From Streptomyces asiaticus (GTDB lineage: Bacteria > Actinomycetota > Actinomycetes > Streptomycetales > Streptomycetaceae): 64,000 nt of DNA. The translations under genes were made by a program, and so were the position numbers. The stretch spans positions 930,001 to 994,000 of the forward strand of contig NZ_JAGSHX010000001.1 of assembly GCF_018138715.1 (NCBI RefSeq), in the 5' to 3' direction. Below the pieces are notes generated by a model. It made no database searches and was not told where the DNA came from. It saw only the letters and a list, made by a program, of their open reading frames with translations. Positions 1 through 64,000 of this stretch are shown piece by piece; the stretch's first letter is position 1; the number at the start of each line of letters is the position of its first letter.

Positions 1-87
1 GGGTGGCAACGGGGGGAGAGCCCGGGTATCCGGGTGCCGGAGATCACGATGGATGTGGAACGTGAGGTGGTTGTCAGCTTTGAGTGA
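1..87 (+). CDS. 3' end of an unidentified gene
   Basis: An open frame enters from the left edge and stops at TGA 85-87. Its last residues (RVPEITMDVEREVVVSFE) read like the end of a real protein, but I do not recognise the family. A strong ribosome-binding site follows at once, so it may have been the upstream member of an operon. Confidence 0.25.
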   Translation, partial: GWQRGESPGIRVPEITMDVEREVVVSFE

Positions 88-103
88 CAGGAAGGAGACG
101 GAA

Positions 104-187
104 ATGGCGGACGAGGTGAGCCGGGCGGCCCGCGAGACCGCGGACGAAGCGGCGGCCGGCCGCCTCCGCGGCCCCTGGCCCCGGTAG
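104..187 (+). CDS. very short ORF with a strong ribosome-binding site
   Basis: ATG 104 is preceded by AGGAAGGAG at good spacing and opens a 27-codon frame (MADEVSRAARETADEAAAG..., stop TAG). It is too short to identify. It is probably a truncated gene start, because a fragment of an unrelated ABC ATPase follows within 100 bases. Confidence 0.25.
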   Translation: MADEVSRAARETADEAAAGRLRGPWPR

Positions 188-284
188 GTGGCGTAGCCGG
201 CGCCGCGAGCACTCACCGAGACGCACGGTGTCGGCCAATCCGATGTCACCGACCAGCAGCGCACCCCCGCCAGCCCGGCGGCCG

Positions 285-345
285 CATCAGCTGTCCGGGG
301 GTGAACACCGACGCGTCGCCATCGCCCGGGCCCTGGTCGCCACTG
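285..345 (+). pseudogene. ABC transporter ATPase fragment (signature motif only)
   Basis: The frame entering the response regulator encodes HQLSGGEHRRVAIARALV, the ABC signature LSGGE plus the following conserved helix. No Walker A precedes it and no Walker B/D-loop follows. It is therefore a scrap of an ABC ATPase lying directly upstream of the regulator gene. Confidence 0.55.
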
Positions 346-389
346 GTGTTTCTCGGTCCTTTTGCCGCCGTGTTTCTACACTCGCCGCC

Positions 390-1184
390 ATGTGCGCATA
401 CGTGGTCGTCGCCGAGGACGACCGGAAGCAGGCCGAACTGGTCCGTCGTTATCTGGAACACGAGGGCCACCGGGTGACCGTCGTCCACGACGGGCGGGCC
501 GCGCTGGCGGAGGTCCGGCGGCAGCCTCCCGATCTGCTCGTCCTGGACGTGATGATGCCCCAGGTGGACGGCCTCGACTTATGCCGCGTGCTGCGCGCGG
601 AATCGACCCTGCCGGTGCTGATGCTGACCGCCCGCGCCACCGAGGACGATCTGCTGCTGGGCCTGGACCTCGGCGCCGACGACTACATGACCAAGCCGTT
701 CAGCCCGCGCGAGCTGATGGCCCGGATCCGCTCGCTGCTGCGGCGCAGCTCCGCCACCACGGTCGCGACGGGCACGGAGCCGGTGCTCACCGTCGGGCCC
801 CTGACCGTCGACCCCGCCCGGCACGAGGTGTCGATGCACGGCCGGCCGGTGGACTGCACACCCGGTGAGTTCCGGTTGCTGCAGATGCTGGCCGCCCGCC
901 CCGGCCACGTCTTCACCCGCCCGCGGATCCTGGAGCGCCTGCATGGCTTCGACCGGTACGTCACCACACGGTCCGTCGACGTGCATGTGATGAACCTCCG
1001 CAAGAAACTGGAAACCGATCCGCGCCGGGCCCGTTTCCTGGTCACCGTCTACGGCGTCGGCTACAAGATCGCCGACGGCACAGCCGGTCCGACGACGGAC
1101 GTGGCGGCACATGCGACCGCGGACACGGCGGCCGATGTGATCACGGATGCCGCCGACGACGGAGAAGCCCACCGTGCGCCGTGA
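390..1184 (+). CDS. OmpR/PhoB-family response regulator
   Basis: Two-component response regulator of about 264 aa. The N-terminal receiver domain shows the acidic pair (VVAEDD), the phospho-acceptor Asp in LVLDVMMP, and the conserved Lys in YMTKPF. The C-terminal half is a winged helix of the Trans_reg_C type (TPGEFRLLQMLA, then RSVDVHVMNLRKKLE and VYGVGYK). I start it at ATG 390 (MCAYVVVAEDD), because the 54 codons further upstream encode an ABC ATPase scrap. It overlaps the following sensor kinase gene, so the two form a coupled system. The C-terminal tail is alanine- and threonine-rich. Family assignment is secure; the regulated genes are unknown. Confidence 0.93.
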   Translation: MCAYVVVAEDDRKQAELVRRYLEHEGHRVTVVHDGRAALAEVRRQPPDLLVLDVMMPQVDGLDLCRVLRAESTLPVLMLTARATEDDLLLGLDLGADDYMTKPFSPRELMARIRSLLRRSSATTVATGTEPVLTVGPLTVDPARHEVSMHGRPVDCTPGEFRLLQMLAARPGHVFTRPRILERLHGFDRYVTTRSVDVHVMNLRKKLETDPRRARFLVTVYGVGYKIADGTAGPTTDVAAHATADTAADVITDAADDGEAHRAP

Positions 1185-3273
1185 CGTACCGCTGCGCCGC
1201 AGCCTGCTGCTGCGCCTGCTCGCCGCGTCCGTGCTGGTCTCCGTGTGTTCGGTCGCCACGACCGCCTGGCTGGCCGTGCGGACGACCGCGGTCGCCATCC
1301 GCGAGGAACGGGGCCAGGCCCTCGCGGACGACACCCGGATCTACGACCGCCTGCTCGGCTACGCGGCCCGCCATCCGCGCTGGGACGGCGTGGGCCCGAC
1401 CGTACGCGCCCTGGCCCGGGAGACCGGGCACCGTATCGTCATCACCGGTGACGGTCGGCGGATCGCCGACTCCCGACCCGCCCCGGGCCTTCCCTACCGG
1501 CCGCCCGACAAGGCGACGGCCGCCATCGACCCGCTGGCGGTGAGCCCCGAGCTGCTGCCGGACTCCGCCTCCGACCGGATCGATCCGCGCGCCGTCGGGC
1601 CGTTCCGGCTCAGCGAGGACGAACGCACGAGGCTGCGCGGGGCGGCGCGACGCCTGGCCAAGTGCCTGCGCACCGTCCTCGGCCAGGAGATGACCGTGGT
1701 CCAGGCTCCCAGCGGGCGGTCGCGCGTGGAGAGTGGCGCCTCCCGGGTGCCGGAGACCCCGCGTTGTTACTCCGCGACGCTCGACTCCCGCACCCCGACC
1801 GAGGCCAAGGCGCTGGTCGCGCTCAACGCCCTCGTCAACACCTGCCTGTCCCGGCGCCACGCGGCCGAGGTGAAGCTCACCCTGGACGACCACGGGATAC
1901 CAAGTGCCGTGCTGCCGGCGCCGCGTCCCGGGCCCCCGCAGGAGACGCCTTCCGGGCCGCGTGGCGCCGGGAACGCCGATGGCTCACTGGTCACCTCGTG
2001 CCTGGCCAGTGGCCGCGCCCAGCAGCTCGCACCGTATGTCGCCCCCACGGCGGCGCTGTATGTCACCAGTCCCGGCCGGAGCGCCACGACGTTCTTCGAC
2101 CTGTCCGCGGGCAACCGCGCCCGTATCGCGGGCGGCGCCGTCCTCATGCTGCTCGTCACCGTCACCGCCACCACGCTCGCCGGACTACGGCTGGTCAGGC
2201 CGCTGCGTGCGCTGACCGAGGCGGCGCGGCGCATGGAGGAGGGGGAGCCCGGCGCGCGGGTGGCGGTCACCAGCAACGACGAACTGGGCCGTCTCACCTC
2301 GGCGTTCAACGCGATGTCCAGACGGCGTGACCAGCTGGAGGCGGTGCGCAAGGACATGGTCAGCGATGTGGCACATGAGCTGCGCACCCCGCTGAGCAAT
2401 ATCCGCGGCTGGCTGGAGGGCGCGCAGGACGGTGTCGTACCGCAGGGCGACGTGCTGGTGTCCTCGCTGCTGGAAGAGGCGTTGCACCTCCAGCACCTCA
2501 TCGACGACCTGCGGGATCTGTCCGCGGCCGACGCGGGAGAGCTGCGGCTGAACCTCGCCGAGGTCGACATCGCGGACCTGCTGGCCCATACGGCGACGGC
2601 CCATCACGCGGCGGCGGAGAACGCGGGTGTCACCCTCCGCGCGGAAACCCCCGGCGACGGCGTGGTCATCGAGGCCGATCAGGTACGGCTGCACCAGGCG
2701 GTCGGCAACCTGGTGACGAACGCCCTCCGGCACACCCCGTCCGGCGGGGCCGTGTCCCTGCGCGTCCACCGGACCGGTGACGAGGTGCTGATCGAGGTCG
2801 CGGACACCGGCTCCGGAATCGCCGCCGAGGATCTGCCCCATGTCTTCGACCGCTTCTGGCGCGCCGACAAGTCGCGCTGCCGCCGGACCGGCGGCAGCGG
2901 TCTGGGCCTGTCCATCGTGCGCAAGCTGGTACAGGCACACGGGGGCACGGTGACGGCGAGCAGCACCCTCGGCGAGGGCTCGGTGTTCACCATCCGCCTG
3001 CCCCGGGTGCCGCTTCCGCCCACCACCGACAGCACCGGCGTGCCGGTGAAGGGCGCCATGCCCCACCGGCCGGTCGACCAGTCGTGCCGGGCCCCGGCAT
3101 TCACTCATCCCGAACAGTGCGCAGAGCTCTCCGCGCTCCCTCACCCACCAGATGGTGCACGGTCATGCCCGGCAGGGCGGGAAGTTCCGCCTAGCGGTGG
3201 TTTGTTAAGGCGGGAGTGGGAGGTGGTGGCTGAGTGGTCGGCCGGTGCTGACTGCGTTGATCAGGTTTTGTAA
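1174..3273 (+). CDS. sensor histidine kinase, partner of the upstream regulator
   Basis: Membrane sensor kinase. One hydrophobic segment lies near the N-terminus (LLLRLLAASVLVS) and a second after an extracellular sensor region of about 280 residues containing several cysteines. A HAMP linker follows, then the H-box (DVAHELRTPLSNIRGWLEG), N-box (VTNALRHT), G1 box (DTGSGIAAEDL) and G2 box (GGSGLGLSIVRKLV). GTG 1174 has GGAGA upstream and overlaps the regulator; ATG 1147 is an alternative start with no visible ribosome site. After the catalytic domain the frame runs on for about 90 residues of low-complexity sequence. Its last codons lie inside the IS701-family element that begins near 3195, so the natural C-terminus was probably altered by that insertion. 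Catalytic parts look intact. Confidence 0.9.
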   Translation: MRRDVPLRRSLLLRLLAASVLVSVCSVATTAWLAVRTTAVAIREERGQALADDTRIYDRLLGYAARHPRWDGVGPTVRALARETGHRIVITGDGRRIADSRPAPGLPYRPPDKATAAIDPLAVSPELLPDSASDRIDPRAVGPFRLSEDERTRLRGAARRLAKCLRTVLGQEMTVVQAPSGRSRVESGASRVPETPRCYSATLDSRTPTEAKALVALNALVNTCLSRRHAAEVKLTLDDHGIPSAVLPAPRPGPPQETPSGPRGAGNADGSLVTSCLASGRAQQLAPYVAPTAALYVTSPGRSATTFFDLSAGNRARIAGGAVLMLLVTVTATTLAGLRLVRPLRALTEAARRMEEGEPGARVAVTSNDELGRLTSAFNAMSRRRDQLEAVRKDMVSDVAHELRTPLSNIRGWLEGAQDGVVPQGDVLVSSLLEEALHLQHLIDDLRDLSAADAGELRLNLAEVDIADLLAHTATAHHAAAENAGVTLRAETPGDGVVIEADQVRLHQAVGNLVTNALRHTPSGGAVSLRVHRTGDEVLIEVADTGSGIAAEDLPHVFDRFWRADKSRCRRTGGSGLGLSIVRKLVQAHGGTVTASSTLGEGSVFTIRLPRVPLPPTTDSTGVPVKGAMPHRPVDQSCRAPAFTHPEQCAELSALPHPPDGARSCPAGREVPPSGGLLRREWEVVAEWSAGADCVDQVL

Positions 3274-4667
3274 CTCTGCTGGTGGGGGCGTGCTGGACCA
3301 GGCTTTCCACCAGCGTTGCAGCATGATGGTGGGGGTCAGCCAGCTGCGGACGGCACGTAGGGCCTGGGGCCAGCGTGCCGGGTGGTGCGATCGGGTGCCC
3401 CCTCTCTGGCCGGGCCAGCCGGTTGGCGGGAGTCGGTGGCAGTCCGGCTTCCCAGCAGAAGGAGAACGCGCAGTTGACCAGGGTCTGGTGGCGGCGGATG
3501 GCGCGGTCGGTGCGGACCTGGAAGTCGGCCCAGCCCAGTTCGTCCTTGACCTGTTTGTAGCTCTGCTCGATCCAGTTGCGGATGCCGTAGATCCGCACGA
3601 TCTCGGCGAGGTCGGCGGCCGGGTGGGGGCTGTCGGCCTGGCGTGTCGAGTTGGGGCGGGGCAGGTTGGTGGCCAGGTACCAGGTGGATTTCTCCGGCAG
3701 GGTGTCCGGGTGGGTAGTGGCCACCACCAGCCGGGTGGTGCCGTCCGGTCCCCACCAGCCCAGGGAGGCGTCGGCGGCCCACCAGGTGGTGGTGTGGCCG
3801 TCACGGAAGGTGCGGGTCACCGTCGTCCAGTCGCCCGGCCGGTCGGGGCCGTGCCAGGCCAGTTCCCGGGCGGCGTCGACCGGGGTGTGGGCATCGGGGC
3901 CGTAGGCCCAGGTGCCGCGGCGCCGTTTGAGGGCCATCACGAACGGCAGCCCGGCGGTGGCCAGTTCGCCGCGGAAGCCGTCCTGGTCGCCGTAGGCGCA
4001 GTCGGCCGCCACCGCGCGGAAGTCCACTCCGGCCTCCGTGGCCCGGCGGGCGAGAGCGGCAGCGATCTGCAGTTTCGTGGCGAAGCCCGGATCGCTGCGG
4101 CCCTTGGGGAAGTGGCGGGCGGGGGTGTAGGGCACGGCGTGCAGCGGGTAGTACAGTCGCTCGTCCGCCCACAATGTGGTGACGGTGACGACACCGTTGT
4201 CGGTCTTGCCGTATCGGCCCAGCCACTGCCGGCCCACGTTCGCGGTCGCGGTCCCGTCCTTCCGGTCGCCGGAGTCGTCGATGACCAGCACTCCACCGGC
4301 ATGCGGAGCGGTGCGCGGATCATCCAGTAACCGCTCAAGACGACGGGCGTTGATCCGCTCGTGCTCCCAGGGGGATTCGGAGAGGAAGAACTGCAGCCGC
4401 TGCACTGCGGGGTGCTGGGCTCCCGCTACCGGCTCGGCCCCGGCCAGGCATGTCAGCGTTTTGTTCCGTTCGCGCGGCGCCAGCAACCCCGTGAGGTACT
4501 GACGAAAACCCCGACGCTGAGCCAGGGAGTCAAACAGATCATCGAAGCCGACGGCGTACTGCTCCAGCGGTCCCGGAGCCGGCGGACACGGACGACGAGC
4601 GGTCATCACACACCCCTCCTCGTCCTTCTACTGCGGTCCCGACCCGATGTCAACAAACCACCGCTAG
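3191..4667. mobile_element. IS701-family insertion sequence with inverted repeats and CTAG target duplication
   Basis: The ends carry matching inverted repeats: CTAGCGGTGGTTTGTT at 3191-3206 and its reverse complement at 4652-4667. The outer four bases, CTAG on both sides, fit the YTAR-type 4-bp target duplication known for IS701-family elements. The element proper is then 3195-4663, about 1.47 kb. It holds one transposase gene on the minus strand and sits in the 3' end of the histidine kinase gene. Intact ends and visible target duplication suggest a fairly recent insertion. Confidence 0.85.
3205..4609 (-). pseudogene. IS701-family transposase, frameshifted near the C-terminus
   Basis: DDE transposase of the IS701 family. 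The N-terminal and central parts include the catalytic context VLVIDDSGDRKDG, then AADCAYGDQDGF and the WIEQSYKQVKDELGWADFQ block. The long frame then drifts into proline-rich nonsense. The expected end (LRAVRSWLTPTIMLQRWW, then PPPAELQNLINAVSTGRPL) lies in another minus-strand frame that stops near 3205. A one-base indel around 3380-3430 explains this. It could be a real inactivating mutation or a sequencing error; everything upstream of it looks intact. Confidence 0.8.
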
Positions 4668-4684
4668 GAGCTTGCGCGAGCGTT

Positions 4685-4713
4685 CGGGGATCGGTCACTG
4701 TGACCGATCCCCG
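4685..4713. terminator. strong bidirectional hairpin terminator
   Basis: A perfect 14-bp inverted repeat (CGGGGATCGGTCAC and its complement) separated by one base lies 7 bases beyond the stop codon of the minus-strand secreted protein gene. The stem-loop is typical of actinobacterial terminators, which often lack a U-tract. Confidence 0.75.
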
Positions 4714-4719
4714 AGGCAC

Positions 4720-5103
4720 TCAGCACCAGTTCCAGACGGACCAGACGGGGCCCCAGTGTGCGTAGGCGTCCGAGGAGGGGGCGCCGCGGGCATGGTCGAG
4801 GTAGTACCCATACTTGTCGTAGAACCCGGTATCCGTGCCCGGTGTCTGGTTGTTGTACCAGGAACCTCCACTACCCATGCCGTCGGGAATTTCCTGCTCG
4901 TAGCAGTCCTTGTACTTGAATCCGAGCTGCTGGAAGTTGTTCTTCTTGTAGCCGCAGAAGTAACCCTTGGGACAGTCGGCTGGCGCGGACTGTATTGCAG
5001 TCTGCGCAGCGCTCGATGGGGCCGTGGACAGTGCTACGGCGGTGAGGGCTCCAGCAGCCACGAGAAGCCTCCGTAGAGACTGCCAGCGGGTGGGGTTGAC
5101 CAT
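4720..5103 (-). CDS. secreted peptidase-inhibitor (I36)-like protein
   Basis: Small exported protein of 127 aa. ATG 5103 is chosen because GAAGGGAAG lies just upstream, and the sequence before it lacks protein character. The N-terminus has Arg residues (RRLL), a hydrophobic stretch (VAAGALTAVALS) and an Ala-X-Ala-like cleavage region, so it should be secreted. The mature part begins CPKGYFCGYKKNNF and holds four cysteines and many aromatic residues. This matches the Streptomyces peptidase inhibitor I36 family in layout and length. A hairpin terminator follows directly, so it is probably monocistronic. Inhibitor activity is inferred from family resemblance only. Confidence 0.7.
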   Translation of the reverse strand: MVNPTRWQSLRRLLVAAGALTAVALSTAPSSAAQTAIQSAPADCPKGYFCGYKKNNFQQLGFKYKDCYEQEIPDGMGSGGSWYNNQTPGTDTGFYDKYGYYLDHARGAPSSDAYAHWGPVWSVWNWC

Positions 5104-5364
5104 GCGAGTTCTTCCCTTCGTGTCTGCGCATGTGTAAATGGTCGACCGGAACCGTCGAAGTCCTCCGGTGCCAGCTAGCCACGTAACAAGGTTTGTGGGT
5201 CGGCTGGTTGTTGTGCAGCTCCATTTTTCGCCATATGCAAGCCTTCTCCCCCTACGCCAGGAGCACCACCATTCTGGGAGTTCGTTCGCAGATCGGTTGC
5301 GGTGACCGTTGGAGGAACAGTGGCGATCTCTGGCATCTCCGCCGCAGGTCGTTGACCTGCGCTC

Positions 5365-6005
5365 TTGAGGATTGAAAACACGCACTCAGGAGCGCGCGAG
5401 CGCGAACGCGCGGCCGTCGCCGCCGAGGCGGTTCGCCGGGCGCTGCCGTGTGAGGGCTGCGGGCAGGAGCGGGCGGCCGGGCTGTGTGAGGCGTGCGGCT
5501 ACCGGCGCGAGACCGAGGCCCTGACGGTGGAGGCCGGCCTGGTCGCGGCCACCTGGTCCGCCGATCTGGATGATGCGGACGAGGTCGCCTCCGTCGCTGA
5601 CCGCGTGAGGCGGCCCGTGGAGATTGACATCGCCGCCGCCCGGCGCGCGTTCATGGGGCTGGTCGAGCCGGGCGAGCTGGACTCGGAGCCAACTGCGGCG
5701 GCGGCCGCGCTCGCCTTCGCCGTGCTCCAGGCGGTGCAGCAGGCGGCGCCGGAGTACCGGCGGTGCGCCCTGGCGATGCTGGGCCGGACCGAGGAAGCCG
5801 AAGCCGAGGCACGCCGGGCGTACGCGACCGAGCAGAAACGCCGCTGGTTCCGCGCGAACCCGAACGGCGCGGACGCGGTGGCCGCCGCGACGAAGGCCCA
5901 CTGACGCCGCCCGGGAACGCACCGCCGAGTACCTTCTGGCAACGCGGCTGGAGCAGCTGCACGAGCAGACCGCGACCCACACCGAGATCGAGACGGCCGA
6001 GGCCG
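5365..6005 (+). pseudogene. frameshifted actinobacterial mobile-element-type protein with a CxxC...CxxC motif
   Basis: The frame contains a putative zinc-binding segment (CEGCGQERAAGLCEACGYRR), then a helical region ending EEAEAEARRAYATEQKRRW. The frame stops at 5904. The following residues expected from this group ([18 protein letters not shown]) continue at once in the next frame, so an indel lies near 5895-5905. I recognise the layout from hypothetical proteins that accompany Streptomyces phage and integrative elements; the function is unknown. No convincing start codon or ribosome site is visible. A shorter relic of the same family lies at about 13045. Confidence 0.55.
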
Positions 6006-6006
6006 G

Positions 6007-6160
6007 GTGGATGATCTGCGGCAGGTGCCGGCCGCGGTGCGATTCCTGTCCTCTGAGCCGCTGCTGGGCTCGCTGGACGCGTTGGACGTCACTGGCATCG
6101 ACTGGGTGATTGTGGGTGGGGAGTCGGGCCGCCGGGCCAGGCCCATGGACATCGGTATCG
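6007..6160 (+). pseudogene. phage Gp37/Gp68-like (DUF5131) fragment
   Basis: About 50 codons encode [18 protein letters not shown] and [18 protein letters not shown], the conserved core of phage Gp37/Gp68-like (DUF5131) proteins. The region before it and the C-terminal third are absent, and the frame continues into unrelated sequence. It joins directly to the preceding broken gene, forming a composite relic of phage-like origin. Confidence 0.65.
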
Positions 6161-6869
6161 GGATAGCTGGCACGCGCCGTCAGCCGCACGACCACGCCAT
6201 CGTGCCCAATATCAGTGGGGTCGTACGGGCGACGCTGCGGCAATCGCAATCACTCACGTTCAGCCTTTTCTGTCTGCTGTTCAGCGCTGGGGGACTCGAA
6301 CGAAGTAGCGGGCGGGCGCGCCGATCGTCCCACTCAGGGCCACCCCGCGCCCGTCAGGGGGGCACGCACCTGATGGCGGCTGCGGTGCTCGCCCATGGTT
6401 CGCCATCCGCGCCGTGGGCGCCTGCGCAGAACCGGCGGCTGATCTTCTGCTCCACGTCGACCTCGCCGTACAGCTGTGCCCGCGGCTGTCCGACCCCCAC
6501 GAGCAGGACAAGGCCTAACGACGGCTGCACGGCGCGGCCAAGGACCGGGGCGCACGCTCGCATCCGGGACATCGGCGAAGGCGCAGACGGAGGGGCTCCT
6601 CGGAAGCTCGTACGCTGTCGAGCTCGGGTGACATCGTCAGCCCGTGAGATGGCTCGCCCGGCGTTATTCAGTGATGCACGGCGGAACCGGTACGCCCGAG
6701 TACCGTTCCCCGTGGACCAGGGATCGCACCTCGCACACGGCCTGCCTGCCAGGACTGCGATCCGCGCTCGGCGGCCTCCTTCTAGCTGACGTCTGCGGTG
6801 GAACAGTCGTCGACGGCCGCTCGCGGCGCCACGTCGGCGGTCTGAGGGGCGCCCCGGGGTTCGGCGCTG
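6161..6869. other. about 700 bp without a recognisable gene
   Basis: None of the frames here has a conserved motif or a plausible start with a ribosome site. It probably holds eroded mobile-element DNA plus the 3' flank of the NACHT gene. Confidence 0.4.
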
Positions 6870-9302
6870 TCAAAGAGCTCTGGGGGCGGTGCCGTTCGTG
6901 TCAGGGCTCGGTGCCCGGCTGGCGCGGTCGAGTCCCCAGTGCACGCGCTTCCGCACTGCGGGATCGTCGTGTTGTTGGAAGCGCTTCAGGAAAGCCGAGG
7001 CGGTGGTCCCGCCGATCGTGCCGGCTGCCAGAACCACGGCCCGTGCTTCTTCGACAGTGATGCCGTCCGGCCCCGGCAGCAGGTCTAGCACCGCCGCCCC
7101 CGCCCCCGCGAGTAGACCAGCAGCTGCGTCGTCCCGGGGCGGAACGAGTGCCTTGGCCCGGCGGAGGACTTCCTGGCGGACCTCTGCGTCGGCCCGCGCC
7201 GCGTACTCGAGCGACGAAGTCGCGAGCAGGTGGATCCTCTCGCGGTGCTCCGGTTCCCGGTCTCCTCGTTGGACGAGCTCCAGCAGTAGCTGATCGGCTT
7301 CAGCTGAGCCGCAGTGGCCGACTGCCATGCGCACGATGTCTTCGTAGTGCGGGTCGTGGGCGTGATTGACCAGGAAGCCGAAGTGGTCCCCGTGCACGAG
7401 CCCCAGGGCCGCGAAGAAGTCCCGAAAGGTGCTGTGCTCGAAATCGACGGTGCCCTTCGTCTCACGCAGAACTCCGCTGCGGATCAGCAGATGGCGCAGC
7501 ACCGACTTCGCGTTTCCCGCAGGGTCCGGTCTGATCCAGCGCAGGTCCTTCTCGAGGATGCGCACCGTACGGCTTTCGGTCATCTCGGTCGCCCCGTTCA
7601 GGGTCATCCAGAGCGCGAGGGACACGAGGAGACTCGCTTTTGAGCCCAAGTCCAGCCTGACACCCTCCGTAGAGCCGATTCCGCGTTGAATGTCGCGCTC
7701 TTCCAGCAGGAGGCGGAGTGCCGCGACATGCAGCGACATGGGGTCCTTTGGCAAGGACCCCTGGTTTTGGAGCCACAGTGCGCAGATCAGCGAACAGAGG
7801 CGGGGATTCGCCGCCATCTGCGCCGCGGGCCTGATGCTGTCCAGTTCGGCCCGCAGGAGTCTGCGCCCGCGCTCCGCGTACTTCCTGTACCCGCTCCAGC
7901 CTTCGGCCTCCAGCAGGGCGGCGAACCAGCGGTCGACAAACGTGCCCACGTCCTGGGGGCTCATCGGCAGCACGCTGAATCCGGTGAACTTGCTCGCGGT
8001 GAGCCAGCTGTCCGGCACTGCGGACGGGCGGGACGTCACCACCACAGCGGTGTGCTCGTGCTCAGCGAGGAGCGCCTTCAGCCAGTCACGCACTGCTTGG
8101 CGCTTGTCGTGCGGGACCTCGTCGATGCCGTCGATCAGGAGCAGGACCCGGCCCTTGCGCAGCAGCCGTGTCAGCCAGCCCACGGGCTGGAGGGACGCGC
8201 TTGGGTACTCCACGTCGTGCAGTAGGGTCTCGACTTGAGGAAGTTTCTGCGATTTGTGGAGGACCTTCCGCAGAGGGACGACGATGGGCACCCTGGCCTG
8301 GAGCTGGTCCAGCTCGGAGGGCAGATCCCCCTGCGCGGCCCGCACCGCGAGCCAGTGCATGAGTGTGGTCTTTCCGGATCCGGCAGTGCCCTGGAGCAGG
8401 ATCCGCGTCCGGCCGTGCAGCGCGTCCTGGATGCGTTTGCCGGCCGCCACGTCGATGGCGGAGCGGCCGGGGGCGGGGCGGGGCGCTGTCTCTGCGAGTT
8501 CGAGGGCGATGAAGGCCGTGTCGAGGGGCCATACGATCGTGCCGAGTGCGGAGCCGGCGCCCAGCGTCTCGACCTGGTCGAAGCCGCGTGCGACGAAGTG
8601 CCGGTACTGCACTTCGAAGTCGCGGTCCTCGCGCTCCTGGTCGGAAAGGTCGTCCAGGGCCTCTACGGCGACGGTCGTGCCGCCGTGCGTGCGCAGGGCG
8701 TCCTGGAATCCCCGATCGTCGGTGATCACTCGCACCGGGACCGCTTCCAGCCGGCCGTTCTGCCAGCGGGTCGGTGCCGTGGCGACCACGCCGATCAGTG
8801 CACCTCCGCAGAAGAGACCGGCCCCCGACAGGCCCGACCAGGGCGATCCGTCCGCCGTTGATTGCGGTGGGATGCCGCTGATGTCCAGCGCATACCGGCC
8901 ACGCAGGATCCCTGACCCTGGTTTGACCCGGCCGTCGAGCTGATCGCTGTCGAGTTCGCCCGATTCGTCGCGCTGGACCTGTGGGAAGCCGATGGCCGTG
9001 CAGTTCTCTTGGATATCTAGGCGGACCAGCTCGCCCCAGCGCAGCGGGGCGAAACGGGACGACACGGCATCCGGCACGAGGTCGGCGCGTGCCACGAGCA
9101 GGGCCGCATCGCACGCCTTGTCCTTGCGTCGCCACACGACATCACAGAGCACCTCGCCGAACCCGCCGATCACCACTGCTTCGGCGGTGCCCTGTTCCTC
9201 CACAACGTGCGCGGCCGTGAGGACCAGCCGTGACCCGACGAGGTAGCCGCTGCCCTGCCGCGCGCCGATGACGGCAGCGACACGCGAGAGGTCCGGGTTC
9301 AC
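6870..9302 (-). CDS. trypsin-like protease fused to a NACHT NTPase (bacterial NLR-like, candidate antiphage protein)
   Basis: Protein of about 810 aa. Residues 1-200 form a trypsin-like serine protease domain with a visible catalytic triad: His32 (LTAAHV), Asp65 (CDAALLVA) and Ser159 (GLSGAGL). From about residue 300 a NACHT-type STAND NTPase follows, with Walker A GTAGSGKTT (305-313), Walker B LLLIDGIDE (387-395) and a sensor-like VVTSRPS. A helical C-terminal region with a conserved winged-helix-like stretch (FEHSTFRDFFAALGL) completes it. I start at GTG 9302, whose last bases overlap the TGA of the upstream trypco2 gene (GTGA), so translation is coupled. In this class of conflict proteins the C-terminus senses the invader and the NTPase oligomerises to activate the effector, here a protease. 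All catalytic residues are present, so it is likely functional. Confidence 0.88.
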   Translation of the reverse strand: MNPDLSRVAAVIGARQGSGYLVGSRLVLTAAHVVEEQGTAEAVVIGGFGEVLCDVVWRRKDKACDAALLVARADLVPDAVSSRFAPLRWGELVRLDIQENCTAIGFPQVQRDESGELDSDQLDGRVKPGSGILRGRYALDISGIPPQSTADGSPWSGLSGAGLFCGGALIGVVATAPTRWQNGRLEAVPVRVITDDRGFQDALRTHGGTTVAVEALDDLSDQEREDRDFEVQYRHFVARGFDQVETLGAGSALGTIVWPLDTAFIALELAETAPRPAPGRSAIDVAAGKRIQDALHGRTRILLQGTAGSGKTTLMHWLAVRAAQGDLPSELDQLQARVPIVVPLRKVLHKSQKLPQVETLLHDVEYPSASLQPVGWLTRLLRKGRVLLLIDGIDEVPHDKRQAVRDWLKALLAEHEHTAVVVTSRPSAVPDSWLTASKFTGFSVLPMSPQDVGTFVDRWFAALLEAEGWSGYRKYAERGRRLLRAELDSIRPAAQMAANPRLCSLICALWLQNQGSLPKDPMSLHVAALRLLLEERDIQRGIGSTEGVRLDLGSKASLLVSLALWMTLNGATEMTESRTVRILEKDLRWIRPDPAGNAKSVLRHLLIRSGVLRETKGTVDFEHSTFRDFFAALGLVHGDHFGFLVNHAHDPHYEDIVRMAVGHCGSAEADQLLLELVQRGDREPEHRERIHLLATSSLEYAARADAEVRQEVLRRAKALVPPRDDAAAGLLAGAGAAVLDLLPGPDGITVEEARAVVLAAGTIGGTTASAFLKRFQQHDDPAVRKRVHWGLDRASRAPSPDTNGTAPRAL

Positions 9303-9652
9303 GACCCGCCCCCGGACGAAGGCGCGGCCCGCGTGAAGCCGGCGGTGCCGCCACGATCGGTGTTTCCGATTTCCAGGGTGCGTCCCTCCGGATCCTTGGG
9401 GCTCAGCGCAAGCTTCACCCGATGCGTATCGGCCCGACCTCGCGACACATCGGCTCCGGCGGTGACCACCCATGCCTTGAAGCCGGCCTTGCCCTTGCGG
9501 TCCTTGCGCAGCTCGACCGTGAACTCCAGCTCGATGGCGTCCACCGCGAAGCGGACCGCCCGGCTGGCGCCCTGTGCGGCGGCTTCCAGCAGCTCGTCGC
9601 GCAACCACTGGACTGCCTTAGCCAGTTCGACGCCTTCCAAATCCTGGCCCAT
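9299..9652 (-). CDS. trypco2 (trypsin-co-occurring) domain protein
   Basis: A 117-aa protein matching the trypco2 domain: helical start (VELAKAVQWLRDELLEAA), then strands (VRFAVDAIELEFTVELRKD), then a conserved HRVKLALSP segment. ATG 9652 is preceded by GGGGGAA. Upstream in-frame codons have no conserved character. It overlaps the protease-NACHT gene by 4 bases and is its fixed partner in many actinobacteria. It probably binds or regulates the protease domain; that role is inferred from co-occurrence, not shown by sequence. Confidence 0.8.
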   Translation of the reverse strand: MGQDLEGVELAKAVQWLRDELLEAAAQGASRAVRFAVDAIELEFTVELRKDRKGKAGFKAWVVTAGADVSRGRADTHRVKLALSPKDPEGRTLEIGNTDRGGTAGFTRAAPSSGGGS

Positions 9653-10199
9653 CGTTCCCCCGTGCACAGAGCCGCGCTTTGACGCGGGCGCAGCGTGACC
9701 GCCCGAGGGCAGAGCGTAGCGCCTGGATTGGGTGCTCGTCAGGTAGTCGGAGAACATGAACCGGTCGCCGGCAGCCGCGGTCTGCCGGGGGCCGCCCCGA
9801 TGCGTGCGGGCGGATTCATCACGGACGAACAGTTCCAGGACCTCGGTGAAACAAACCCCTCGCCCGCTCACATCAGCGATCACCTTGAGCGTGTGCTGTC
9901 AGTGCGAGGTTCCTGGGAATCTCCCCGGACCATCACGGGCCTCTCATCTGAAAGGGCACAGAAAATAGCAGGTGAGTGAGTTTCGTCGGTACCCCGAGCA
10001 TCGGGTGCGCCGACCCCGGTCCACCGCGTCCGCGCGATCTTGTCTGTTCACGTTTCGTCCCGAGGTCTTTTCCCTGACGGACTGCCGACCTTTGAGGTCC
10101 GCCAGCTCGTATCCGATGCCATTGCCCGCAGTATCCGGTGCCGCGGCGGGTGGCAGCCGACGCTGAGTGCGATGTTCTCTTCGGGGCGAAGACGCTGCT
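9653..10199. other. intergenic region upstream of the NACHT module
   Basis: No gene is seen. The 5' part should hold the promoter of the trypco2-NACHT operon. Nothing matches a recognisable operator. Confidence 0.35.
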
Positions 10200-10600
10200 T
10201 CAACGGTCCTCGCGTAGCAGTCGCCCGCTTGAGCAACTTTCGGGCTCCCGTATCGGCGTCCACGATGACCTGCACATTCGCGGAGAACCGATCATTGCGT
10301 GAGGACGCGCCCACCGTCCGGTCGCGGACCGGGATGAGGGTGCCGTCCACGATCCACAACCGGTCGGCCGCCTGCTGCGGGGGCCGCACCGGCTCGAGCG
10401 CGAGGAGTGCTCCAAGGCGCTGGATGACCCGGCACACGGTGGCCGGCGAGACGCCGAACAACGGCGCGAGCTGCCGCATCGTGAGGTTCGTGCGGTAGTA
10501 CACGGCCACCAGCAGGACCCGTTCCGGCAACGGAAGACACCAGGGGCGGCCCCATCCGCAGCCCTCACCAGCTGTACTGACCGTTCCTGGCGGCCTGGTG
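10200..10600 (-). pseudogene. IS5-family transposase relic (HTH and first DDE segment)
   Basis: The minus strand encodes LPERVLLVAVYYRTNLTMRQ, then LFGVSPATVCRVIQRLG (helix-turn-helix), LWIVDGTLIPVRDR and NDRFSANVQVIVDADT. This is the N-terminal two-thirds of a DDE_Tnp_4-type IS5 transposase. The frame then departs into unrelated sequence, and the N-terminus is scrambled across frames. A complementary relic carrying the C-terminal part lies at 37095-37470. Confidence 0.8.
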
Positions 10601-10841
10601 CCGGGTGCTGAACGCACCGAGCTGTGGCACGGAGTAGCCGGAGGGGCCGACCCCAGCCCGTCCCGATCAGCGCCATCAGGCGTCCACGCCGACGGAAATG
10701 AGGGCGGGCCGCACGTCCCCGAGGTAGCCGCGGGGCCCCGAGGTCTCGTGTGTAGCGGGTAGCGGGTTTCTGACGGCGCTGGAGGCCGACGATGTGCCGG
10801 ACGACCACAACCAGCGCCGGGCGTCAAGAAGGCCGGTACGC

Positions 10842-12325
10842 CTACCGCGTGGCGAGTTCGCGTACCGTCGCCATGTCGCTGAACGGCAGCAGTTCCTCGT
10901 TGACGATCTGGTAGGGCTCGCTGCCTTTGCCCGCGATCAGGATGACGTCGCCGTGCCCTGCGGCGGACAGGGCGAAGGAGATGGCGCGGCGGCGGTCGGC
11001 GAACCGTTCGAAAGTGGTGCCGCTCGCGAGCAGGCCCGGGACGATCTGATCCATGATCGTCTGGGGGTCTTCGTTCCGGGGATTGTCCGAAGTGAGAACG
11101 CACAGATCGGAGTAGGTGCCGGCGATCTCCCCCATCTGGGCGCGCTTGGTGACGTCCCGGTCCCCGCCGCAGCCGAAGACCGTGACGACCCGGCCAGAGG
11201 CGAAGCCGCGGATGGTGGTCAGCACCTTCTCCAGTGAGTCCGGGGAGTGCGCATAGTCCACGATGACGGACGTGCCGTCCGGGGTCTCGTAGCGTTCGAA
11301 CCTTCCCGGGATCGGGGGCATCTGCTCGAGTGCGGCGACCAGTCCGGCCAGATGGTGCCCGATGAGGTGGCAGGCTGCGACAGTGGCCAGTGCGTTGGAG
11401 ACGGAGAACCGTCCAGGCACGGGGATCACCGCCGGATACTTGTGGCCGGCGTGGTGCAGGGTGAAGCGGGTGCCGACGGCGTCCATGGTGAGGTCGGTCG
11501 CCCGGTAGTCCGCCTCCGCGTCGATGCCGTCGTGACGACCGCGCCGGGCATCATGGCCCCGATGCAGGCTCCGACCGGGTCGTCGGCGTTGACCACCGCA
11601 CGCCGGCACAGCCCCTGGAACAGACGCAGTTTGGCGTCCCGGTAGTTTTCCATGGTGCCGTGGTCGTCCAGGTGATCCTGCGTCAGGTTGGTGAATACCC
11701 CTACATCGATGAACGAGTGGTCGAGGCGGTGGGTCAGCAGGCCCATCGACGTGGCTTCGAGCGCCACGGTGCCGACACCGCGGTCGCGCATGCACCCGAG
11801 CAGATACTGGAAGTCCGGCGACTCCGGTGTGGTCAGTACCGACGTCGGCATCGGGATCAGTTCGTCGCCGATCCGGCTGCCGCCCGTCCCGATGCCCCCC
11901 ACCCTGGCGTGCTCGGCGACCCTCAGCACCGACTCCACCATGGAGGAAACCGACGTCTTTCCGTTGGTGCCCGTGACGGCCACCATCTTCATCTGCCGGC
12001 CTGGCTCCCCGTGGTAGCGGGAGGCGACGACCGCGGCCGCCTTGCGCGTGTCCGCGACGGCTACGACGCATACACCAGTTGCCGAAGCCCAGGTCGCGAC
12101 CGGAAGTGGCGACGTCGCGGAGTCGATGAGTATCGCCACCGCGCCGCGTGCGAGAGCCGGTCCGACGGACTCGGGGCCGCCCTCGCGATGGCCGGGCACC
12201 GCGATGAACAGGGATCCCGGAGCGGCGCGGTGGGCGTCGAAGCCGGTGCCTCCGGTGATCCTCGTCTCCGGATCGCCCTCGATGACTTCATGATCGTGCC
12301 CGGCGAGCAGCTCGCTCAACTTCAC
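10842..12325 (-). pseudogene. murE: MurE paralogue (UDP-MurNAc-tripeptide synthetase) with a one-base frameshift
   Basis: Peptidoglycan ligase of the MurE type, which adds the third residue to UDP-MurNAc-L-Ala-D-Glu in the cytoplasm. GTG 12325 with GGAG upstream starts KLSELLAGHDHE. The ATP loop is VAVTGTNGKTSVSSM, and later blocks include FTNLTQDHLDDHGTMENY and NADDP. Near 11530 the frame breaks (GAVVT | GIDAEADYRAT). It resumes in the next frame with PGRFSVSNALA, VDYAHSPDSLEKVL and DNPRNEDP, the motif typical of diaminopimelate-adding enzymes. Restoring one base gives about 494 aa, the normal length. No cell-wall genes flank it, so it is a stand-alone paralogue, not the dcw copy. It could be a recent pseudogene or a sequencing error. 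Confidence 0.88.
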
Positions 12326-13030
12326 AAGGCTCCTCTCGGAGATGCACCGGCTGCCGGTCGTCCGGCGGTCGGCGCGCAGGCGGCGCCAGGGCGCCAAGGG
12401 GTGACAAAGCAGGAAATTATGGCGAGAGCCGTCGCCGTACGGTTACAGAGGCGGGGAGGGGCTGCTGCCGCGCAGAAAATGGTCCGCCCGCAGGGGCGGG
12501 ATGATCTCGGAAATGCCGAGAATTACCCGGAATCGCTAGCCGTGGCCGTGCAACGCGCGACAGTAGATCGCCGGCGCGTTCACCGGGTCGACGGCCGTCG
12601 CGTACACGGCGGACGGGCACACGGCATGAGCGGCCTGGAACAGGCACTCCCTCACTGCGCATGTGCGACCCATGTGTGGAGTGTACGTCCAGCCGCGGGG
12701 GCCCATCCGCTGACGATCCCTTTGGCCGGAGCTGCGGGTCCGATGGGCCCCACGGCCAGGAGGCGCTGTGGGGAAGTAGTCGGCGTGGCCGGGGAGCTGT
12801 TGGAGGCGCGTCGTCCCAGGCCAGCGCCTTGCGGCAGCACACCCGGCGCCCAGCCCGGTGCGACCAGAGCCGCGACCAGGAGCGCGACACCGCGTTCCGG
12901 CTCGCCGGAACGCGGACCGGATGGTGCGGCCGACCATCATCAGCAGGTTGTGCCGTCCCTTCCACTGCCCCCGGTGGCCAGGTCGGCTCTCACGAGGTGG
13001 TCGGCGATCTGCGTCGAATAAGTGCTGGCA
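12326..13030. other. region without a recognisable gene
   Basis: The first part is the murE promoter side. The rest holds only frames of skewed composition with no motif. It ends where a relic shared with the 5.8-kb locus begins. Confidence 0.35.
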
Positions 13031-13044
13031 GCGGGCCGGGGCGG

Positions 13045-13125
13045 AGGCGCGGCGGGCGTATGCGACCGAGCAGAACCGCCGCTGGTTCCGCGCGATCCTG
13101 AACGGCGCGAAGGCGGTCGCCGCCG
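13045..13125 (+). pseudogene. short relic duplicated from the family seen at 5.8 kb
   Basis: Codes for AEARRAYATEQNRRWFRAIL, nearly the same as the segment at 5800-5880. Flanking parts of that protein are missing on both sides. Confidence 0.6.
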
Positions 13126-13256
13126 CGGGTGAAGGCTGCTGGGATCGTCGCACCGTCCCAGCGGGCCAGGGCGAAGGCGATCACCGCCGTGATGGTGGAG
13201 AACGAGGCTGCCACGGCCAGGGCGAGGAGGAAGAAGGCAGGGCATGTGTGGTCCAT
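13120..13256 (-). pseudogene. N-terminal part of a small membrane protein
   Basis: The minus strand opens MDHTCPAFFLLALAVAASFS and continues TITAVIAFALARWDGATIP, with one long hydrophobic helix and the RWDGATIPAA motif I associate with small Streptomyces membrane proteins. It then runs into the relic at 13045 in antisense, so the C-terminal helices are missing. Confidence 0.4.
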
Positions 13257-13424
13257 GAGCGCACCGCCTCGATCGCGTTGTGTCGGTGAGGAATGACCAC
13301 GATCGCCGGGCAGAGGTTACGGGCGGTCCGGTTGGATGGTTCTTCGGTGACAACGAGGGGTTGTCCGCCGAACAACTGAAGGGGGAAGGCGAGTGGGTGG
13401 CGGGAGGAGCCGACCGGGGCGGCC

Positions 13425-13595
13425 GTGGGCACTGCCGAGGGAGTCGTGCACCGAGATCAATCAGCTCGTTGAGCTGGTGCGGTCCTGGATCGACGAGTCA
13501 TCGGTTCCGGTGAGCCAGCTGCACCAGCGGCTCACCCCGGACCATTTCGTTGCCCGGGCTGTGCCCGAGCTGCGCCGCCTACGAGGGTATGGCCG
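13425..13595 (+). pseudogene. fragment of an actinobacterial hypothetical (possible regulator) protein
   Basis: The frame reads EINQLVELVRSWIDESSVPV, then SQLHQRLTPDHFVARAVPEL, which looks like genuine coding sequence with a helical, XRE-like feel. No intact start or end is visible, and the family is not certain. It abuts a Tn3 transposase relic. Confidence 0.3.
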
Positions 13596-13737
13596 AAGTG
13601 AGCCCAAAAGGGGCCATGGGATGATCTTGAAGCTACTCGTGCGATGACGGCCCTCTTGATCCCCGCCCGGCGACAGGGGGCCGTCGTCGTCCGGCCGCGG
13701 GGACCAACGGAACAGCCAGTATCGGCGAGATTGATCT

Positions 13738-14160
13738 TTGGGCGGGTACGGGCCGCTGGAGGCGCTGGCCCGCAACAAGGTGAACGTGAAGGAGGTGCTC
13801 ACCGCCTGGCCGGACATGCTCCGCGTCGCGGGCTCTCTGGTCACCAACCGGGTGAGGACGTACGACCTGCTGCGGATGTTCGGCCGTGAGGGCCACCCCA
13901 CGCCGCTCGGTCAGGTGTTCGCCGAGTACGGGTGGATCGCCAAGACCCTGCATCTGCTCGCCGTCGTCGACCCGGTGGACGACACCTACCGACGGCAGAT
14001 GCACAAGCAGCTCACCGTCCAGGAGTCCCGCCACAAGCTGGCCCGGGACATCTGCCACGGCAAGAAGGGCACCATCCACCAGGCATACCGGGACGGAATG
14101 GAAGACCAGCTTGGGTCAGTCGGACTCGTTGTGAACGCAGTCGTTCTATGGACGACACGC
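13738..14160 (+). pseudogene. tnpA: Tn3-family transposase, C-terminal fragment
   Basis: Encodes GYGPLEALARNKVN, WPDMLRVAGSLVTNRVRTYD, LLRMFGREGHPTPLGQVFAE and LTVQESRHKLARDICHGKKG, the last part of a Tn3-type TnpA DDE domain. Most of the protein is missing, and the end departs from the family after NAVVLWTTRYID. It is closely related to the long copy at 54287-57422 (shared blocks WPDMLRVAGSL and LLRMFGREGHP). Confidence 0.88.
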
Positions 14161-14409
14161 TACATCGACGCCCGTCCTGCCTGCGTGGTGCTTGTGCCCC
14201 GGGTTGCAGCGGTTAACCCGCAGATCACCGCTTTGCTCCTGTCTCCTGTCGCTGTTCGAGGTTGATTACCTCATCGTCGAACGCGCGGAAATCTATGTCG
14301 GCCGGAGTAGACATGGGGCGGTGGTGTGGTTATGATTTCTCTTGTAGCCGAGATCAACGGGGCCTGGCAGAGACGAACTGCCGGGCAGCGGTACCGCAGT
14401 ACACGCAGT

Positions 14410-14760
14410 TGCAGTGCGCAGGACGGTGCGGTGGTGGAGTTCCGAAGCCAGGGATGTCGCAGGACGGCGACGGGACTGACGGCCGGACCGGGTGGCCCGC
14501 AGTGATCAGGGGCCGCCATGAGCAGTAACGGAGTGGCAGTTCAGTAAGTGCAGTTCGCAGTACCAGCAGTGAGGTCAGTGAGCGGTACCTCGGTGAAGGC
14601 GTCGGCTGCGGACGCGCGCACCGGGAAGTTCGGCAGTGGGGTTCTAAGCCAGAGCAGACGCAGGACGGGCGACGGGGCTGGCTGCCGAAGAGTGGCGCTT
14701 ACTCAGGTCACCAGCAGTTCGCATCACCAGTAGTACCAGCAGTACGCAGTCCCCGTTGGG
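14410..14760 (+). repeat. imperfect duplicated leader segment rich in CAG/CAGTA motifs
   Basis: Two related blocks occur about 200 bases apart. Each has CGCAGGACGG..GACGGG followed by a run of CAGTTCGCA/CAGTACCAGCAG-like motifs (about 14455-14580 and 14655-14755). No reading frame spans them convincingly. They lie upstream of the MerR-like gene at 15036. Confidence 0.45.
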
Positions 14761-14970
14761 AAGTAGTTCATCAAGAGGGAAGAACGGAGGAGCCGAGCGC
14801 CATCAGGATCGCCCGGGCGGGAGTCTTTTTGAGCCCGGGTACCGCAGGACATCGATAGTGAGGTGGTCTCCGGTCAAGCAACCGCGATCCCCGTACACCC
14901 GACAGCTCCCAAGTCGGGTCGGCGGAAACAGAAAGCCGGCGCAGTACCAGGGCCGGCAGATGGTGTAACA

Positions 14971-15010
14971 GCCCCTTCGGGGCCCTGGTGTCATACGGCA
15001 CCAGGGCCCC
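14971..15010 (+). promoter_or_regulatory. two overlapping, mutually exclusive hairpins in the leader of the MerR-like gene
   Basis: GCCCC-TTC-GGGGC (14971-14983) and a longer 12-bp stem GGGGCCCTGGTG/CACCAGGGCCCC (14979-14990 with 14999-15010) share bases 14979-14983, so only one can form. The second ends 25 bases before the start codon. This resembles an attenuator or terminator ahead of the gene. Confidence 0.5.
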
Positions 15011-15035
15011 TCAGCGCGTTCCACAGAGAGGTGCA

Positions 15036-15368
15036 ATGACAGCAGACGATTCGTTCGGCCGTCTCAATGACGACGACTACCCCGCTTACACCATGGGCCG
15101 GGCCGCCGAGTTGCTCGGCACCACCCCCGGCTTCCTCCGCGCCCTGGGTGAACACCGCCTGATCACCCCCCTGCGCTCCGAGGGCGGCCATCGCCGCTAC
15201 TCCCGCTACCAGCTCCGCATCGCCGCCCGCGCCCGGGAAATCGTCGACCAGGGCACCCCCATCGAGGCCGCCTGCCGCATCGTCATCCTCGAAGACCAAC
15301 TCGAAGAAGCCCAGCGCATCAACGCCGAACACCGCCGCGCGGCATCCCGGAGCGAGGCCGACATCTGA
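15036..15368 (+). CDS. MerR/BldC-like helix-turn-helix regulator
   Basis: A 110-aa protein starting at ATG 15036 behind AGAGAGG. The HTH spans AYTMGRAAELLGTTPGFLR and the wing HRLITPLRSEGGHRRYSRYQ. A helical tail with LEDQLEEAQRINAEHRRAA replaces the long dimerisation helix of full MerR proteins. This is the compact Streptomyces group related to BldC, which binds DNA directly and has no ligand domain. The leader carries repeats and competing hairpins, suggesting control after transcription start. Confidence 0.82.
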   Translation: MTADDSFGRLNDDDYPAYTMGRAAELLGTTPGFLRALGEHRLITPLRSEGGHRRYSRYQLRIAARAREIVDQGTPIEAACRIVILEDQLEEAQRINAEHRRAASRSEADI

Positions 15369-15428
15369 CCCGCAGTCCGGGGCGACGCGCCGGGCCGTAT
15401 TCTTCCGCCGATCTCAGAATATGAACGC

Positions 15429-16326
15429 ATGATCGCCGAAGATGCTCAGCCGCCGGCACACGGGCGGAAGCCCCAGCCCCGCTCCGGCACCACGCCCGAC
15501 GCCCCGCGGCCTCCCGCGGTTGATGCGCCTATTGGCACATCCGGCCGGCTGACTGCCGGGCAGAGCGCCGCCCTGGAAGGCGGGGCGGAGCGCGTGGCGG
15601 CTGCGCTGAAGCCGAGGATGCGCGGCTGGCTGCACGTCGGCGTGTTCCCCCTCTCGCTGGTCGGCGGCATCGTCCTGATCGCTGCTTCGCGCTCGGCTGC
15701 GGCAGTGGCGGCCTGTTCGGTGTACGCGCTGTCGGCCTGCCTGCTGTTCGGTACCAGCGCGGTCAACCACCGCGGAACGTGGGGTCCATACGGGGAGGTG
15801 GTCTTGCGGCGGCTGGACCACGCGAACATCTTCCTGATCATCGCCGGCACGTACACCCCACTGGCGGTACTGCTGCTGCCCGCGGGTCAGCAGCTGGTGC
15901 TGCTGGCCGTGGTGTGGGCAGGCGCCTTGGCCGGCATCGCCTTCCGCATGCTGTGGATCGGTCGTCCCCGGTGGCTGTACACTCCCGTGCTGCATCGTCC
16001 TGGGCGGGGTGGCCGTCTTCTACGTGCCCGACTTCGCGCGCACCGGCGGCACCGCAGTGGTCGTACTCGTCATTGCCGGTGGCCTGCTCTACACCGCGGT
16101 CGCGGTCGTGTACGGACTCAAGCGCACTGACCCTTCACCGTCCTGGTTCGGCTTTCACGAGGTCTTCCACGCCCTCACCATCGCCGCCTTCACCGCGCAC
16201 TACACGGCCATCGTCCTGGCAGTCACTGTGCTCAGCCACCCGAGGTTGGGGGCAGGCATGATCCTTCGAGTGGCAGCTTCGAGTGGTGAACGACAACCAT
16301 CTTCCTTAACTCTGCGGTCCCGGTAA
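15429..16326 (+). pseudogene. hemolysin III / TrhA-family membrane protein with a frameshift
   Basis: ATG 15429 starts a protein with a proline-rich cytoplasmic tail, then membrane helices: PLSLVGGIVLIAASRSAAAV, CSVYALSACLLFGTSAVNHR and DHANIFLIIAGTYTPLAVLL. The motifs SAVNHR and DHANIFLIIAGTYTP are typical of the hemolysin III (TrhA/YqfA, PAQR-like) family. Near 15990 the frame shifts. The last helices, including HEVFHALTIAAFTAHYTAI with its conserved histidines, continue in the next frame to 16326. One base is missing or added; otherwise the seven-helix layout is complete. Confidence 0.8.
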
Positions 16327-16499
16327 ACCAGTATCTAAGCCCGCGAGATGAGGGTTCTACGCCCGGCGTGGGGAGAGTATTTTGGCGATGAACAGAGCGA
16401 GGTTATTTAAGCGAACGCAGGCCGATACGGCGTGCTACTGTCGACCTCAGTTGCAGTCGCGGCAGGGGCAGCCCCCCCCGCAGCATGTCGGCCGCCGGG

Positions 16500-16709
16500 T
16501 ATTCCGCGGATGGGAGCCGAGCCTTGGAGCTCCTCCTCGTTGACCCCGACCGCGGCGTGTCCAGGCCTGGCGTCTCGACCTCGCTGACGCCGGACGGGTA
16601 CGAACTGGCCACCGCGGTGGATGTTGTGGCCGAAAGAGTCCGACAGGCTGCCCCGGCCTCTCGACCGGCTTTCCTTCGGCCGATGTCTGAGGCGATGGCT
16701 GGTGACTGA
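16500..16709 (+). pseudogene. possible response-regulator receiver fragment
   Basis: The frame contains LELLLVDPDRGV, then LTPDGYELATAVD, reminiscent of the first strand and helix of a receiver domain. No phosphorylation site or output domain follows. Weak evidence. The neighbouring 16327-16499 holds no gene. Confidence 0.25.
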
Positions 16710-16715
16710 TCACAC

Positions 16716-17705
16716 TCAGAGCCGAGCGATCACCGGCGCGAACTCGTGTGCGAGGGCCTGCTGGATCGTAAAGTACGTGTAACCCCACTGTTCCCGACGT
16801 TCATGCAGTCGTTCGACGATCTGTAGCACGCTGCCGAGGAGCACGATCGGCGACGTGATCACCTCAGTGGCGGGGGCGCCGAAGAGGTGCTCAAGCTCTG
16901 CGGCGGCTCCGAGTGCGTCGGGCACGACGCCGGCAAAGCGCAGCCAGCCATGGATCTCAAGGTCGTCGAAGCGTGCTCCCGCCGCTTCCCGCACCCAGGT
17001 GAGCTTTCGGTCGATACTGGGTGGGAGTGCGTCGGGCGCGGAGGCGGCCCGTTGCGTACTGGATGGCAAGGACGGGTTCACACCCACGATATCCGCGTGC
17101 GCTCCGGCGAAGGTGAGAACGCGCCTGCCCCCGCCCGCCACGAGGATCGGGGGGCCGCCGACCCGGTGCGGCGTGGGCGTTCCCAGCAATTCCGAGATCC
17201 GGTAGTGCGCCCCGGAGTAGTTGAGCGGGCCGTCACTGAACAGTCCCTTGAGCACCGTGACGTGCTCGATCAGCCGGTCGACGCGGATGCCGGGTGAGGC
17301 CATCGGGATCCCGGAACACCTGTAGTCACGCACCTGGTATCCGGCACCGACGCCCACTTCGAGTCGGCCCTGCGACAGCTGGTCGATGGACGCCAGCTCC
17401 CGGGCGAGCACTGCCGGGTGCCGGAAATCCGCGGCGAGCACGGCCGGGGCGACCCGCAACGTGGTCGTCGCGGCCGCCGCCATGGCCATCGCGGTGATCG
17501 GGCCGTAGCCCTCGTCGAGGTGGTCGGGAACGAACAGCGTCGAGTAGCCCAGTGATTCCAGTTCCCGGGCCGAGTCCGCCCAGGTCCGGCCGGGGAACGG
17601 CGCCATCATCTCCACGCCGAAGCGGAACGGCCGCGGCGCAGGTCCACGAACACGTCCTGGGTACGGGCGCGGGCTCGGCCTCTTGGCAGGTTGTTGCATC
17701 GCCAC
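16716..17705 (-). CDS. LLM-class (luciferase-like) F420-dependent oxidoreductase
   Basis: A 329-aa member of the bacterial luciferase-like superfamily, with a TIM barrel and probable F420 or FMN cofactor. Visible blocks are GYSTLFVPDHLDEGYGPITA, TTLRVAPAVLAADFRHPAVL and QGRLEVGVGAGYQVRDY, as in the MSMEG_2516-like F420 subgroup. GTG 17705 has GGAG at 6 bases. It lies 70 bases downstream of the cyclase-family gene and is probably the last gene of the MFS-cyclase-LLM set. Its likely role is oxidation or monooxygenation of a catabolic intermediate; the substrate is unknown. Confidence 0.87.
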   Translation of the reverse strand: MAMQQPAKRPSPRPYPGRVRGPAPRPFRFGVEMMAPFPGRTWADSARELESLGYSTLFVPDHLDEGYGPITAMAMAAAATTTLRVAPAVLAADFRHPAVLARELASIDQLSQGRLEVGVGAGYQVRDYRCSGIPMASPGIRVDRLIEHVTVLKGLFSDGPLNYSGAHYRISELLGTPTPHRVGGPPILVAGGGRRVLTFAGAHADIVGVNPSLPSSTQRAASAPDALPPSIDRKLTWVREAAGARFDDLEIHGWLRFAGVVPDALGAAAELEHLFGAPATEVITSPIVLLGSVLQIVERLHERREQWGYTYFTIQQALAHEFAPVIARL

Positions 17706-17775
17706 TCGATTCTCCGATCTGTGTTCCGCACAGGACGATCAGCGGTCGACTGCGGCACCTGTCGACCGCGCATCG

Positions 17776-18729
17776 CTACACAAGGGCCAGCGCATTGGCC
17801 GGGGAACCAATTCCGCCTCGCTTGTGCAACGGGGCGCTGGTAAGCAGACCGGAGTAACGACGTTCCCGGTGACAGTATTCAGCGAGCTGCTCCAAGTTGA
17901 ACATTTCTCCAACCGCCATGCCGAGCAGCGCGATGAGCCGGAAATGCAGAAACCCGTCAACTGCCGTGTTGTCGAAGGGCATCACCTCAAGAGCAGGAAC
18001 GTCCGCGGCCACGGCACTGATCCCGTTGTCCCACAACCATTCGAGAACGGCATCGGTGCGTGCCAAGCCCGGACTGCCTTGATCCTGGGTGTTGGCGGCG
18101 AGCCGACGACGTTCGTCTTCGCCCAGTTTCTCGTACCAGGCCGTCCAGCCGAATCGGATCAGCAGGATGTCGCCACGACGCAGTTCGACGTCCTGTGCCG
18201 CACGAATATCCTCCAAGTCCGCAGCGTCGAACGGGACCGACAGGTCGGCATCGATGGGGGCACCGCGGTCCGCGCGATACTGGCAGGCATCCAGGAGCAC
18301 GAAGCGGCCGGCGATTCCGCGCTCGGCCCATACATGTATGCCAAGCGCGTCGCCGACCGTACCGACTTCTCGCCTGGCGTTGTAGAACCCATAGTTCGGG
18401 TGAGCGATATGAGACAGTGCGTCCCACTGGCTGGACCGCTGCGGGTAAAAGCCGTCGTAGCGGTCGTCATTGCCACCGTTCTCTTCCGCGATGACGGTGT
18501 GCACCAACGGCAACCGGCCGAACAACGGAGGGTCGGGCAAGTCCAGATCCCAGTCGAGCGGAAACACCAGCCCAGCCCGCACCAGTCGGGCGGCGTCTCT
18601 CACATGCTCCGGCGTCAGCCGATTGATCGTTCCCGCCTCGTCGTCCTCGCCGAACACCCCCCAACTGGACCCAGGTGGCGTCCTGGCAGCCAACTGCGTG
18701 TAGCTCGGCTCATTTTCACGCATCATCAT
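17776..18729 (-). CDS. cyclase-family (kynurenine-formamidase-like) metal hydrolase
   Basis: A 317-aa protein of the Cyclase family (Pfam PF04199 type), metal-dependent hydrolases acting on amides or cyclic compounds. The usual HGTHxDxxxH motif appears in the variant form SSQWDALSHIAH, known from the QWD subgroup. Further conserved parts are LLDACQYRADRG, LRRGDILLIRFGW and AADVPALEVMPFDN. Its start overlaps the stop of the MFS gene (ATGA), so the two are co-translated and the hydrolase probably acts on the compound the transporter imports. Consecutive ATG codons leave the exact start uncertain by two residues. Confidence 0.85.
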   Translation of the reverse strand: MMMRENEPSYTQLAARTPPGSSWGVFGEDDEAGTINRLTPEHVRDAARLVRAGLVFPLDWDLDLPDPPLFGRLPLVHTVIAEENGGNDDRYDGFYPQRSSQWDALSHIAHPNYGFYNARREVGTVGDALGIHVWAERGIAGRFVLLDACQYRADRGAPIDADLSVPFDAADLEDIRAAQDVELRRGDILLIRFGWTAWYEKLGEDERRRLAANTQDQGSPGLARTDAVLEWLWDNGISAVAADVPALEVMPFDNTAVDGFLHFRLIALLGMAVGEMFNLEQLAEYCHRERRYSGLLTSAPLHKRGGIGSPANALALV

Positions 18730-20069
18730 GCCCTTTCGGCAGAGGTCTCACGCAGGGGTTCCACCGCCGCTGTCCGCTCCACTCGGACTTCCTTGGACAG
18801 CATCACCGGGACAATAGCGACAAGCATGATTCCTCCACCCACCGCCATCGTAGTCGCCAACCGGGCGTGACCGGTCGCGTTCTCGTTGAACCAGGACCCA
18901 CTCCGCTTGACGAGAAACATCCCGGCAACGACCTGGAGACATGACGTGATCCCGGAAAGCGTACCCGTGAATCGCGGTCCGGCGAGTTCCGCCCAGTACG
19001 CGTTCATGGTGCCGAAGTAGATCAGATTCGCGACCATGACCCCGCCGCCGAGCAGCAGCGCCCACGGCACCCACCCCATCGGCACCAGCGCAGCGATGAG
19101 AAACGCGACTCCGCCCAGCAGGAACCCCACGGCTATCCACATACACGTCCGCCCTCCGAACACGCGCTGCAGAACAAGGCCGTTCAGGAACGAAAAGGTG
19201 ACCGGAATTACGGTGATCGCAGGCAGGACAACCGCGACGACATCCGGGTTGACCTTGTCAAGATTGATCAGGCCGAACGACAACCAGTTCAGCGACAACC
19301 AGATCGGGCTGATGAGCAGACCCGAGATGCCGAACAAAATGACACTGCGATTACGCAGCAAACTCAGCATCTCCCGAAACCCGACCCGGCCGAGCTGCCG
19401 CGCGGCAGCCGCCTCGACTCCTTCGATCAGAGCAATCTCGCCCGCACTGATTCCGCGCATCCGCCGTGGCTCGTCGGAGATCCAGAACAGCAAGATCAAC
19501 GGAGGTACGGTGAAGACGGCCACCGCGATGAATGCCAACTGCCACGAGGCGTGGTTCGCGATCGGGAGTGCGATCAGCGGTGTGACCATCGACGAGATAC
19601 CGGCACAGGCACCGGTCGTCAACGAGGTTACCTTGGTCCGCTCATGGGATGGGAACCAGGTCGCCAGAATTCGAAATGTCGGCGCCAGCAACAGACCGAA
19701 CACGAACCCGAACGCCAGATTTCGCCACCACATTTCATTGTAGGTGCGCACAAAGACCATACTCACCGACAGCACGGTGACCCCGAAGCCGCAGGTCAGC
19801 AGCATTATCTTCGACCCAAAACGGTCGGCGAGCACGCCGGCGATGGCCAGCATCGGAGCATACCCGAGCAGATACGCGGACAACACGCCCGACACCTGAG
19901 CGGGAGTCAGCGCCAGCGAATCCGACCAGAACGGGGCAAGTTGCGAGACCTTGGCCTCGTCAAGCCACACTCCGAAGTTCAGCGCGACGACGACGCCGAA
20001 TACAAACCAGCGCCGGCGTGAAATACTTTCCGGCGGGGGGCCAGTGGTCTGCCGTGACGAAGATTCCAT
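18726..20069 (-). CDS. MFS transporter, anion:cation symporter (ACS)-like
   Basis: A 447-aa major facilitator with about 12 hydrophobic segments. The N-terminal half has LSAYLLGYAPMLAIAGVLAD, the inter-helix motif RFGSK, and FRILATWFPSHERTKVTSL, features of the ACS group that takes up organic acids and sugar acids. The cytoplasmic loop holds EIALIEGVEAAAARQLGRVG. It opens a minus-strand unit with the cyclase and LLM genes. About 175 bases without a gene separate it from the aminotransferase; these include a short TTCATGAA palindrome at 20105-20112. Confidence 0.87.
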   Translation of the reverse strand: MESSSRQTTGPPPESISRRRWFVFGVVVALNFGVWLDEAKVSQLAPFWSDSLALTPAQVSGVLSAYLLGYAPMLAIAGVLADRFGSKIMLLTCGFGVTVLSVSMVFVRTYNEMWWRNLAFGFVFGLLLAPTFRILATWFPSHERTKVTSLTTGACAGISSMVTPLIALPIANHASWQLAFIAVAVFTVPPLILLFWISDEPRRMRGISAGEIALIEGVEAAAARQLGRVGFREMLSLLRNRSVILFGISGLLISPIWLSLNWLSFGLINLDKVNPDVVAVVLPAITVIPVTFSFLNGLVLQRVFGGRTCMWIAVGFLLGGVAFLIAALVPMGWVPWALLLGGGVMVANLIYFGTMNAYWAELAGPRFTGTLSGITSCLQVVAGMFLVKRSGSWFNENATGHARLATTMAVGGGIMLVAIVPVMLSKEVRVERTAAVEPLRETSAERA

Positions 20070-20244
20070 CGAGACGATCTCCTCGGAATGCGGAGCGTAT
20101 TACGTTCATGAATCACCGCTGCATCCCCCTTCATTGGCGACGTCGCCACCTGGCCAATGCAAGCGCACAAAGGCGGTTCCCGATCTGAAGCCGGCCCTGT
20201 CCCAGTGCTCATTCCGCGGGCCACGGCAGCCGGACATCGACTGG

Positions 20245-21486
20245 TCAGCTTCCCGTGTCCCGTAGGTCCGCGAACGCCTGGTCGGTGCGGTCGAGGATGG
20301 CGTCGATGTCGGCATCGGTGTGCGCGGCCGAGAGGAACCAGTTGTGCCATGGGTGCAGGTACACGCCGCGCCGGACCGCGGCCTCGGCCCATGCGGTGCC
20401 CAGGCTCAGGTCGTCGTCGCCCGCGAAGTACAGGACGGGCATCTGCACAGGACCGGTCTGGCGGATCTCGTACCCGTGGGCGGCCGCCTGCGCCGCCAGG
20501 CCCTCCCGCAGCCGGGTGCCGGTACGGAGCATGTCCGGCAGCGCCTGTCCGTTGCGCAGTTCGCGCAAGGTGGCCAGGCCAGCGGCGAGCGGCACCGCCG
20601 CGTACCAGAACGAGCCCGTCACATAGACCGAACTCACAGCGTCGCGTAGCGCGTCGATCCCTGTAACAGCGCCAAGTGGCTGCCCGTTGGCCAGCGCCTT
20701 GGACCAGGCCGAAAGGTCGGGCCGGACGCCGAGTGGTTCCCAGCTGCCCCCGAGGTGCAGCCGGTGTCCGCAGCGGACGTCGTCGAGGATCAGCACGGCG
20801 CCGGTGCGGTCGGCCAGCGCCCGCAGGCCATGGGCGAACGCCGGGTCGGCGAGTTCCTGGTCGCGCCGCACGTCGTGGCGCATGGGGCAGACGATGATCG
20901 CCGCGAGGTCGTCGCCCGCCTCGGCCGCGGCCCGTTCCGCAGAGAGCAGGTCGTTGTACTCGTAGCGGATCAGGTGGGTCTGGTCCTCCGCGGTGACGCC
21001 CTGGCCCCTCAGCGAGCACCACGGCACCGCGCCGTGGTAGGCGCCAGCCGCGACCAGGACCTTCCGCTTGCCGGTGGCTGCCCGTGCGATGGTGACACAC
21101 GTGGTGGTGGCGTCGGTGCCGTTCTTGCAGAACATGGCCCAGTCCGCGGACGGCACGGTGTCCACGAGCAGTTCGGCGTAGTCGACGGCGACCGGGCTCG
21201 TCCCGTCGAGGCAGTCGCCGTGTTCGAGCTGGTCCAGGATTGCCTTGGTGACTCCCGGGTGCCGGTGCCCCAGCACGACCGGTCCCCAGCCGCACATGAG
21301 GTCGAGGTACTCCCGGCCATCGGCGTCGGTGACGCGGCAGCCGTTGCCGGACACCATGAACTGCGGGTGCGCGCCGCTGAAGTCCGTTACGCGCATGTGG
21401 CCATACATACCCCCGGGGATGACCTGGCCGGCGCGTTCGCGCAGGGCCAGCTCACGCTGGCCGAGCGTGGTTGGTGCGGTGGTCAC
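20245..21486 (-). CDS. class III PLP aminotransferase (glutamate-1-semialdehyde aminomutase-like)
   Basis: A 413-aa fold-type I PLP enzyme. Motifs are DADGREYLDLMCGWGPVVLG, CKNGTDATTTCVTIARAATG, LILDDVRCGHRLHLGG (cofactor Asp) and LSAWSKALANGQPLGAVTG with the Schiff-base Lys. Sequence and length resemble GSA aminomutase relatives found in catabolic and secondary pathways, not the haem enzyme. It probably transfers or moves an amino group on the substrate of the surrounding cluster. It lies 275 bases downstream of the transketolase genes in the same direction; that gap holds no clear gene. Confidence 0.87.
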   Translation of the reverse strand: MTTAPTTLGQRELALRERAGQVIPGGMYGHMRVTDFSGAHPQFMVSGNGCRVTDADGREYLDLMCGWGPVVLGHRHPGVTKAILDQLEHGDCLDGTSPVAVDYAELLVDTVPSADWAMFCKNGTDATTTCVTIARAATGKRKVLVAAGAYHGAVPWCSLRGQGVTAEDQTHLIRYEYNDLLSAERAAAEAGDDLAAIIVCPMRHDVRRDQELADPAFAHGLRALADRTGAVLILDDVRCGHRLHLGGSWEPLGVRPDLSAWSKALANGQPLGAVTGIDALRDAVSSVYVTGSFWYAAVPLAAGLATLRELRNGQALPDMLRTGTRLREGLAAQAAAHGYEIRQTGPVQMPVLYFAGDDDLSLGTAWAEAAVRRGVYLHPWHNWFLSAAHTDADIDAILDRTDQAFADLRDTGS

Positions 21487-21761
21487 TGGTGGACGCTCCT
21501 CTCTATGGGCCCCGTTACGAGGGCCGTGGCCGGATGCCGGTGCGAGCCGGGATGGATGCCTGCGGTGGTCGCCCGTTCAGGACCCGCATGACACTGCCGC
21601 CTACGGGGCTTCCGGAGCTTTCTGACGGCAGACACCGGGCTCGCCATCGAGTCCCGGTCGGTGACCCGCCCGATGATCAGCTTCGTCACCGGCTGAACGC
21701 TGACGGCCGCGAGCGGAGCCGTACCGCTCACTCATGCGGTCTGAGGGCGAAACAAGGGATG

Positions 21762-22784
21762 TCATGTGGCGTCCCCCTCCGACGTGGTGAGCAGTTCTTC
21801 GGCAACGGCGACGATCCCGGGCGCGTCGAGACGGTAGTGGGCGTAGAGGCCGGCCGGTGGTCCGACGGGCACGTGCTCGTCGGGCACCCCGTGGCGGCGG
21901 AAGGGGACGCGGGCATCGGCGTCGAACAGCACCTCGGCGACCGCGGTGCCCAGCCCTCCCGTCAGGTTGCCCTCCTCGACCGTGAGGATCGCGCCTGTCG
22001 TGTTCGCCGCGTCGAGCACGGCGTCGCGGTCGAGCGGTGAGATCGTCCACATGTCCACGACCCGGGCCGAAACCCCTCGCTCAGCGAGGATTTCGGCTGC
22101 CCGGAGGGCCGGGTGCACTTCGGAACCGGTGGCGATGATCGTCAGGTTCGAGCCGTCGCGGACGGTCTGCGCCTGCCCGACCCGCAGGTCCGGGACCGTG
22201 TCGTACACTTCGGGATCCCGGCCGCGGCCCAGGCGCAGGTACATCGCATGCGGATGGTGCAGGGACAGGCGCAGCAGGGCGCGCAAGTGGTTGGCGTCGG
22301 TAGCGCACACAACGGTGAGATCGGCGATGGTCCGCATCATGCCGAGGTCTTCGAGGCTGTGATGGCTGGTGCCGTAGAACCCCATCGACATCCCGGAGTG
22401 GTGGCCGACGATCCGCACCGGGAGATCCGGGTAGGCGCAGTCGGTGCGGATCTGCTCTGCGCACAACAGCGCGGCGAACGAGCCGAACGTGGCGGCGAAG
22501 GGCAGGTGGCCGCAGGACGCCATGCCGGCCGCGATCGTGACCATGTTCTTCTCGGCGATGCCGACGTTGACAAAGCGGCCGGGGTGGCGTGCCGCGAAGT
22601 CCAGCGCGCGATTGGAGCGGCCGAGATCGGCCGTGAGCACGACGATCCGTGGGTCGTGCTCGGCCAGGTCGGCCAGTTCCTCGCCGAAGACGAACGCCGG
22701 GATCGCCCGTGTGTCCGTGCCGTCCACCGATCGGGCGTCCTTGAGTCCGTTGAAGATCTCGGACTGATCCTGTCCCATGGTCAC
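21762..22784 (-). CDS. transketolase, C-terminal subunit
   Basis: A 340-aa protein with the pyrimidine-binding and C-terminal domains of a split transketolase. Seen are FVNVGIAEKNMVTIAAGMAS with the catalytic Glu context, FGSFAALLCAEQIRTDCAYP, HSLEDLGMMRTIADLTVVCA and the C-terminal block IIATGSEVHPALRAAEILAE. The first possible start, GTG 22784, overlaps the N-subunit stop. ATG 22778 is an alternative, and AGGAGG lies upstream of both. Together with the next gene it forms one ThDP enzyme that moves two-carbon ketol units. Split transketolases of this kind are often assigned to specialised sugar catabolism. Confidence 0.9.
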   Translation of the reverse strand: MTMGQDQSEIFNGLKDARSVDGTDTRAIPAFVFGEELADLAEHDPRIVVLTADLGRSNRALDFAARHPGRFVNVGIAEKNMVTIAAGMASCGHLPFAATFGSFAALLCAEQIRTDCAYPDLPVRIVGHHSGMSMGFYGTSHHSLEDLGMMRTIADLTVVCATDANHLRALLRLSLHHPHAMYLRLGRGRDPEVYDTVPDLRVGQAQTVRDGSNLTIIATGSEVHPALRAAEILAERGVSARVVDMWTISPLDRDAVLDAANTTGAILTVEEGNLTGGLGTAVAEVLFDADARVPFRRHGVPDEHVPVGPPAGLYAHYRLDAPGIVAVAEELLTTSEGDAT

Positions 22785-23614
22785 CGCACCTCCTCATGGC
22801 GCAGCTCCGCCATGACGTCGTCGTAGTCGGTGCCGACCAGATTGCCCACGTGCCAGTCGGGGCTCAGTTCCATGCGCTGGACGCCTTTTCCCTTCACCGT
22901 CTCGGCGACGATCAACTGCGGGACCCGGCCGTCGCTGTCCGGCAGCGCCGCGAACACGTCGAGCAGGGCCTTGATGTCGTGGCCGTCGACGCGGTGGGTC
23001 TGCCAGCCGAACGCCGCGAACCGTTCCTCGATGGGCTCGGCCGGCATGACGTCGCGGACGAATCCGTCGATGCCGAGCTGGTTGGCGTCGACGATCGCGA
23101 CAAGGTTGCCGAGTCCGAAGTGGCGCGCGGACATCGCCGCCTCCCAGACCTGACCCTCGGCAAGTTCGCCGTCGCCGAGCATGCAGTAGGTGCGGTAGTC
23201 CAGGGTGGACATGCGAGCGGCCAGCGCCATGCCCACGGACACCGACAGGCCGTGCCCCAGCGAGCCGGAGGAGAAGTCGACACCCGGGATCTTCTTCATG
23301 TCGGGGTGGTCGCCGAACGGGCTGCCCAGGCGCGTGTAGGTGTCCAGTTCGGACGGATCGAAGTACCCCAGGTCGGCCAGTACCGGATAGAGACCGATCG
23401 CCGCGTGGCCCTTGCTGAGTACAAACCGGTCCCGCTCGGGCCAGTCCGGCCGGCGCGGGTCGACGCGCAACTGGTGGTAATAGAGAACGGCGAGCAGCTC
23501 GGCGCAGGAGAACACGGCGCTGTAATGGCCCGCACCGGCGATACGGGTGAGCCGCACGGTCTCGGTCCGCACGAACTTCGCGCGGTCGGCGAGTTCTTCG
23601 GCGGCGGTGGGCAT
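22781..23614 (-). CDS. transketolase, N-terminal (ThDP-binding) subunit
   Basis: A 277-aa N-terminal half of a split transketolase. The ThDP motif is present: LGDGELAEGQVWEAAMSARH followed by NLVAIVDANQ. Upstream are LSKGHAAIGLYPVLADLGYF and SGSLGHGLSVSVGMALA, with the conserved His and Gly residues. ATG 23614 with GGAGAAT upstream is preferred over a longer frame. Its stop overlaps the start of the C-terminal subunit, so the two are made in step. It follows the dimethylformamidase-like gene with no gap (stop at 23616), which ties amide hydrolysis to ketol transfer in one operon. Confidence 0.9.
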   Translation of the reverse strand: MPTAAEELADRAKFVRTETVRLTRIAGAGHYSAVFSCAELLAVLYYHQLRVDPRRPDWPERDRFVLSKGHAAIGLYPVLADLGYFDPSELDTYTRLGSPFGDHPDMKKIPGVDFSSGSLGHGLSVSVGMALAARMSTLDYRTYCMLGDGELAEGQVWEAAMSARHFGLGNLVAIVDANQLGIDGFVRDVMPAEPIEERFAAFGWQTHRVDGHDIKALLDVFAALPDSDGRVPQLIVAETVKGKGVQRMELSPDWHVGNLVGTDYDDVMAELRHEEVR

Positions 23615-23615
23615 A

Positions 23616-25805
23616 CTATTCTCCGTTCGTGGTGGCAGGGCCGAAGACGGAACCGGCGGTGTCGCGAAAGCGGTCCAGGATGTTGGCCGTGACGCGGGCG
23701 GTGTCGTTGTCCCCACCGTTGTGGGTCATGGCGGTCGACCAGGCGATGGATCCGACCGAGAACACCGCACCGCCACCGGGCCGTCCGAAGAGGACGATGT
23801 CGGCCCGTACTTTGGGATGGATCCCGGGTGGAGGCTCGGCATAGCCGTGGTCGGTCTCCTCCGGCACCAGCCGGATCTTCTCCGAGTGCCCCTCGGACGA
23901 GGCAAGGACGACCGCGTCGGGTGGGGTGCCGAGGGTGACGTCGGCCCGGTCCAGTTCGTCACCCGCGGCGCCGCGAAGCCCGGGGCCCTCGTCGCCGAAC
24001 ACCTCACCCACACCGGCGCTGACGCCGTCGAACACCCAGGACACGGTGGCATCGGCGCTGGCGCCGGAGCGGCGATAGCCACTGGCGTGGTCATGTCCCT
24101 GGGCGGTGAAACCGACGCCGGCCAGCACGTTCGGCGCCCGCCCGCGCAGGCGCCACAGACCACCCGGCTCGCCCGTCGCGGAGAGGTTCTCCTCACCGGG
24201 ATCGGACACCCAGGTGGCGACTCCCGCGTGCCCCCGGCGGATTTCGATGGCGTCGGGATGCCCGGGATGCCGCGCGGTGACCTGATAGAAACCGTTGCCG
24301 CCCAGGTACATCAGCCGTCCGCAGGCACGGGTGTACGCGAGGTAGGAGTCGAGCATGCCCGCGGAGCAGTACTCGGGGTGCGAACCGGTGATCACCACGC
24401 GGTACTGGCCGAGCAGCGCACCGCCTTCGCGTTCGATCTCGTCGTCGGTCACCACGGCGTAGTGCTCGCCCCGCGCGTCGAGCCATGCGAGTAGCTGCAG
24501 GTCCTGAGCGAAGTGCCGGAACCCACGGGTGGTGGGCGTGTAGTAGTCAGGGCGGATGTTGACAATCGGGCGCAGCCTCGACGAGAAGAAGACGCCACTG
24601 CCGTCGGTGTGGACGTCGTAGAGCGAGCGCCCGAACTCGGGGTGCTCGACCAGCCACCGGTCGCGCTCGTCGACACCGCGTCGCTCCCCGTAGATGCCGA
24701 TCCGCTCGTCCTCGTACTCCGCGTAGGTGCGCCAGTTCGCGTAGGCGAGATACGTCCAGGTCGGGAGGACCACCAGCACCGGCGCCTCGTGCGCGGCCGG
24801 GGTGACGACGAACGGGACCCGGTCCACGTCTTCCCCCGCGGTGACCTTCAACGCGTAGACGCCGCTCGGCAGGCCGTCCGGGATCGTCCAGATGAGGTCG
24901 GGTACCCAGCCGGCGTCGGCGAGGTCGTCCTCGTGCAGGTGCAGTGCGTCGAACTCAGCCGGAGCGCGGCGGAAGTCGGTCTCCGCTCCTGTCCACAGAG
25001 GGCCTGGCACGCCGCGGCCCGGCAGGTGGCGGATCTCCGCACCGGCGGTGAGACCGCCACGGTCGGGGACCCGCCTGCCGCCGGGATCGACCGCGAGGTC
25101 GAGCACGCTGGTGCTGTCCGCGGAGAGCAGTGTCAGCGGGTCGGCGCCGGCCGCGAGCGCGCCGGTGGTGGTGTGCGGCCAGGCCGTCGCGGACACAACC
25201 GGGCGGGCCACCTTGCCGTTGAACGTATGCCCGAGGCCGCCGGTGCCGCGCCCGTCGCCGCCCAGGAGCAACGCCGGCCGGACCAGGCGAACCGGCTCGG
25301 TCCGGCACGACACGGACAGCTCCGGGCGGCCGGGCCGGTGCAGGGACAACAGCACCGTGCCCGTCTGGTCGATGGTCGCGGCCACGAACACCCAGACCTG
25401 TTCCTCGACCGGGGCGGCCAGTTCGGCGACGGCCCGCTGCCCCGACCGCAGCGTCACGCCGTCGGCCGACACGCTCAGGACGAGGTCACCGACCGCCAGG
25501 AGCGGGCGCGGGTAGGGCAGGGTCGGCCGGCACCACACGGCCAAGCCGACCGCGCCGAGGTTCTGCCGTACCTCGGCCATGGCGTATGAGCCGGAGGTCG
25601 TGACCTGCTTCCGTCCTTCAAGGACTTCGGGGAGGTCCGCAGCCACTGGCTCCTCGATCAGCGGTACGCCGTGCCGGAGCGGACCACCCGGCCTGCGCAG
25701 ACGGACGATCTCCGGCCGCATCCCGGGATGCTCCGAACTCAGATGGAAGGTCACATGTTCGCCGGGCCGGGCCGACAGCCGGTCCGCGTATCCGACCAGC
25801 CTCAT
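23616..25805 (-). CDS. N,N-dimethylformamidase-type large subunit (iron amidohydrolase family)
   Basis: A 729-aa protein related to the large subunit of N,N-dimethylformamidase (DmfA2). The N-terminal half is a lectin-like beta domain (about residues 1-300). The C-terminal half has WTYLAYANWRTYAEYEDERI, FFSSRLRPIVNIRPDYYTPT and VITGSHPEYCSAGML. From memory, the Paracoccus enzyme binds Fe through two Tyr (399, 440) and Glu521 with His519 nearby. Here Tyr355, Tyr396, His476 and Glu478 have matching spacing to within one residue, so the metal site looks intact. ATG 25805 overlaps the stop of the solute-binding protein gene. No small subunit (DmfA1, about 130 aa) is encoded nearby. The substrate is likely an amide other than dimethylformamide. 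Confidence 0.82.
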   Translation of the reverse strand: MRLVGYADRLSARPGEHVTFHLSSEHPGMRPEIVRLRRPGGPLRHGVPLIEEPVAADLPEVLEGRKQVTTSGSYAMAEVRQNLGAVGLAVWCRPTLPYPRPLLAVGDLVLSVSADGVTLRSGQRAVAELAAPVEEQVWVFVAATIDQTGTVLLSLHRPGRPELSVSCRTEPVRLVRPALLLGGDGRGTGGLGHTFNGKVARPVVSATAWPHTTTGALAAGADPLTLLSADSTSVLDLAVDPGGRRVPDRGGLTAGAEIRHLPGRGVPGPLWTGAETDFRRAPAEFDALHLHEDDLADAGWVPDLIWTIPDGLPSGVYALKVTAGEDVDRVPFVVTPAAHEAPVLVVLPTWTYLAYANWRTYAEYEDERIGIYGERRGVDERDRWLVEHPEFGRSLYDVHTDGSGVFFSSRLRPIVNIRPDYYTPTTRGFRHFAQDLQLLAWLDARGEHYAVVTDDEIEREGGALLGQYRVVITGSHPEYCSAGMLDSYLAYTRACGRLMYLGGNGFYQVTARHPGHPDAIEIRRGHAGVATWVSDPGEENLSATGEPGGLWRLRGRAPNVLAGVGFTAQGHDHASGYRRSGASADATVSWVFDGVSAGVGEVFGDEGPGLRGAAGDELDRADVTLGTPPDAVVLASSEGHSEKIRLVPEETDHGYAEPPPGIHPKVRADIVLFGRPGGGAVFSVGSIAWSTAMTHNGGDNDTARVTANILDRFRDTAGSVFGPATTNGE

Positions 25806-26854
25806 CCGTTGACCCACTTCGTCCACCGCCGGGTGGCCTCGTCGAGGTTCTTCGCCCACCAGGCGTTGTCCCGTACCACGACCGTGCCCTTGGCCTTGGT
25901 GTCATCGGCGACGAACGCGCCGATCGCGGCGTCACTGGTCTTGCCGGCCTTCGAGTTCGCCGCGCCATAGGGCTGCTGATCGACGACGGCCTTCTGGTTC
26001 TTGGTCCCGATCAGGGAGTTGATCAGGGCGTATGCCTGGTCCTGGTGCGGGGCACCCTTCACTATGGTCAGCACGTCGTGATACTTGATCGGCTGGTTGA
26101 ACACGACGCCGAGGTTCGCGCCGTTCTTGACGGCGTCGTAGGCGCGGCCGGGCCACGCGAGCATCATGTCGACCTCGCCCGACTGCAACGCCTGGGTCTG
26201 CTGCGCGCCGGTGTCGTAGAACCGGGTGTTCTTCCGGATCTTGTCCAGCGTGGCGAACGCCTTGTCGTAGTCGAGCGGGTAGAGCTTGTCGGCCGGCACC
26301 CCGCCGGCCAGCAGCGCCGTTTCCATACCCGCGTCCTTGGCGAAGTTCATGACGCCGCGGGTGCCGGGGAACTTCTTCGTGTCGTAGAAGTCCGCCCAGC
26401 TCCTCGGCGGGTGCGACTTGTAGGTGTCCTTGTTGTAGACGAGCACGAAGTACGAGTTCAGCACCGGGACCCCGCAGTCGGTCATCTGCGACTTGTCGAG
26501 CCCGCCGGTGTGGATTCTGCTGTAGTCGATCTTCTCGAAGAGGGTGCCGCACTTGGCCATGGCCGCGTACGGCGTGGAGTAGTAAACGTCCCAGGTGGGC
26601 TTGGAGCCCCGGACCATCGCGGTCAGCTTCGCCTCATTGTTCGGTGACTCCGTGGACACCGTGATGCCCTTGCGGGACAGATCGGCGTACGCGTTCTGCT
26701 TGAACAGCTTCTCCAGCGCCCCTCCGGTGTTGCTGAACACCACGGGCTTCCCGCCTCCGGCGGAACTGCCAGCGGTTCCGAAACAGGCCGTCATCGTCAG
26801 TCCCAGCAAGACGGCCAGCACCAGCGCCTTGCCGAGACGTCCATTGCGTCGCAC
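25802..26854 (-). CDS. ABC transporter substrate-binding lipoprotein (PotD/Fe-type)
   Basis: Extracytoplasmic solute-binding protein of about 350 aa. GTG 26854 is chosen because GGGAGAGGGG lies 4 bases upstream and a palindromic operator lies just before. It begins RRNGRLGKALVLAVLLGLTM with lipobox TAC, so it is a lipoprotein. Mature-part motifs are TGGALEKLFKQNAYADLSRK, NSYFVLVYNKDTYKS and SGEVDMMLAWPGRAYDAVKN, as in the spermidine/putrescine-type class of binding proteins. It is transcribed away from its permease and ATPase genes, which start at 27061, so both operons probably respond to the same signal. The ligand is unknown. Confidence 0.87.
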   Translation of the reverse strand: MRRNGRLGKALVLAVLLGLTMTACFGTAGSSAGGGKPVVFSNTGGALEKLFKQNAYADLSRKGITVSTESPNNEAKLTAMVRGSKPTWDVYYSTPYAAMAKCGTLFEKIDYSRIHTGGLDKSQMTDCGVPVLNSYFVLVYNKDTYKSHPPRSWADFYDTKKFPGTRGVMNFAKDAGMETALLAGGVPADKLYPLDYDKAFATLDKIRKNTRFYDTGAQQTQALQSGEVDMMLAWPGRAYDAVKNGANLGVVFNQPIKYHDVLTIVKGAPHQDQAYALINSLIGTKNQKAVVDQQPYGAANSKAGKTSDAAIGAFVADDTKAKGTVVVRDNAWWAKNLDEATRRWTKWVNG

Positions 26855-26872
26855 GAGAGCCCCTCTCCCATA

Positions 26873-26887
26873 TTTCATAATATGAAA
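26873..26887. promoter_or_regulatory. 15-bp palindrome TTTCATAATATGAAA, likely IclR operator
   Basis: Perfect dyad TTTCATA-A-TATGAAA 19 bases upstream of the binding-protein start. It shares the TTTCA...TGAAA frame with the dyad at 27025-27039. The cluster ends with an IclR gene, and IclR regulators bind short palindromes of this size. Confidence 0.6.
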
Positions 26888-27024
26888 CGCTGCCCGTATT
26901 GAGAAAAGCATGGAGTCAGGGCACAACTCGCGTCAAGTCCCGCGCACCCGTCGATCGACGCATTACTTGTGCGTTAATTCCGGTGCCAACGATTGACACT
27001 TGACTCAACGGAGCACACACTCTG

Positions 27025-27039
27025 TTTCACTTCGTGAAA
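27025..27039. promoter_or_regulatory. 15-bp palindrome TTTCACTTCGTGAAA, likely IclR operator
   Basis: Dyad TTTCAC-TTC-GTGAAA 21 bases before the permease start. A TTGACA -35-like box lies at 26993-26998, so binding here would overlap the plus-strand promoter. Same length and outer bases as the dyad at 26873. Confidence 0.6.
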
Positions 27040-27060
27040 TGAGTATCGAAGAAAGAAACG

Positions 27061-27987
27061 GTGCCGATGGTAGTGACACCCCCGTCGAGCTCAGCCGCCC
27101 ACTCCACGCCCCGCCCACGACCGCCCGCCAGAGCCCGCACGGCCCGGCGTCTCGGCCTCCTGCTCGCGGCGCCGGCAGTCGCGGTGCTGGTCGTCTTCTT
27201 CGTCGTGCCCGCACTCCGCCTGCTCTGGCTCTCGGTGACCGACCCGGTCCCCGGCCTGGGCAATTACACGGCGATTGCCACGGACGACGTGGCGCTGACC
27301 GTCGTGCTGCGAACCCTCGGCATGGCGGCGATCGTGACGGTCGTCTGCTTGCTCCTCGCCTATCCGTACGCGTATCTGATGACGATCTCTACTCCGCGCT
27401 GGCGGGCGGTCCTGATCGCCGTCGTCCTCATCCCGTTCTGGACCTCGCTCATGGCACGCACCTTCGCCTGGGTGGTGCTGTTGCAGGACAACGGGGTGGT
27501 CGACACCCTGCTGCGCGGGGCTGGGATCGGGCCGACGCGCCTGCTGGGCACCACAGCAGGGGTCACGCTCGCGATGGCGCAAGTCATGCTGCCGTTCGTG
27601 GTGCTGCCGGTATACACGACGATGCGCGGGATCAACCGCCGCCTGGTCGATGCGGCGCTCTCGCTCGGCGCCCGCCCCGCCATCGCCTTCCTGCGGGTCT
27701 ACCTCCCACTGTCCCTGCCGGGCGTCGCCGCCGGAGCAACCCTGGTGATGGTGCTGTCCCTCGGGTTCTACGTGACGCCGTCGCTCGTCGGCTCGCCCAA
27801 GCAGTCCATGCTCGCCCAGTTCATCTCCGTACAGGTCAACCAGCTCGTGGACTTCGGTGGGGCCGGCGCGCTCGCGGTCGCCCTGCTCGTGATCACGCTC
27901 CTGCTTCTCGGCGGCGTCCAGTTCGCGACACGACGCAAGGGCACACGGGCGAACAGTGCCCCCATATCGGGAGGGATACCCCTATGA
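27061..27987 (+). CDS. ABC transporter permease (PotB-like)
   Basis: A 308-aa inner-membrane permease of the spermidine/putrescine-type transporter class. Six hydrophobic segments follow a proline-rich N-terminus (first helix LGLLLAAPAVAVLVVFFVVP). The EAA-like loop that contacts the ATPase is LVDAALSLGARPAIAFLRVY LPLS. The start could be GTG 27061 or ATG 27067. Its stop overlaps the next permease start (ATGA). It is the first gene of the plus-strand operon and pairs with the divergent binding protein. Confidence 0.88.
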   Translation: MPMVVTPPSSSAAHSTPRPRPPARARTARRLGLLLAAPAVAVLVVFFVVPALRLLWLSVTDPVPGLGNYTAIATDDVALTVVLRTLGMAAIVTVVCLLLAYPYAYLMTISTPRWRAVLIAVVLIPFWTSLMARTFAWVVLLQDNGVVDTLLRGAGIGPTRLLGTTAGVTLAMAQVMLPFVVLPVYTTMRGINRRLVDAALSLGARPAIAFLRVYLPLSLPGVAAGATLVMVLSLGFYVTPSLVGSPKQSMLAQFISVQVNQLVDFGGAGALAVALLVITLLLLGGVQFATRRKGTRANSAPISGGIPL

Positions 27988-28775
27988 AGACCGGGCGTGG
28001 CCTGCGCGCCTTCCTGATCACGTGCGGCGTGCTCACCGGAGCGTGGCTCGTCGTGCCGACCCTCGTCGTGATCCCGATCAGCTTCTCCGGCGAGAACAGC
28101 TTCGCCTTCCCGCCGAGCTCGTGGAGCCTGCGCCACTACACCACGTTCTTCACCGAGCCCAGCTGGCTGACCTCACTACTGGTGTCGCTCCAGCTCGCGC
28201 TGCTCGTCACCGCGGTGGCGACCGTGTTGGGCACGACGGCTGCGTTCGCCCTCGCCAGGCGGACGTTCGTCGGCAAGGGCATCGTCGAGGGGCTGTTCAT
28301 GGCACCCCTGATCGTTCCGGGGATCGTGGTCGCCGTCGCGATGTACGCCGCCTTCCTCGGCTGGGGGCTGATCGGCACCCCGATCGGGTTCATCGCCGCC
28401 CACACCGTGCTCGCCCTGCCCTTCGTGACGGTGAACGTGACCGCCTCGCTGGCCGGCTTCGACCGGGTGCTGGAGCGTGCTTCGGCGACTCTCGGTGCAT
28501 CCCCATGGACGACGTTCCGGTCGGTGACCTTTCCACTGATCCGGCCCGGCGTACTGGCCGGCGCCCTGTTCGCCTTCGTGACCTCGTTCGACGAGGTCGT
28601 CGTGTCCCTGTTCATCCAGTCCCCCACGCTGCAGACCCTTCCGGTGCGGATGTTCACCTCGGTCACCAACGAGGTCGATCCGACCATCGCGGCGGCATCG
28701 ACCGTCGTGCTCGTGGTCTCCACCATCCTGCTGGGACTCGCAACGATCACGAGGAGGAACCACCATGCGGCCTGA
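27984..28775 (+). CDS. ABC transporter permease (PotC-like)
   Basis: A 263-aa second permease. Helices include LITCGVLTGAWLVVPTLVVI and LQLALLVTAVATVLGTTAAF. The EAA loop is LERASATLGASPWTTFRSVT. Typical PotC-like ends are present (FAFVTSFDEVVVSLFIQSPT, TLPVRMFTSV). ATG 27984 overlaps the previous stop, and its 3' end overlaps the ATPase gene start. It forms the heterodimeric membrane channel with the preceding permease. Confidence 0.9.
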   Translation: MKTGRGLRAFLITCGVLTGAWLVVPTLVVIPISFSGENSFAFPPSSWSLRHYTTFFTEPSWLTSLLVSLQLALLVTAVATVLGTTAAFALARRTFVGKGIVEGLFMAPLIVPGIVVAVAMYAAFLGWGLIGTPIGFIAAHTVLALPFVTVNVTASLAGFDRVLERASATLGASPWTTFRSVTFPLIRPGVLAGALFAFVTSFDEVVVSLFIQSPTLQTLPVRMFTSVTNEVDPTIAAASTVVLVVSTILLGLATITRRNHHAA

Positions 28776-29874
28776 TCGCCATGGCGGTGCACGCATCGAG
28801 ACCCGTGACGTGTGCAAGCGGTACCGGGGCTCGTCCCAGTACGCGGTCGACACCGTCAACCTGACGATCGAGGCAGGTGAGTTCATGACCCTGCTCGGGC
28901 CCAGCGGCTCGGGCAAGACCACCACGCTGAACATGATCGCCGGATTCGAGGACGTGACCTCCGGTCGGATCCTGGTCGACGACGCCGACATCGCCCCGGT
29001 GCCGACCTACCGGCGTGACCTCGGCATGGTGTTCCAGAACTACGCGCTGTTCCCGCACATGACCGCGGCCGAGAACGTCGCGTTCCCCTTGCGCCGGCGC
29101 AAGGTGGGCAAGAAGGAGATCGAGCGTCGCGTCGCGGAAGCCCTCGACCTGGTGCGCCTGAACGAGCATGGCAACCGCCTGCCGGCCCAGCTGTCCGGCG
29201 GCCAGCAGCAGCGTGTCGCCCTGGCCCGCGCTGTGGTGTTCAAGCCACGGGCCCTGTTGCTGGACGAACCGCTGGGCGCGCTGGACAAGAAGCTGCGCGA
29301 GTCACTGCAACTGGAGATCTCCCGGCTGCACTCCGAACTCGGGATCACGTTCGTGTTCGTCACCCACGACCAGGAGGAGGCACTCGCGCTCTCCGATCGC
29401 ATCGCCGTGTTCCGCGACGGTCGGATCGAGCAGGTCGGAAGGCCGGACGAGCTGTACGAGAACCCCGCCTCCCACTTCGTGGCCACTTTTCTCGGCGACT
29501 CCAACGTGTTCACCGGGCAGATCCGCGACGGCGTCCTCGACACCGGCTGGTGCGAACTGCGTACGGAGGGCGAGCTCCCAGCGGGACCGGTCGTGCTCAT
29601 GGTGCGGCCCGAACGGCTGCGCATCGGCGCGCCGGCCGAACCCGGGGCCAATGTGCTCTCCGCTACCGTGACCGACGTCGTGTACCAGGGCGCGTTCCGG
29701 CGGGTCCTCGTCGAGTTCGACGGCGGCACCACCGGCCAGGTCCGGGACATCACCTCGGGCACGCCGGTGACCGCCGGGCAGCGGATCGAGGTGCACTGGC
29801 CCGGCCACGCCGGTGTACTCGTACCAGGTGACGAAATCGACCAGCCGCGACGCGTGGCGGTGAGCGCGCAGTGA
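28765..29874 (+). CDS. ABC transporter ATP-binding protein (PotA-like)
   Basis: A 369-aa ATPase. Walker A is LLGPSGSGKTTTLNMIAG, the Q-loop VFQNYALFPHMT, the signature LSGGQQQRVALARA, Walker B ALLLDEPLGALD and the switch His VTHDQEEAL. A C-terminal TOBE/regulatory domain of about 120 residues (VVLMVRPERLRIG...) places it in the PotA/MalK-like CUT1/POPT class. It overlaps the upstream permease and the downstream aldolase genes, so it sits in one tightly coupled operon. It powers uptake of the unknown cluster substrate. Confidence 0.93.
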   Translation: MRPDRHGGARIETRDVCKRYRGSSQYAVDTVNLTIEAGEFMTLLGPSGSGKTTTLNMIAGFEDVTSGRILVDDADIAPVPTYRRDLGMVFQNYALFPHMTAAENVAFPLRRRKVGKKEIERRVAEALDLVRLNEHGNRLPAQLSGGQQQRVALARAVVFKPRALLLDEPLGALDKKLRESLQLEISRLHSELGITFVFVTHDQEEALALSDRIAVFRDGRIEQVGRPDELYENPASHFVATFLGDSNVFTGQIRDGVLDTGWCELRTEGELPAGPVVLMVRPERLRIGAPAEPGANVLSATVTDVVYQGAFRRVLVEFDGGTTGQVRDITSGTPVTAGQRIEVHWPGHAGVLVPGDEIDQPRRVAVSAQ

Positions 29875-30506
29875 ACTCCGACGTCATGACGGCTCGTCGG
29901 CAGGTCGCCGAGACCGGCACACGTTTGACGGCCGACGGGCTGGTGCTCGGCACCGCGGGCAACATCAGCGTCCGGGTCGGCGACCTGGTGGCCATCTCGC
30001 CGTCCAGCATTCCCTATCACCTGGTGACCGCCGAGGACGTCAGCGTGGTCGATCTCGCCGGCGGGCAAGTCGCCGGCCTGCCACCGTCGTCCGAGACGCC
30101 CATGCACCTCGCCATCTACGCCAACACCGACGCGAATGCCGTGGTGCACCACCACGGCCTGGCCAGTGCCGCGGTGTCCACAGCAGTCAGCGCACTCCCG
30201 CCCCTTCACTACTACGCGCTTCAGCTCGGCGGCCCGACCCGCGTCGCCCGGTACGCGACGTTCGGCACCGAGGAACTGGCCCGTTCCGTGCTCGCCGCGC
30301 TGGAAGACCGCACGGCGGCGCTGATGCAGAATCACGGCGCCGTCGCGCACGGCGACACCCTCGACCGTGCCTACGACCGGGCCCGACTCCTCGAATGGCT
30401 GTGCAACCTGCATATCCAGGCTCATCAGATGGGCAGTCCGCGCGTGCTCAGCGAAGCGGAGCTCGCGGACGTCACCCGGCACAAGGCGGAAAGGGCGGCA
30501 TCATGA
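29871..30506 (+). CDS. class II aldolase/adducin-family enzyme
   Basis: A 211-aa metal-dependent aldolase of the fuculose/ribulose-phosphate type. Residues 20-60 carry VLGTAGNISVRVGDLVAISP, then PSSETPMHLAIYANTDANAV and the zinc-binding VVHHHGLAS (HxH). Later LMQNHGAVAHGDTLDRAYDR supplies the third His. Starts at GTG 29871, overlapping the ATPase stop. Relatives cleave phosphorylated sugars to dihydroxyacetone phosphate plus an aldehyde, or decarboxylate 3-oxo-tetronate phosphates. With the following kinase it probably forms a phosphorylation-then-cleavage step. Confidence 0.88.
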   Translation: MNSDVMTARRQVAETGTRLTADGLVLGTAGNISVRVGDLVAISPSSIPYHLVTAEDVSVVDLAGGQVAGLPPSSETPMHLAIYANTDANAVVHHHGLASAAVSTAVSALPPLHYYALQLGGPTRVARYATFGTEELARSVLAALEDRTAALMQNHGAVAHGDTLDRAYDRARLLEWLCNLHIQAHQMGSPRVLSEAELADVTRHKAERAAS

Positions 30507-31483
30507 AGGTCGTATGCGTCGGGGCGCACATATTCGACGTGCTCGGCCACCCGGTAGGCGAGATCCCACCCGGTCAGGGGCGGCTGGCACTGGAACAGAT
30601 CCGGGTGACCGCGGCGGGTACCGCCGGGGGCACCGCGGTCGACCTCGCCAAGCTGGGCGCGGAGGTGATCAGCTTCGGCGCCATCGGCGACGACACGGCG
30701 GGCCGGGTGCTGCGGCTCCTGCTCGCCGAGAACGGGGTCGACGAACGCCTCGCGGTCAAGCCGGGCCGGGCCACGCCGTCGACGATCCTGCCGATCAGAC
30801 CGAACGGGGAACGCCCCTCCCTGCACGCGTCCGGCGCGATGGACATGCTCACCGCGGACGACATCGACTGGGACGCCGTGGCCGAGGCGGACGTCCTGCA
30901 CATCGGCGGACCGGACGCCCTCGGGGACTTCTCCGTCGACGTGCTGCCCAGGCTGCTCCGATTCGCCCGCGAGCACGGCACCGTCACCACCATGGACTTC
31001 CTGCGGACAAGCGTGTCACCGGAGGTCGTCGAGCTGCTGCGGCCGTGCTGGGCGAACACGCGGTACCTGCTGCCCAACGACGACCAGATCCGCGCGATCA
31101 CGCAGATCGAGGACCTCCGCCTGGCCGCCCGGACCATGCGCGCACACGGAGTCGGCACGGTCATCGTGACCAGAGGCGGGGACGGCTCGCTGGTCGTGGA
31201 CGAGGCTCTGGCCGAGGAGATCCCCGCCTTTCGGATTCCGGTCGTCGACACCACTGGCTGCGGCGACGGATACACGGCCGGATTCATCGTCGGGCTGTGC
31301 CGGAACCAGGACCTGCTGTCCTCGGCGCGCCTGGGTACCGCGGCGTCGGCGCTGGTGGCGCAGGGGCTCGGCTCAGACGCTGGAATCGTCGACCTGCCAC
31401 GGACGCTAGGCTTCTTGTCCGAACGGCAGACGGATCTGCTTCACCGGAACGAGGAGGACATCACCGACTGTGGCCGGGCCTGA
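30503..31483 (+). CDS. PfkB-family carbohydrate kinase
   Basis: A 326-aa ribokinase-like kinase. ATG 30503 overlaps the aldolase stop and has AAGG upstream. The N-terminal lid region carries AAGTAGGTAVDLAKLGAEVI. The C-terminal signature PVVDTTGCGDGYTAGFIVGL has the catalytic Asp in the GCGD anion hole. Note DTTGCGD in place of the common DTTGAGD, a conservative change. It most likely phosphorylates the imported or deaminated polyol/sugar before aldolase or transketolase action. Kinase family is secure, substrate unknown. Confidence 0.9.
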   Translation: MKVVCVGAHIFDVLGHPVGEIPPGQGRLALEQIRVTAAGTAGGTAVDLAKLGAEVISFGAIGDDTAGRVLRLLLAENGVDERLAVKPGRATPSTILPIRPNGERPSLHASGAMDMLTADDIDWDAVAEADVLHIGGPDALGDFSVDVLPRLLRFAREHGTVTTMDFLRTSVSPEVVELLRPCWANTRYLLPNDDQIRAITQIEDLRLAARTMRAHGVGTVIVTRGGDGSLVVDEALAEEIPAFRIPVVDTTGCGDGYTAGFIVGLCRNQDLLSSARLGTAASALVAQGLGSDAGIVDLPRTLGFLSERQTDLLHRNEEDITDCGRA

Positions 31484-32288
31484 CGCGTTGGAGAATGAGG
31501 ACAAGGTGAGTTCCGGGGGCAGCCCGGTCCGGGTGCTGGTCAAGGCGATGGCGGTGCTCGAACTACTCGCCGAGACGTCGGACGAGCTGAGCCTCGGCGA
31601 GATCGCGGGGCGGCTCGACCTCAACAAGAGCACGTGTCACCGGATCCTGACCACCCTGATGGCCGGCGACTTCGTGGAGCGGCCCTCTCCCGGCGCATAC
31701 CGACTGGGCATCGGCGCGTTCCGTGTCGGTAGCGCGATGGCCCGGCGGTTCAGCATCCGCGACCGTGCCCTGCCCGCGATGCGTGAGGTGTACCGGCAGA
31801 CCGGGGAAACCGTGTTCCTGATCGTGCTACGCGGCGACGAGGCGGTTTGTCTGGAACGCCTCGACGGCCGCTACGCGGCCACGCACGTACTCCAAGTGGG
31901 CGGCACACTGCCGCTGTACCTGGGTGCCGGTCCCAAGCTACTCCTGGCCCAGCTTTCCGAATCCCAGTTCGAAAGCTATCTGGCCGGGCCGTTCCAGCGC
32001 CGCGTCGGCGGCCCCAGTGAAGCACGGCTACGCGAACAGGTGGCCGAAATCCGCCGCGACGGCTACGCGGTCAGCCACGACGACATCGAGGAGGGCGTCA
32101 CCGCGCTGAGCGTCGGAGTACGCGACCACCTCGGCAAGATCACCGCGGCTCTGAGCCTGAGTGGGCTCTCCACACACCTGCCGGAGTCCGAACGCCCCCT
32201 TCACCTCCGCCGTCTCAAGGAGGCGGCGGAGGAAGCCTCACGAGCCATGGGCTTCCGCGCCTCCGCTACCGAACGCCCCGCGACTTGA
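31470..32288 (+). CDS. IclR-family transcription regulator
   Basis: A 272-aa regulator. The N-terminal winged helix is LVKAMAVLELLAETSDELSL then EIAGRLDLNKSTCHRILTTL. The C-terminal GAF-like ligand domain includes RGDEAVCLERLDGRYAATHV, LYLGAGPKLLLAQLSE and EEGVTALSVGVRDHLGKITA. GTG 31470 lies within the kinase gene, so it is the last member of the catabolic operon and probably controls it. The two TTTCA..TGAAA palindromes in the divergent promoter region are its most likely sites. Confidence 0.9.
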   Translation: MAGPDALENEDKVSSGGSPVRVLVKAMAVLELLAETSDELSLGEIAGRLDLNKSTCHRILTTLMAGDFVERPSPGAYRLGIGAFRVGSAMARRFSIRDRALPAMREVYRQTGETVFLIVLRGDEAVCLERLDGRYAATHVLQVGGTLPLYLGAGPKLLLAQLSESQFESYLAGPFQRRVGGPSEARLREQVAEIRRDGYAVSHDDIEEGVTALSVGVRDHLGKITAALSLSGLSTHLPESERPLHLRRLKEAAEEASRAMGFRASATERPAT

Positions 32289-32289
32289 A

Positions 32290-32410
32290 AGTCATCGACT
32301 CCTGGAAACTGAAGACCTTCCGCGCGGTCGCGACCCGGTTCGACAAACGCGGCTACGTCTACCTCGGTACCGTCACCGCGGCCGCGCTCGGCATATGGCT
32401 CCGCGGAGCC
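32290..32410 (+). pseudogene. IS5-family transposase, C-terminal fragment
   Basis: Encodes LKTFRAVATRFDKRGYVYLG then TVTAAALGIWLRG, the standard end of IS5-type DDE transposases (ATRYDKRGYVYLGTATAAAL). Everything upstream in the transposase is missing. An N-terminal fragment of the same type is at 42141-42330. Confidence 0.8.
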
Positions 32411-32429
32411 GTGATGCGGATGAGGAAGC

Positions 32430-32670
32430 CGTCGTGCAACGGCTGGCGCGGGCGCGCATGGGCGCCGCTGGATCTGGTGATGCGAGCCCGGATGATCGAG
32501 CTGAGCTGAGCCGGAGCGCGGGTGCCGGCCATCGCCGCCGAGCCTGGCCACCCGGGCATGGCTGGAGGACCATCCCAGAATCCGGCACGTGTTCATCCCG
32601 GTCGGTGCCTGCCGGCTGAACCTCCAGGAAGGCTGGTGGCGCATCTTTCGCATCTGGAGAGGCTCTGAGG
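32430..32670 (+). pseudogene. IS630-family transposase with internal deletion
   Basis: The 5' part encodes LDLVMRARMIELS (then a stop) and AGARVPAIAAE, the HTH start of IS630-type transposases. At about 32570 a second frame encodes HPRIRHVFIPVGACRLNLQE followed by GWWRIFR, the conserved C-terminal DDE block. Most of the middle is deleted. Confidence 0.75.
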
Positions 32671-32802
32671 TGCAGGTTTAGTGATCATCTCGGAATGTAG
32701 ACGTGCGCCGTTGTTGGGGGAGGGGCTGCACGGAGGCGCAGCGCGACGCCGCGCGCGTATGCCCGCGAGGACCCCAAGCAGCGATGATGTCGAGGAGCGG
32801 TT

Positions 32803-33411
32803 ATGCCTCGTCTTCTTCGTCGTCGGGGCGTTCGAGGTCCTGGATCAGCGCACGCAGTAAGGCGTGGGCGAGGAGGACCGCCGGCAGAACGAACTCCGGG
32901 CGGTAGGTGTCGGGCGAGGCCTGGTGCGCTCCGAGGTGGCGGTTGAAGGTGTCCTGGGGGCGCCGGATCCGAAGGCGTTCCTCATGCCCGCCAGGACCAG
33001 GTAGTGCTTGAACTGCAGCAGCGTGAGGTCGCCCCAGTCGTCCGTGTCGTCCAGGACGCTGCCGAGGGTGCCGTGGTGCCCGGCCTTCGACGGGTAGGTC
33101 ACCTGGGGAACGGATCGCCGGATCCAGGCGTTGCCGTGCCGCTTCATCGCGGTCTCGAGGACGTTGCCTGCCAGGGCCTGGGCGCCCTCGCTGAGGCCGG
33201 CCCGCGCGGTGCGACTGACAGTGCTCAGGAGGGTGACCATGTCGGTGAGCTCAGGGTGGGTGACGACCTGAAGGCTGGCGACGACGTCGTCGAGAACGTC
33301 GTCGTGGCGCTCGGTGAGGAGGGCGTAGCGCTCCTCGCGCGTGGTGAGGGGAGACAGGGCTTTGACGGCTCTTCCTGATCCGGGGTGCAGTGCTGCTGGC
33401 GTGTTGATCAT
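32803..33411 (-). pseudogene. hypothetical protein, single frameshift
   Basis: ATG 33411 starts a helical, well-behaved protein (MINTPAALHPGSGRAVKALS, later TLGSVLDDTDDWGDLTLLQF). Near 32960, at a run of five G on the plus strand, the frame breaks. A natural-looking end (YRPEFVLPAVLLAHALLRAL and acidic tail DDEEDEA) follows in the next frame, stopping near 32803. Restored length is about 203 aa. I do not recognise the family. The break in a homopolymer could be a sequencing error. Confidence 0.55.
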
Positions 33412-33424
33412 CGGGTATGCGCCG

Positions 33425-33790
33425 ATGTCTTCCGATGATGGGGGTTCCTACGCCGCCCGTCCGGAAGACCTCGACGTGCTTGACGCTACCTTCGTGCGCC
33501 CTGACCTTGGCGTGTTCTGCCGCCTTGACGAACTCCGGCTGGAGGTGGTCGGGCAGCGGGTCCGGCCCGGTGCCGCGGTGCCGGCCTGTCGGGTGGTCGA
33601 GGGTGAGTTCGACCGGTGGTATCGCCGCTGATGGGCTGAGGGATCGCCACGCGGCACGGTGACCCGAAGGCCGGCGCACGAGCCGCTCGGGTGGCGGCCG
33701 ACGACGCTGCTGGTCGCGATCCGCCGCTACCGCTGCAGCAGCTGTCGGCGGGTGTGGCGACAAGACACCAGCCGGGCTGCCGAGCCACGA
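33425..33790 (+). pseudogene. ISL3-family transposase, N-terminal fragment with a nonsense codon
   Basis: Reads VLDATFVRPDLGVFCRLDEL, RLEVVGQRVRPGAAVPACRV, then TGA at 33629-33631, then in the same frame TRRPAHEPLGWRPTTLL and RRYRCSSCRRVWRQDTSRAA. This is the zinc-finger N-terminus of an ISL3 transposase, ending after EPRA. It is broken by the stop and truncated. Confidence 0.8.
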
Positions 33791-34205
33791 GCGTGGGCAG
33801 GCTGTTCGCGTCGGGAAAATACGCCCACGAGGTCAACACGACGCCACGGCAGCGGTCAGGCTCATGCGCGGCCAAAGCACCGACCGTAATACTGCCCCAG
33901 TCGTGGCCAACCCAGATCGCAGTCTTGCCGCCAAGGTGGTTATGGAACTTCGCCATGTCTGCCACGACTTCCTTGATGGTGTAGGCGTCGTTGGCTGCCG
34001 GGGGAGAGGAGCCGCCGTAGCCGCGCAGATCAGGAGCGACGCGGTGCCGACCGTCGGCGGCGAACGGGTCCATCTGGGCGCGCCATATCAGGCCGATGCC
34101 TGGCCGGCCGTGGAGGAAGATCATCAGAGGTCCGTCGCCCGGCCGCACTTGATGTAGTGCGTTGTCTGACGAGGCGTGCTGAAAGTGCGCGAAGCCAACG
34201 TCGAG
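33785..34205 (-). pseudogene. alpha/beta hydrolase (epoxide-hydrolase-like) N-terminal fragment
   Basis: Minus strand encodes MIFLHGRPGIGLIWRAQMDP, VAPDLRGYGGSSPPA and TAIWVGHDWGSITVGALAAH: the oxyanion HGRPG and the nucleophile Asp in GHDWGS typical of epoxide hydrolases and haloalkane dehalogenases. The cap and the C-terminal His are missing, cut by the ISL3 relic. Confidence 0.75.
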
Positions 34206-34790
34206 GCCGCGCCTGGCCGAAGCTCGTTCTGGCCAACCCGTCGGCGCGCCCGGACGATCCCTGCGACCATCGCGATCAGAACCAGCGCGACTTCCAACGC
34301 CCCGTAGGCGACGGCTGTTGGCTTGAGCCCGAACCGTTCGACGGCAAGCCCGGCCGCGAGCGCCGGCACACTGAATGCGAGGTAACTGACGATGTACATC
34401 GTCGCGAACACCTGCCCTCGCTGGGCGACTGGCGCCGCCTCGCCGAGCGCATTGATGGCGAACCGGAACGCCGCGCCGAAGCCGAACCCCGCGACCACCG
34501 ACCCGACCACGTAGAGCGGGAACGCACTCATCAGCATCGCCGCGATCGTGACCAGGACGCCGAGGGTGAGAGCCCCATAGCCGAACCTCTCGCGAAGTTG
34601 CGGCGGTAGGACTGTCGAGACAACGGTGCCTGATATCCCCGCGGCGAAGAACACTCCGAGCACGATGCCCACGACGAAATGACTGTGCACATCGAGGACG
34701 GTGCTGAGTACCGACGACCCGAGCGACAGATACAGACCGGCGAGCGCCCATGTCGCGCCGATCAACGGAACCAGTGCGAAGAAGGCCTGC
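34124..34790 (-). pseudogene. MFS transporter, C-terminal half
   Basis: Five or six hydrophobic segments remain (IGATWALAGLYLSLGSSVLS, FPLYVVGSVVAGFGFGAAFR, YIVSYLAFSVPALAAGLAVE). The N-terminal half is replaced by the TetR relic starting just beyond 34795. The 3' end overlaps the hydrolase fragment. Confidence 0.75.
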
Positions 34791-34795
34791 CGCGT

Positions 34796-35286
34796 TTACA
34801 CGTCGGTCGGTGAGCTCGTAGGCGAGGGTGCTGAGAAGATCAGCTTTCCCGTCATCGCCGAGCGGGCCGGGGTCAACCCGACGACGCTGGAACGACGTCA
34901 ATGCACTCCTTGAGGAAGTCGCGGTCGCCGCCCTGACGGGAGACGGTGAGTCGGTACCCGACACCGGATCGCTCGAGCAAGACTTGACGGAGTGGGCGAA
35001 TATCATCGCCCGCGACATCACCCGTCCCAAGCGGGCCCGATATTTGCGCGCGATGGTGTCGGCCCGCGTCGAGATCGTTTCGAGCTGCCCGGTCACGGAG
35101 ACGCGGCGCGAGCAGGCGTCGGAGATGGTACGCCGTGCCCGCGAACGCGGAGAGACGGCACCGACAGTCCCGCAGATCCTCGACCACATCATCGCGCCGC
35201 TGTATCACCACGTCGTATTCGCACTACAAGTCGATCATGAATACGCACGACGGCTGGTCCGCGATGTGCTGGCCATGGTCCGCTGA
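34796..35286 (+). pseudogene. TetR-family regulator, truncated and frameshifted
   Basis: The HTH part reads VGELVGEGAEKISFPVIAER then AGVNPTTLERR. The frame then breaks near 34895 and continues WNDVNALLEEVAVAALTGD in the next, with a normal TetR C-terminus to 35286. The expected YRRW at the junction is missing, so a small deletion occurred. The first residues are also absent. Confidence 0.75.
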
Positions 35287-35576
35287 GCCGGTATCGGGCT
35301 CCGAACATCTGACGCGCATCATCGCGCTCCGTCGGCCCACCAGATCCGAGACTCTCGCTCCAGATTTTCGAGGCAAGGCGCGCTCGCGGCCACGACCCTC
35401 CGAGGATTCGGAGGCGGTGGCCAGCCGCCTCCACCGAATGGGGTCTGTCAGGAACTTGTGTTCAGACTCGGCGTGATGTCCACGACTTCTGCTTGTGGTC
35501 GAGAAGAAGTTCACGCTCATGACGGAGCAGGGTTCTGGCGATCTGGTGCCGTTCGGCCGTTGTCGGACGCCGGCTG

Positions 35577-35790
35577 ACATGTCGCTGCTCGCTGAGCAGC
35601 TGGACGCCTCGGGGGCCGAGCATGGAGCAGGGTGTGCAGCTGACCGGGGCGGACGGGCTGATGACCGCGTTGACGCGCCGGGAGCTGCAGACCGTGCTCG
35701 AGGTGGAGATGGCCGGGCACCTCGGCTATGACCGCGGCGATCCGGCCGGGCGCGGGGCGGCGAACGTGAGCAACGGGTCGGTGCTCTCCG
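35577..35790 (+). pseudogene. IS256-family transposase, N-terminal fragment
   Basis: Reads MSLLAEQLDASGA, then in another frame GVQLTGADGLMTALTRRELQ and LEVEMAGHLGYDRGDPAGRG, the hallmark start of IS256-type mutator transposases. The rest is missing. The stretch 35287-35576 before it holds no gene. Confidence 0.8.
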
Positions 35791-35936
35791 GCCCTGGGAC
35801 GCGCGCAAGCCTGCCCCACAGTCCGGCAGCCCGCTGACCGGGAAAAGCGTTCCGCTGTTGCCCGAATGCCGAAACAGTAGTGGAAGCGAAGACTGAGTAG
35901 CCGCCAGGTCCACATGACAAAATAAAGGGGACGTGC

Positions 35937-36917
35937 ATGTTACCTGCCGCTTCGACCCGTTTGTCCGTTGTCATCGATACGGACCCCGGGGTGGATGACA
36001 CCTGGGCGATCTTGTTCCTGGCCGCCCAGCCGGACGTCGAGATCGTCGCCGTTGGAGCCGCGCACGGCAACGTGCCCACTGCCGTGGCGGCAGCCAACGC
36101 CTTACGTGTGCTCGACGTCGTCGGCCTGGATCAGGTACCGGTAGCCCTGGGCCATCCGGTTCCTCTTCAGCAGCCTTTACAGACAGCAGAGTTCGTCCAC
36201 GGCGTTGATGGACTGGGTGGCAAGGCGGGGCCTCCATCACCGCGACAGGTCAGCGCGGAATCAGCAGCGGAGCAGCTGGTGCGCCTGGCCCGGCAACGGC
36301 CGGGAGAACTGACGTTGCTCGCTCTGGCGCCGTTGACCAACATCGTCCTCGCCCTGCGGATGGAGCCGAACCTCCCGCGACTCCTGCGCCGTGTGGTGTT
36401 CATGGGAGGTGCGTTCCACGTCCCGGGCAATGTCACTGCCTGGGCCGAGGCGAACTCCGCTCATGATCCGGAGGCAGCGGAGGAGGTGCTGCGCGCGGGA
36501 TTCGACCTGATCGTGGTGCCGCTGGACATGACCGAACACGCATGGGCTGACGCATCCTGGCTCAAGCGGATCGCGGATGCGGCCGCCCCGGCGGCCCGCT
36601 TCGCGTCATCGGTGCTCGAGACCTACGTTGCCCTCTACAGTGACGCTCACGGCACCGTCGGCTGCGTCCTGCACGACCCACTGGCTGCGGCCATCATGGT
36701 TGATGAGTCCTTGGCGACATACCAGGAGCGCCAGGTCATGGTCGAACTTGCGGGACATGCGCGTGGCGCCACACTGATCGACGAACGGAAGTTCAGCACT
36801 GACCACGGGGGCATCCCCGATCAACGGCCTACGGTGCGGATAGCCGTCACCGTGGATGCCGCCATAGCCATGGACCGAGTCCACCGCGCTCTGATCACCC
36901 CTGAGGCCGGTCAGTAA
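35937..36917 (+). CDS. inosine/uridine-preferring nucleoside hydrolase
   Basis: A 326-aa nucleoside hydrolase cleaving the N-glycosidic bond of ribonucleosides. The Ca2+-binding N-terminus is VVIDTDPGVDDTWAILFLAA. Further blocks are HGVDGLGGKA, ELTLLALAPLTNIVLALRME and VFMGGAFHVPGNVTAWAEAN, plus a C-terminal VLHDPLAAAIM with the metal-binding Asp. ATG 35937 sits behind AAAGGGGAC. A GTG with AAAGG upstream starts 17 bases after the stop (CLDKLQERL) but is cut by an IS relic within a few codons, so a second operon gene was probably lost. Confidence 0.93.
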   Translation: MLPAASTRLSVVIDTDPGVDDTWAILFLAAQPDVEIVAVGAAHGNVPTAVAAANALRVLDVVGLDQVPVALGHPVPLQQPLQTAEFVHGVDGLGGKAGPPSPRQVSAESAAEQLVRLARQRPGELTLLALAPLTNIVLALRMEPNLPRLLRRVVFMGGAFHVPGNVTAWAEANSAHDPEAAEEVLRAGFDLIVVPLDMTEHAWADASWLKRIADAAAPAARFASSVLETYVALYSDAHGTVGCVLHDPLAAAIMVDESLATYQERQVMVELAGHARGATLIDERKFSTDHGGIPDQRPTVRIAVTVDAAIAMDRVHRALITPEAGQ

Positions 36918-36962
36918 CCGAAAGGACACCTACCGTGTGCCTGGACAAACTCCAGGAGAGGC

Positions 36963-37093
36963 TCAGGGTGCCTCGGGTGTCCCTCGATCGAAGCGGCCTG
37001 GGCGGTCGTGGGCGTCGGCGAGGTAGGGGCCTTGCGGACATGCCGCCAATGTGATGTGCCGGTACCAGCCCGGGTATCGGCGGACCTCGTACT
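36963..37093 (-). pseudogene. IS701-type transposase C-terminal scrap
   Basis: Minus strand encodes [19 protein letters not shown] and ends after [10 protein letters not shown]. The [16 protein letters not shown] block is typical of the end of IS701-family transposases. It is fused directly to the IS5 relic that follows. Confidence 0.6.
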
Positions 37094-37094
37094 G

Positions 37095-37470
37095 ATCCAG
37101 GCCGGTTCTTCAGCCGGCCGATCGCATGCTCGACACGCGCTCGGACCCGGCGATGCTCGGCGTTGTCGGCTTCCTCGCCGGCCAGCAGGGGCCGGCCGGG
37201 TCGTTTGCGGTGCGGGACGACCAGGCCGGTGTTGATGTAGGCGCCGTCGCCGAGCGCGGTGACGCCGCGGCACTGGTCCGGCAGACCGGAGTTGCGCCAC
37301 ACATGGGCGTCGGCCTTGTTGCCCGGGGACGGGCGGGCGGTGGCCACGACCAGGCGTGTGTCGGCATCGATGATGACCTGCACGTTCGCGGAGAACCGGT
37401 AGTTGCGGCTCGAGGCACCGACCTTGCGGTCGCGGACCGGGACAAGCGTGCCATCCACGATCCACAGCCG
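37095..37470 (-). pseudogene. IS5-family transposase relic (DDE and C-terminal part)
   Basis: Reads VDGTLVPVRDRKVGASSRNY, VQVIIDADTRLVVATARPSP, NKADAHVWRNSG and [12 protein letters not shown], most of a DDE_Tnp_4 catalytic domain. The HTH is missing. It is near-identical in style to the relic at 10200-10600, which keeps the HTH and lacks this end. Confidence 0.82.
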
Positions 37471-37932
37471 GTCCGCAGCATCGACAGGACGTGAGACCCA
37501 TGGCAGGGGCGCAGTAGCCGATCCCGAAAAGCAAGCCGCCTAGCTTGTGGCCACCCCCGTATGTGTTTGGTCGAACTGGTACTGGAGGACCCGCTCGGGC
37601 GCCCCGTCTCGTGCAAGCCGATGCCAGCTTCGTGACGAAGACGTTGGCCGCGGTGGACGAGGTCCGCCTTCAAAGATTGTCGGGGCAGTGGATCACGGTG
37701 GGGTGGCACGCCGCCACGGCTGACCGATCTTGAGCGGGAGTTACCGAATCCGTGTCCACGTTCGCGGACGAGACCTGGCTCCCGACGGCTGTCAGCGGCC
37801 GGTCCGGAATCCCCACGTACGGCCAGTTGAGATGTCACTCTCGGTTTTCGGATTGACCGGTTCCTGATGTGGCCGGTCACGTACAGGCGGACGCGATGGG
37901 ATGCCGGACACGTCGGTACCGGGTACAGGCGA
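37471..37932. other. region without a recognisable gene
   Basis: Only shadow-like frames with no motif. It separates the IS5 relic from a possible small minus-strand gene. Confidence 0.35.
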
Positions 37933-38280
37933 TCAACTGTCTGTGCGGGCGTCTTGGCCGACGAGTTGTGCCACGCGCTCCATGCAGCGCATCCGGGCAG
38001 GAGAGAAGTCGTAGGGCATCTTGGTGACCGCCTCCGAGGCGCTCATCTGCGTGTCCTCCTCCTCTGCCGGGTCGGCGTCGTAGGCCATGTGGTGGGTGTA
38101 TCGCTGTACGGCGATTTCCTCGACGCGCGGGTCATCGGGGTCGACGCCGTCGTCGAGGGCGGCCTCGGCCTCGTCGAGACGGTCTTCCTCGGCCCGCCTC
38201 GACGACACCACATGTGGCGAGGCATCCCGCATCCCACTGGCAGACCTCTGCACCCTCATCCGCCAGCCGTTGTGTGCCAC
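37933..38280 (-). CDS. hypothetical acidic protein, possibly truncated
   Basis: The frame has a plausible acidic helical stretch (EEDRLDEAEAALDDGVDPDD, then MAYDADPAEEEDTQMSASEA) and a C-terminus MPYDFSPARMRCMERVAQLV. I do not recognise it, and no good ribosome site precedes the first ATG, so the 5' end may be missing. Confidence 0.35.
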   Translation of the reverse strand: MAHNGWRMRVQRSASGMRDASPHVVSSRRAEEDRLDEAEAALDDGVDPDDPRVEEIAVQRYTHHMAYDADPAEEEDTQMSASEAVTKMPYDFSPARMRCMERVAQLVGQDARTDS

Positions 38281-38865
38281 GAATTAGCACGCAGAGTGAC
38301 ATCGGCGGCCAGATAACTCCCCACCAAGTGGCCGCCGCTGGGGAATTCCAACTGGCCGCCGACAGACGGAGCAGCTGAAGAACCCATCGAGGACTACCTC
38401 CTTATCACCTGGCCCGCACCGTCGAGCCCCGACAGCATCCACGAATAGACCGACCGGCGAGGCAGTCAACTGCGGACCGGCCCGCACCGCACAGCACCCG
38501 CTTCGCCGCCCGTCAGCGGCGACGAAGTCGATAGGAAACGGATGCTGCGGGAACGGCTGGGCAAGTCAATGGGCCGCCACTTCTAGAGAGACTGCCGCCG
38601 GATCCGTCCCGGACGGCTCTGTTGTCCGGGCCGTGCGCCGGCAGAACACGCCGGAACCTAGCTCAACCGATCGAAGTGAAGGCAGCGCGAGCTCAAGGGC
38701 CGATGTCCCCGGGTGCGCACCGTGCTGCTCTGGGCTGCGGTTGGCTGTGCTGCCTCCTCACCGCACTCTCCCCAGCTGTTCTGGAGAGCTGCGGCGCGTG
38801 GCCAAACTGCCCTGTCACTCTCGGCACGCCCAACGCCCATGCGTGACGGAAGAACCCGTAGCTCC
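38281..38865. other. region with only scraps
   Basis: A plus-strand stretch at about 38375-38448 reads EEPIEDYLLITWPAP and SSPDSIHE with a stop, resembling the end of a small Streptomyces protein. Otherwise no gene is seen. Confidence 0.3.
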
Positions 38866-39492
38866 TCAGTCCTCGGCGGGCTCACCCGCGTCTGCGGCTG
38901 CCTGCGGGGCGGCGGTCGAGTAGAAGACGGCCCTCTTCTGCTTGGTGCGGTGAGCTTCGCCCTTGGCGACGAGTGACTCCAGAGTGCTGCGCACGACCGT
39001 GGCCTTGATCTCGCGCTCCGGAAAAGCCTGGGTGAGGGCGGCGGTGACCTCGGTTGCCGAGCGTGGTTCACCGTGCTGGGCGAGGTCGTCACGGATGAGG
39101 GCCCGGAGCGTGGGTGCACCCGCCTTTCGTGCCTGCTTGGGGCGGCTCCTGACGGGCTCTGCCCCCTTCCGCCTGCCGGTCGTCGTGCTGGTGTTCTTCT
39201 TCGGCTTGCGTGCTGCTGGCAGCGATGCGGACTTCCGCGCGGCGGACGAGCCGTTCTCGGAGCTGCTGACGTCGGTGTTCTCGGGTACGTCACCGGCGGC
39301 TTCGTCACCGAGGGCCTGCCGCATGCTGAGCAGGAGGGCCCGGTTGTTTTCCAGCGCCGACAGTTCCTGCTGCAGTGCCGTGATTTCGGAGCTGAGGCGT
39401 TCGTGTTCGGCTGAGTTGCGTTCGAGATCGGCGGTGATCTGCGCCGCGTATTGGGACTTCAGATTGGTGTTGCCGGCAGAAGTGTCCACCAC
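38866..39492 (-). CDS. coiled-coil and winged-helix DNA-binding protein (Streptomyces hypothetical)
   Basis: About 208 aa. The N-terminus is a heptad-rich coiled coil (AAQITADLERNSAEHERLSS, then EITALQQELSALENNRALLL). The middle is a basic Ala/Lys/Arg linker (ARKPKKNTSTTTGRRKGAE). The C-terminal 80 residues look like a winged helix: LRALIRDDLAQHGEPRSATE, VTAALTQAFPEREIKATVVR and STLESLVAKGEAHRTKQ. Tandem GTG codons at 39492/39489 follow GGGAG. The layout is common in Streptomyces accessory DNA; it is probably a DNA-binding protein, targets unknown. Confidence 0.6.
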   Translation of the reverse strand: MVDTSAGNTNLKSQYAAQITADLERNSAEHERLSSEITALQQELSALENNRALLLSMRQALGDEAAGDVPENTDVSSSENGSSAARKSASLPAARKPKKNTSTTTGRRKGAEPVRSRPKQARKAGAPTLRALIRDDLAQHGEPRSATEVTAALTQAFPEREIKATVVRSTLESLVAKGEAHRTKQKRAVFYSTAAPQAAADAGEPAED

Positions 39493-39566
39493 AAGCTCCC
39501 TCGTCTGGGCTGTTTCATGTTGGTGGTGGATCGTACCTCTACGCGATGGCTGCGCGACTACTGACT

Positions 39567-39717
39567 TCAGCGGGCAGGTGTGTAGGTGATGCGGGCGTCG
39601 CGGCAGCTGTCCGCGAGGTCGGTGAGCGCGGTCACTTCGCCCGGGTCCACTGACAGCCCCCAGCGGGACTTCACCACGGTCCACTCCTCGGTATACCGGC
39701 AGGGGGCTCCCGGATCG
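39567..39717 (-). pseudogene. secreted HNH endonuclease (DUF1524-like) C-terminal fragment
   Basis: About 50 codons, PCRYTEEWTVVKSRWGLSVD and ITYTPAR then stop, match the end of exported HNH/DUF1524 nuclease-like proteins. The HNH core and signal peptide are absent. Confidence 0.6.
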
Positions 39718-40042
39718 TAGGGAAGTCACTCGGCCGGGTCCTGATCGGCCTTGGAGCGGTTCAAAGCGTGTGAGCTCGCAGATTCCTGGAAGTGGGAACG
39801 CCGGAACCCGTGGGCGTGTCCTGGACGGTTGCCACTCCGTGTACGGGTTCGTGGTTGTCGTCGGCTGGGCTGGCCGCGTTGGCCAGGCAGTGATGTCCTG
39901 CACCGGTACGAACCAGACGGCCCGGTCTGGTGATGACTTTCCCGGAGAGCGAGTATCCCGCCCCAGTGGGTGGGACAGATGTGTTCCCTGTGATTCCTCA
40001 CCCGCGGTCCGCCGAAATGGGCGTCGTGGCGCCCAGCGCGCC

Positions 40043-40549
40043 TCATTGCCCGACTGCCGGTTTGTGCGTGCGACGCTCAGGAGCGGTGTGTCCTGCACCG
40101 TCATGGCGCAGCAGTACCACTACGGGCATTCCGGCGAGGATGTAACCGGCGCCCTGCGCGGCGAGTACGGGGACGATGCCGAGGGACTGGCCCAGGAAGC
40201 CGGCCGTGCAGGTGCCTGCGACGATCGCGATGCCTTCGGCCGCGCCGAGTGCGCCGAAGACGCGGCCTCGGTGGCTGTCGGTGGTGTGGCGTTGCAACAG
40301 AGTCATCACGGAGGTGACCATCAGTGCGCCGGGGAAGCCGGCCAGGATCATCAGCATGATGGCGGGCCAGGCGGCGGCGAGTCGCAGCGGGTAGAGCAAT
40401 AGGGCGAGGTCGATCAGCCCGAAACCGATGGCGGCCCAGCCCATCGCCCGGGTTGCGGGGAGACGGTTGCCGATCCACACGTACAGCAGGCGCGCGACAC
40501 ACGCCGTTCCCACAGCTGTCGCGACCGCGATCTCCATGCGGCTCCTCAC
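40043..40549 (-). pseudogene. MFS transporter (DitE/MFS_3-like), C-terminal fragment
   Basis: Four to five hydrophobic segments: AMGWAAIGFGLIDLALLLYP, AIMLMILAGFPGALMVTSVM and GRVFGALGAAEGIAIVAGT. The motif HTTDSHRGRVFGAL is the conserved loop of MFS_3-type exporters. The N-terminal half is absent. The following 40550-40907 holds no gene. Confidence 0.7.
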
Positions 40550-40907
40550 ATCACTCTGCGGCGGTAACTCCTCGTACCGCCATCGACGTATAGAAGTGCA
40601 CAGAGGGCTGCGATGTGTGACATGCGACTTGAGCGAAAGTTGGAGGCTGTGCCGGAAGCCGCCTCCGCAAGCGGACCGCGGACTGGCCGGAGACGCACCT
40701 GCCTCTGGGCTCTGCCATTACCCGCGCCCGAGCCTGATCGCGAGATGCGTCGCTCACGACTCAGGTTTTGGGACGGCACCTACACGTTTTCGGGCCGCAC
40801 GCCCGCCACCGGAAGCGCTGGGCGCGCAGTCGGCCCCGCGTCGATTCCGGTGGGTAATCTGTTTAATCCTGTGACACATGGGGGTGGTTCGGGCAACATC
40901 GGGCGTC

Positions 40908-41100
40908 ATGGTCGCTCTTCGCTCCCGTCGTCTGGAAGGGCTCTTCGGGGCCCGGCTGGACGCGGTCTCACACGCTCAGGTCGCCGCCCCGAAGACGAAC
41001 GCGGTCTGCGAGTCCTACGACCTGGAGTTCAAGGGGGAGCTCCACGGCGGCAACGACAGGGCCCGGCGGGACCTGGCCGGTGACGTGGCGGCTCTGGCCA
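40908..41100 (+). pseudogene. Schlafen AlbA_2-type ATP-binding protein, N-terminal fragment
   Basis: ATG 40908 opens VALRSRRLEGLFGARLDAVS, then VCESYDLEFKGELHGGNDRA and RRDLAGDVAALA, the start of AlbA_2 (Schlafen-like) proteins of actinobacteria. The glycine-rich GGxxxxG segment expected next is missing. Confidence 0.6.
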
Positions 41101-41148
41101 GAACCGCTTACGAGTATCAGTGTCGGTGGCGGCTGGAACGCTGGATGG

Positions 41149-41445
41149 ATGAATGGCGATGAGCAGCTGCTGCGCGGCCGGGTCTACGGCTGTGACCACG
41201 ATGACCCTGACCCAGGCCCGCTCCCGTACCAGACCTATGCCGCGCTCATAGGCGGGCCGCTGGATGGGTTGCTGCTGGACATCACCGGCTGGCGGCCAGG
41301 GGAAGTCGACCGTGGCGCGGCTCTGTCTACCGAGCTCGGTCAGTTTCCCGGCGGACGGTCGCTGTACGACCCGCGCCCTGGCGAGCCTCGCACACCGGGC
41401 CCGGGTGTGATCTGCCGCTTCTACTACTGCGGCGACACGCCCTGA
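41149..41445 (+). CDS. small hypothetical protein
   Basis: A 98-aa acidic protein ([40 protein letters not shown]). It resembles small Streptomyces proteins of unknown function. It sits in a row of small same-strand genes that includes a WapI-like immunity gene, so it may also be an immunity protein; this is inference. Confidence 0.45.
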
Positions 41446-41519
41446 CCGGCGCCCCGACCACGGCGGGCCGGCGGTCGGTTCGTCTGTCTGAACCTCCGGC
41501 TACGGCCTGCCATCCTTGG

Positions 41520-41840
41520 GTGGTGCTACTCGCTGATCACGAACATCGCATCAAGTTGCGTCCGCTGCGTTATCAGTTCCCGGTGGTCAGCGGCGACCAG
41601 TATGACGACAATTGGCTGGTTACCGGGGGTGAGGTGACCACGCCCGAGGGCAGTTGGTCCTTCGCTGACCCCTGCCTACTGACCGATGAGGCGCGCCAGA
41701 TCTTGCCGTGGCTGCGCGCCGTCGGTGGAGCAATGTTGGCGGGCGCACAGCCGGATCTTCACTTCAAGGCCGCCGCCGCTGGCCTGCGCCAGGCGGCGGA
41801 CGAGTGGGATCGTTGTCTGGCCCCGTTCCCACCGCGCTGA
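41520..41840 (+). CDS. WapI-like immunity protein
   Basis: A 106-aa protein. The pattern [40 protein letters not shown] then [14 protein letters not shown] follows the WapI-family immunity fold (conserved YQFP, DxxDDNWL, GSWxFxDPCLLTxE). Such proteins neutralise polymorphic toxins; no toxin gene is visible here, so it may be an orphan. GTG start at 41520. Confidence 0.65.
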
Positions 41841-41849
41841 GGGCGCTCT

Positions 41850-42050
41850 ATGCCCTATCACCTGCGCTTCTTCTTCGAGGTCGGCGTTCCGTACACCCCT
41901 GCGTGGCCGGACGACGTCGACGGTCCCCACGGTTCCCCCTGCGTGCTGGAACGGCTGTCTATCAGTGCGGCCACGCGGGAGGAGCTGGCAAGACTGTGCG
42001 AGTGGTACCAGTCGTCCATCGACTGGGAGTACTCATCAGAGGGCGGTATG
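41850..42050 (+). pseudogene. small hypothetical protein truncated by an IS5 relic
   Basis: ATG 41850, 9 bases after the previous stop, opens MPYHLRFFFEVGVPYTPAWP and LSISAATREELARLCEWYQS then SIDWEY. Sequence character changes after about codon 66, and an IS5 transposase start follows in frame, so the C-terminus has been lost. Confidence 0.5.
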
Positions 42051-42140
42051 CGAGTTGGCGGGTGTTTTGTCGTCACCTGGGCGTGTGGGATTGCGACAGC
42101 CCAGCCGGGCGGCGGGCTCGGGCGCGCTGGGCTGAACACC

Positions 42141-42330
42141 GTGAGCGAGCGCAAGCCCTACAAGACCGACCTGTCCGACGAGCAGTGGGCGCAGATCAAG
42201 CCGGTGATCACCGCGTGGAAGGCCGCACACCGTTCGGTCAGTGGCCACCAGGGTCGGTACGAGATGTGGGAGATCGTTAACGCGCTCCTCCACCAGGGCC
42301 GCACCGGCTGTCAGTGGGATCTGCCGATGG
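42141..42330 (+). pseudogene. IS5-family transposase, N-terminal fragment
   Basis: Reads VSERKPYKTDLSDEQWAQIK, ITAWKAAHRSVSGHQGRYEM and EIVNALLHQGRTGCQWD, the standard IS5-type start. It ends abruptly at the LLM oxidoreductase 3' flank. Confidence 0.82.
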
Positions 42331-42389
42331 GGAATCACATCGCTGTCACGGCAGAAGGAGTCGGGCGGTATAGCCGGTTCGGTCTCGGT

Positions 42390-43337
42390 TCACAGACGCT
42401 GGGTGATAGCCCAGGTCCGTTGGCGATCTTCCGCGTCGAAGAGGTCGGTGTGGGTGATCATGACCTCGGTGGCCCCGGCGTCGAGATAGCGGCGCAAACC
42501 GGCGGCGACGATGTCCTCGTCGCCGGCGATCAGTAGGTCCGCCGCGTTCGACAGTCCCTCGGTCGCGATGACCTTCCGGTAGGACGGGATGCTGTCGTAG
42601 AAGCCGAGGGCAGCCGATACGCGGTCGCGGGCGGCTGCGGCGTCGTCGGTGACCACCGCGGGCACCCCGGCCACGATCTGCGGGGCTGGCCGCCCGGCCG
42701 CGGCGGCGGCTTCGGTGATGACCGGCACGATCTGTTCGGTGAGCGTGTAGGGCCCGGCGAGGAACGGAATCGTTCCCTCGGCCAACTCGCCCGCAGCCGC
42801 GAGGGCCCGCGGACCCATCGCGGCCACCAGAACCGGGACCGCCGGGGAAGCCCCGGCCACGGCCGTCGAGCCGACCGGGCGCGACGCCAGCGTCTCCCCT
42901 TCGAAGGCGGTGTTGTCGCCGTCCAGCAGCGGGCGCAGCGCGGTGAGGTACTCGCGCAGGTGCTGGATCTGCGGCGGATACGCCAGGCCGAACTGCGGCT
43001 GGAGCACAGTGCGTGCGCCGAGCCCGACACCGAGCCGGAACCGCCCTGCGGTAGCTGCCTGCGCCGTCTTCGCCGCCGCCGCGAGCAGCAGAGGATGGCG
43101 GGGATATATCGGCACGACCGAGGTGCCTACGTAGACCCGGGGCTCCGCCCGGCTCACCAGCGCCGCGAGTTGGGGCGCGTCGTAATCCGCCGCCTGCCCG
43201 AACCACACGGTGCGCACACCGGCGTCGGCCACCTCGTGCGCGAGCTCCACGGCACGGTCCACAAGGTTGGTCATGCCGGGTTCCTGCGCGAACGTGCCTC
43301 CCAGGAATACTCCGACCCGCGTTCCGGCAGCCTCCAT
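42390..43337 (-). CDS. LLM-class F420-dependent oxidoreductase
   Basis: A 315-aa luciferase-like enzyme of the TIGR03564-like group. Blocks are VGVFLGGTFAQEPGMTNLVD, RVYVGTSVVPIYPRHPLLLA and AGRFRLGVGLGARTVLQPQF. ATG 43337 follows AAGGAG at 6 bases. It is transcribed away from a TetR gene, and two matching operators lie between them, so it is almost certainly repressed by that TetR and induced by its ligand. Substrate unknown; relatives reduce or oxidise small organic and xenobiotic molecules with F420. Confidence 0.9.
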   Translation of the reverse strand: MEAAGTRVGVFLGGTFAQEPGMTNLVDRAVELAHEVADAGVRTVWFGQAADYDAPQLAALVSRAEPRVYVGTSVVPIYPRHPLLLAAAAKTAQAATAGRFRLGVGLGARTVLQPQFGLAYPPQIQHLREYLTALRPLLDGDNTAFEGETLASRPVGSTAVAGASPAVPVLVAAMGPRALAAAGELAEGTIPFLAGPYTLTEQIVPVITEAAAAAGRPAPQIVAGVPAVVTDDAAAARDRVSAALGFYDSIPSYRKVIATEGLSNAADLLIAGDEDIVAAGLRRYLDAGATEVMITHTDLFDAEDRQRTWAITQRL

Positions 43338-43389
43338 CACGAGCTCCTTCACCTGATCCGGCGCAGCCGTTGTCCCGCAGCACCACGGT

Positions 43390-43439
43390 GATTACAGGTT
43401 CTGAAATCACCGTACACCTTGATTGCAGTCTCTGTAATC
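43390..43439. promoter_or_regulatory. two TetR operators (GATTNCAG-N3-CTGNAATC)
   Basis: Dyads at 43390-43408 (GATTACAG GTT CTGAAATC) and 43421-43439 (GATTGCAG TCT CTGTAATC) each differ from perfect symmetry by one base. Their centres are 31 bp apart, about three helical turns. They lie in the divergent LLM oxidoreductase/TetR promoter region. Confidence 0.85.
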
Positions 43440-43454
43440 ACTACTCTGCGTGCC

Positions 43455-44021
43455 ATGGGACGATGGCCGGCCGGCGCGCAGGAACGGCTGCAGGAAGCCG
43501 CGATCGAGTTGTTCACCGAGCGCGGCTACGAACGGACGACAGTCGCCGAGATCGCGAAGCGAGCTGGCCTGACCGAGCGCACCTTCTATCACCACTTTGC
43601 CGACAAGCGTGAGGTGCTTTTCCCTGATCAGGGCCGGTTCATCGCCGAGATCCGCGAAGCGGTGGGCGTGGCACCCGCGGAGCAGTCCCCGCTCGACGCG
43701 GTCCTCGCGGCATTCACGGCCACCAGTGACTGGTTCGACCAGCGCCGGGACGCGTCACAGCGCCGCAGGCACATCCTTGACGCACATACCGATCTACAGG
43801 AACGCGAAGGGGCGAAGATGGCAGCCCTCGGTGAGGCGATCGCCGACGCACTGCGCACCCGGGGCATCTACGACCCGGCAGCCACGCTGACCGCCACCAT
43901 CTCCGTCGCCGCGTACCGGCTCGCCTCAGCCCGGTGGCTGGCCGACCCACAGCGTGGCGCCCTCGGCCACCACCTGCACACAAGCTTCGACGATCTGCAC
44001 CGCACCGCAGGCACCTGGTAG
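43455..44021 (+). CDS. TetR-family repressor
   Basis: A 188-aa regulator. ATG 43455 starts MGRWPAGAQERLQEAAIELF, then TTVAEIAKRAGLTERTFYHH (HTH) and FADKREVLFPDQ. The C-terminal ligand domain is typical in size. It is divergent from the F420-type oxidoreductase, and the space between holds two operators that it should bind, giving autoregulation plus control of the enzyme. Confidence 0.92.
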   Translation: MGRWPAGAQERLQEAAIELFTERGYERTTVAEIAKRAGLTERTFYHHFADKREVLFPDQGRFIAEIREAVGVAPAEQSPLDAVLAAFTATSDWFDQRRDASQRRRHILDAHTDLQEREGAKMAALGEAIADALRTRGIYDPAATLTATISVAAYRLASARWLADPQRGALGHHLHTSFDDLHRTAGTW

Positions 44022-44099
44022 CGCTACACCGATACCGGCGCGGCCGTCAGGGCATCACAGAACCGAGAGGGCAGTACGTGGACTGATGTCCGTTTCGCT

Positions 44100-44495
44100 G
44101 TTTCGGGGGGGTAAGCGCGCTGGCCGCGGCGTCGCCGGGCGGCTACGGCCGCGGCTGGGTGAACAAGCCTCCATGTCCATCGCCTCGCACACCTGCCGCG
44201 CCCGCAGCGGCGCGTCGGTGAGCAGGGCAGTGAGCGACTGCGTCCGGCGGGCGTGGCGGCGCGTCAGGCCCGGTATCTGCTCGGCGAAGGTCCGATGGGC
44301 CCAGGAGGTGTTCACGCAGACGAGGCGTTGTGCCCGCAGCACACGCGCGCCCCCGGGTTTACCGGGCAACCGCAGGACACCGACGTACCGACCAGAAAAA
44401 GCACGCCCAACGTGTGGCGCTGTCCCTGTTCCGCCCGTCACCAACTGGCTCTGCCGGGACGTCCGGTGATCCACCCGGCCCACTGTCCCGACCAT
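44100..44495 (-). pseudogene. ISL3-family transposase N-terminal relic
   Basis: Minus strand encodes YVGVLRLPGKPGGARVLRAQ, RLVCVNTSWAHRTFAEQIPG then LTRRHARRTQSLTALLTD. The TFAEQIPGLT block marks the zinc-finger part of ISL3 transposases. Cysteines expected in the finger are partly lost, and the catalytic domain is absent. Confidence 0.65.
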
Positions 44496-44578
44496 CCGCA
44501 GAAGAGTGACGGCTCTCCCGGGCCGCCGCTGCCGAAGTCGGCCGACGACGCCGAGGCCGCCTTCGTCGCACGAGGCGA

Positions 44579-47353
44579 TCAGGCCGGGGCGTGCCCGACT
44601 GGCCCGTCTGCCCGGACCTCGTCAGGCGCGACGGGTGTGCCGCGGGAGGCAGCGATGGCCAGACAGACCCGATCACGCGTCATCGGCAGCGTGCCGAGCC
44701 GAACCCCGGTGGCGTCCCGCACCGCGTTGGCCAAGGCGGCAGCGACCGGGAGGAAGGGGCTCTCGCCCATCGACTTGGCGCCCAGGGGACCGAGGGCGTC
44801 GGCGGTGTCGGCGAAGTACACCTCCGTCCGCGGCACATCGGCGAACTCCGGGATGTGGTACTCACGGAAAGTCGCCGTGGTGACGTGGCCCTCCTCGTCC
44901 ATCACCAACGACTCGTGCATGGCCGCGCCCAGGGCCTGCGCAACACCGCCCTCGATCTGTCCACGGCACTGCATCGGATTGACGACCCGGCCGGCGTCGC
45001 CCGCTTGGACGCTCTGCAGGATCCTGATCTCACCGGTACCGGTATGGACCGCGACCCGGAAGCCCTGGACGTTGAAGGCGACCGAACGCGGGGAGCCCTC
45101 GCAGGTGCCGGTCGCGCGCAGCTCCCTGCCGGCGGCCTGGGTCGCCACCCCGAGCTCGGCGAGCGGGATTCGCACACCGTCGCAGCACACCTGGTCCTCG
45201 TCGAGCTCACCGGCTGACCGCTCGCCGCCCACGTGGTCGGCAGCGGCAGCGATGATGCTCTCACGCAGTGACTCCGCAGCACGGGCGGACGCCAGGCCCG
45301 CGACCACCGTCCCGGTCGAGCCGAACCCTCCGGTGTCGTAGCCGACCTGGTCCGTATTACCCTGCGCAATCAGAATCCGGTCGGGACTCGTGTGGAGCAC
45401 GCTCGCGGCGAGCTGCTGGTGCACGGTCGTCGTGCCGGTGCCGAATTCGACGCTGCCAACGGCCAGTTGGTAGCGGCCGTCCGGCAGCAGTCCGATCCGC
45501 GCCTCGGCTCGATGCCCGTGGGGCGGACTTGTAATCATCATCGCCAGCGCCGTCCCCTGCCCGACGAGCCATTCCTCGCCCGGCGGCGCCTGAACGCCGT
45601 TGCCGCGGCGCAATGCCGTGTCGACGAGGGTCAGGCACTGGTCGAGGCCGTAGCTGCCGATCTCGACGTCATCCGGCTCGGTGCTGAAGCTCACCACGGC
45701 GTCGCCCGGCCGGATCACGTTACGTTCCCGGAAGGCGATCGGGTCCATGCCGAGCGCGCGGGCGAGTTCATCCATCGCCGACTCGACGGCGAAGATCGTC
45801 TGGCTGAGCCCGTACCCGCGGAAAGCGCCGGAGGGCATGTGGTTGGTGTACACGGCGCACCCTTCGACCTTCTTGTTCGCACAGCGGTAGACGGCGATCG
45901 ACTCGTTGCACGAGCGGGACACGGTGCAGGCGTGGTTGCCGTACGCCCCGGTGTCGGAGACGACCCGCAACTGCACGGCCGTGAGCGTGCCGTCGCGCCG
46001 TGCGGCCACCTTGACGCGGACGCTGACCGGATGGCGGGTGACGGTCGCGGTGAACTCCTCCTCCCGCGTGAACTCCAGCTGCACGGGGCGCCCGGTGCGC
46101 AGCGCGGCCAGCGCGACGACGTCCTCGGTGAGCATCTCCTGCTTGGCCCCGAAGCCGCCGCCGACACGGCCGCACACCACCCGTACCTTCTCCGTGGGCA
46201 GGTCGAGGAGGGTGCACAGTGCCTTCCTGGTGAGGAACGGCACCTGGCTGCTCGTCCGTACGGTGAGGCAGCCGGACTCGTCCAGCCAGGCGATCGAGGC
46301 GTGGGTCTCCAGGTGCGCGTGTTGGATACGCTGGGTGACGTAGGTGCGTTCGCACACCGCATCGGCCTCCGCGAAGGCCGCCTCCACATCGCCGATGTCA
46401 CCGTGCACCTGATCGGCGATGTTGCGTTGCGCGTGCGCGATGTACTGCTCGGTCCCCTTGTCGCCGTGGAGCACGGGGGCGCCCAGCGTCATCGCCTCCT
46501 CGGGGTCGAACACGCTCGGTAGCAGGTCGCAGGTGACGGCCAGCCTGCGGCAGCCCTCCTCCGCGGCTGCCACCGTGTCGGCCACGACGGCCGCGACCCG
46601 CTGCCCGGCGAACCGGACGACGTCGTCGAAGAGCCGTGTGTCGGCGGGATCGCCCTTGGGGTCCTCATGCCGCCCCGTCGAGTACAGCCGTGGCGGTGAG
46701 TCCTCGTGGGTGAGCACAGTGTGCACACCGGGAACGGCACGCGCGGCGCTCGTGTCGATCGCCGTGATCCGCGCGTGCGCGTGCGGGGAGCGCAACAGCT
46801 TCATATGCAGTAGGCCATCGACGGGGACGTCCAGGGTGTAACGGACCGTTCCCGTCACTACCTGCCGGCCGGCGGGCGCCGGCAGGTTCCGCCCGAACGG
46901 CTCCCCTCCCGGATCCTGCTCCACTCGTACGATCCCGTGGACGGCGTCCTCGATCGAGCGGTAGCCAGTGCACCGGCAGAAGTTTCCCTTCAGCGCCCTG
47001 GGGAGATCCTGCAGCTGGGCGGGGTCGAGTGCGGCCACCGTCGTGATCATGCCCGCTGTGCAGAAGCCGCACTGGAAGCCCTGGGCGGACAGGAAGTCGC
47101 GCTGGACCGGATGGAGATCCCCGGCGCGGGCGAGTCCTTCCACCGTGGTCACCCGATGGCCGGCCGCGCGAAACGCGGGATAGAGGCAGCTGTGCACAGG
47201 CTGCCCGTCGACGTGCACGGTGCACGTGCCGCAGTCGCCCGCGTCACAGCCATTTTTCACCCCGAACCAGCCGAGATCCCGCAGGTAGCTCCGCAAACAC
47301 TGCCCGGGGCGCGCTGGTTCGCTGAAGATCTCACCGTTCACCTCGATCTTCAT
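44579..47353 (-). CDS. xanthine-dehydrogenase-type enzyme: fused 2Fe-2S and molybdopterin subunit
   Basis: A 924-aa molybdenum hydroxylase with the small iron-sulfur subunit fused in front. Residues 1-160 hold both [2Fe-2S] motifs: GCDAGDCGTC plus C (ferredoxin-like), then CGFCTAGM and CRCTGY. The molybdopterin part follows, with VGGGFGAKQEM, PSGAFRGYGLSQTIFAVESA and a late GAKSMGESPFLPVAAALANA where Glu in MGES is the catalytic base. ATG 47353 (MKIEVNGEIF) lies 5 bases after the FAD-subunit stop. The usual XdhC-like insertion chaperone is not nearby. It hydroxylates a purine, aldehyde or N-heterocycle; the substrate is uncertain. Confidence 0.92.
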   Translation of the reverse strand: MKIEVNGEIFSEPARPGQCLRSYLRDLGWFGVKNGCDAGDCGTCTVHVDGQPVHSCLYPAFRAAGHRVTTVEGLARAGDLHPVQRDFLSAQGFQCGFCTAGMITTVAALDPAQLQDLPRALKGNFCRCTGYRSIEDAVHGIVRVEQDPGGEPFGRNLPAPAGRQVVTGTVRYTLDVPVDGLLHMKLLRSPHAHARITAIDTSAARAVPGVHTVLTHEDSPPRLYSTGRHEDPKGDPADTRLFDDVVRFAGQRVAAVVADTVAAAEEGCRRLAVTCDLLPSVFDPEEAMTLGAPVLHGDKGTEQYIAHAQRNIADQVHGDIGDVEAAFAEADAVCERTYVTQRIQHAHLETHASIAWLDESGCLTVRTSSQVPFLTRKALCTLLDLPTEKVRVVCGRVGGGFGAKQEMLTEDVVALAALRTGRPVQLEFTREEEFTATVTRHPVSVRVKVAARRDGTLTAVQLRVVSDTGAYGNHACTVSRSCNESIAVYRCANKKVEGCAVYTNHMPSGAFRGYGLSQTIFAVESAMDELARALGMDPIAFRERNVIRPGDAVVSFSTEPDDVEIGSYGLDQCLTLVDTALRRGNGVQAPPGEEWLVGQGTALAMMITSPPHGHRAEARIGLLPDGRYQLAVGSVEFGTGTTTVHQQLAASVLHTSPDRILIAQGNTDQVGYDTGGFGSTGTVVAGLASARAAESLRESIIAAAADHVGGERSAGELDEDQVCCDGVRIPLAELGVATQAAGRELRATGTCEGSPRSVAFNVQGFRVAVHTGTGEIRILQSVQAGDAGRVVNPMQCRGQIEGGVAQALGAAMHESLVMDEEGHVTTATFREYHIPEFADVPRTEVYFADTADALGPLGAKSMGESPFLPVAAALANAVRDATGVRLGTLPMTRDRVCLAIAASRGTPVAPDEVRADGPVGHAPA

Positions 47354-47358
47354 CGGCC

Positions 47359-48186
47359 TCACCCACCGAGTGATGACAGTTCTGACCGAATCTCCTCGGC
47401 GAACCGGAGAGTCATGTGGCGCCGCCACGCCGGTGCTCCGTGCACGTCGCGGTGGTAGAGCTCCGGCGGGATCGCCTGGTCGAGGGCGGCGTGAAGCTCG
47501 CCCGGCCCGGGTACCCCGCGGAAAGCCAGCCGGACCGGACGCACGGTCGATGCGGTCACTGTCAGCACGAACGCACCGTCGTCGGGTGACCGCCTGCCGA
47601 TGACCAGTGCGGCGGACCGGCCCTGCGGGGCCGGCGAGATCCGACGGAAAGCCGTGTGGCAGCGCAGCGCGGACGCCGGCAAGGTGATCGAGCGCAGCAG
47701 CTCACCGGGTCTGAGTACGTTGCGCTGCGGACCAGTGACGAAGTCGGTGGCCGTGACCTGCCGGTCGCCGCCTTCGCGGGTCCAGATGGTGCAGACGCCG
47801 TCGAGAGACGCCATGAGCGAGATCATCGAGCCGGCAGGCAGTGACAGGCAGAGGTTGCCGCCCACGGTCGCCTCGTTCCAGACCTTGAACGAAGACAGCA
47901 GCGCCTGACGGCACTGGTCCAGGAGCGAGGTCGCAGTCCACTCCGCGGGCGTCGGGATTTCGACGAGTCGCGCCAGCGTGCACGTCGCGGCGATCTCCAG
48001 CCCATCGGCGTCGGTCTTGAACGGTGCCCAGCCGAAACCTCTCACGTCGATGAGGCGGTGCAATTCCGGTTGCGGCTCGGAGAACAGCCACGTGCCGCCG
48101 GCAAGCCAGGCGTCGCCCGCTTGCCACACCGACTGCTCGGCACGGGTAGGTGCCTCGACGACCGTCTCGATGGTGTTCAGATCCAT
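47359..48186 (-). CDS. xanthine-dehydrogenase-type FAD-binding subunit
   Basis: A 275-aa FAD_binding_5 plus CO_deh_flav_C subunit. Visible are GDAWLAGGTWLFSEPQPELH (flavin loop, a variant of AGGTDL), WNEATVGGNLCLSLPAGSMI and a C-terminal AFRRISPAPQGRSAALVIGR. ATG 48186 (MDLNTIETVV) with AGGGG upstream. It passes electrons from the Mo and Fe-S centres of the adjacent gene product to NAD+ or another acceptor. The two genes form a complete three-cofactor enzyme in two polypeptides. Confidence 0.9.
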   Translation of the reverse strand: MDLNTIETVVEAPTRAEQSVWQAGDAWLAGGTWLFSEPQPELHRLIDVRGFGWAPFKTDADGLEIAATCTLARLVEIPTPAEWTATSLLDQCRQALLSSFKVWNEATVGGNLCLSLPAGSMISLMASLDGVCTIWTREGGDRQVTATDFVTGPQRNVLRPGELLRSITLPASALRCHTAFRRISPAPQGRSAALVIGRRSPDDGAFVLTVTASTVRPVRLAFRGVPGPGELHAALDQAIPPELYHRDVHGAPAWRRHMTLRFAEEIRSELSSLGG

Positions 48187-48394
48187 TCGGAACCCCTGAG
48201 CGCGGGGGAAGGGTGTCAGTACGGATGCCGTCGAGCCTGTCCGTCCACGCCACCCCAACGGGAGGTGCATCTGCCCGACGGTGATGCTCCGCGCGCTGCG
48301 GGCTTTCCGAAGTCCTCATGCTGAGGGCATCACCAAATTCGTTGTCCTCGGCCATTCTAGTCGCAGCTGGAGTAGAGGGCGTCGATCCGCGACC

Positions 48395-48725
48395 AGTAGA
48401 GGGCGCGTATGCACATCGGGCAAAATACGCCACTGGTGCAGACCGCGAATCCCTCGTGAGTACGCTCCGTCCGCGCCGAGCAGACCACCGACCGGTGGCA
48501 GGCCGAGTACGCCCTGCGCGTCGGCGTGGAAGGCGCGATCAACCAGGTCCTCGATGCCACGGGCCTGCGCCGAACCCGCTACCGCGGCCTGTCGAAGGTC
48601 ACCCTCCGGCACGCCTGCTCCGCGACCGCGATCGCACGCACTTCCGCGGGGAAGCCGCGTATCGAGCTGCGCAAACACAGCACCTCAGGCAGGTTGCCGC
48701 CAAGCGCAGGTCACTTATGGTAAAG
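48395..48725 (+). pseudogene. IS1182-family transposase C-terminal relic
   Basis: Reads CTSGKIRHW, then QTTDRWQAEYALRVGVEGAI and NQVLDATGLRRTRYRGLSKV with TLRHACSATAIA, the end of IS1182-type DDE transposases. Several frame changes occur. The upstream part is absent. Confidence 0.75.
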
Positions 48726-48882
48726 GAGCCGGAGCGTGACTATGTGATCCAGAACCGACCTACATTTACCGAATGCCGTGTTTGCCAGCCGGTGAGACGC
48801 GCGTTCACAGTGGCCGGTGCAAGGAGCTGAAAAACAGGCCCACGCCCGTCTGGGCAAGATCAACCGGATGCCCCAGCCAGCG

Positions 48883-51023
48883 TTACGGACACGATGGCTC
48901 TGCCGCCACCTCGAACCACACCGTTTTTCCCCGGCCGCTGGGCGAATTGCCCCAGCGGTCTGCCAGCGCATCCACGATGAGCAACCCGCGGCCGCTCTCC
49001 GCAGGATCGCCGTCCTGCAGGGGCGAGGTGTCCGGCCGTGCCGGGTGCACGTCACTGTCCCGCACCTCGACACGCACACAGTCCGAGTATCCGCGCACAC
49101 ACACATGCACGTCGGTGGCGGCATGAATCAGCGCATTGGTGACCATCTCGGATACCAGTAGCTCCATCTTTTCGGCTACATGGTCCATCTCCCACTCATG
49201 CAGCCAGCCATGGACGGCAGAACGAGCGCGATGAGCACCTCGCAAATCATTCTGCGTGATTTCAAGCTGACGAATGCGCGCATGCGCAGGAGGACCCTCA
49301 AATTGCAGCAGCAGCAGCGCTGCATCATCGGTCATGCGATTGCTGCGGCGGCGGATCAGCTCGTCTGCCAGAGTTTCCAACTCATCAGCCCCGGAGGATT
49401 TAATAGCGGCCTCCATGATGTCCGACTGGGTTTCCTCTTGACTGATCACTCCATCGGTGTGGAGGGCCAGCAGTGTGCCCGGCTCCAAAATGGCCTCGGT
49501 CACCATATATGAGCTATCGGGATCGACTCCCAGTGGTACGCCTATGTCCAGGCCGCAATTGGAATTCCAATAGCAACCCGCGGGATTGCGGATTATAGGC
49601 GGTTGATGTCCGGCGGTTGCGAGCTGAGCGACGCCGGTATCCAAGTCGATTTGTATGCATGCACATGTGCACATCAAATGACTACTCTCCCAGAGAAAGC
49701 GGTTTATCCGCCCCAGGATGGTGCCGGGGTGGTGGCCCTCGGTGGCGTAGGCTCGCATGGCCGCCCGGAGCTGGCCCATCACCACAGCCGCCTGAATGTC
49801 GTGCCCCTGGACGTCACCGACCAGCGCGGTGACGCTGTGCTGATCAGGCAGTGTCACCAGGTCATACCAGTCGCCGCCCAGGTCGATCCCGCCGGTCGGC
49901 ACGTATCTGGACGTGCTGCGGATGCCTGCACACTGCGGCAGCACCCGCGGCAAGAGGGTCCTCTGAAGCTGCTGTGCGAGGGCGTGTCGGGCGCCGTCCG
50001 CCGCCGTGCGTTCCAGCGCCTGTCCCAGCAGCGTGGCCAGCGCAGATGGAGCGGTCTTCGAGATGCCTGGCTGCTCGCTGCCGATCGAGCAGGTGCCCAC
50101 CACGACCCCGCTTCCCCCTAGGAGTGGCAGCACCACCCAGGCGTAATCGTCACGGTCCCCTGTCCCCACCCGGCCGCGTGTCAGTGCCGCTCCCGGTGCA
50201 TAGGTCAGTTGCCGCCTGTGCGCCATCGCCCTCGCCTCGGGCGTTGAAGCACTGATGAGCAATTGCCCTTCCAGCTCCGCAGGAACAAGTGCGAGCAGCC
50301 CTCGGCAGCGGCAATGACGAGCCGGTCACCCTTTACCTGGGTCACCGCCATCGCGTCCGCGTCCACCGCGGACATCACCCGCGCGCAGGCCAACGCGGCA
50401 GCTTCCCGGCCGTCCGACACGTGGTTGAGCTGCACGGCGAGCCGATGCAGGTGATAGACGAGCGGCGCGTTGTCAACGGCCGCTGCTCCTTGGCCCTCAG
50501 CCAGCCCGGACTCCGCAGCGTGTACCCGCGGCACGGCCGGAGGAGTCATGGGCACCCGCTGGGCAGCCAGCTGCTCCAGCTCGCGCCCCAGACTGCCGGA
50601 CACCTCCGCGAGCTGCCGCCTCTCTTCTGCTGTCGGCTCTCTGGGGCCATTGATCCAAAACGCGGTCATCACCCCTACCCCGCCGACGGGGGCCGAAAAT
50701 GCGGTAAAAGGAAACGGCATGGAAATCGCTTCCTCGGGATGCTCTCCCAGGAAATCGATCGAATGCGCCGTCGCCGTATCACCGGACCGATAAGCGGCCG
50801 CCGTCGCATATACCGGATCATCTGCCGGTATATGCTCAATAGGTCCCACTCCGAGGGGGCTAACCACCACTGCCGCGGCTATCAGCATCAATTTCGGTGG
50901 TTCCGGTCGCACAAGATACACCGTCGCCGCCGAAGCTCTCAGCGCATGTACGACATCCTGTGCCGCGGTGGCGAGCAGCCTATCCCGTGCATCCACACCC
51001 ATAGGTGTCTCCAGGGAGCCCAT
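48883..51023 (-). pseudogene. GAF / SpoIIE-type PP2C phosphatase / anti-sigma-type ATPase, one frameshift
   Basis: Streptomyces-type multi-domain regulator of about 713 aa when the frame is restored. GAF-like N-terminus (ARDRLLATAAQDVVHALRAS), a second GAF-like region, then a PP2C SpoIIE domain (GGDWYDLVTLPD, LVGDVQGHDIQAAVVMGQLR with metal-binding Asp) and a C-terminal HATPase_c_2 (KMELLVSEMVTNALIHAATD, GRGLLIVDALADRWG). The 5' part is frame-broken near 50285: LVIAAAEGCS... ends and ELEGQLLISASTP resumes one base off. Such proteins relieve anti-sigma control. It may be intact in reality if the break is a sequencing error. Confidence 0.85.
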
Positions 51024-51191
51024 GAGTCCTCCCAGTCAAAGCCCGCTTCACCACAAACAGTACGCCCACATCACGTCCTGGTCCTCGCCCTCAAGTTCCC
51101 CGCTGATCTGGACAGCCTTACTGGGACGGATGAGTCCCGGAGGAAGCTGTCCAGGTAGTGAGTAGCAAGAACAACATGCAAGCGGTACTCG

Positions 51192-51696
51192 GTGGAGTTC
51201 ACGCGTGTGCCGTCGAATTGGCCCTGGGATGAGGAGGAAGTGAACTACTTCCCGGACCGGTTGGAGGACCCCGCGCTCAGGGACGCGGGGCAAGACAGCT
51301 GCCGGGCCTGTCGTGTATCGGACCGCGCTCCCGAGCGTGCTCCCATGGGAGCCGTACGTCCAGGTTCCGGGCGGTGATACCGGTGTGGGACAAGCCCTTC
51401 AGGAGGGGACGGCGGCCGAGGCCGAGCAGGCCCTGCGTGCTCTGGATATCCACCATCTGAGCACCGGCCACCGCCCGGGCTTCGGGTACACCGACGTGTA
51501 CGAGGCCACGAGCCGCCTGATCGAGCCGGTCATCGAGCAGTACGAGACCGATGTCCGCCGCCGTCTGGCGCTGGGCACGCTCGATGCGGCCGAGGCCGTG
51601 GCCCTCGGCGTGCTCGAGGGCCTGGATGCCTGCGAGGGCGACTATGACGGCGACGAGGTGCTGTGCGGTGGTGCGGTGGTGGCGAGGCCTGGGTAG
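51192..51696 (+). pseudogene. hypothetical Streptomyces protein with a frameshift
   Basis: GTG 51192 starts VPSNWPWDEEEVNYFPDRLE then DPALRDAG. At the GGGG run near 51287 the frame shifts to KTAAGPVVYRTALPSVLPWE and IHHLSTGHRPGFGYTDVYEA, ending TAG 51696. The two halves read as one protein of about 165 aa. Family unknown. Its end abuts the MMPL relic. Confidence 0.5.
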
Positions 51697-52471
51697 CCCA
51701 TCGCGATGATCATCACGGGCGCGATGGCGTCGACTGGCCCCGCGGCGCCCGCGCCGAGTGTGTCGGACCCCCAGCCCCACTGGAAGACCGCGACGATCGC
51801 ACTGAAGGCCGCCCATCGCCAGCAGCTTCATCGCCACGCCGATCAGCGATACGAGCAGGCTGCGAAAGGCGATCATCATCAGCAGGCCACCCAGACCGAT
51901 GATGATGGCGAGGAAGACCGGTAGCTCGGAGGTCAGCACGTTCGCGAAGTCGTCCGAGCTCGCCGTGGAGCCGCCGACATAGACCTGTAGGTCGCTGCCG
52001 TGTTCCGCTTGCGGGATCACCCGGTCGCGCAGGTGCGTGATCAGGTCGGAGGTCTGGACCGACCGCGGAGAGGTGGTGGGAACGACCCGGACGGTGCCGA
52101 CGCTCTGTCCCGGCTTCATCGGTGCCGCGTCCACCTGTGCCACGCCGTCCATGCCCTTCACCTCGGTGACCAGATGGCTCAGCGCCGCCTGGTCCTGCGA
52201 CGTGGGTGCCTTGGCCACCAGCAGCAGCGGGCCGTTGAAGCCCGGCCCGAAGCCCTAGCTAGGCCATCGAGGCGTATGCCTGGCGGGTGGTGGTCTTAGG
52301 GTCGTTAGCCGCGTCCGAGCTGCCCAGATGCAGTGAGAACGCAGGTGGTGAGACCGCGGCCATGACCAGCACCGCGAGGATCGTCTTGCCGAGAGGGCGG
52401 GCCTGAACCGCGTGGGCCCAGCGGGCCCAGACCCCGGCCCGGTGCGCACCTCCCGGGGCGTTCCTGGTCAT
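51690..52471 (-). pseudogene. MMPL/RND-family transporter fragment with stops and frameshift
   Basis: The N-terminal helix is KTILAVLVMAAVSPPAFSLH then LGSSDAANDPKTTTRQAY. Next come a stop at the CTAGCTAG site (52255-52262), then PGFNGPLLLVAKAPTSQDQA and a helix FLAIIIGLGGLLMMIAFRSL. A frame change near 51800 leads to DAIAPVMIIAMGYPGL. The C-terminal half is gone. Confidence 0.7.
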
Positions 52472-52498
52472 CGAGTGGTGCCCGGCCAGCTGCCGACA

Positions 52499-52948
52499 CT
52501 AGCGGCGGCTGAGGGCGCGGTGCGGGAGCTGTCGGAAGAGTGCGGCTGTCGCTCGGCGTCGGCTGTGGGCGATCCAGCCGAGGATCGCGGCGAGGATGAG
52601 CGGGGTGTACCAGAAGGTGGTGTCCAAGTAGGCCCACAGGAAGATCTCGGCGCCCGCCATGAGCCCGGTCAGGGCCAAGGCGGCGAGACCGGCCAGGCGT
52701 GGGACCAGCAGGCCGATGGCGCCGGCCACTTCCAGGCCGCCGACCAGGTATATGAACCAGTCGCCGTATCCGATTCGGTCGAATGACTCGGCGGCGGCCG
52801 GCATCCCGGCCAGCTTCGGGACGCCGCCGGCGACAGCGAAGAACAGGGCGAGGGCGATCTGGGTGGCCCACAGTGCGACATCGGTCCGGCGGGAGACCCC
52901 CGGCGCTGGAGCGGCGCTGGGGGTGATGTGGGTGGTGGCAGCGGTCAT
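52499..52948 (-). CDS. DoxX-family membrane protein
   Basis: A 149-aa protein with four hydrophobic segments, beginning after TDVALWATQIALALFFAVAG. Other blocks are VPKLAGMPAAAESFDRIGYG, FIYLVGGLEVAGAIGLLVPR and FWYTPLILAAILGWIA. ATG 52948 overlaps the stop of the serine hydrolase relic (ATGA), so it was its operon partner. Function in general redox or membrane homeostasis; specific role unknown. Confidence 0.75.
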   Translation of the reverse strand: MTAATTHITPSAAPAPGVSRRTDVALWATQIALALFFAVAGGVPKLAGMPAAAESFDRIGYGDWFIYLVGGLEVAGAIGLLVPRLAGLAALALTGLMAGAEIFLWAYLDTTFWYTPLILAAILGWIAHSRRRATAALFRQLPHRALSRR

Positions 52949-53690
52949 GACGGGTCCTCGACGGTGATGGTGCGTCGACCGTCCACGGTTGTCGCTGCCC
53001 GGATGACATATCCGAAGCCGCTTCCTCCGTGCCCGAGGTAGCCGCCGCCGCGGGACAGGGGTGTGAAGAACAGGCCCAGGCCGTCCCGGGTGCCTTCCGG
53101 GTGACCGCTGTCCTGCGGCACCGGGACAGTGGTCCGCATGGCAGCGAGTTGGGCGGGCTTCAGCAGCTGTCCGCTTGCCAGTGCGGCGAAGAAGCGGTTG
53201 AGGTCGCGGGCCGTTCCGGTCATCGAGCCGTCGGCCCCGCTGTCGAAGGGGCGGTAGGGGATGGTGGTGTCGACCATCGGGCCGTTCACGGTGAACTGCT
53301 GGTAGTTGGCCGTGTGCGGATGCGGAAGGAAGGGCCAGGTGTCGGGGGGTGTCGGTGTGCTGCAGGCCGAGCGGGCGCAGGATGCGGTCGTGGACCTGCT
53401 GTTCCCAGGTGCGGCCTGTGATCTTCTCGGTGATCATTCCGGCGAGCACGTAATTCGTGTTGGGGTATGCCCAGTGGTGGCTGGTGGGAAGGCAGGTTCA
53501 TGGCGCATGGCAAGGTCCACCAGCTCTTCGGGCTTGTAGGCACGCCACCGGTTGGCGAAGTAGGTCTGGGCACTGGGGTCGGGGGAAACGTCGTAGATGT
53601 AGTCGGCCAGGCCACTGGTGTGCTGCAGCAGGTTGCGGACGGTGATGGTCCGGCCGTCGTTTCCCGCACCGGACACGACCCCGGGCGCTG
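52945..53690 (-). pseudogene. beta-lactamase-like serine hydrolase, truncated with two frameshifts
   Basis: Minus strand pieces in three frames join to one protein: TITVRNLLQHTSGLADYIYD, then NTNYVLAGMITEKITGRTWE with ILRPLGLQHTDTP, then GPMVDTTIPYRPFDSGADGS and GGGYLGHGGSGFGYVIRA. The YxN motif (NYV) and HGG/HTG-like motif of class C and DD-peptidase-like hydrolases are present. The N-terminal SxxK region is lost at the IS630 relic. Frame breaks lie near 53480 and 53340. Confidence 0.75.
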
Positions 53691-53718
53691 ACTCAGACGG
53701 ACTGAAAAGGTAGAAATA

Positions 53719-54030
53719 TCAGCTGAGTGCTTGAATCTCGGTCGCTAGCCTCTCCTGGCCAGCCGCCCACGACGCCAATAGGGCTAGACCGTCCGCGGTC
53801 GCCGTGCCGGCGGGCGCGATGTAGACGTTCAGGAGCAGGCCGGGTTCGGCAGGCACCGTGCGCCTGGGCGCCTTGCTCCAACGCGGTCCGAACCAGCTTG
53901 ACTTGGGCGTCATCCAGCTTGGGTGGCCGCCCGGTGGCCGGACGCCGCCGCAGTGCCTCAACCCCGCCCTGCGCCCAGCGTCGTAGCAGGAAAAGGCCCG
54001 CGTCGACCTCTAACGAGCTCGTGCACGGTA
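53719..54030 (-). pseudogene. IS630-type transposase HTH relic and unassigned scrap
   Basis: Encodes LFLLRRWAQGGVEALRRRPA then TGRPPKLDDAQVKLVRTALE, the helix-turn-helix linker of IS630-type transposases. A separate scrap reads LLLNVYIAPAGTATADGLAL near 53840-53720, family unknown. Confidence 0.5.
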
Positions 54031-54286
54031 GGCGGTGAGGCGTCGAGTCCGGCCAGCTCGGCCAGCCCGCCGGTGGGGTGGGAATCTCGCTGCTGTCGAG
54101 TTCGGCGGCGGCAGGCTCCTGGAACTGCTCCCGCCAGGTATCCAGGTCGGCCTCGCTCATCGGGAACGTCTGATGCGGTGTTGTTTCCTGGCGGTGCGCG
54201 ATGCGGGCGAGCTGGACGTCCTTGGCCTCGCTGAGGTTCACGGAAAGCTCGTCGAGCGGGTGCCGGCGCTGGCTACGGCCCGCCTC

Positions 54287-57200
54287 GTGCCGGTGGAGTT
54301 TCTGACTGATGAGCAGGCCGAGGCCTACGGGACGTTCTCCGAGGTGCCCACGCGCCCGGAGCTGGAGCGGTTCTTCTTCCTCGACGATGACGATTGTGAT
54401 CTGATCGCGCTGCGTCGTACGGACGCGCACTGGCTGGGCATGGCGGTGCAGATCTGCACGGTCCGCTACGTCGGCCGGTTCCTGGGCGAGGACCCGCTCG
54501 CGGTGCCGTGGGAGGCCGTGGAGTACCTGGCGGGGCAGCTCGGCATCGCGGACGCCTCGTGCGTGAAGCGGTACGCCGAGCGGCGCTCGACGGTGTACGA
54601 GCACGCGGACGGGATCCAGAGGCGGTTCAGGTACCGGGACTTCACCGACCGGACGTGGGGGCGGGAGTTACGCAGCTTCCTGTACGGGCGGGCGTGGACG
54701 CACGCCGAGGGGCCGGTGGCGCTGTTCAACTACGCGGTGACGTGGCTGCGGAAGAACCGGGTGCTGCTGCCGGGTGTCTCGGTGCTGGCCCGGCAGGTGT
54801 CGGAGGCCCGTACGGCGGCCGAGCGGCGCCTGTGCGAGGCGGTGGCCCGGGCGACGGTCCGGGCGGATGCGGCGCTCGCGCCGGCCTTGGCGGAGCTGCT
54901 GGTGGTGCCGGAGGGCAGGCGGGTCTCGGAGCTGGAGCGGCTGCGCACTCCGCCGGTGAAGTCGACGGGCACGGCGATGGTGCGGGCGATGGAGCGGGTG
55001 GAGGAGATCTCCGCGTTCGCGCTGGGCCGGGTGAACCTGTCGCGGGTGCCGGTGAACCGGCTGTCGGCGCTGGCCCGGTACGGGCAGCTGAGCACGGCGC
55101 AGACGATCGATCGGGCGCCGGAGCCGCGGCGGACCGCGCTGCTGACGGCGGTGGTGCGGCAGCTGGAGGCGCAGGCGGTTGACGACGCGCTGGATCTGTT
55201 CGCGGTGCTGATGGCGAACCGGCTGATCAGCCCCGCGCGGCGGGCGTTGGACCGGGAGCGTCTGGCGATGCTTCCGCAGCTGGAGAAGGCGGCCCGGATC
55301 CTGGGGGAAGGCGTTGAAGATCCTCACTGAGGAGCTGGACCTGGTCGCCGAGCACGAGGCGGACCTGGACGTCGCCGCGCTGTGGGTGGCGGTCGAGGAG
55401 GCCGTGCCGCGTACGGCGGTGGCCGGCGCGGTGGCGACCGTCGAGGCCCTGGTGCCCGAGGACGACGGGTCGGCCGAGGCGGCGATGCGCGAGAAGCCGG
55501 GCCTGCGCTACAACGCCGTGCGCCCGTTCCTGTCCCTGCTGGGCGAGTCGGACGCGCTGGGCGCCGCCCCGGCCGGGCGGCGCATCCTCAAGGCGGTGCG
55601 CCGCCTGCCCGCGCTGTCCCGGCGCCGGGTCAAGGACCGGCTGCTGCTTTCCCGCGAAGTCGACGCCGAGCTGGTGCCGGCGATGTGGAAGCGCGCGGTG
55701 TTCACAGGCGCCAAGCTGCCGCAGGGCGCGGTCGACCGCGACGCGTACGTGGTGTGCGTCCTGGAGCAGCTGCACCGCGCCCTGAACCGGCGCGATGTGT
55801 TCGCCTCGCCGTCGAACCGGTGGGCGGACCCGCGCGCCCGGCTGCTGGACGGGCCGCGGTGGGAGGCGATGCGCGCGGATGTGCTCGCGGGCCTGTCCCT
55901 GGCCGAGGACGCCGAGGAGCGCCTGGCCCAGCTCACCCGGGGGCTGGACGCGGCGTGGCGGCAGATGGCCGACCGACTGGAGGAGGCCGGCGCCGACGCG
56001 AAGGTGGAGATCGTCGTCCCCGAGGGCGGCGGACGCGCCCGCCTGTCGGTGGACAAGCTCGGCGCGGTGGGCGAGCCGGAGTCGCTGACCTGGCTGAAGG
56101 CCACCACGGAGGCGATGCTCCCGGGGATCGACCTGCCGGACCTGCTGTTCGAGGTCCACTCCTGGACCGGGTTCCTCGACGCCTTCGGCCGCGTCTCCGA
56201 GCGGCGCCCCGCATGGAGGGCCTGCTCGTCTCCGTGGTCGCGCTGCTGGTGGCGGAGAGCTGCAACATCGGCCTGACCCCGGTCATCGACCCGGAGAACA
56301 AGGCGCTGACCCGCTCGCGGCTGTCCCACGTCGACCAGAACTACCTGCGCGCCGACACCATCGCCGCGGCGAACGCCGCGCTCATCACCGCCCGGTCCCG
56401 CATCGAGCTGGCCCAGATGTGGGGCGGCGGGCTGCTGGCCTCCGTCGACGGCCTGCGGTTCGTCGTCCCCGTCACGAGCATCAACACCGGGCCCTCGCCA
56501 AAATATTATGGATATAAACGGGGCGTGACTTGGCTAAATGCCGTCAATGACCAGGTCGCGGGGATCGGCGCGATGGTCGTACGCGGCACCCCGCGCGACA
56601 GCCTCGACACGCTGGACACGCTGCTGAACCTTGACGGCGGGGTGAAGCCGGAGATGGTCGCGACCGACAACGCGTCGTACTCCGACATGGCCTTCGGCCT
56701 GTACAAGATGCTCGGCTTCCGCTTCGCCCCGCGCTTCCGCGACCTCGCCGACCAGAGGTTCTGGCGGGCCGACCTGCCCGACGGTGAGGCGTCGGCCGCC
56801 GGGTACGGGCCGCTGGAGGCCGTCACCTGCAACAAGGTGAACCTCAAGCGGATCGCCACGCACTGGCCGGACATGCTCCGCGTCGCCGGATCGCTCATCA
56901 CCAACCAGGTCCGGGCGTACGACCTGCTGCGGATGTTCGGGCGTGAAGGCCACCCGATCCCGCTCGGCGCCGCGTTCGCCGAGTACGGGCGGATCGACAA
57001 GACCATGCACCTGCTCGCGCTGGTCGACCCGGTCGACGACACCTACCGCCGGCTGATGAACCGGCAGCTCACCGTGCAGGAGTCTCGCCACCCCCTCGCC
57101 CCGCGCGATCTGCCACGGCGGCCGCGGCCAGATCCGCCAGGCGTACCGCGAGGGCCAGGAGGACCAGCTCGCCGCCCTCGGCCTCGTCCTCAACGCCGTC

Positions 57201-57422
57201 GTCCTGTGGAACACCCGCTACCTGGACGCTGCCGTCGTCCAGCTCCGCGCCGAGGGCCACGACATCAAGGACGAGGACGTCGCCCGCCTCTCTCCGCTCA
57301 AGGACCGGCACATCAACTTCCTGGGCCGCTACCTGTTCGACATCGAGGCCGGCGGCCCCGGCCAGGGCCTGCGCCCGCTGCGGGACCCGGACGCCGTCGA
57401 GGACGGCGAAGACGAGGAGTGA
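54287..57422 (+). pseudogene. tnpA: Tn3-family transposase, nearly full length with three frameshifts
   Basis: GTG 54287 (PVEFLTDEQAEAYGTFSEVP) opens the DUF4158-like N-terminal region of Tn3 TnpA. The frame breaks near 55310 (ARILGE | LKILTEELDLVAEHE), near 56210 (RVSER | MEGLLVSVVALLVAESCN) and near 57100 (ESRHPLA | GGRGQIRQAYREGQEDQL), each by one base. Pieces total about 1045 aa, normal for Tn3 transposases. DDE-domain blocks are visible: KYYGYKRGVTWLNAVNDQVA, EMVATDNASYSDMAFGLYKM and LLRMFGREGHP. An AT-rich patch at 56503-56560 is unlike the rest. Inverted repeats and a resolvase are not seen, so the transposon is not intact. Confidence 0.88.
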
Positions 57423-57674
57423 CGGGCGACGCACCCGACCTGTCGGGCCGTTCGTCGTCGAAGCGGAGGTCCCGCGCAGATACCCGGGACCGGTAAGAGA
57501 AGGGGACACCATGGCCCGCACGAAGGTCCGGCCGCCGGGCCGCTGCACCCGCTGGTGAGGACGGCCGGGAAATACGCGGTGTCCGGGCCCTGTGGCGACC
57601 TGCTGCCGGTGGACCGCTTCACCCTCACCCGCTCCCGCCGCGCCTGACCCGCCGGCGGGGGCCGGTCCTCCGGC
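57423..57674. other. 3' flank of the Tn3 relic
   Basis: No full gene is seen. A short frame reads VSGPCGDLLPVDRFTLTRSR and then stops near 57647. The Tn3 right inverted repeat is not recognised. Confidence 0.3.
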
Positions 57675-57705
57675 TTGACTTCGAGTGCGCTCCAAGTCCT
57701 AGTTT
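57675..57705 (+). promoter_or_regulatory. MerR-type promoter with 19-bp spacer and operator dyad
   Basis: TTGACT (57675-57680) and TAGTTT (57700-57705) are separated by 19 bp. Between and across them lies the dyad ACTTCGAG-TGCG-CTCCAAGT (57678-57697), off by one base from perfect. Long spacer plus embedded dyad is the hallmark of promoters activated by MerR-family regulators. Confidence 0.8.
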
Positions 57706-57767
57706 CGGAGGCGTTCTTCAGTGCTCAAGGTACCGCCCGGTCCGCCGGGCAGGAGGAGTATCCGCGC

Positions 57768-58760
57768 ATGATCACCCGAACCTCGCTCGGCTCGCCCGGT
57801 CTCACCGTCAGCGCGATGGGCCTGGGGTGCATGGGAATGAGCGAGAGCTACGGCGCCGCCGACTGGGACGGCGGCCTGGCCACCATCGACCGGGCCCTGG
57901 AGCTGGGCATCACGTTCCTGGACACCGCCGACGCCTACGGCACCGGGCACAACGAGGTGCTGGTGGGCCGGGCCATCCACGGCCGCCGGGACCAGGTGCA
58001 GCTGGCCACCAAGTTCGGCATCGACCGCAGTGCCGGCGACCGGGCACGCCGCATCCGCGGTGCCCGGGACTACGTGCTGCGCTCCTGCGACGCCTCGCTG
58101 CTGCGGCTGGGCGTCGAGGTGATCGACCTGTACTACGCCCACCGCCCGCCCCAGGACGTGGAGATCGAGGAGACCGTCGGGGCGATGGCCGAGCTGGTCG
58201 AGGCGGGCAAGGTCCGCCATCTGGGCCTGTCCGAGGTCGACGGCGAGCTGCTGCGCCGGGCGCACGCGGTGCACCCGATCACGGCGGTGCAGAGCGAGTA
58301 CTCGCTGTGGACCCGCGACGTCGAGGCGGTCACCCCGGTGATGGCCGAGCTGGGGGTCGGGCTGGTGCCGTACTCGCCGCTGGGGCGGGGGTTCCTGACC
58401 GGCAACCTGGACCGCTCCACGCTGGGCGAGAAGGACTTCCGGCGCACCAACCCCCGCTTCGCCGGTGAGGCGGGCGAGGCCAACGAGAAGATCGCGCAGA
58501 CCGTGCGCGAGGTGGCCGACCGGCTGGGTGCCACCCCGGCCCAGGTGGCGCTGGCCTGGGTGTACGCCCAGGCCGAGCGGCTCGGGGTGGCGGTGGCGAC
58601 CATTCCGGGCACCCGCAGCCCGGCCCGGCTGGAGCAGAACGCGGCCGCGCTGGAGCTCACCCTGGACGCCGAGGCGCTGGCCGCGCTGGACCCGCTGAGC
58701 GACCAGGTGATGGGCGAGCGCTACACCCCCGCGCACACCGCTGAGGTCGCTCGGGGTTAG
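57768..58760 (+). CDS. aldo/keto reductase
   Basis: A 330-aa AKR of the YajO/Gcy/AKR13-like group. Conserved parts are LGLGCMGMSESYGAADWDGG, ITFLDTADAYGTGHNEVLVG (catalytic Asp and Tyr), VQLATKFG (Lys) and YYAHRPPQ (His). NADPH-binding residues are likely in IPGTRSPARLEQNAAA. ATG 57768 has AGGAGG. The upstream MerR-type promoter suggests induction by an effector sensed by a MerR regulator; a divergent or adjacent regulator gene is not present and was probably lost where the Tn3 element lies. Reduces aldehydes or ketones; the exact substrate is unknown. Confidence 0.92.
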   Translation: MITRTSLGSPGLTVSAMGLGCMGMSESYGAADWDGGLATIDRALELGITFLDTADAYGTGHNEVLVGRAIHGRRDQVQLATKFGIDRSAGDRARRIRGARDYVLRSCDASLLRLGVEVIDLYYAHRPPQDVEIEETVGAMAELVEAGKVRHLGLSEVDGELLRRAHAVHPITAVQSEYSLWTRDVEAVTPVMAELGVGLVPYSPLGRGFLTGNLDRSTLGEKDFRRTNPRFAGEAGEANEKIAQTVREVADRLGATPAQVALAWVYAQAERLGVAVATIPGTRSPARLEQNAAALELTLDAEALAALDPLSDQVMGERYTPAHTAEVARG

Positions 58761-58985
58761 CCGGTGGGCTCGACGCGCACGACGTCCAGCTCGACGACGT
58801 CGTTGACGTCGCGCCCACCGGTGACCTCGCCGGTCACGACCAGCCGGGGTCGGGCCGGCGGTGCCCCGTCCTGTTCGACGGCCAGGATCGCGCCCCGGTT
58901 GCCGGAGCCCGGGGAGGATCTCGCCGTAGGAGACCAGCGCCCGGTACCCGTCCGCGCCCACCGCGAGCACGCCGACGCTCAGCTA
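58757..58985 (-). pseudogene. molybdopterin-dependent oxidoreductase C-terminal fragment
   Basis: Minus strand encodes VLAVGADGYRALVSYGEILP, then, after an indel near 58905, AILAVEQDGAPPARPRLVVT and GGRDVNDVVELDVVRVEPTG with a stop overlapping the aldo/keto reductase stop. It resembles the end of sulfite-oxidase-like molybdopterin domains. It is cut off at the second Tn3 copy. Confidence 0.5.
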
Positions 58986-59120
58986 TGTCGGCCTCGGGGA
59001 ACATCGGTGCAGCGGTTGGCGCTGAGAACGATCATGGTCGGCCGGCACACCGGCTGGAGGCTCCGCTGGGGTTCGCGGAAAGATCGCCGGGCGGGTACCG
59101 GCGCTGGCTACGGTCCGCTC

Positions 59121-59740
59121 GTGCCGGTGGAGTTTCTGACTGATGAGCAGGCTGAGGCGTACGGGAAGTTCGCCGAGGAGCCGACCCGCCCTGAGCTGGA
59201 GCGGTTCTTCTTCCTGGACGACGTCGACCGCGATCTGATTGCGTTGCGGCGCTCCACGCATCACCAATTGGGCTTCGCGCTTCAGATGTGCACCGTGCGC
59301 TACATCGGCCGGTTCCTCCCGGACGATCCACTCGACGCCCCGTGGCCGGTGGTCGAGCACTTGGCCGCGCAGCTCGGCATCGAGGACCCGTCGGTGGTGA
59401 AGCGGTACACCGAGCGGCCGAAGACGGCCTACGAGCACGCGTGGGAGATCCGGGACGCCTACGAGTACCACGAGTACGAGGACTGGGAGTGGTCTCGGCG
59501 GTTCCGTACGTTCCTGCACGGGCGGGCGTGGACGCACGCCGAGGGGCCGAAGGCGCTGTTCAACCAGGCGGTGGGCTGGCTGCGCCGCAACCGGGTGCTG
59601 CTGCCGGGGGTGAGCGTGCCGGCCCGGCAGGTGTCGGAGGTCCGGACGGTCGCGGACAAGCGGTTGCACGCCACCGTCGCGGGAGCCGCCCGCCGCGTGG
59701 ATGCGGCGCTGATCGCCGCCCTTGCACGCGACCACCGGGG
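59121..59740 (+). pseudogene. tnpA: Tn3-family transposase, N-terminal fragment (second copy)
   Basis: GTG 59121 opens PVEFLTDEQAEAYGKFAEEP, then FLDDVDRDLIALRRSTHHQL and FRTFLHGRAWTHAEGPKALF. Closely similar to the start of the copy at 54287, with homology beginning about 30 bases before the GTG. It departs after about 205 codons (RVDAALIAALARDH), so the catalytic domain is missing. Confidence 0.87.
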
Positions 59741-60101
59741 CAGCCGCGGCGCGATCCGCACGGCCGTCGCCGACCTCCTGCCCGACCACACCGCCGCCGA
59801 GGAGGAAGCCCCGGCCCTGGAGCTGCTGGTCACCCTCGACATGCCGGGCAAGGTCGCCGACTTCCTCCGCACCGCCGAGCTGGAGGCCGCCGAGCGGGCC
59901 GCGCTCGCCCAGGGGGTAGTCGTGCGGCGCGGCCAGGGCTACACCCTGCGCGTCACCGTAGTCCCGGCCGTGCACTGCCGGCTCCTCGCCCTCTGCCAAC
60001 CGCTCGACGGCGGCCAGGGCGTGCCCGCGGTCCCGGCCCAGCGCAAGGCCCGCCGCGAGTACGAGAACCGGGTCAGCGCGCTCGTGCCGACCGAACCGTG
60101 A
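59741..60101 (+). pseudogene. C-terminal part of a hypothetical protein fused in frame to the Tn3 fragment
   Basis: In the same frame as the Tn3 piece, the sequence changes to helical material (VADLLPDHTAAEEEAPALEL, GKVADFLRTAELEAAERAAL) ending ENRVSALVPTEP. I do not recognise it. It reads as the end of a Streptomyces mobile-element protein. Confidence 0.4.
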
Positions 60102-60109
60102 TCGTTCTC

Positions 60110-61335
60110 ACCGGGATTTCCTGTACGCCAACGACTCACACCCGGTGAAGGCCGCGGCCGCCACCTGGCTTCACGACCGGGGCGAGCGGGCCCGCTTCGA
60201 CTTCGCCCAGCCCGATGGCGTGCCGGTCGGATCCGTGGTCGACATCCGCTGGCGGCGCGGCGGGCTGCGGGTGCATCTGGACCAGGCGGTGGCCCCGGTG
60301 TGGGACGAGGGCAGCGAGCCGGTGCCGGGGATGTCGGTGCCGGTGGACCGGGACACTCTGATCCGCCGCTGGTACGTCCACCGCATCCGCCTGGACAGCG
60401 AAGGCACCGCCCGACGGGTCCGCATTGGCACCGAGGCGTTCGCGCGGCCCATCGAGTGGTTCGCGCTGGGACGAGTGCGAGATGACGGAGCGAGGTCTAT
60501 CGACGCCGGCAGTGGAGCAGATTGTGCGTTCCCGCAGCACCCGACGCGTCTCCCGGTGGGCAGTAGGCAAGGTCAGGAAGGTCCCGGACGCGCACGCTCG
60601 AGCGCAGGTGCTTCTGCGCAAGCTGGCCGACGCCCGCAGGGTGGAGTCCGTCCTCGTTGTGACCCGGGTGTGCCGCGACATCGCGGACCTGACCGGCGTT
60701 GAGGGGGAGATCCAGGCCCAGCTGGCAGCCGCCGTCTCGGACGCGGAGCGCTGGCTGGAGGTCCAGACCGAGGTGCGGCGGGAGCTGTTCTCCCACCTGG
60801 AGGAGGCTGTCACCGCACTGAACGCCACGCACGTCCATCAGCTCTTGGTGCGTATGAACGCGACCGCGAGCCACGACCGCACCGAAGCCGAGAACGCCAT
60901 CGCGGAGGCGGCGGTCGAATGTCTGGATGCCTTCGCGGAACAACGGCAGGCCGAGGCAGCAGCCAAGCGAGCGGAACAGGAGGACAACCGGTCGAAACGA
61001 GCAGCTGACCGTGCACAGACACTGCTGGCGACTCTGCAACACCGCGGGACCGATCAGCCTCTGGGGACGATGCGGAAACTGGTGAAGGAACCCGTGCACG
61101 CTGCGACAGAGGCCGGTGACCGTATCGACTCCCATCAGCAGAAGCAGAGCACCGCCTGGAAGACGCGGGCGGACATCGGCAGGCCGCTGGCGCAAACTGC
61201 CCGCCCGACCTCGGAGCCCGCGCAGCCCGTGGCGCGGTCAAAGCGAAAGCCGCCATCGCACGAGCAGGTGGCGCGGCGACACTGGATCAAGCGGAGTTGC
61301 CCGCGCTGCCATGCTGTTGCGGGCAAGGACTGCGT
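60110..61335 (+). pseudogene. CoiA-like (competence-nuclease-like) protein, truncated and frameshifted
   Basis: Starts mid-protein: LYANDSHPVKAAAATWLHDR, then VPVGSVVDIRWRRGGLRVHL and RDTLIRRWYVHRIRLDSEGT. At about 60470 one base is off and the chain continues DECEMTERGLSTPAVEQIVR with a long coiled helical region (AEQRQAEAAAKRAEQEDNRS) to a zinc-finger-like CPRCHAVAGKDCV. The restriction-endonuclease-like VVDIRW and overall layout match actinobacterial CoiA-like proteins. Both ends are lost; the 3' end is replaced by a minus-strand gene fragment. Confidence 0.5.
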
Positions 61336-61486
61336 TAAAGGCCGTGGGGGCGATGAGAACTCCGAAGGTCATGACGATAATCACAGTCAGCAGCTCGTCG
61401 TTGCGGCTGCGGGCTTGGGTCCGGCGAGGCAGCCGGACGTAGATGATGACCGACAGCAGGAAGGCTACGTTGATCGGCAGCATCAC
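61330..61486 (-). pseudogene. small membrane protein, N-terminal part
   Basis: ATG opens MLPINVAFLLSVIIYVRLPR, then ELLTVIIVMTFGVLIAPTAF, two hydrophobic helices typical of small Streptomyces membrane proteins. The C-terminus is lost where it meets the CoiA-like relic. Confidence 0.45.
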
Positions 61487-61758
61487 GCGGCCAGTCCTCC
61501 CCCTGAGACAACCTCCCAGCCTTCCGATGTAGCCAGAAACCCCTGTCGCGGGCAGCTAAGTTGATGCTGGTTGGCAACAAAGCGCTTCTGTGAGGCCTGG
61601 ATCACTCGGATGCGCGGGCAGGCCCTGCGGGGCATCCCGGCCAGGCGTGCTGTCTCGGGAGAACGGGGCAGCGGCGGGTGGTCTCGGCGCTGGCGGTACA
61701 GGTTCGTCCTCCAAGCCCACCTGGTGCCGCCGTCACGGGATGGCCCAAGCTGGCCCGC

Positions 61759-62280
61759 ATGGATTGGTTGCCACTGCTCTCCACCCTGGCCGGGGCCGCG
61801 ATCGGCATCGTCGCTACTCTCATCGCCGATCGGAATCGGTGGAAGCGCGAGGATGTCAAAGAAGCTCTTCGCCTGCGGCTCGACATCTACACGCAGTACA
61901 CCACCACCGTGAAGGTCCTCGGTGAGACCCTGCGAGCCTTGGCCCAGCGAGAGCACCCTTCCGATGACGAGCGGGCCCTTGCGCTGCGCGAAGCCTTTCG
62001 GGATTCAGACATAGCCATCGCATCAGAACGGATGTGGCTTATCGCGCCCCAACCCGTCGTCAAGGCCTCCAACAGCGTGTTCCACTGTCTGCGACGCATC
62101 TGCTACGGCTACATCGACGGCACTGTTGTCAGCAGTCCAGAGGATCGCGCCCGCTGGGAGGCGCGCGGCAAAGCGGCCGCCAAGATGCGCAAGCTCATGC
62201 GTGAAGATCTCGGCGTTGGCCCGCTCACCGAACGCCACAGCCTCCTCCTCAACGACTACGACGACCCCGCCGCGCAGTGA
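61759..62280 (+). CDS. membrane-anchored hypothetical protein
   Basis: A 173-aa protein. ATG 61759 starts MDWLPLLSTLAGAAIGIVAT then LIADRNRWKRED, one N-terminal transmembrane helix with a short outside end and a cytoplasmic helical domain (LRLRLDIYTQYTTTVKVLGE, RMWLIAPQPVVKASNSVFHC). Uncharacterised but common in Streptomyces. It appears complete and intact. Confidence 0.65.
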   Translation: MDWLPLLSTLAGAAIGIVATLIADRNRWKREDVKEALRLRLDIYTQYTTTVKVLGETLRALAQREHPSDDERALALREAFRDSDIAIASERMWLIAPQPVVKASNSVFHCLRRICYGYIDGTVVSSPEDRARWEARGKAAAKMRKLMREDLGVGPLTERHSLLLNDYDDPAAQ

Positions 62281-62509
62281 TCGGGTTCGTGGCACCAACG
62301 TCATGAGAGTGCGACACGAGGTCGCACCAGAGAAGTAAGGACAGCCAGATGAAGGAGAGATGGATGGCTGGACTTCGAGCCAGTATCCAGGCTCGTCCCC
62401 GCGCTCACATGCGTCGCTGGCAACGGCGGGGTGTGGAGCTGAGCGTTCAAGCCCAAGGGCGCCTCGGCCATCGAGGGGCCACGGGCGAGGGGAAGGCTGG
62501 ACGGGAGAA
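62281..62509. other. 5' flank of the group II intron
   Basis: No convincing gene. The region should contain the intron insertion site, but I cannot identify the interrupted gene. Confidence 0.3.
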
Positions 62510-64000
62510 GTGCGCCGTGAGGCGCTCTGTTGTATCCCCGATTCAATCGGGAAGAACTTGGAAGAATGTTCCTGGGCCCAATGGCTAACCTGGAATCGAA
62601 AGACGAAGGGGACAGTAGCATGTCAGGAAAGCAGCGACCGCGCGAAGACGTCGAAGCGGGGCGCTGCGGGGCCCGTGTGATAAGGCAAAAGCTAGACTGC
62701 TTGAAACCTAATCTCCGATCGGTGAATGTCCGCGCCCACCGGAAAGACGTCTGTAACCGGTGCCGCTCCATGCGTCAGTATCGTTCGCCTGCTGATGCAA
62801 CTTCCGTGGGGCGGGTGATGCCCTGTGAGGGCAGTCAAGGAGATGAGTGGGTTGCCTAAGTCGCGCTCGGAGGTACAACAGAGACGTACCGCGGGATCAC
62901 CTAAAGGGTGCGAGCCCCATGGTGACGGAGTGCCAATTGTAGTCGCAGGAGTCACGACCTGCCGGGGAGTCCGGGAAAGCCGGACACAGGGCAAAGTGGC
63001 ACAGGTGACAGGACCTTCCGGACGCGTGAGGGATGCGTAATGCAGAACGCCGAAACCGTCTTAGAGGTCATTCGTGAGCGCGGCAGGAAGGGTCTGCCGC
63101 TGGAACGGCTGTATAGACAACTGTTCAATCCTGAGCTCTACCTATTGGCCTACCGGAAGTTGTACTCGAATGCGGGTGCGATGACTCCGGGCGTCACGGG
63201 AGAGACCGTGGACGGCATGTCCTTAGAAAAGGTCGAGAGCATCATCAATATCGTTCGATCCGAGCGGTACCGGTGGGCTCCCGTCCGGCGGACGTATATT
63301 CCCAAGCAGAACGGGAAACGGAGGCCATTAGGACTGCCTGGATGGTCGGATAAGTTGCTGGCCGAGGTGGTGCGCATGCTGCTCGACGCGTACTACGACG
63401 TTCAGTTCTCCGACCGTTCACACGGGTTCAGGAGTGGCCGAGGGTGCCATACCGCGCTGCGTGAGATAGCAGATACGTGGCAAGGTGTGACCTGGTTTAT
63501 CGAGGGCGATATTACCCAATGTTTCGACCGACTTGACCATCAGGTCATGATCGAGATTTTGGGTGAGAAGGTTCACGACGGCCGGTTCCTTCGGCTGGTG
63601 AGCAACATGCTCACGGCGGGGTATCTGGAGGACTGGAGGTGGCACGCCACTCTGAGCGGTGCGCCGCAAGGAGGGGTGGCAAGCCCCACGCTTTCCAACA
63701 TCTACCTTGACCGACTCGATCAGTTCGTCGAATCTCAGCTACTGCCGCGATACAACCGAGGTCGTCTACGGAGGACCAACCCTGAGTACAAGAGGGCCGA
63801 GAACGCACTCCTGCGAGCGCGGAAACGCGGGGACAAGAAGTCGGTACGTGCGCTGTCACAGGTGCGCCGCGCGTTGCCCAGCCAGGATCCGAATGACCCT
63901 GACTACCGCAGGTTATGTTACGTCCGGTACGCAGACGATGTCCTGCTCGGTTTCAGCGGCCCCAAGTCCGAGGCCGTGGAGATCAAGGAGTCGCTTGGCG
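62510..64000 (+). mobile_element. group II intron, 5' part (continues beyond the window)
   Basis: A reverse transcriptase gene follows about 500 bases of GC-rich, structured, non-coding sequence, the layout of a bacterial group II intron with its ORF in domain IV. GTGCG at 62510 fits the GUGYG 5'-end rule and gives a normal distance of 530 bases to the ORF. GTGTG at 62431 and 62675 are alternatives, so the boundary is uncertain. Domains V-VI lie off the right edge. Confidence 0.6.
63040..64000 (+). CDS. ltrA: group II intron reverse transcriptase/maturase (partial)
   Basis: ATG 63040 (MQNAETVLEVIRERGRKGLP) opens an RT whose conserved blocks are LYRQLFNPELYLLAYRKLYS, AMTPGVTGETVDGMSLEKVE, RRTYIPKQNGKRRPLGLPGW, FIEGDITQCFDRLDHQVMIE, SGAPQGGVASPTLSNIYLDR and the catalytic CYVRYADDVLLGF. 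The YADD aspartates and the upstream Asp (GDITQCFD) are intact. The protein runs off the right edge before the thumb, maturase X domain and any HNH endonuclease. Likely active as far as visible. Confidence 0.93.
   Translation, partial: MQNAETVLEVIRERGRKGLPLERLYRQLFNPELYLLAYRKLYSNAGAMTPGVTGETVDGMSLEKVESIINIVRSERYRWAPVRRTYIPKQNGKRRPLGLPGWSDKLLAEVVRMLLDAYYDVQFSDRSHGFRSGRGCHTALREIADTWQGVTWFIEGDITQCFDRLDHQVMIEILGEKVHDGRFLRLVSNMLTAGYLEDWRWHATLSGAPQGGVASPTLSNIYLDRLDQFVESQLLPRYNRGRLRRTNPEYKRAENALLRARKRGDKKSVRALSQVRRALPSQDPNDPDYRRLCYVRYADDVLLGFSGPKSEAVEIKESLG

Follow-up and report, generated by a model that had tools for sequence, protein, structure and literature searches.

In the window, the whole 64,000-nucleotide stretch of Streptomyces asiaticus DNA that was analysed, we identified a conserved unit of eleven genes (20245-32288), a compact set from soil bacteria that appears to serve amide import, deacylation, deamination and carbon-chain cleavage. 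Judging from sequence comparisons, we give about an even chance (roughly 0.5) that the cluster is regulated and serves the catabolism of an N-acylated 2-amino-1,3-diol, HOCH2-CH(NH-acyl)-CHOH-R, with a sphingoid-base-like or amino-polyol head. Each of the protein families is familiar, and their combination is without description in the open literature searched, where sphingoid, split-transketolase, dimethylformamidase (DMF) plus transketolase and apulose pathways gave no lead.

A conserved, two-armed unit

The unit is smaller than first described. The original prediction had counted 13 intact genes from position 16716 onwards; all the named open reading frames are present with the stated Pfam families, but they number 14, eight on the minus strand (LLM oxidoreductase, cyclase, MFS transporter, class III aminotransferase AT3, the transketolase chains TK-C and TK-N, DMF-type amidohydrolase and solute-binding lipoprotein SBP) and six on the plus strand (two permeases, ATPase, aldolase, PfkB kinase and IclR regulator). 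The many 4-base overlaps that it had described were confirmed at six junctions (18726-18729, 22781-22784, 25802-25805, 27984-27987, 29871-29874 and 30503-30506). Its left boundary proved wrong, as the LLM, cyclase and MFS genes (16716-20069) are not part of the unit in 13 syntenic relatives: searches with tblastn at 1e-8 over 19-22-kb stretches of these loci gave no match to the cyclase or the MFS transporter, and the sole LLM match (33% over 44% of the length) does not fall within the cluster of its locus, L024. The three genes were ruled out as members of the system by this absence. Downstream of the aminotransferase, no more window genes were found in the 13 relatives, apart from L027, where the relocated SBP lies there together with a DMF-type paralog and an IclR match of 25%.

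Nine of the eleven genes are present in all 13 relatives, and the two-armed layout is the same throughout, with SBP relocated in one. The amidohydrolase, split transketolase, aminotransferase, kinase, aldolase and transporter occur together in 12, which bears out the predicted linkage; the thirteenth (L024) is without kinase and aldolase. The other comparison proposed at the outset, with pathways already characterised, returned none in the open literature that was covered. A plasmid of Rhizobium SSA_523 (L139) carries a looser version of the cluster, with a kinase from another family.

The divergent promoter contains two of the five exact TTTCA-N5-TGAAA palindromes in the 11.9-Mb genome, and the genes flanking the other three have no clear link. 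The promoter palindromes are common to all 13 relatives, and a relaxed search gave no further site in these loci; 15 of 18 palindromes lie between the aligned gene parts and three just inside the aligned SBP start. Given the two promoter sites and the small genomic total, a single regulator likely governs both arms, and this is probably the cluster's own IclR protein. Starts other than those of the longest open reading frames are likely for TK-N (23614) and the DMF-type gene (25805). The lipoprotein signal suggests that SBP perhaps starts at GTG 26854; with the TTG at 26926 as start, the left palindrome would fall within the gene.

Table 1. Features of the eleven-gene unit and its divergent promoter.
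Feature	Position	Strand	Evidence
Class III aminotransferase AT3, FumI-like	20245..21486	-	PF00202; 6hbs 407 bits; FumI-clade tree
Split transketolase C-terminal chain (pyrimidine + C domains)	21762..22784	-	PF02779, PF02780; 6yaj; 13/13 loci
Split transketolase N-terminal ThDP-binding chain	22781..23614	-	PF00456; best solved relative 6yak
DMF-type iron amidohydrolase large chain	23616..25805	-	PF20254; best solved relatives 8huy acylase, 6lvb DMFase
Solute-binding lipoprotein SBP (longest ORF)	25802..26926	-	PF13416
Palindrome TTTCATAATATGAAA, putative operator facing SBP arm	26873..26887	.	
Palindrome TTTCACTTCGTGAAA, putative operator facing permease arm	27025..27039	.	
ABC permease 1	27061..27987	+	PF00528; 13/13 syntenic loci
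ABC permease 2	27984..28775	+	PF00528 (within longer ORF); 13/13 loci
ABC ATPase	28765..29874	+	PF00005, PF08402; 13/13 loci
Class II aldolase, FucA/ribulose-1-phosphate aldolase-like	29871..30506	+	PF00596; 12/13 loci
PfkB-family kinase	30503..31483	+	PF00294; 12/13 loci
IclR-family regulator	31470..32288	+	PF09339, PF01614; 13/13 loci

The FumI-like aminotransferase and its partner enzymes

The best solved relative of AT3 is the aminopentol aminotransferase 6hbs (407 bits; the next, GSAM, 180 bits), so that its closest solved class III aminotransferase is FumI, the aminotransferase of hydrolysed fumonisin, a 2-amino-3-hydroxy compound. The original prediction had assigned class III correctly and had missed this likeness, which shifts the likely substrate from a sugar-like compound towards a 2-amino-1,3-diol. 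In the AT3 tree, the 40-row FumI clade has support of 93/97, just below the tool's strong mark, with six outgroup rows forming long branches. FumI is reported to deaminate hydrolysed fumonisin at C2 and is studied for feed detoxification (PMC2933618). AT3 and FumI share only 47% identity, a value that counts against the 2-amino-1,3-diol assignment; for three fumonisin transaminases tested more recently, identities to the two known enzymes are 62-74% (PMC9858248).

Outside the 14 clusters, a kinase of PfkB or OtnK type was found at 21 of 25 FumI-clade loci, and a kinase, class II aldolase, ThDP enzyme or amide hydrolase at 24, a count that was unchanged with window-derived queries alone; with the same queries, none of seven control loci of other class III aminotransferases had a match. 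This locus set left out H46 and H47 (Shinella, with scores near-identical to those of H45) and H61-H78 (18 records, 10 of them annotated hemL). L146, which belongs to the clade, has none of the partner genes. Three haloarchaeal controls (L181-L183) have, by annotation, a class III aminotransferase from outside the clade with a ceramidase-domain gene in its neighbourhood, and a nearby amide hydrolase is therefore not special to the FumI clade. The ThDP enzymes beside FumI-clade genes are of three kinds: split transketolase (L139 and L143), acetoin-dehydrogenase type (L141, L142 and L162) and TPP_enzyme_C type (L060). Since the clade is found in both Actinomycetes and Proteobacteria, identification of one substrate would aid the annotation of many clusters.

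The DMF-type chain matches PF20254 with 282.8 bits (cut-off 27), and its nearest solved relative is an N-acetyl-(R)-beta-phenylalanine acylase (8huy). Residues Y373, Y414, E496, H494, N522 and E635 align with Y399, Y440, E521, H519, N547 and E657 of 6lvb, and all six are invariant in a 39-sequence alignment that includes the window's own. In DMFase, the Tyr-Tyr-Glu triad provides the Fe ligands and the His, Asn and Glu residues are near the active site or needed for catalysis; the large chain of the Paracoccus enzyme is inactive alone. No small-subunit gene adjoins the DMF-type gene in the window, where the 4-base overlap with SBP and the TK-N start just past the stop codon leave no room for one, and we therefore class the protein as a DMF-type amidohydrolase rather than a DMFase. 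Transketolase is not a general partner of this family: matches were found at six of 80 DMF-family loci, the close ones only, and no transketolase is listed in the five records examined among 78 plasmid records with DMF-family matches. An AT3 match at 1e-60 was present in one of five genomes carrying other DMF-type loci.

The two transketolase chains are separately encoded, with the transketolase domains present, and a TK-C search of the class sample (197 genomes, 1e-100) returned its own genome only. The pocket position of human D424 is occupied by Tyr in all 14 cluster transketolases, but also in three of three from other loci; the motif GFYGTSHH occurs in 118 of the best 120 homologs, the remaining two likewise having Tyr at this position, and the proteobacterial enzymes of L139 and L143 have Leu. 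The Asp-to-Tyr change was thus rejected as proof of an unusual donor. Catabolic split transketolases occur in apulose catabolism; the predicted hint at an apulose-type route keeps this sole basis and has gained nothing further.

Proposed pathway and competing explanations

In the proposed route, the ABC transporter would import the amide, the DMF-type enzyme would strip the acyl group and AT3 would transaminate the freed amine, giving the hydroxymethyl ketone HOCH2-CO-CHOH-R. The split transketolase may then cut the C2-C3 bond, with an aldose phosphate as acceptor of the two-carbon unit and R-CHO as the other product; the absence of an aldehyde dehydrogenase from the cluster counts against the route. 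If a 4-hydroxyl is present, the PfkB kinase may phosphorylate C1 and the FucA-type aldolase cut C3-C4, to yield DHAP and an aldehyde. The IclR protein would switch both arms. The original order of import, amide hydrolysis, deamination, phosphorylation, cleavage and two-carbon transfer agrees with the evidence; what changed is the membership, as three of the included genes do not belong to the unit, and the likely substrate, from sugar-like towards a 2-amino-1,3-diol. The nearest solved relatives of SBP include GABA, polyamine, mannopine and agropine binding proteins, and a long hydrophobic sphingoid would be an odd ligand for a transporter with such a GABA/opine-like binding protein.

More tentatively, we propose a general and modular scheme by which bacteria would degrade N-acyl 2-amino-1,3-diols (sphingoid-like heads), in which amide hydrolysis and FumI-type transamination would be followed by ThDP or kinase/aldolase cleavage, the kinases (PfkB, OtnK) and ThDP enzymes (transketolase, acetoin-dehydrogenase and TPP_enzyme_C types) being interchangeable. 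If true, this transketolase would be the first known to us to cleave a deaminated amino-diol, and bacteria would have an alternative to sphingosine-phosphate lyase chemistry. The 2-amino-1,3-diol reading itself, if right, would place FumI-like aminotransferases in a metabolic setting, predict a C-C cleavage route for amino-diols and suggest what one group of DMF-type amidohydrolases does.

The initial view, that AT3 removes the amine of an N-acyl sugar derivative and that kinase, aldolase and transketolase act on ordinary sugar phosphates, seems to us unlikely, although it is the strongest competitor. Transketolase, PfkB and FucA-type aldolase usually act on sugar phosphates, the kinase is nearest to YdjH and sulfofructose kinase, SBP resembles the mannopine and agropine binders, and the transketolase retains the residues aligned with human S345, H416 and R474, which have a role in phosphate binding. 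Nevertheless, AT3 scores only 110 bits with the sugar C-6' aminotransferase, against 407 with 6hbs, and neither a sugar isomerase nor an epimerase was found in the cluster by family searches of the window's reading frames.

Rather improbable is an N-acyl beta-amino acid pathway, in which the DMF-type enzyme would be an acylase and AT3 a beta-transaminase, and phosphorylation and cleavage of a hydroxylated keto acid would follow on the pattern of 3-oxo-tetronate catabolism. The 8huy likeness fits it, as do the kinases of related clusters, two of three tested being above the NCBIfam 3-oxo-tetronate kinase cut-off; however, beta-transaminases reach only 113-118 bits with AT3, the Arg after MYGHM, which occupies the carboxylate-binding position of GSAM, varies (R/N/S/A) among orthologs, and the partner aldolases score 91-111 bits with the OtnC decarboxylase model (cut-off 250).

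Slightly less probable still is that the cluster detoxifies or scavenges one specific compound, either a sphinganine-like natural product or an antibiotic amide (fumonisin-like or chloramphenicol-like), a reading for which the relation of AT3 to FumI speaks; chloramphenicol, an N-acyl 2-amino-1,3-diol, would fit the chemistry. No carboxylesterase for fumonisin side chains is found in the cluster, nor are the GMC oxidoreductase, threonine aldolase and hippurate hydrolase of the proposed Nocardia chloramphenicol cluster chdABCDER, as far as its available description goes (PMC13400229), and a match to that cluster was rejected on this basis. Two unrelated operons side by side, as the divergent arms and the reduced L024 cluster might suggest, are already contradicted by the joint conservation of both arms and of the promoter palindromes in every relative.

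Comparison with known systems

The 2-amino-1,3-diol route resembles the fumonisin cluster of Sphingopyxis sp. MTA144 (FumI, PDB 6hbs) in that an amine is freed and then transaminated, but the window has an amidohydrolase, split transketolase, kinase and aldolase instead of a carboxylesterase. With the N,N-dimethylformamidase of Paracoccus (PDB 6lvb) the DMF-type protein shares the PF20254 large chain and six identical active-site residues, and differs in lacking an adjoining small-subunit gene and in having an acylase as nearest solved relative. Pairs of OtnK and class II aldolase recall the kinase and aldolase beside FumI-clade aminotransferases in Proteobacteria. The window kinase, however, is of the PfkB family, and the partner aldolases are nearer to FucA than to OtnC, all below curated cut-offs: those paired with OtnK kinases scored higher for FucA/ribulose-1-phosphate aldolase than for OtnC in three of three tested, and ribulose-1-phosphate aldolase and FucA are the best NCBIfam models for the window aldolase, which stays under the cut-off of both. 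The Carboxydothermus split transketolase (6yaj/6yak) has the same domain split over two chains, whereas, unlike in the known split enzymes, the window transketolase is linked with an amide hydrolase and a FumI-like aminotransferase.

Gene content, borders and conservation of the cluster

The eleven-gene cluster is a real, conserved catabolic unit of known families; a literature search confined to open-licence PMC text returned no description of this gene set. The fourteen genes originally named were all found by ORF and domain search of the window to be open reading frames of the stated families, and their tight packing was borne out by six 4-base overlaps. There is no aldehyde dehydrogenase among the cluster genes. 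In 13 syntenic loci, namely six close ones (L023-L028) and seven from 297 sampled genomes of the Pseudonocardia acaciae family, the layout IclR-PfkB-aldolase-ATPase-permease-permease diverges from SBP-(second DMF-type)-DMF-type-TKN-TKC-AT3 (IclR, putative regulator; PfkB, kinase; SBP, solute-binding lipoprotein; DMF-type, PF20254 iron amidohydrolase large chain; TKN and TKC, N- and C-terminal chains of a split transketolase, TK; AT3, class III aminotransferase). Nine genes (TKN, TKC, AT3, DMF-type, ATPase, both permeases, IclR and SBP) are present in 13/13 loci, with the exception that in L027 SBP is located downstream, together with the second DMF-type gene. This second paralog (58-60% identical to that of the window) occurs in six of the 13 (L024, L025, L027, L028, L132 and L133). 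Kinase and aldolase are found in 12, both being missing from the P. acaciae locus (L024), in whose genome the sole kinase match at 1e-15 is 28% identical. The undescribed island of the original prediction stands for this unit but not for its LLM oxidoreductase, cyclase-family hydrolase and MFS transporter: the last two have no match at 1e-8 in any of the 13 syntenic stretches, and the first has a single partial one (L024, 33% over 44%), located beyond IclR. Plasmids of Rhodococcus and Sinorhizobium carry cyclase relatives of up to 42%.

Saccharopolyspora, Amycolatopsis, Pseudonocardia, Actinomycetospora and Actinomadura harbour proteins closely related to the DMF-type one (about 63-83%). A scan of genome contigs gave six close ones (68-83%) among the best 80 of 580 relatives, and only these six loci of the 80 have TK matches, TK being uncommon beside this family. 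In the window's genus, 9/392 genomes have a match at 1e-20, its own included, the others being 38-45% identical over the matched part. Close AT3 were found in 11 of the 297 sampled genomes (four already known); those of the clusters form one clade in the tree (support 100/100), where the window adjoins Saccharopolyspora soli (100/79). It is reasonable to infer that the cluster was transferred into the window's lineage. The genome (11.88 Mb) also holds a second copy of part of the window, which may be either a genuine duplication or an artefact of assembly.

Coordinates of the cluster and of other features observed
Feature	Location	Remark
Cluster	window 20245-32288	eleven genes
LLM, cyclase and MFS genes	window 16716-20069	separate group on one strand; conservation of the cluster does not extend to it
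Tn3-family transposase domain, left flank	window 13738-14265	short ORF (175 aa)
Tn3-family transposase domain, right flank	window 55382-57496	
Protein with trypsin-like and NACHT domains	window 6870-9608	
Second copy (~17.8 kb)	window 3188-20970 = G000:C4:1-17737	99.4-99.9% identical; start of contig C4, same genome; stops inside AT3 at the contig edge
Split TK, then class III aminotransferase outside the FumI clade	L185 5007-8154	Agrobacterium; further TK-aminotransferase pairing
Class III aminotransferase near ceramidase-domain gene	L181 9944-12991	haloarchaeal plasmid
Same pair	L182 9944-15088	haloarchaeal plasmid
Same pair	L183 9959-12658	haloarchaeal plasmid

A palindrome at the divergent promoter

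TTTCA-N5-TGAAA occurs without mismatch at two sites in the window, both at the divergent promoter, and at five in the whole 11.9-Mb genome; with one mismatch allowed, the window has three sites vs 0.09 expected. The relaxed form TTTC[AG]N5[TC]GAAA gave 18 sites across the 19-22-kb loci of the 13 relatives, at least one in each and two in five of them. Fifteen fall in the gap separating the aligned portion of permease 1 from that of SBP (DMF-type instead of SBP in L027) and three (one each in L134, L135 and L136) 24-27 bases within the aligned SBP start, the true start being doubtful there and likewise at the window's left palindrome. We infer that IclR binds these palindromes, and the cluster is probably under a single regulator.

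Neighbourhoods of FumI-clade aminotransferases

FumI is the aminotransferase of hydrolysed fumonisin (aminopentol). Outside the window and its 13 relatives, we gathered 25 FumI-clade loci: 11 from plasmids (of 13 records with identity of at least 49.6%), 11 from a class sample of 296 genomes, L060, and the second copies L126 and L128 from genomes also holding the cluster; as caveats, ten loci come from one family (f89), and L141, L142 and L162 resemble one another. By tblastn at 1e-10 with twelve queries, six of them drawn from loci inside the set, one or more of the partners sought (kinase, class II aldolase, ThDP enzyme, DMF-type, amidase, penicillin acylase) turned up in 24/25 loci, none in L146, and window-derived queries alone likewise gave 24/25. 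A kinase is present in 21 (15 by the window PfkB query, six by that of OtnK, 3-oxo-tetronate kinase). The same queries found partners in 0/7 controls, out-of-clade class III aminotransferases of the same plasmid search, among them L177 (41%), sister to the FumI clade in the tree. Three controls (L181-L183, haloarchaea) do have, by annotation, a ceramidase-domain gene near, perhaps another amide-then-transaminate unit.

In the Rhizobium SSA_523 locus (L139), the order is an OtnK-type kinase (truncated where the locus ends), aldolase, ATPase, two permeases and SBP, followed by an ORF of 116 aa that matches no Pfam family, two PF20254 genes, TKN, TKC, an opposite-strand GntR-like gene and AT3. 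In Variovorax, L143 combines AT3, GntR, split TK, amidase and penicillin acylase, and L144 has an AT3 63% identical to FumI and a DMF-type gene preceded by a small ORF. AT3 is paired with an acetoin-dehydrogenase-type E1 in Agrobacterium and Shinella, with a relative in Sinorhizobium (L162), and the L060 aminotransferase with a TPP_enzyme_C protein. In ten f89 genomes (L164-L173; cf. L161), PfkB lies beside the aminotransferase without TK or DMF-type matches, perhaps a distinct use of these two genes; f89 is probably Streptosporangiaceae, as the grouping of Nonomuraea L161 with its members suggests.

Proposed substrate and chemistry

Among solved structures, the DMF-type protein scores highest against N-acetyl-(R)-beta-phenylalanine acylase (330 bits), followed by N,N-dimethylformamidase (DMFase, 309 bits). 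Its Tyr373, Tyr414, Glu496, His494, Asn522 and Glu635, counted by hand on the alignment, align with the DMFase iron ligands Tyr399, Tyr440 and Glu521, the nearby His519, and Asn547 and Glu657, whose alanine mutants are inactive (PMC7686228); all six are invariant in an alignment of 39 sequences, the window's own included. Paracoccus DMFase requires a small subunit (PMC7686228), and we use the name DMF-type rather than DMFase because no small-subunit gene adjoins the DMF-type gene.

We hypothesize, with moderate support, that the substrate is an N-acyl 2-amino-1,3-diol, which would be imported, deacylated and transaminated before cleavage of its carbon chain. The proteins related to SBP point to a polar ligand, and this speaks against long-chain ceramides. 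The window aldolase and the proteobacterial ones of L140, L141, L145 and L163 match FucA or ribulose-1-phosphate aldolase better than OtnC (a decarboxylase model), all below cut-off. TK pocket residues, considered as evidence of an unusual donor, do not discriminate.

Among solved structures, AT3 matches FumI best (PDB 6hbs, 407 bits, 47% identity), followed by GSAM (180); NCBIfam aminomutase matches are far below cut-off. FumI takes the C2 amine off hydrolysed fumonisin B1 (PMC2933618), on which three transaminases, 62-74% identical to two known ones, are likewise active (PMC9858248). From known chemistry, transamination of HOCH2-CH(NH2)-CHOH-R would give HOCH2-CO-CHOH-R, a suitable transketolase donor, and, with a 4-hydroxyl, its C1 phosphate would be a substrate for a FucA-like aldolase; were CH3 to replace HOCH2, as in fumonisin, acetoin-dehydrogenase-type cleavage would suit.
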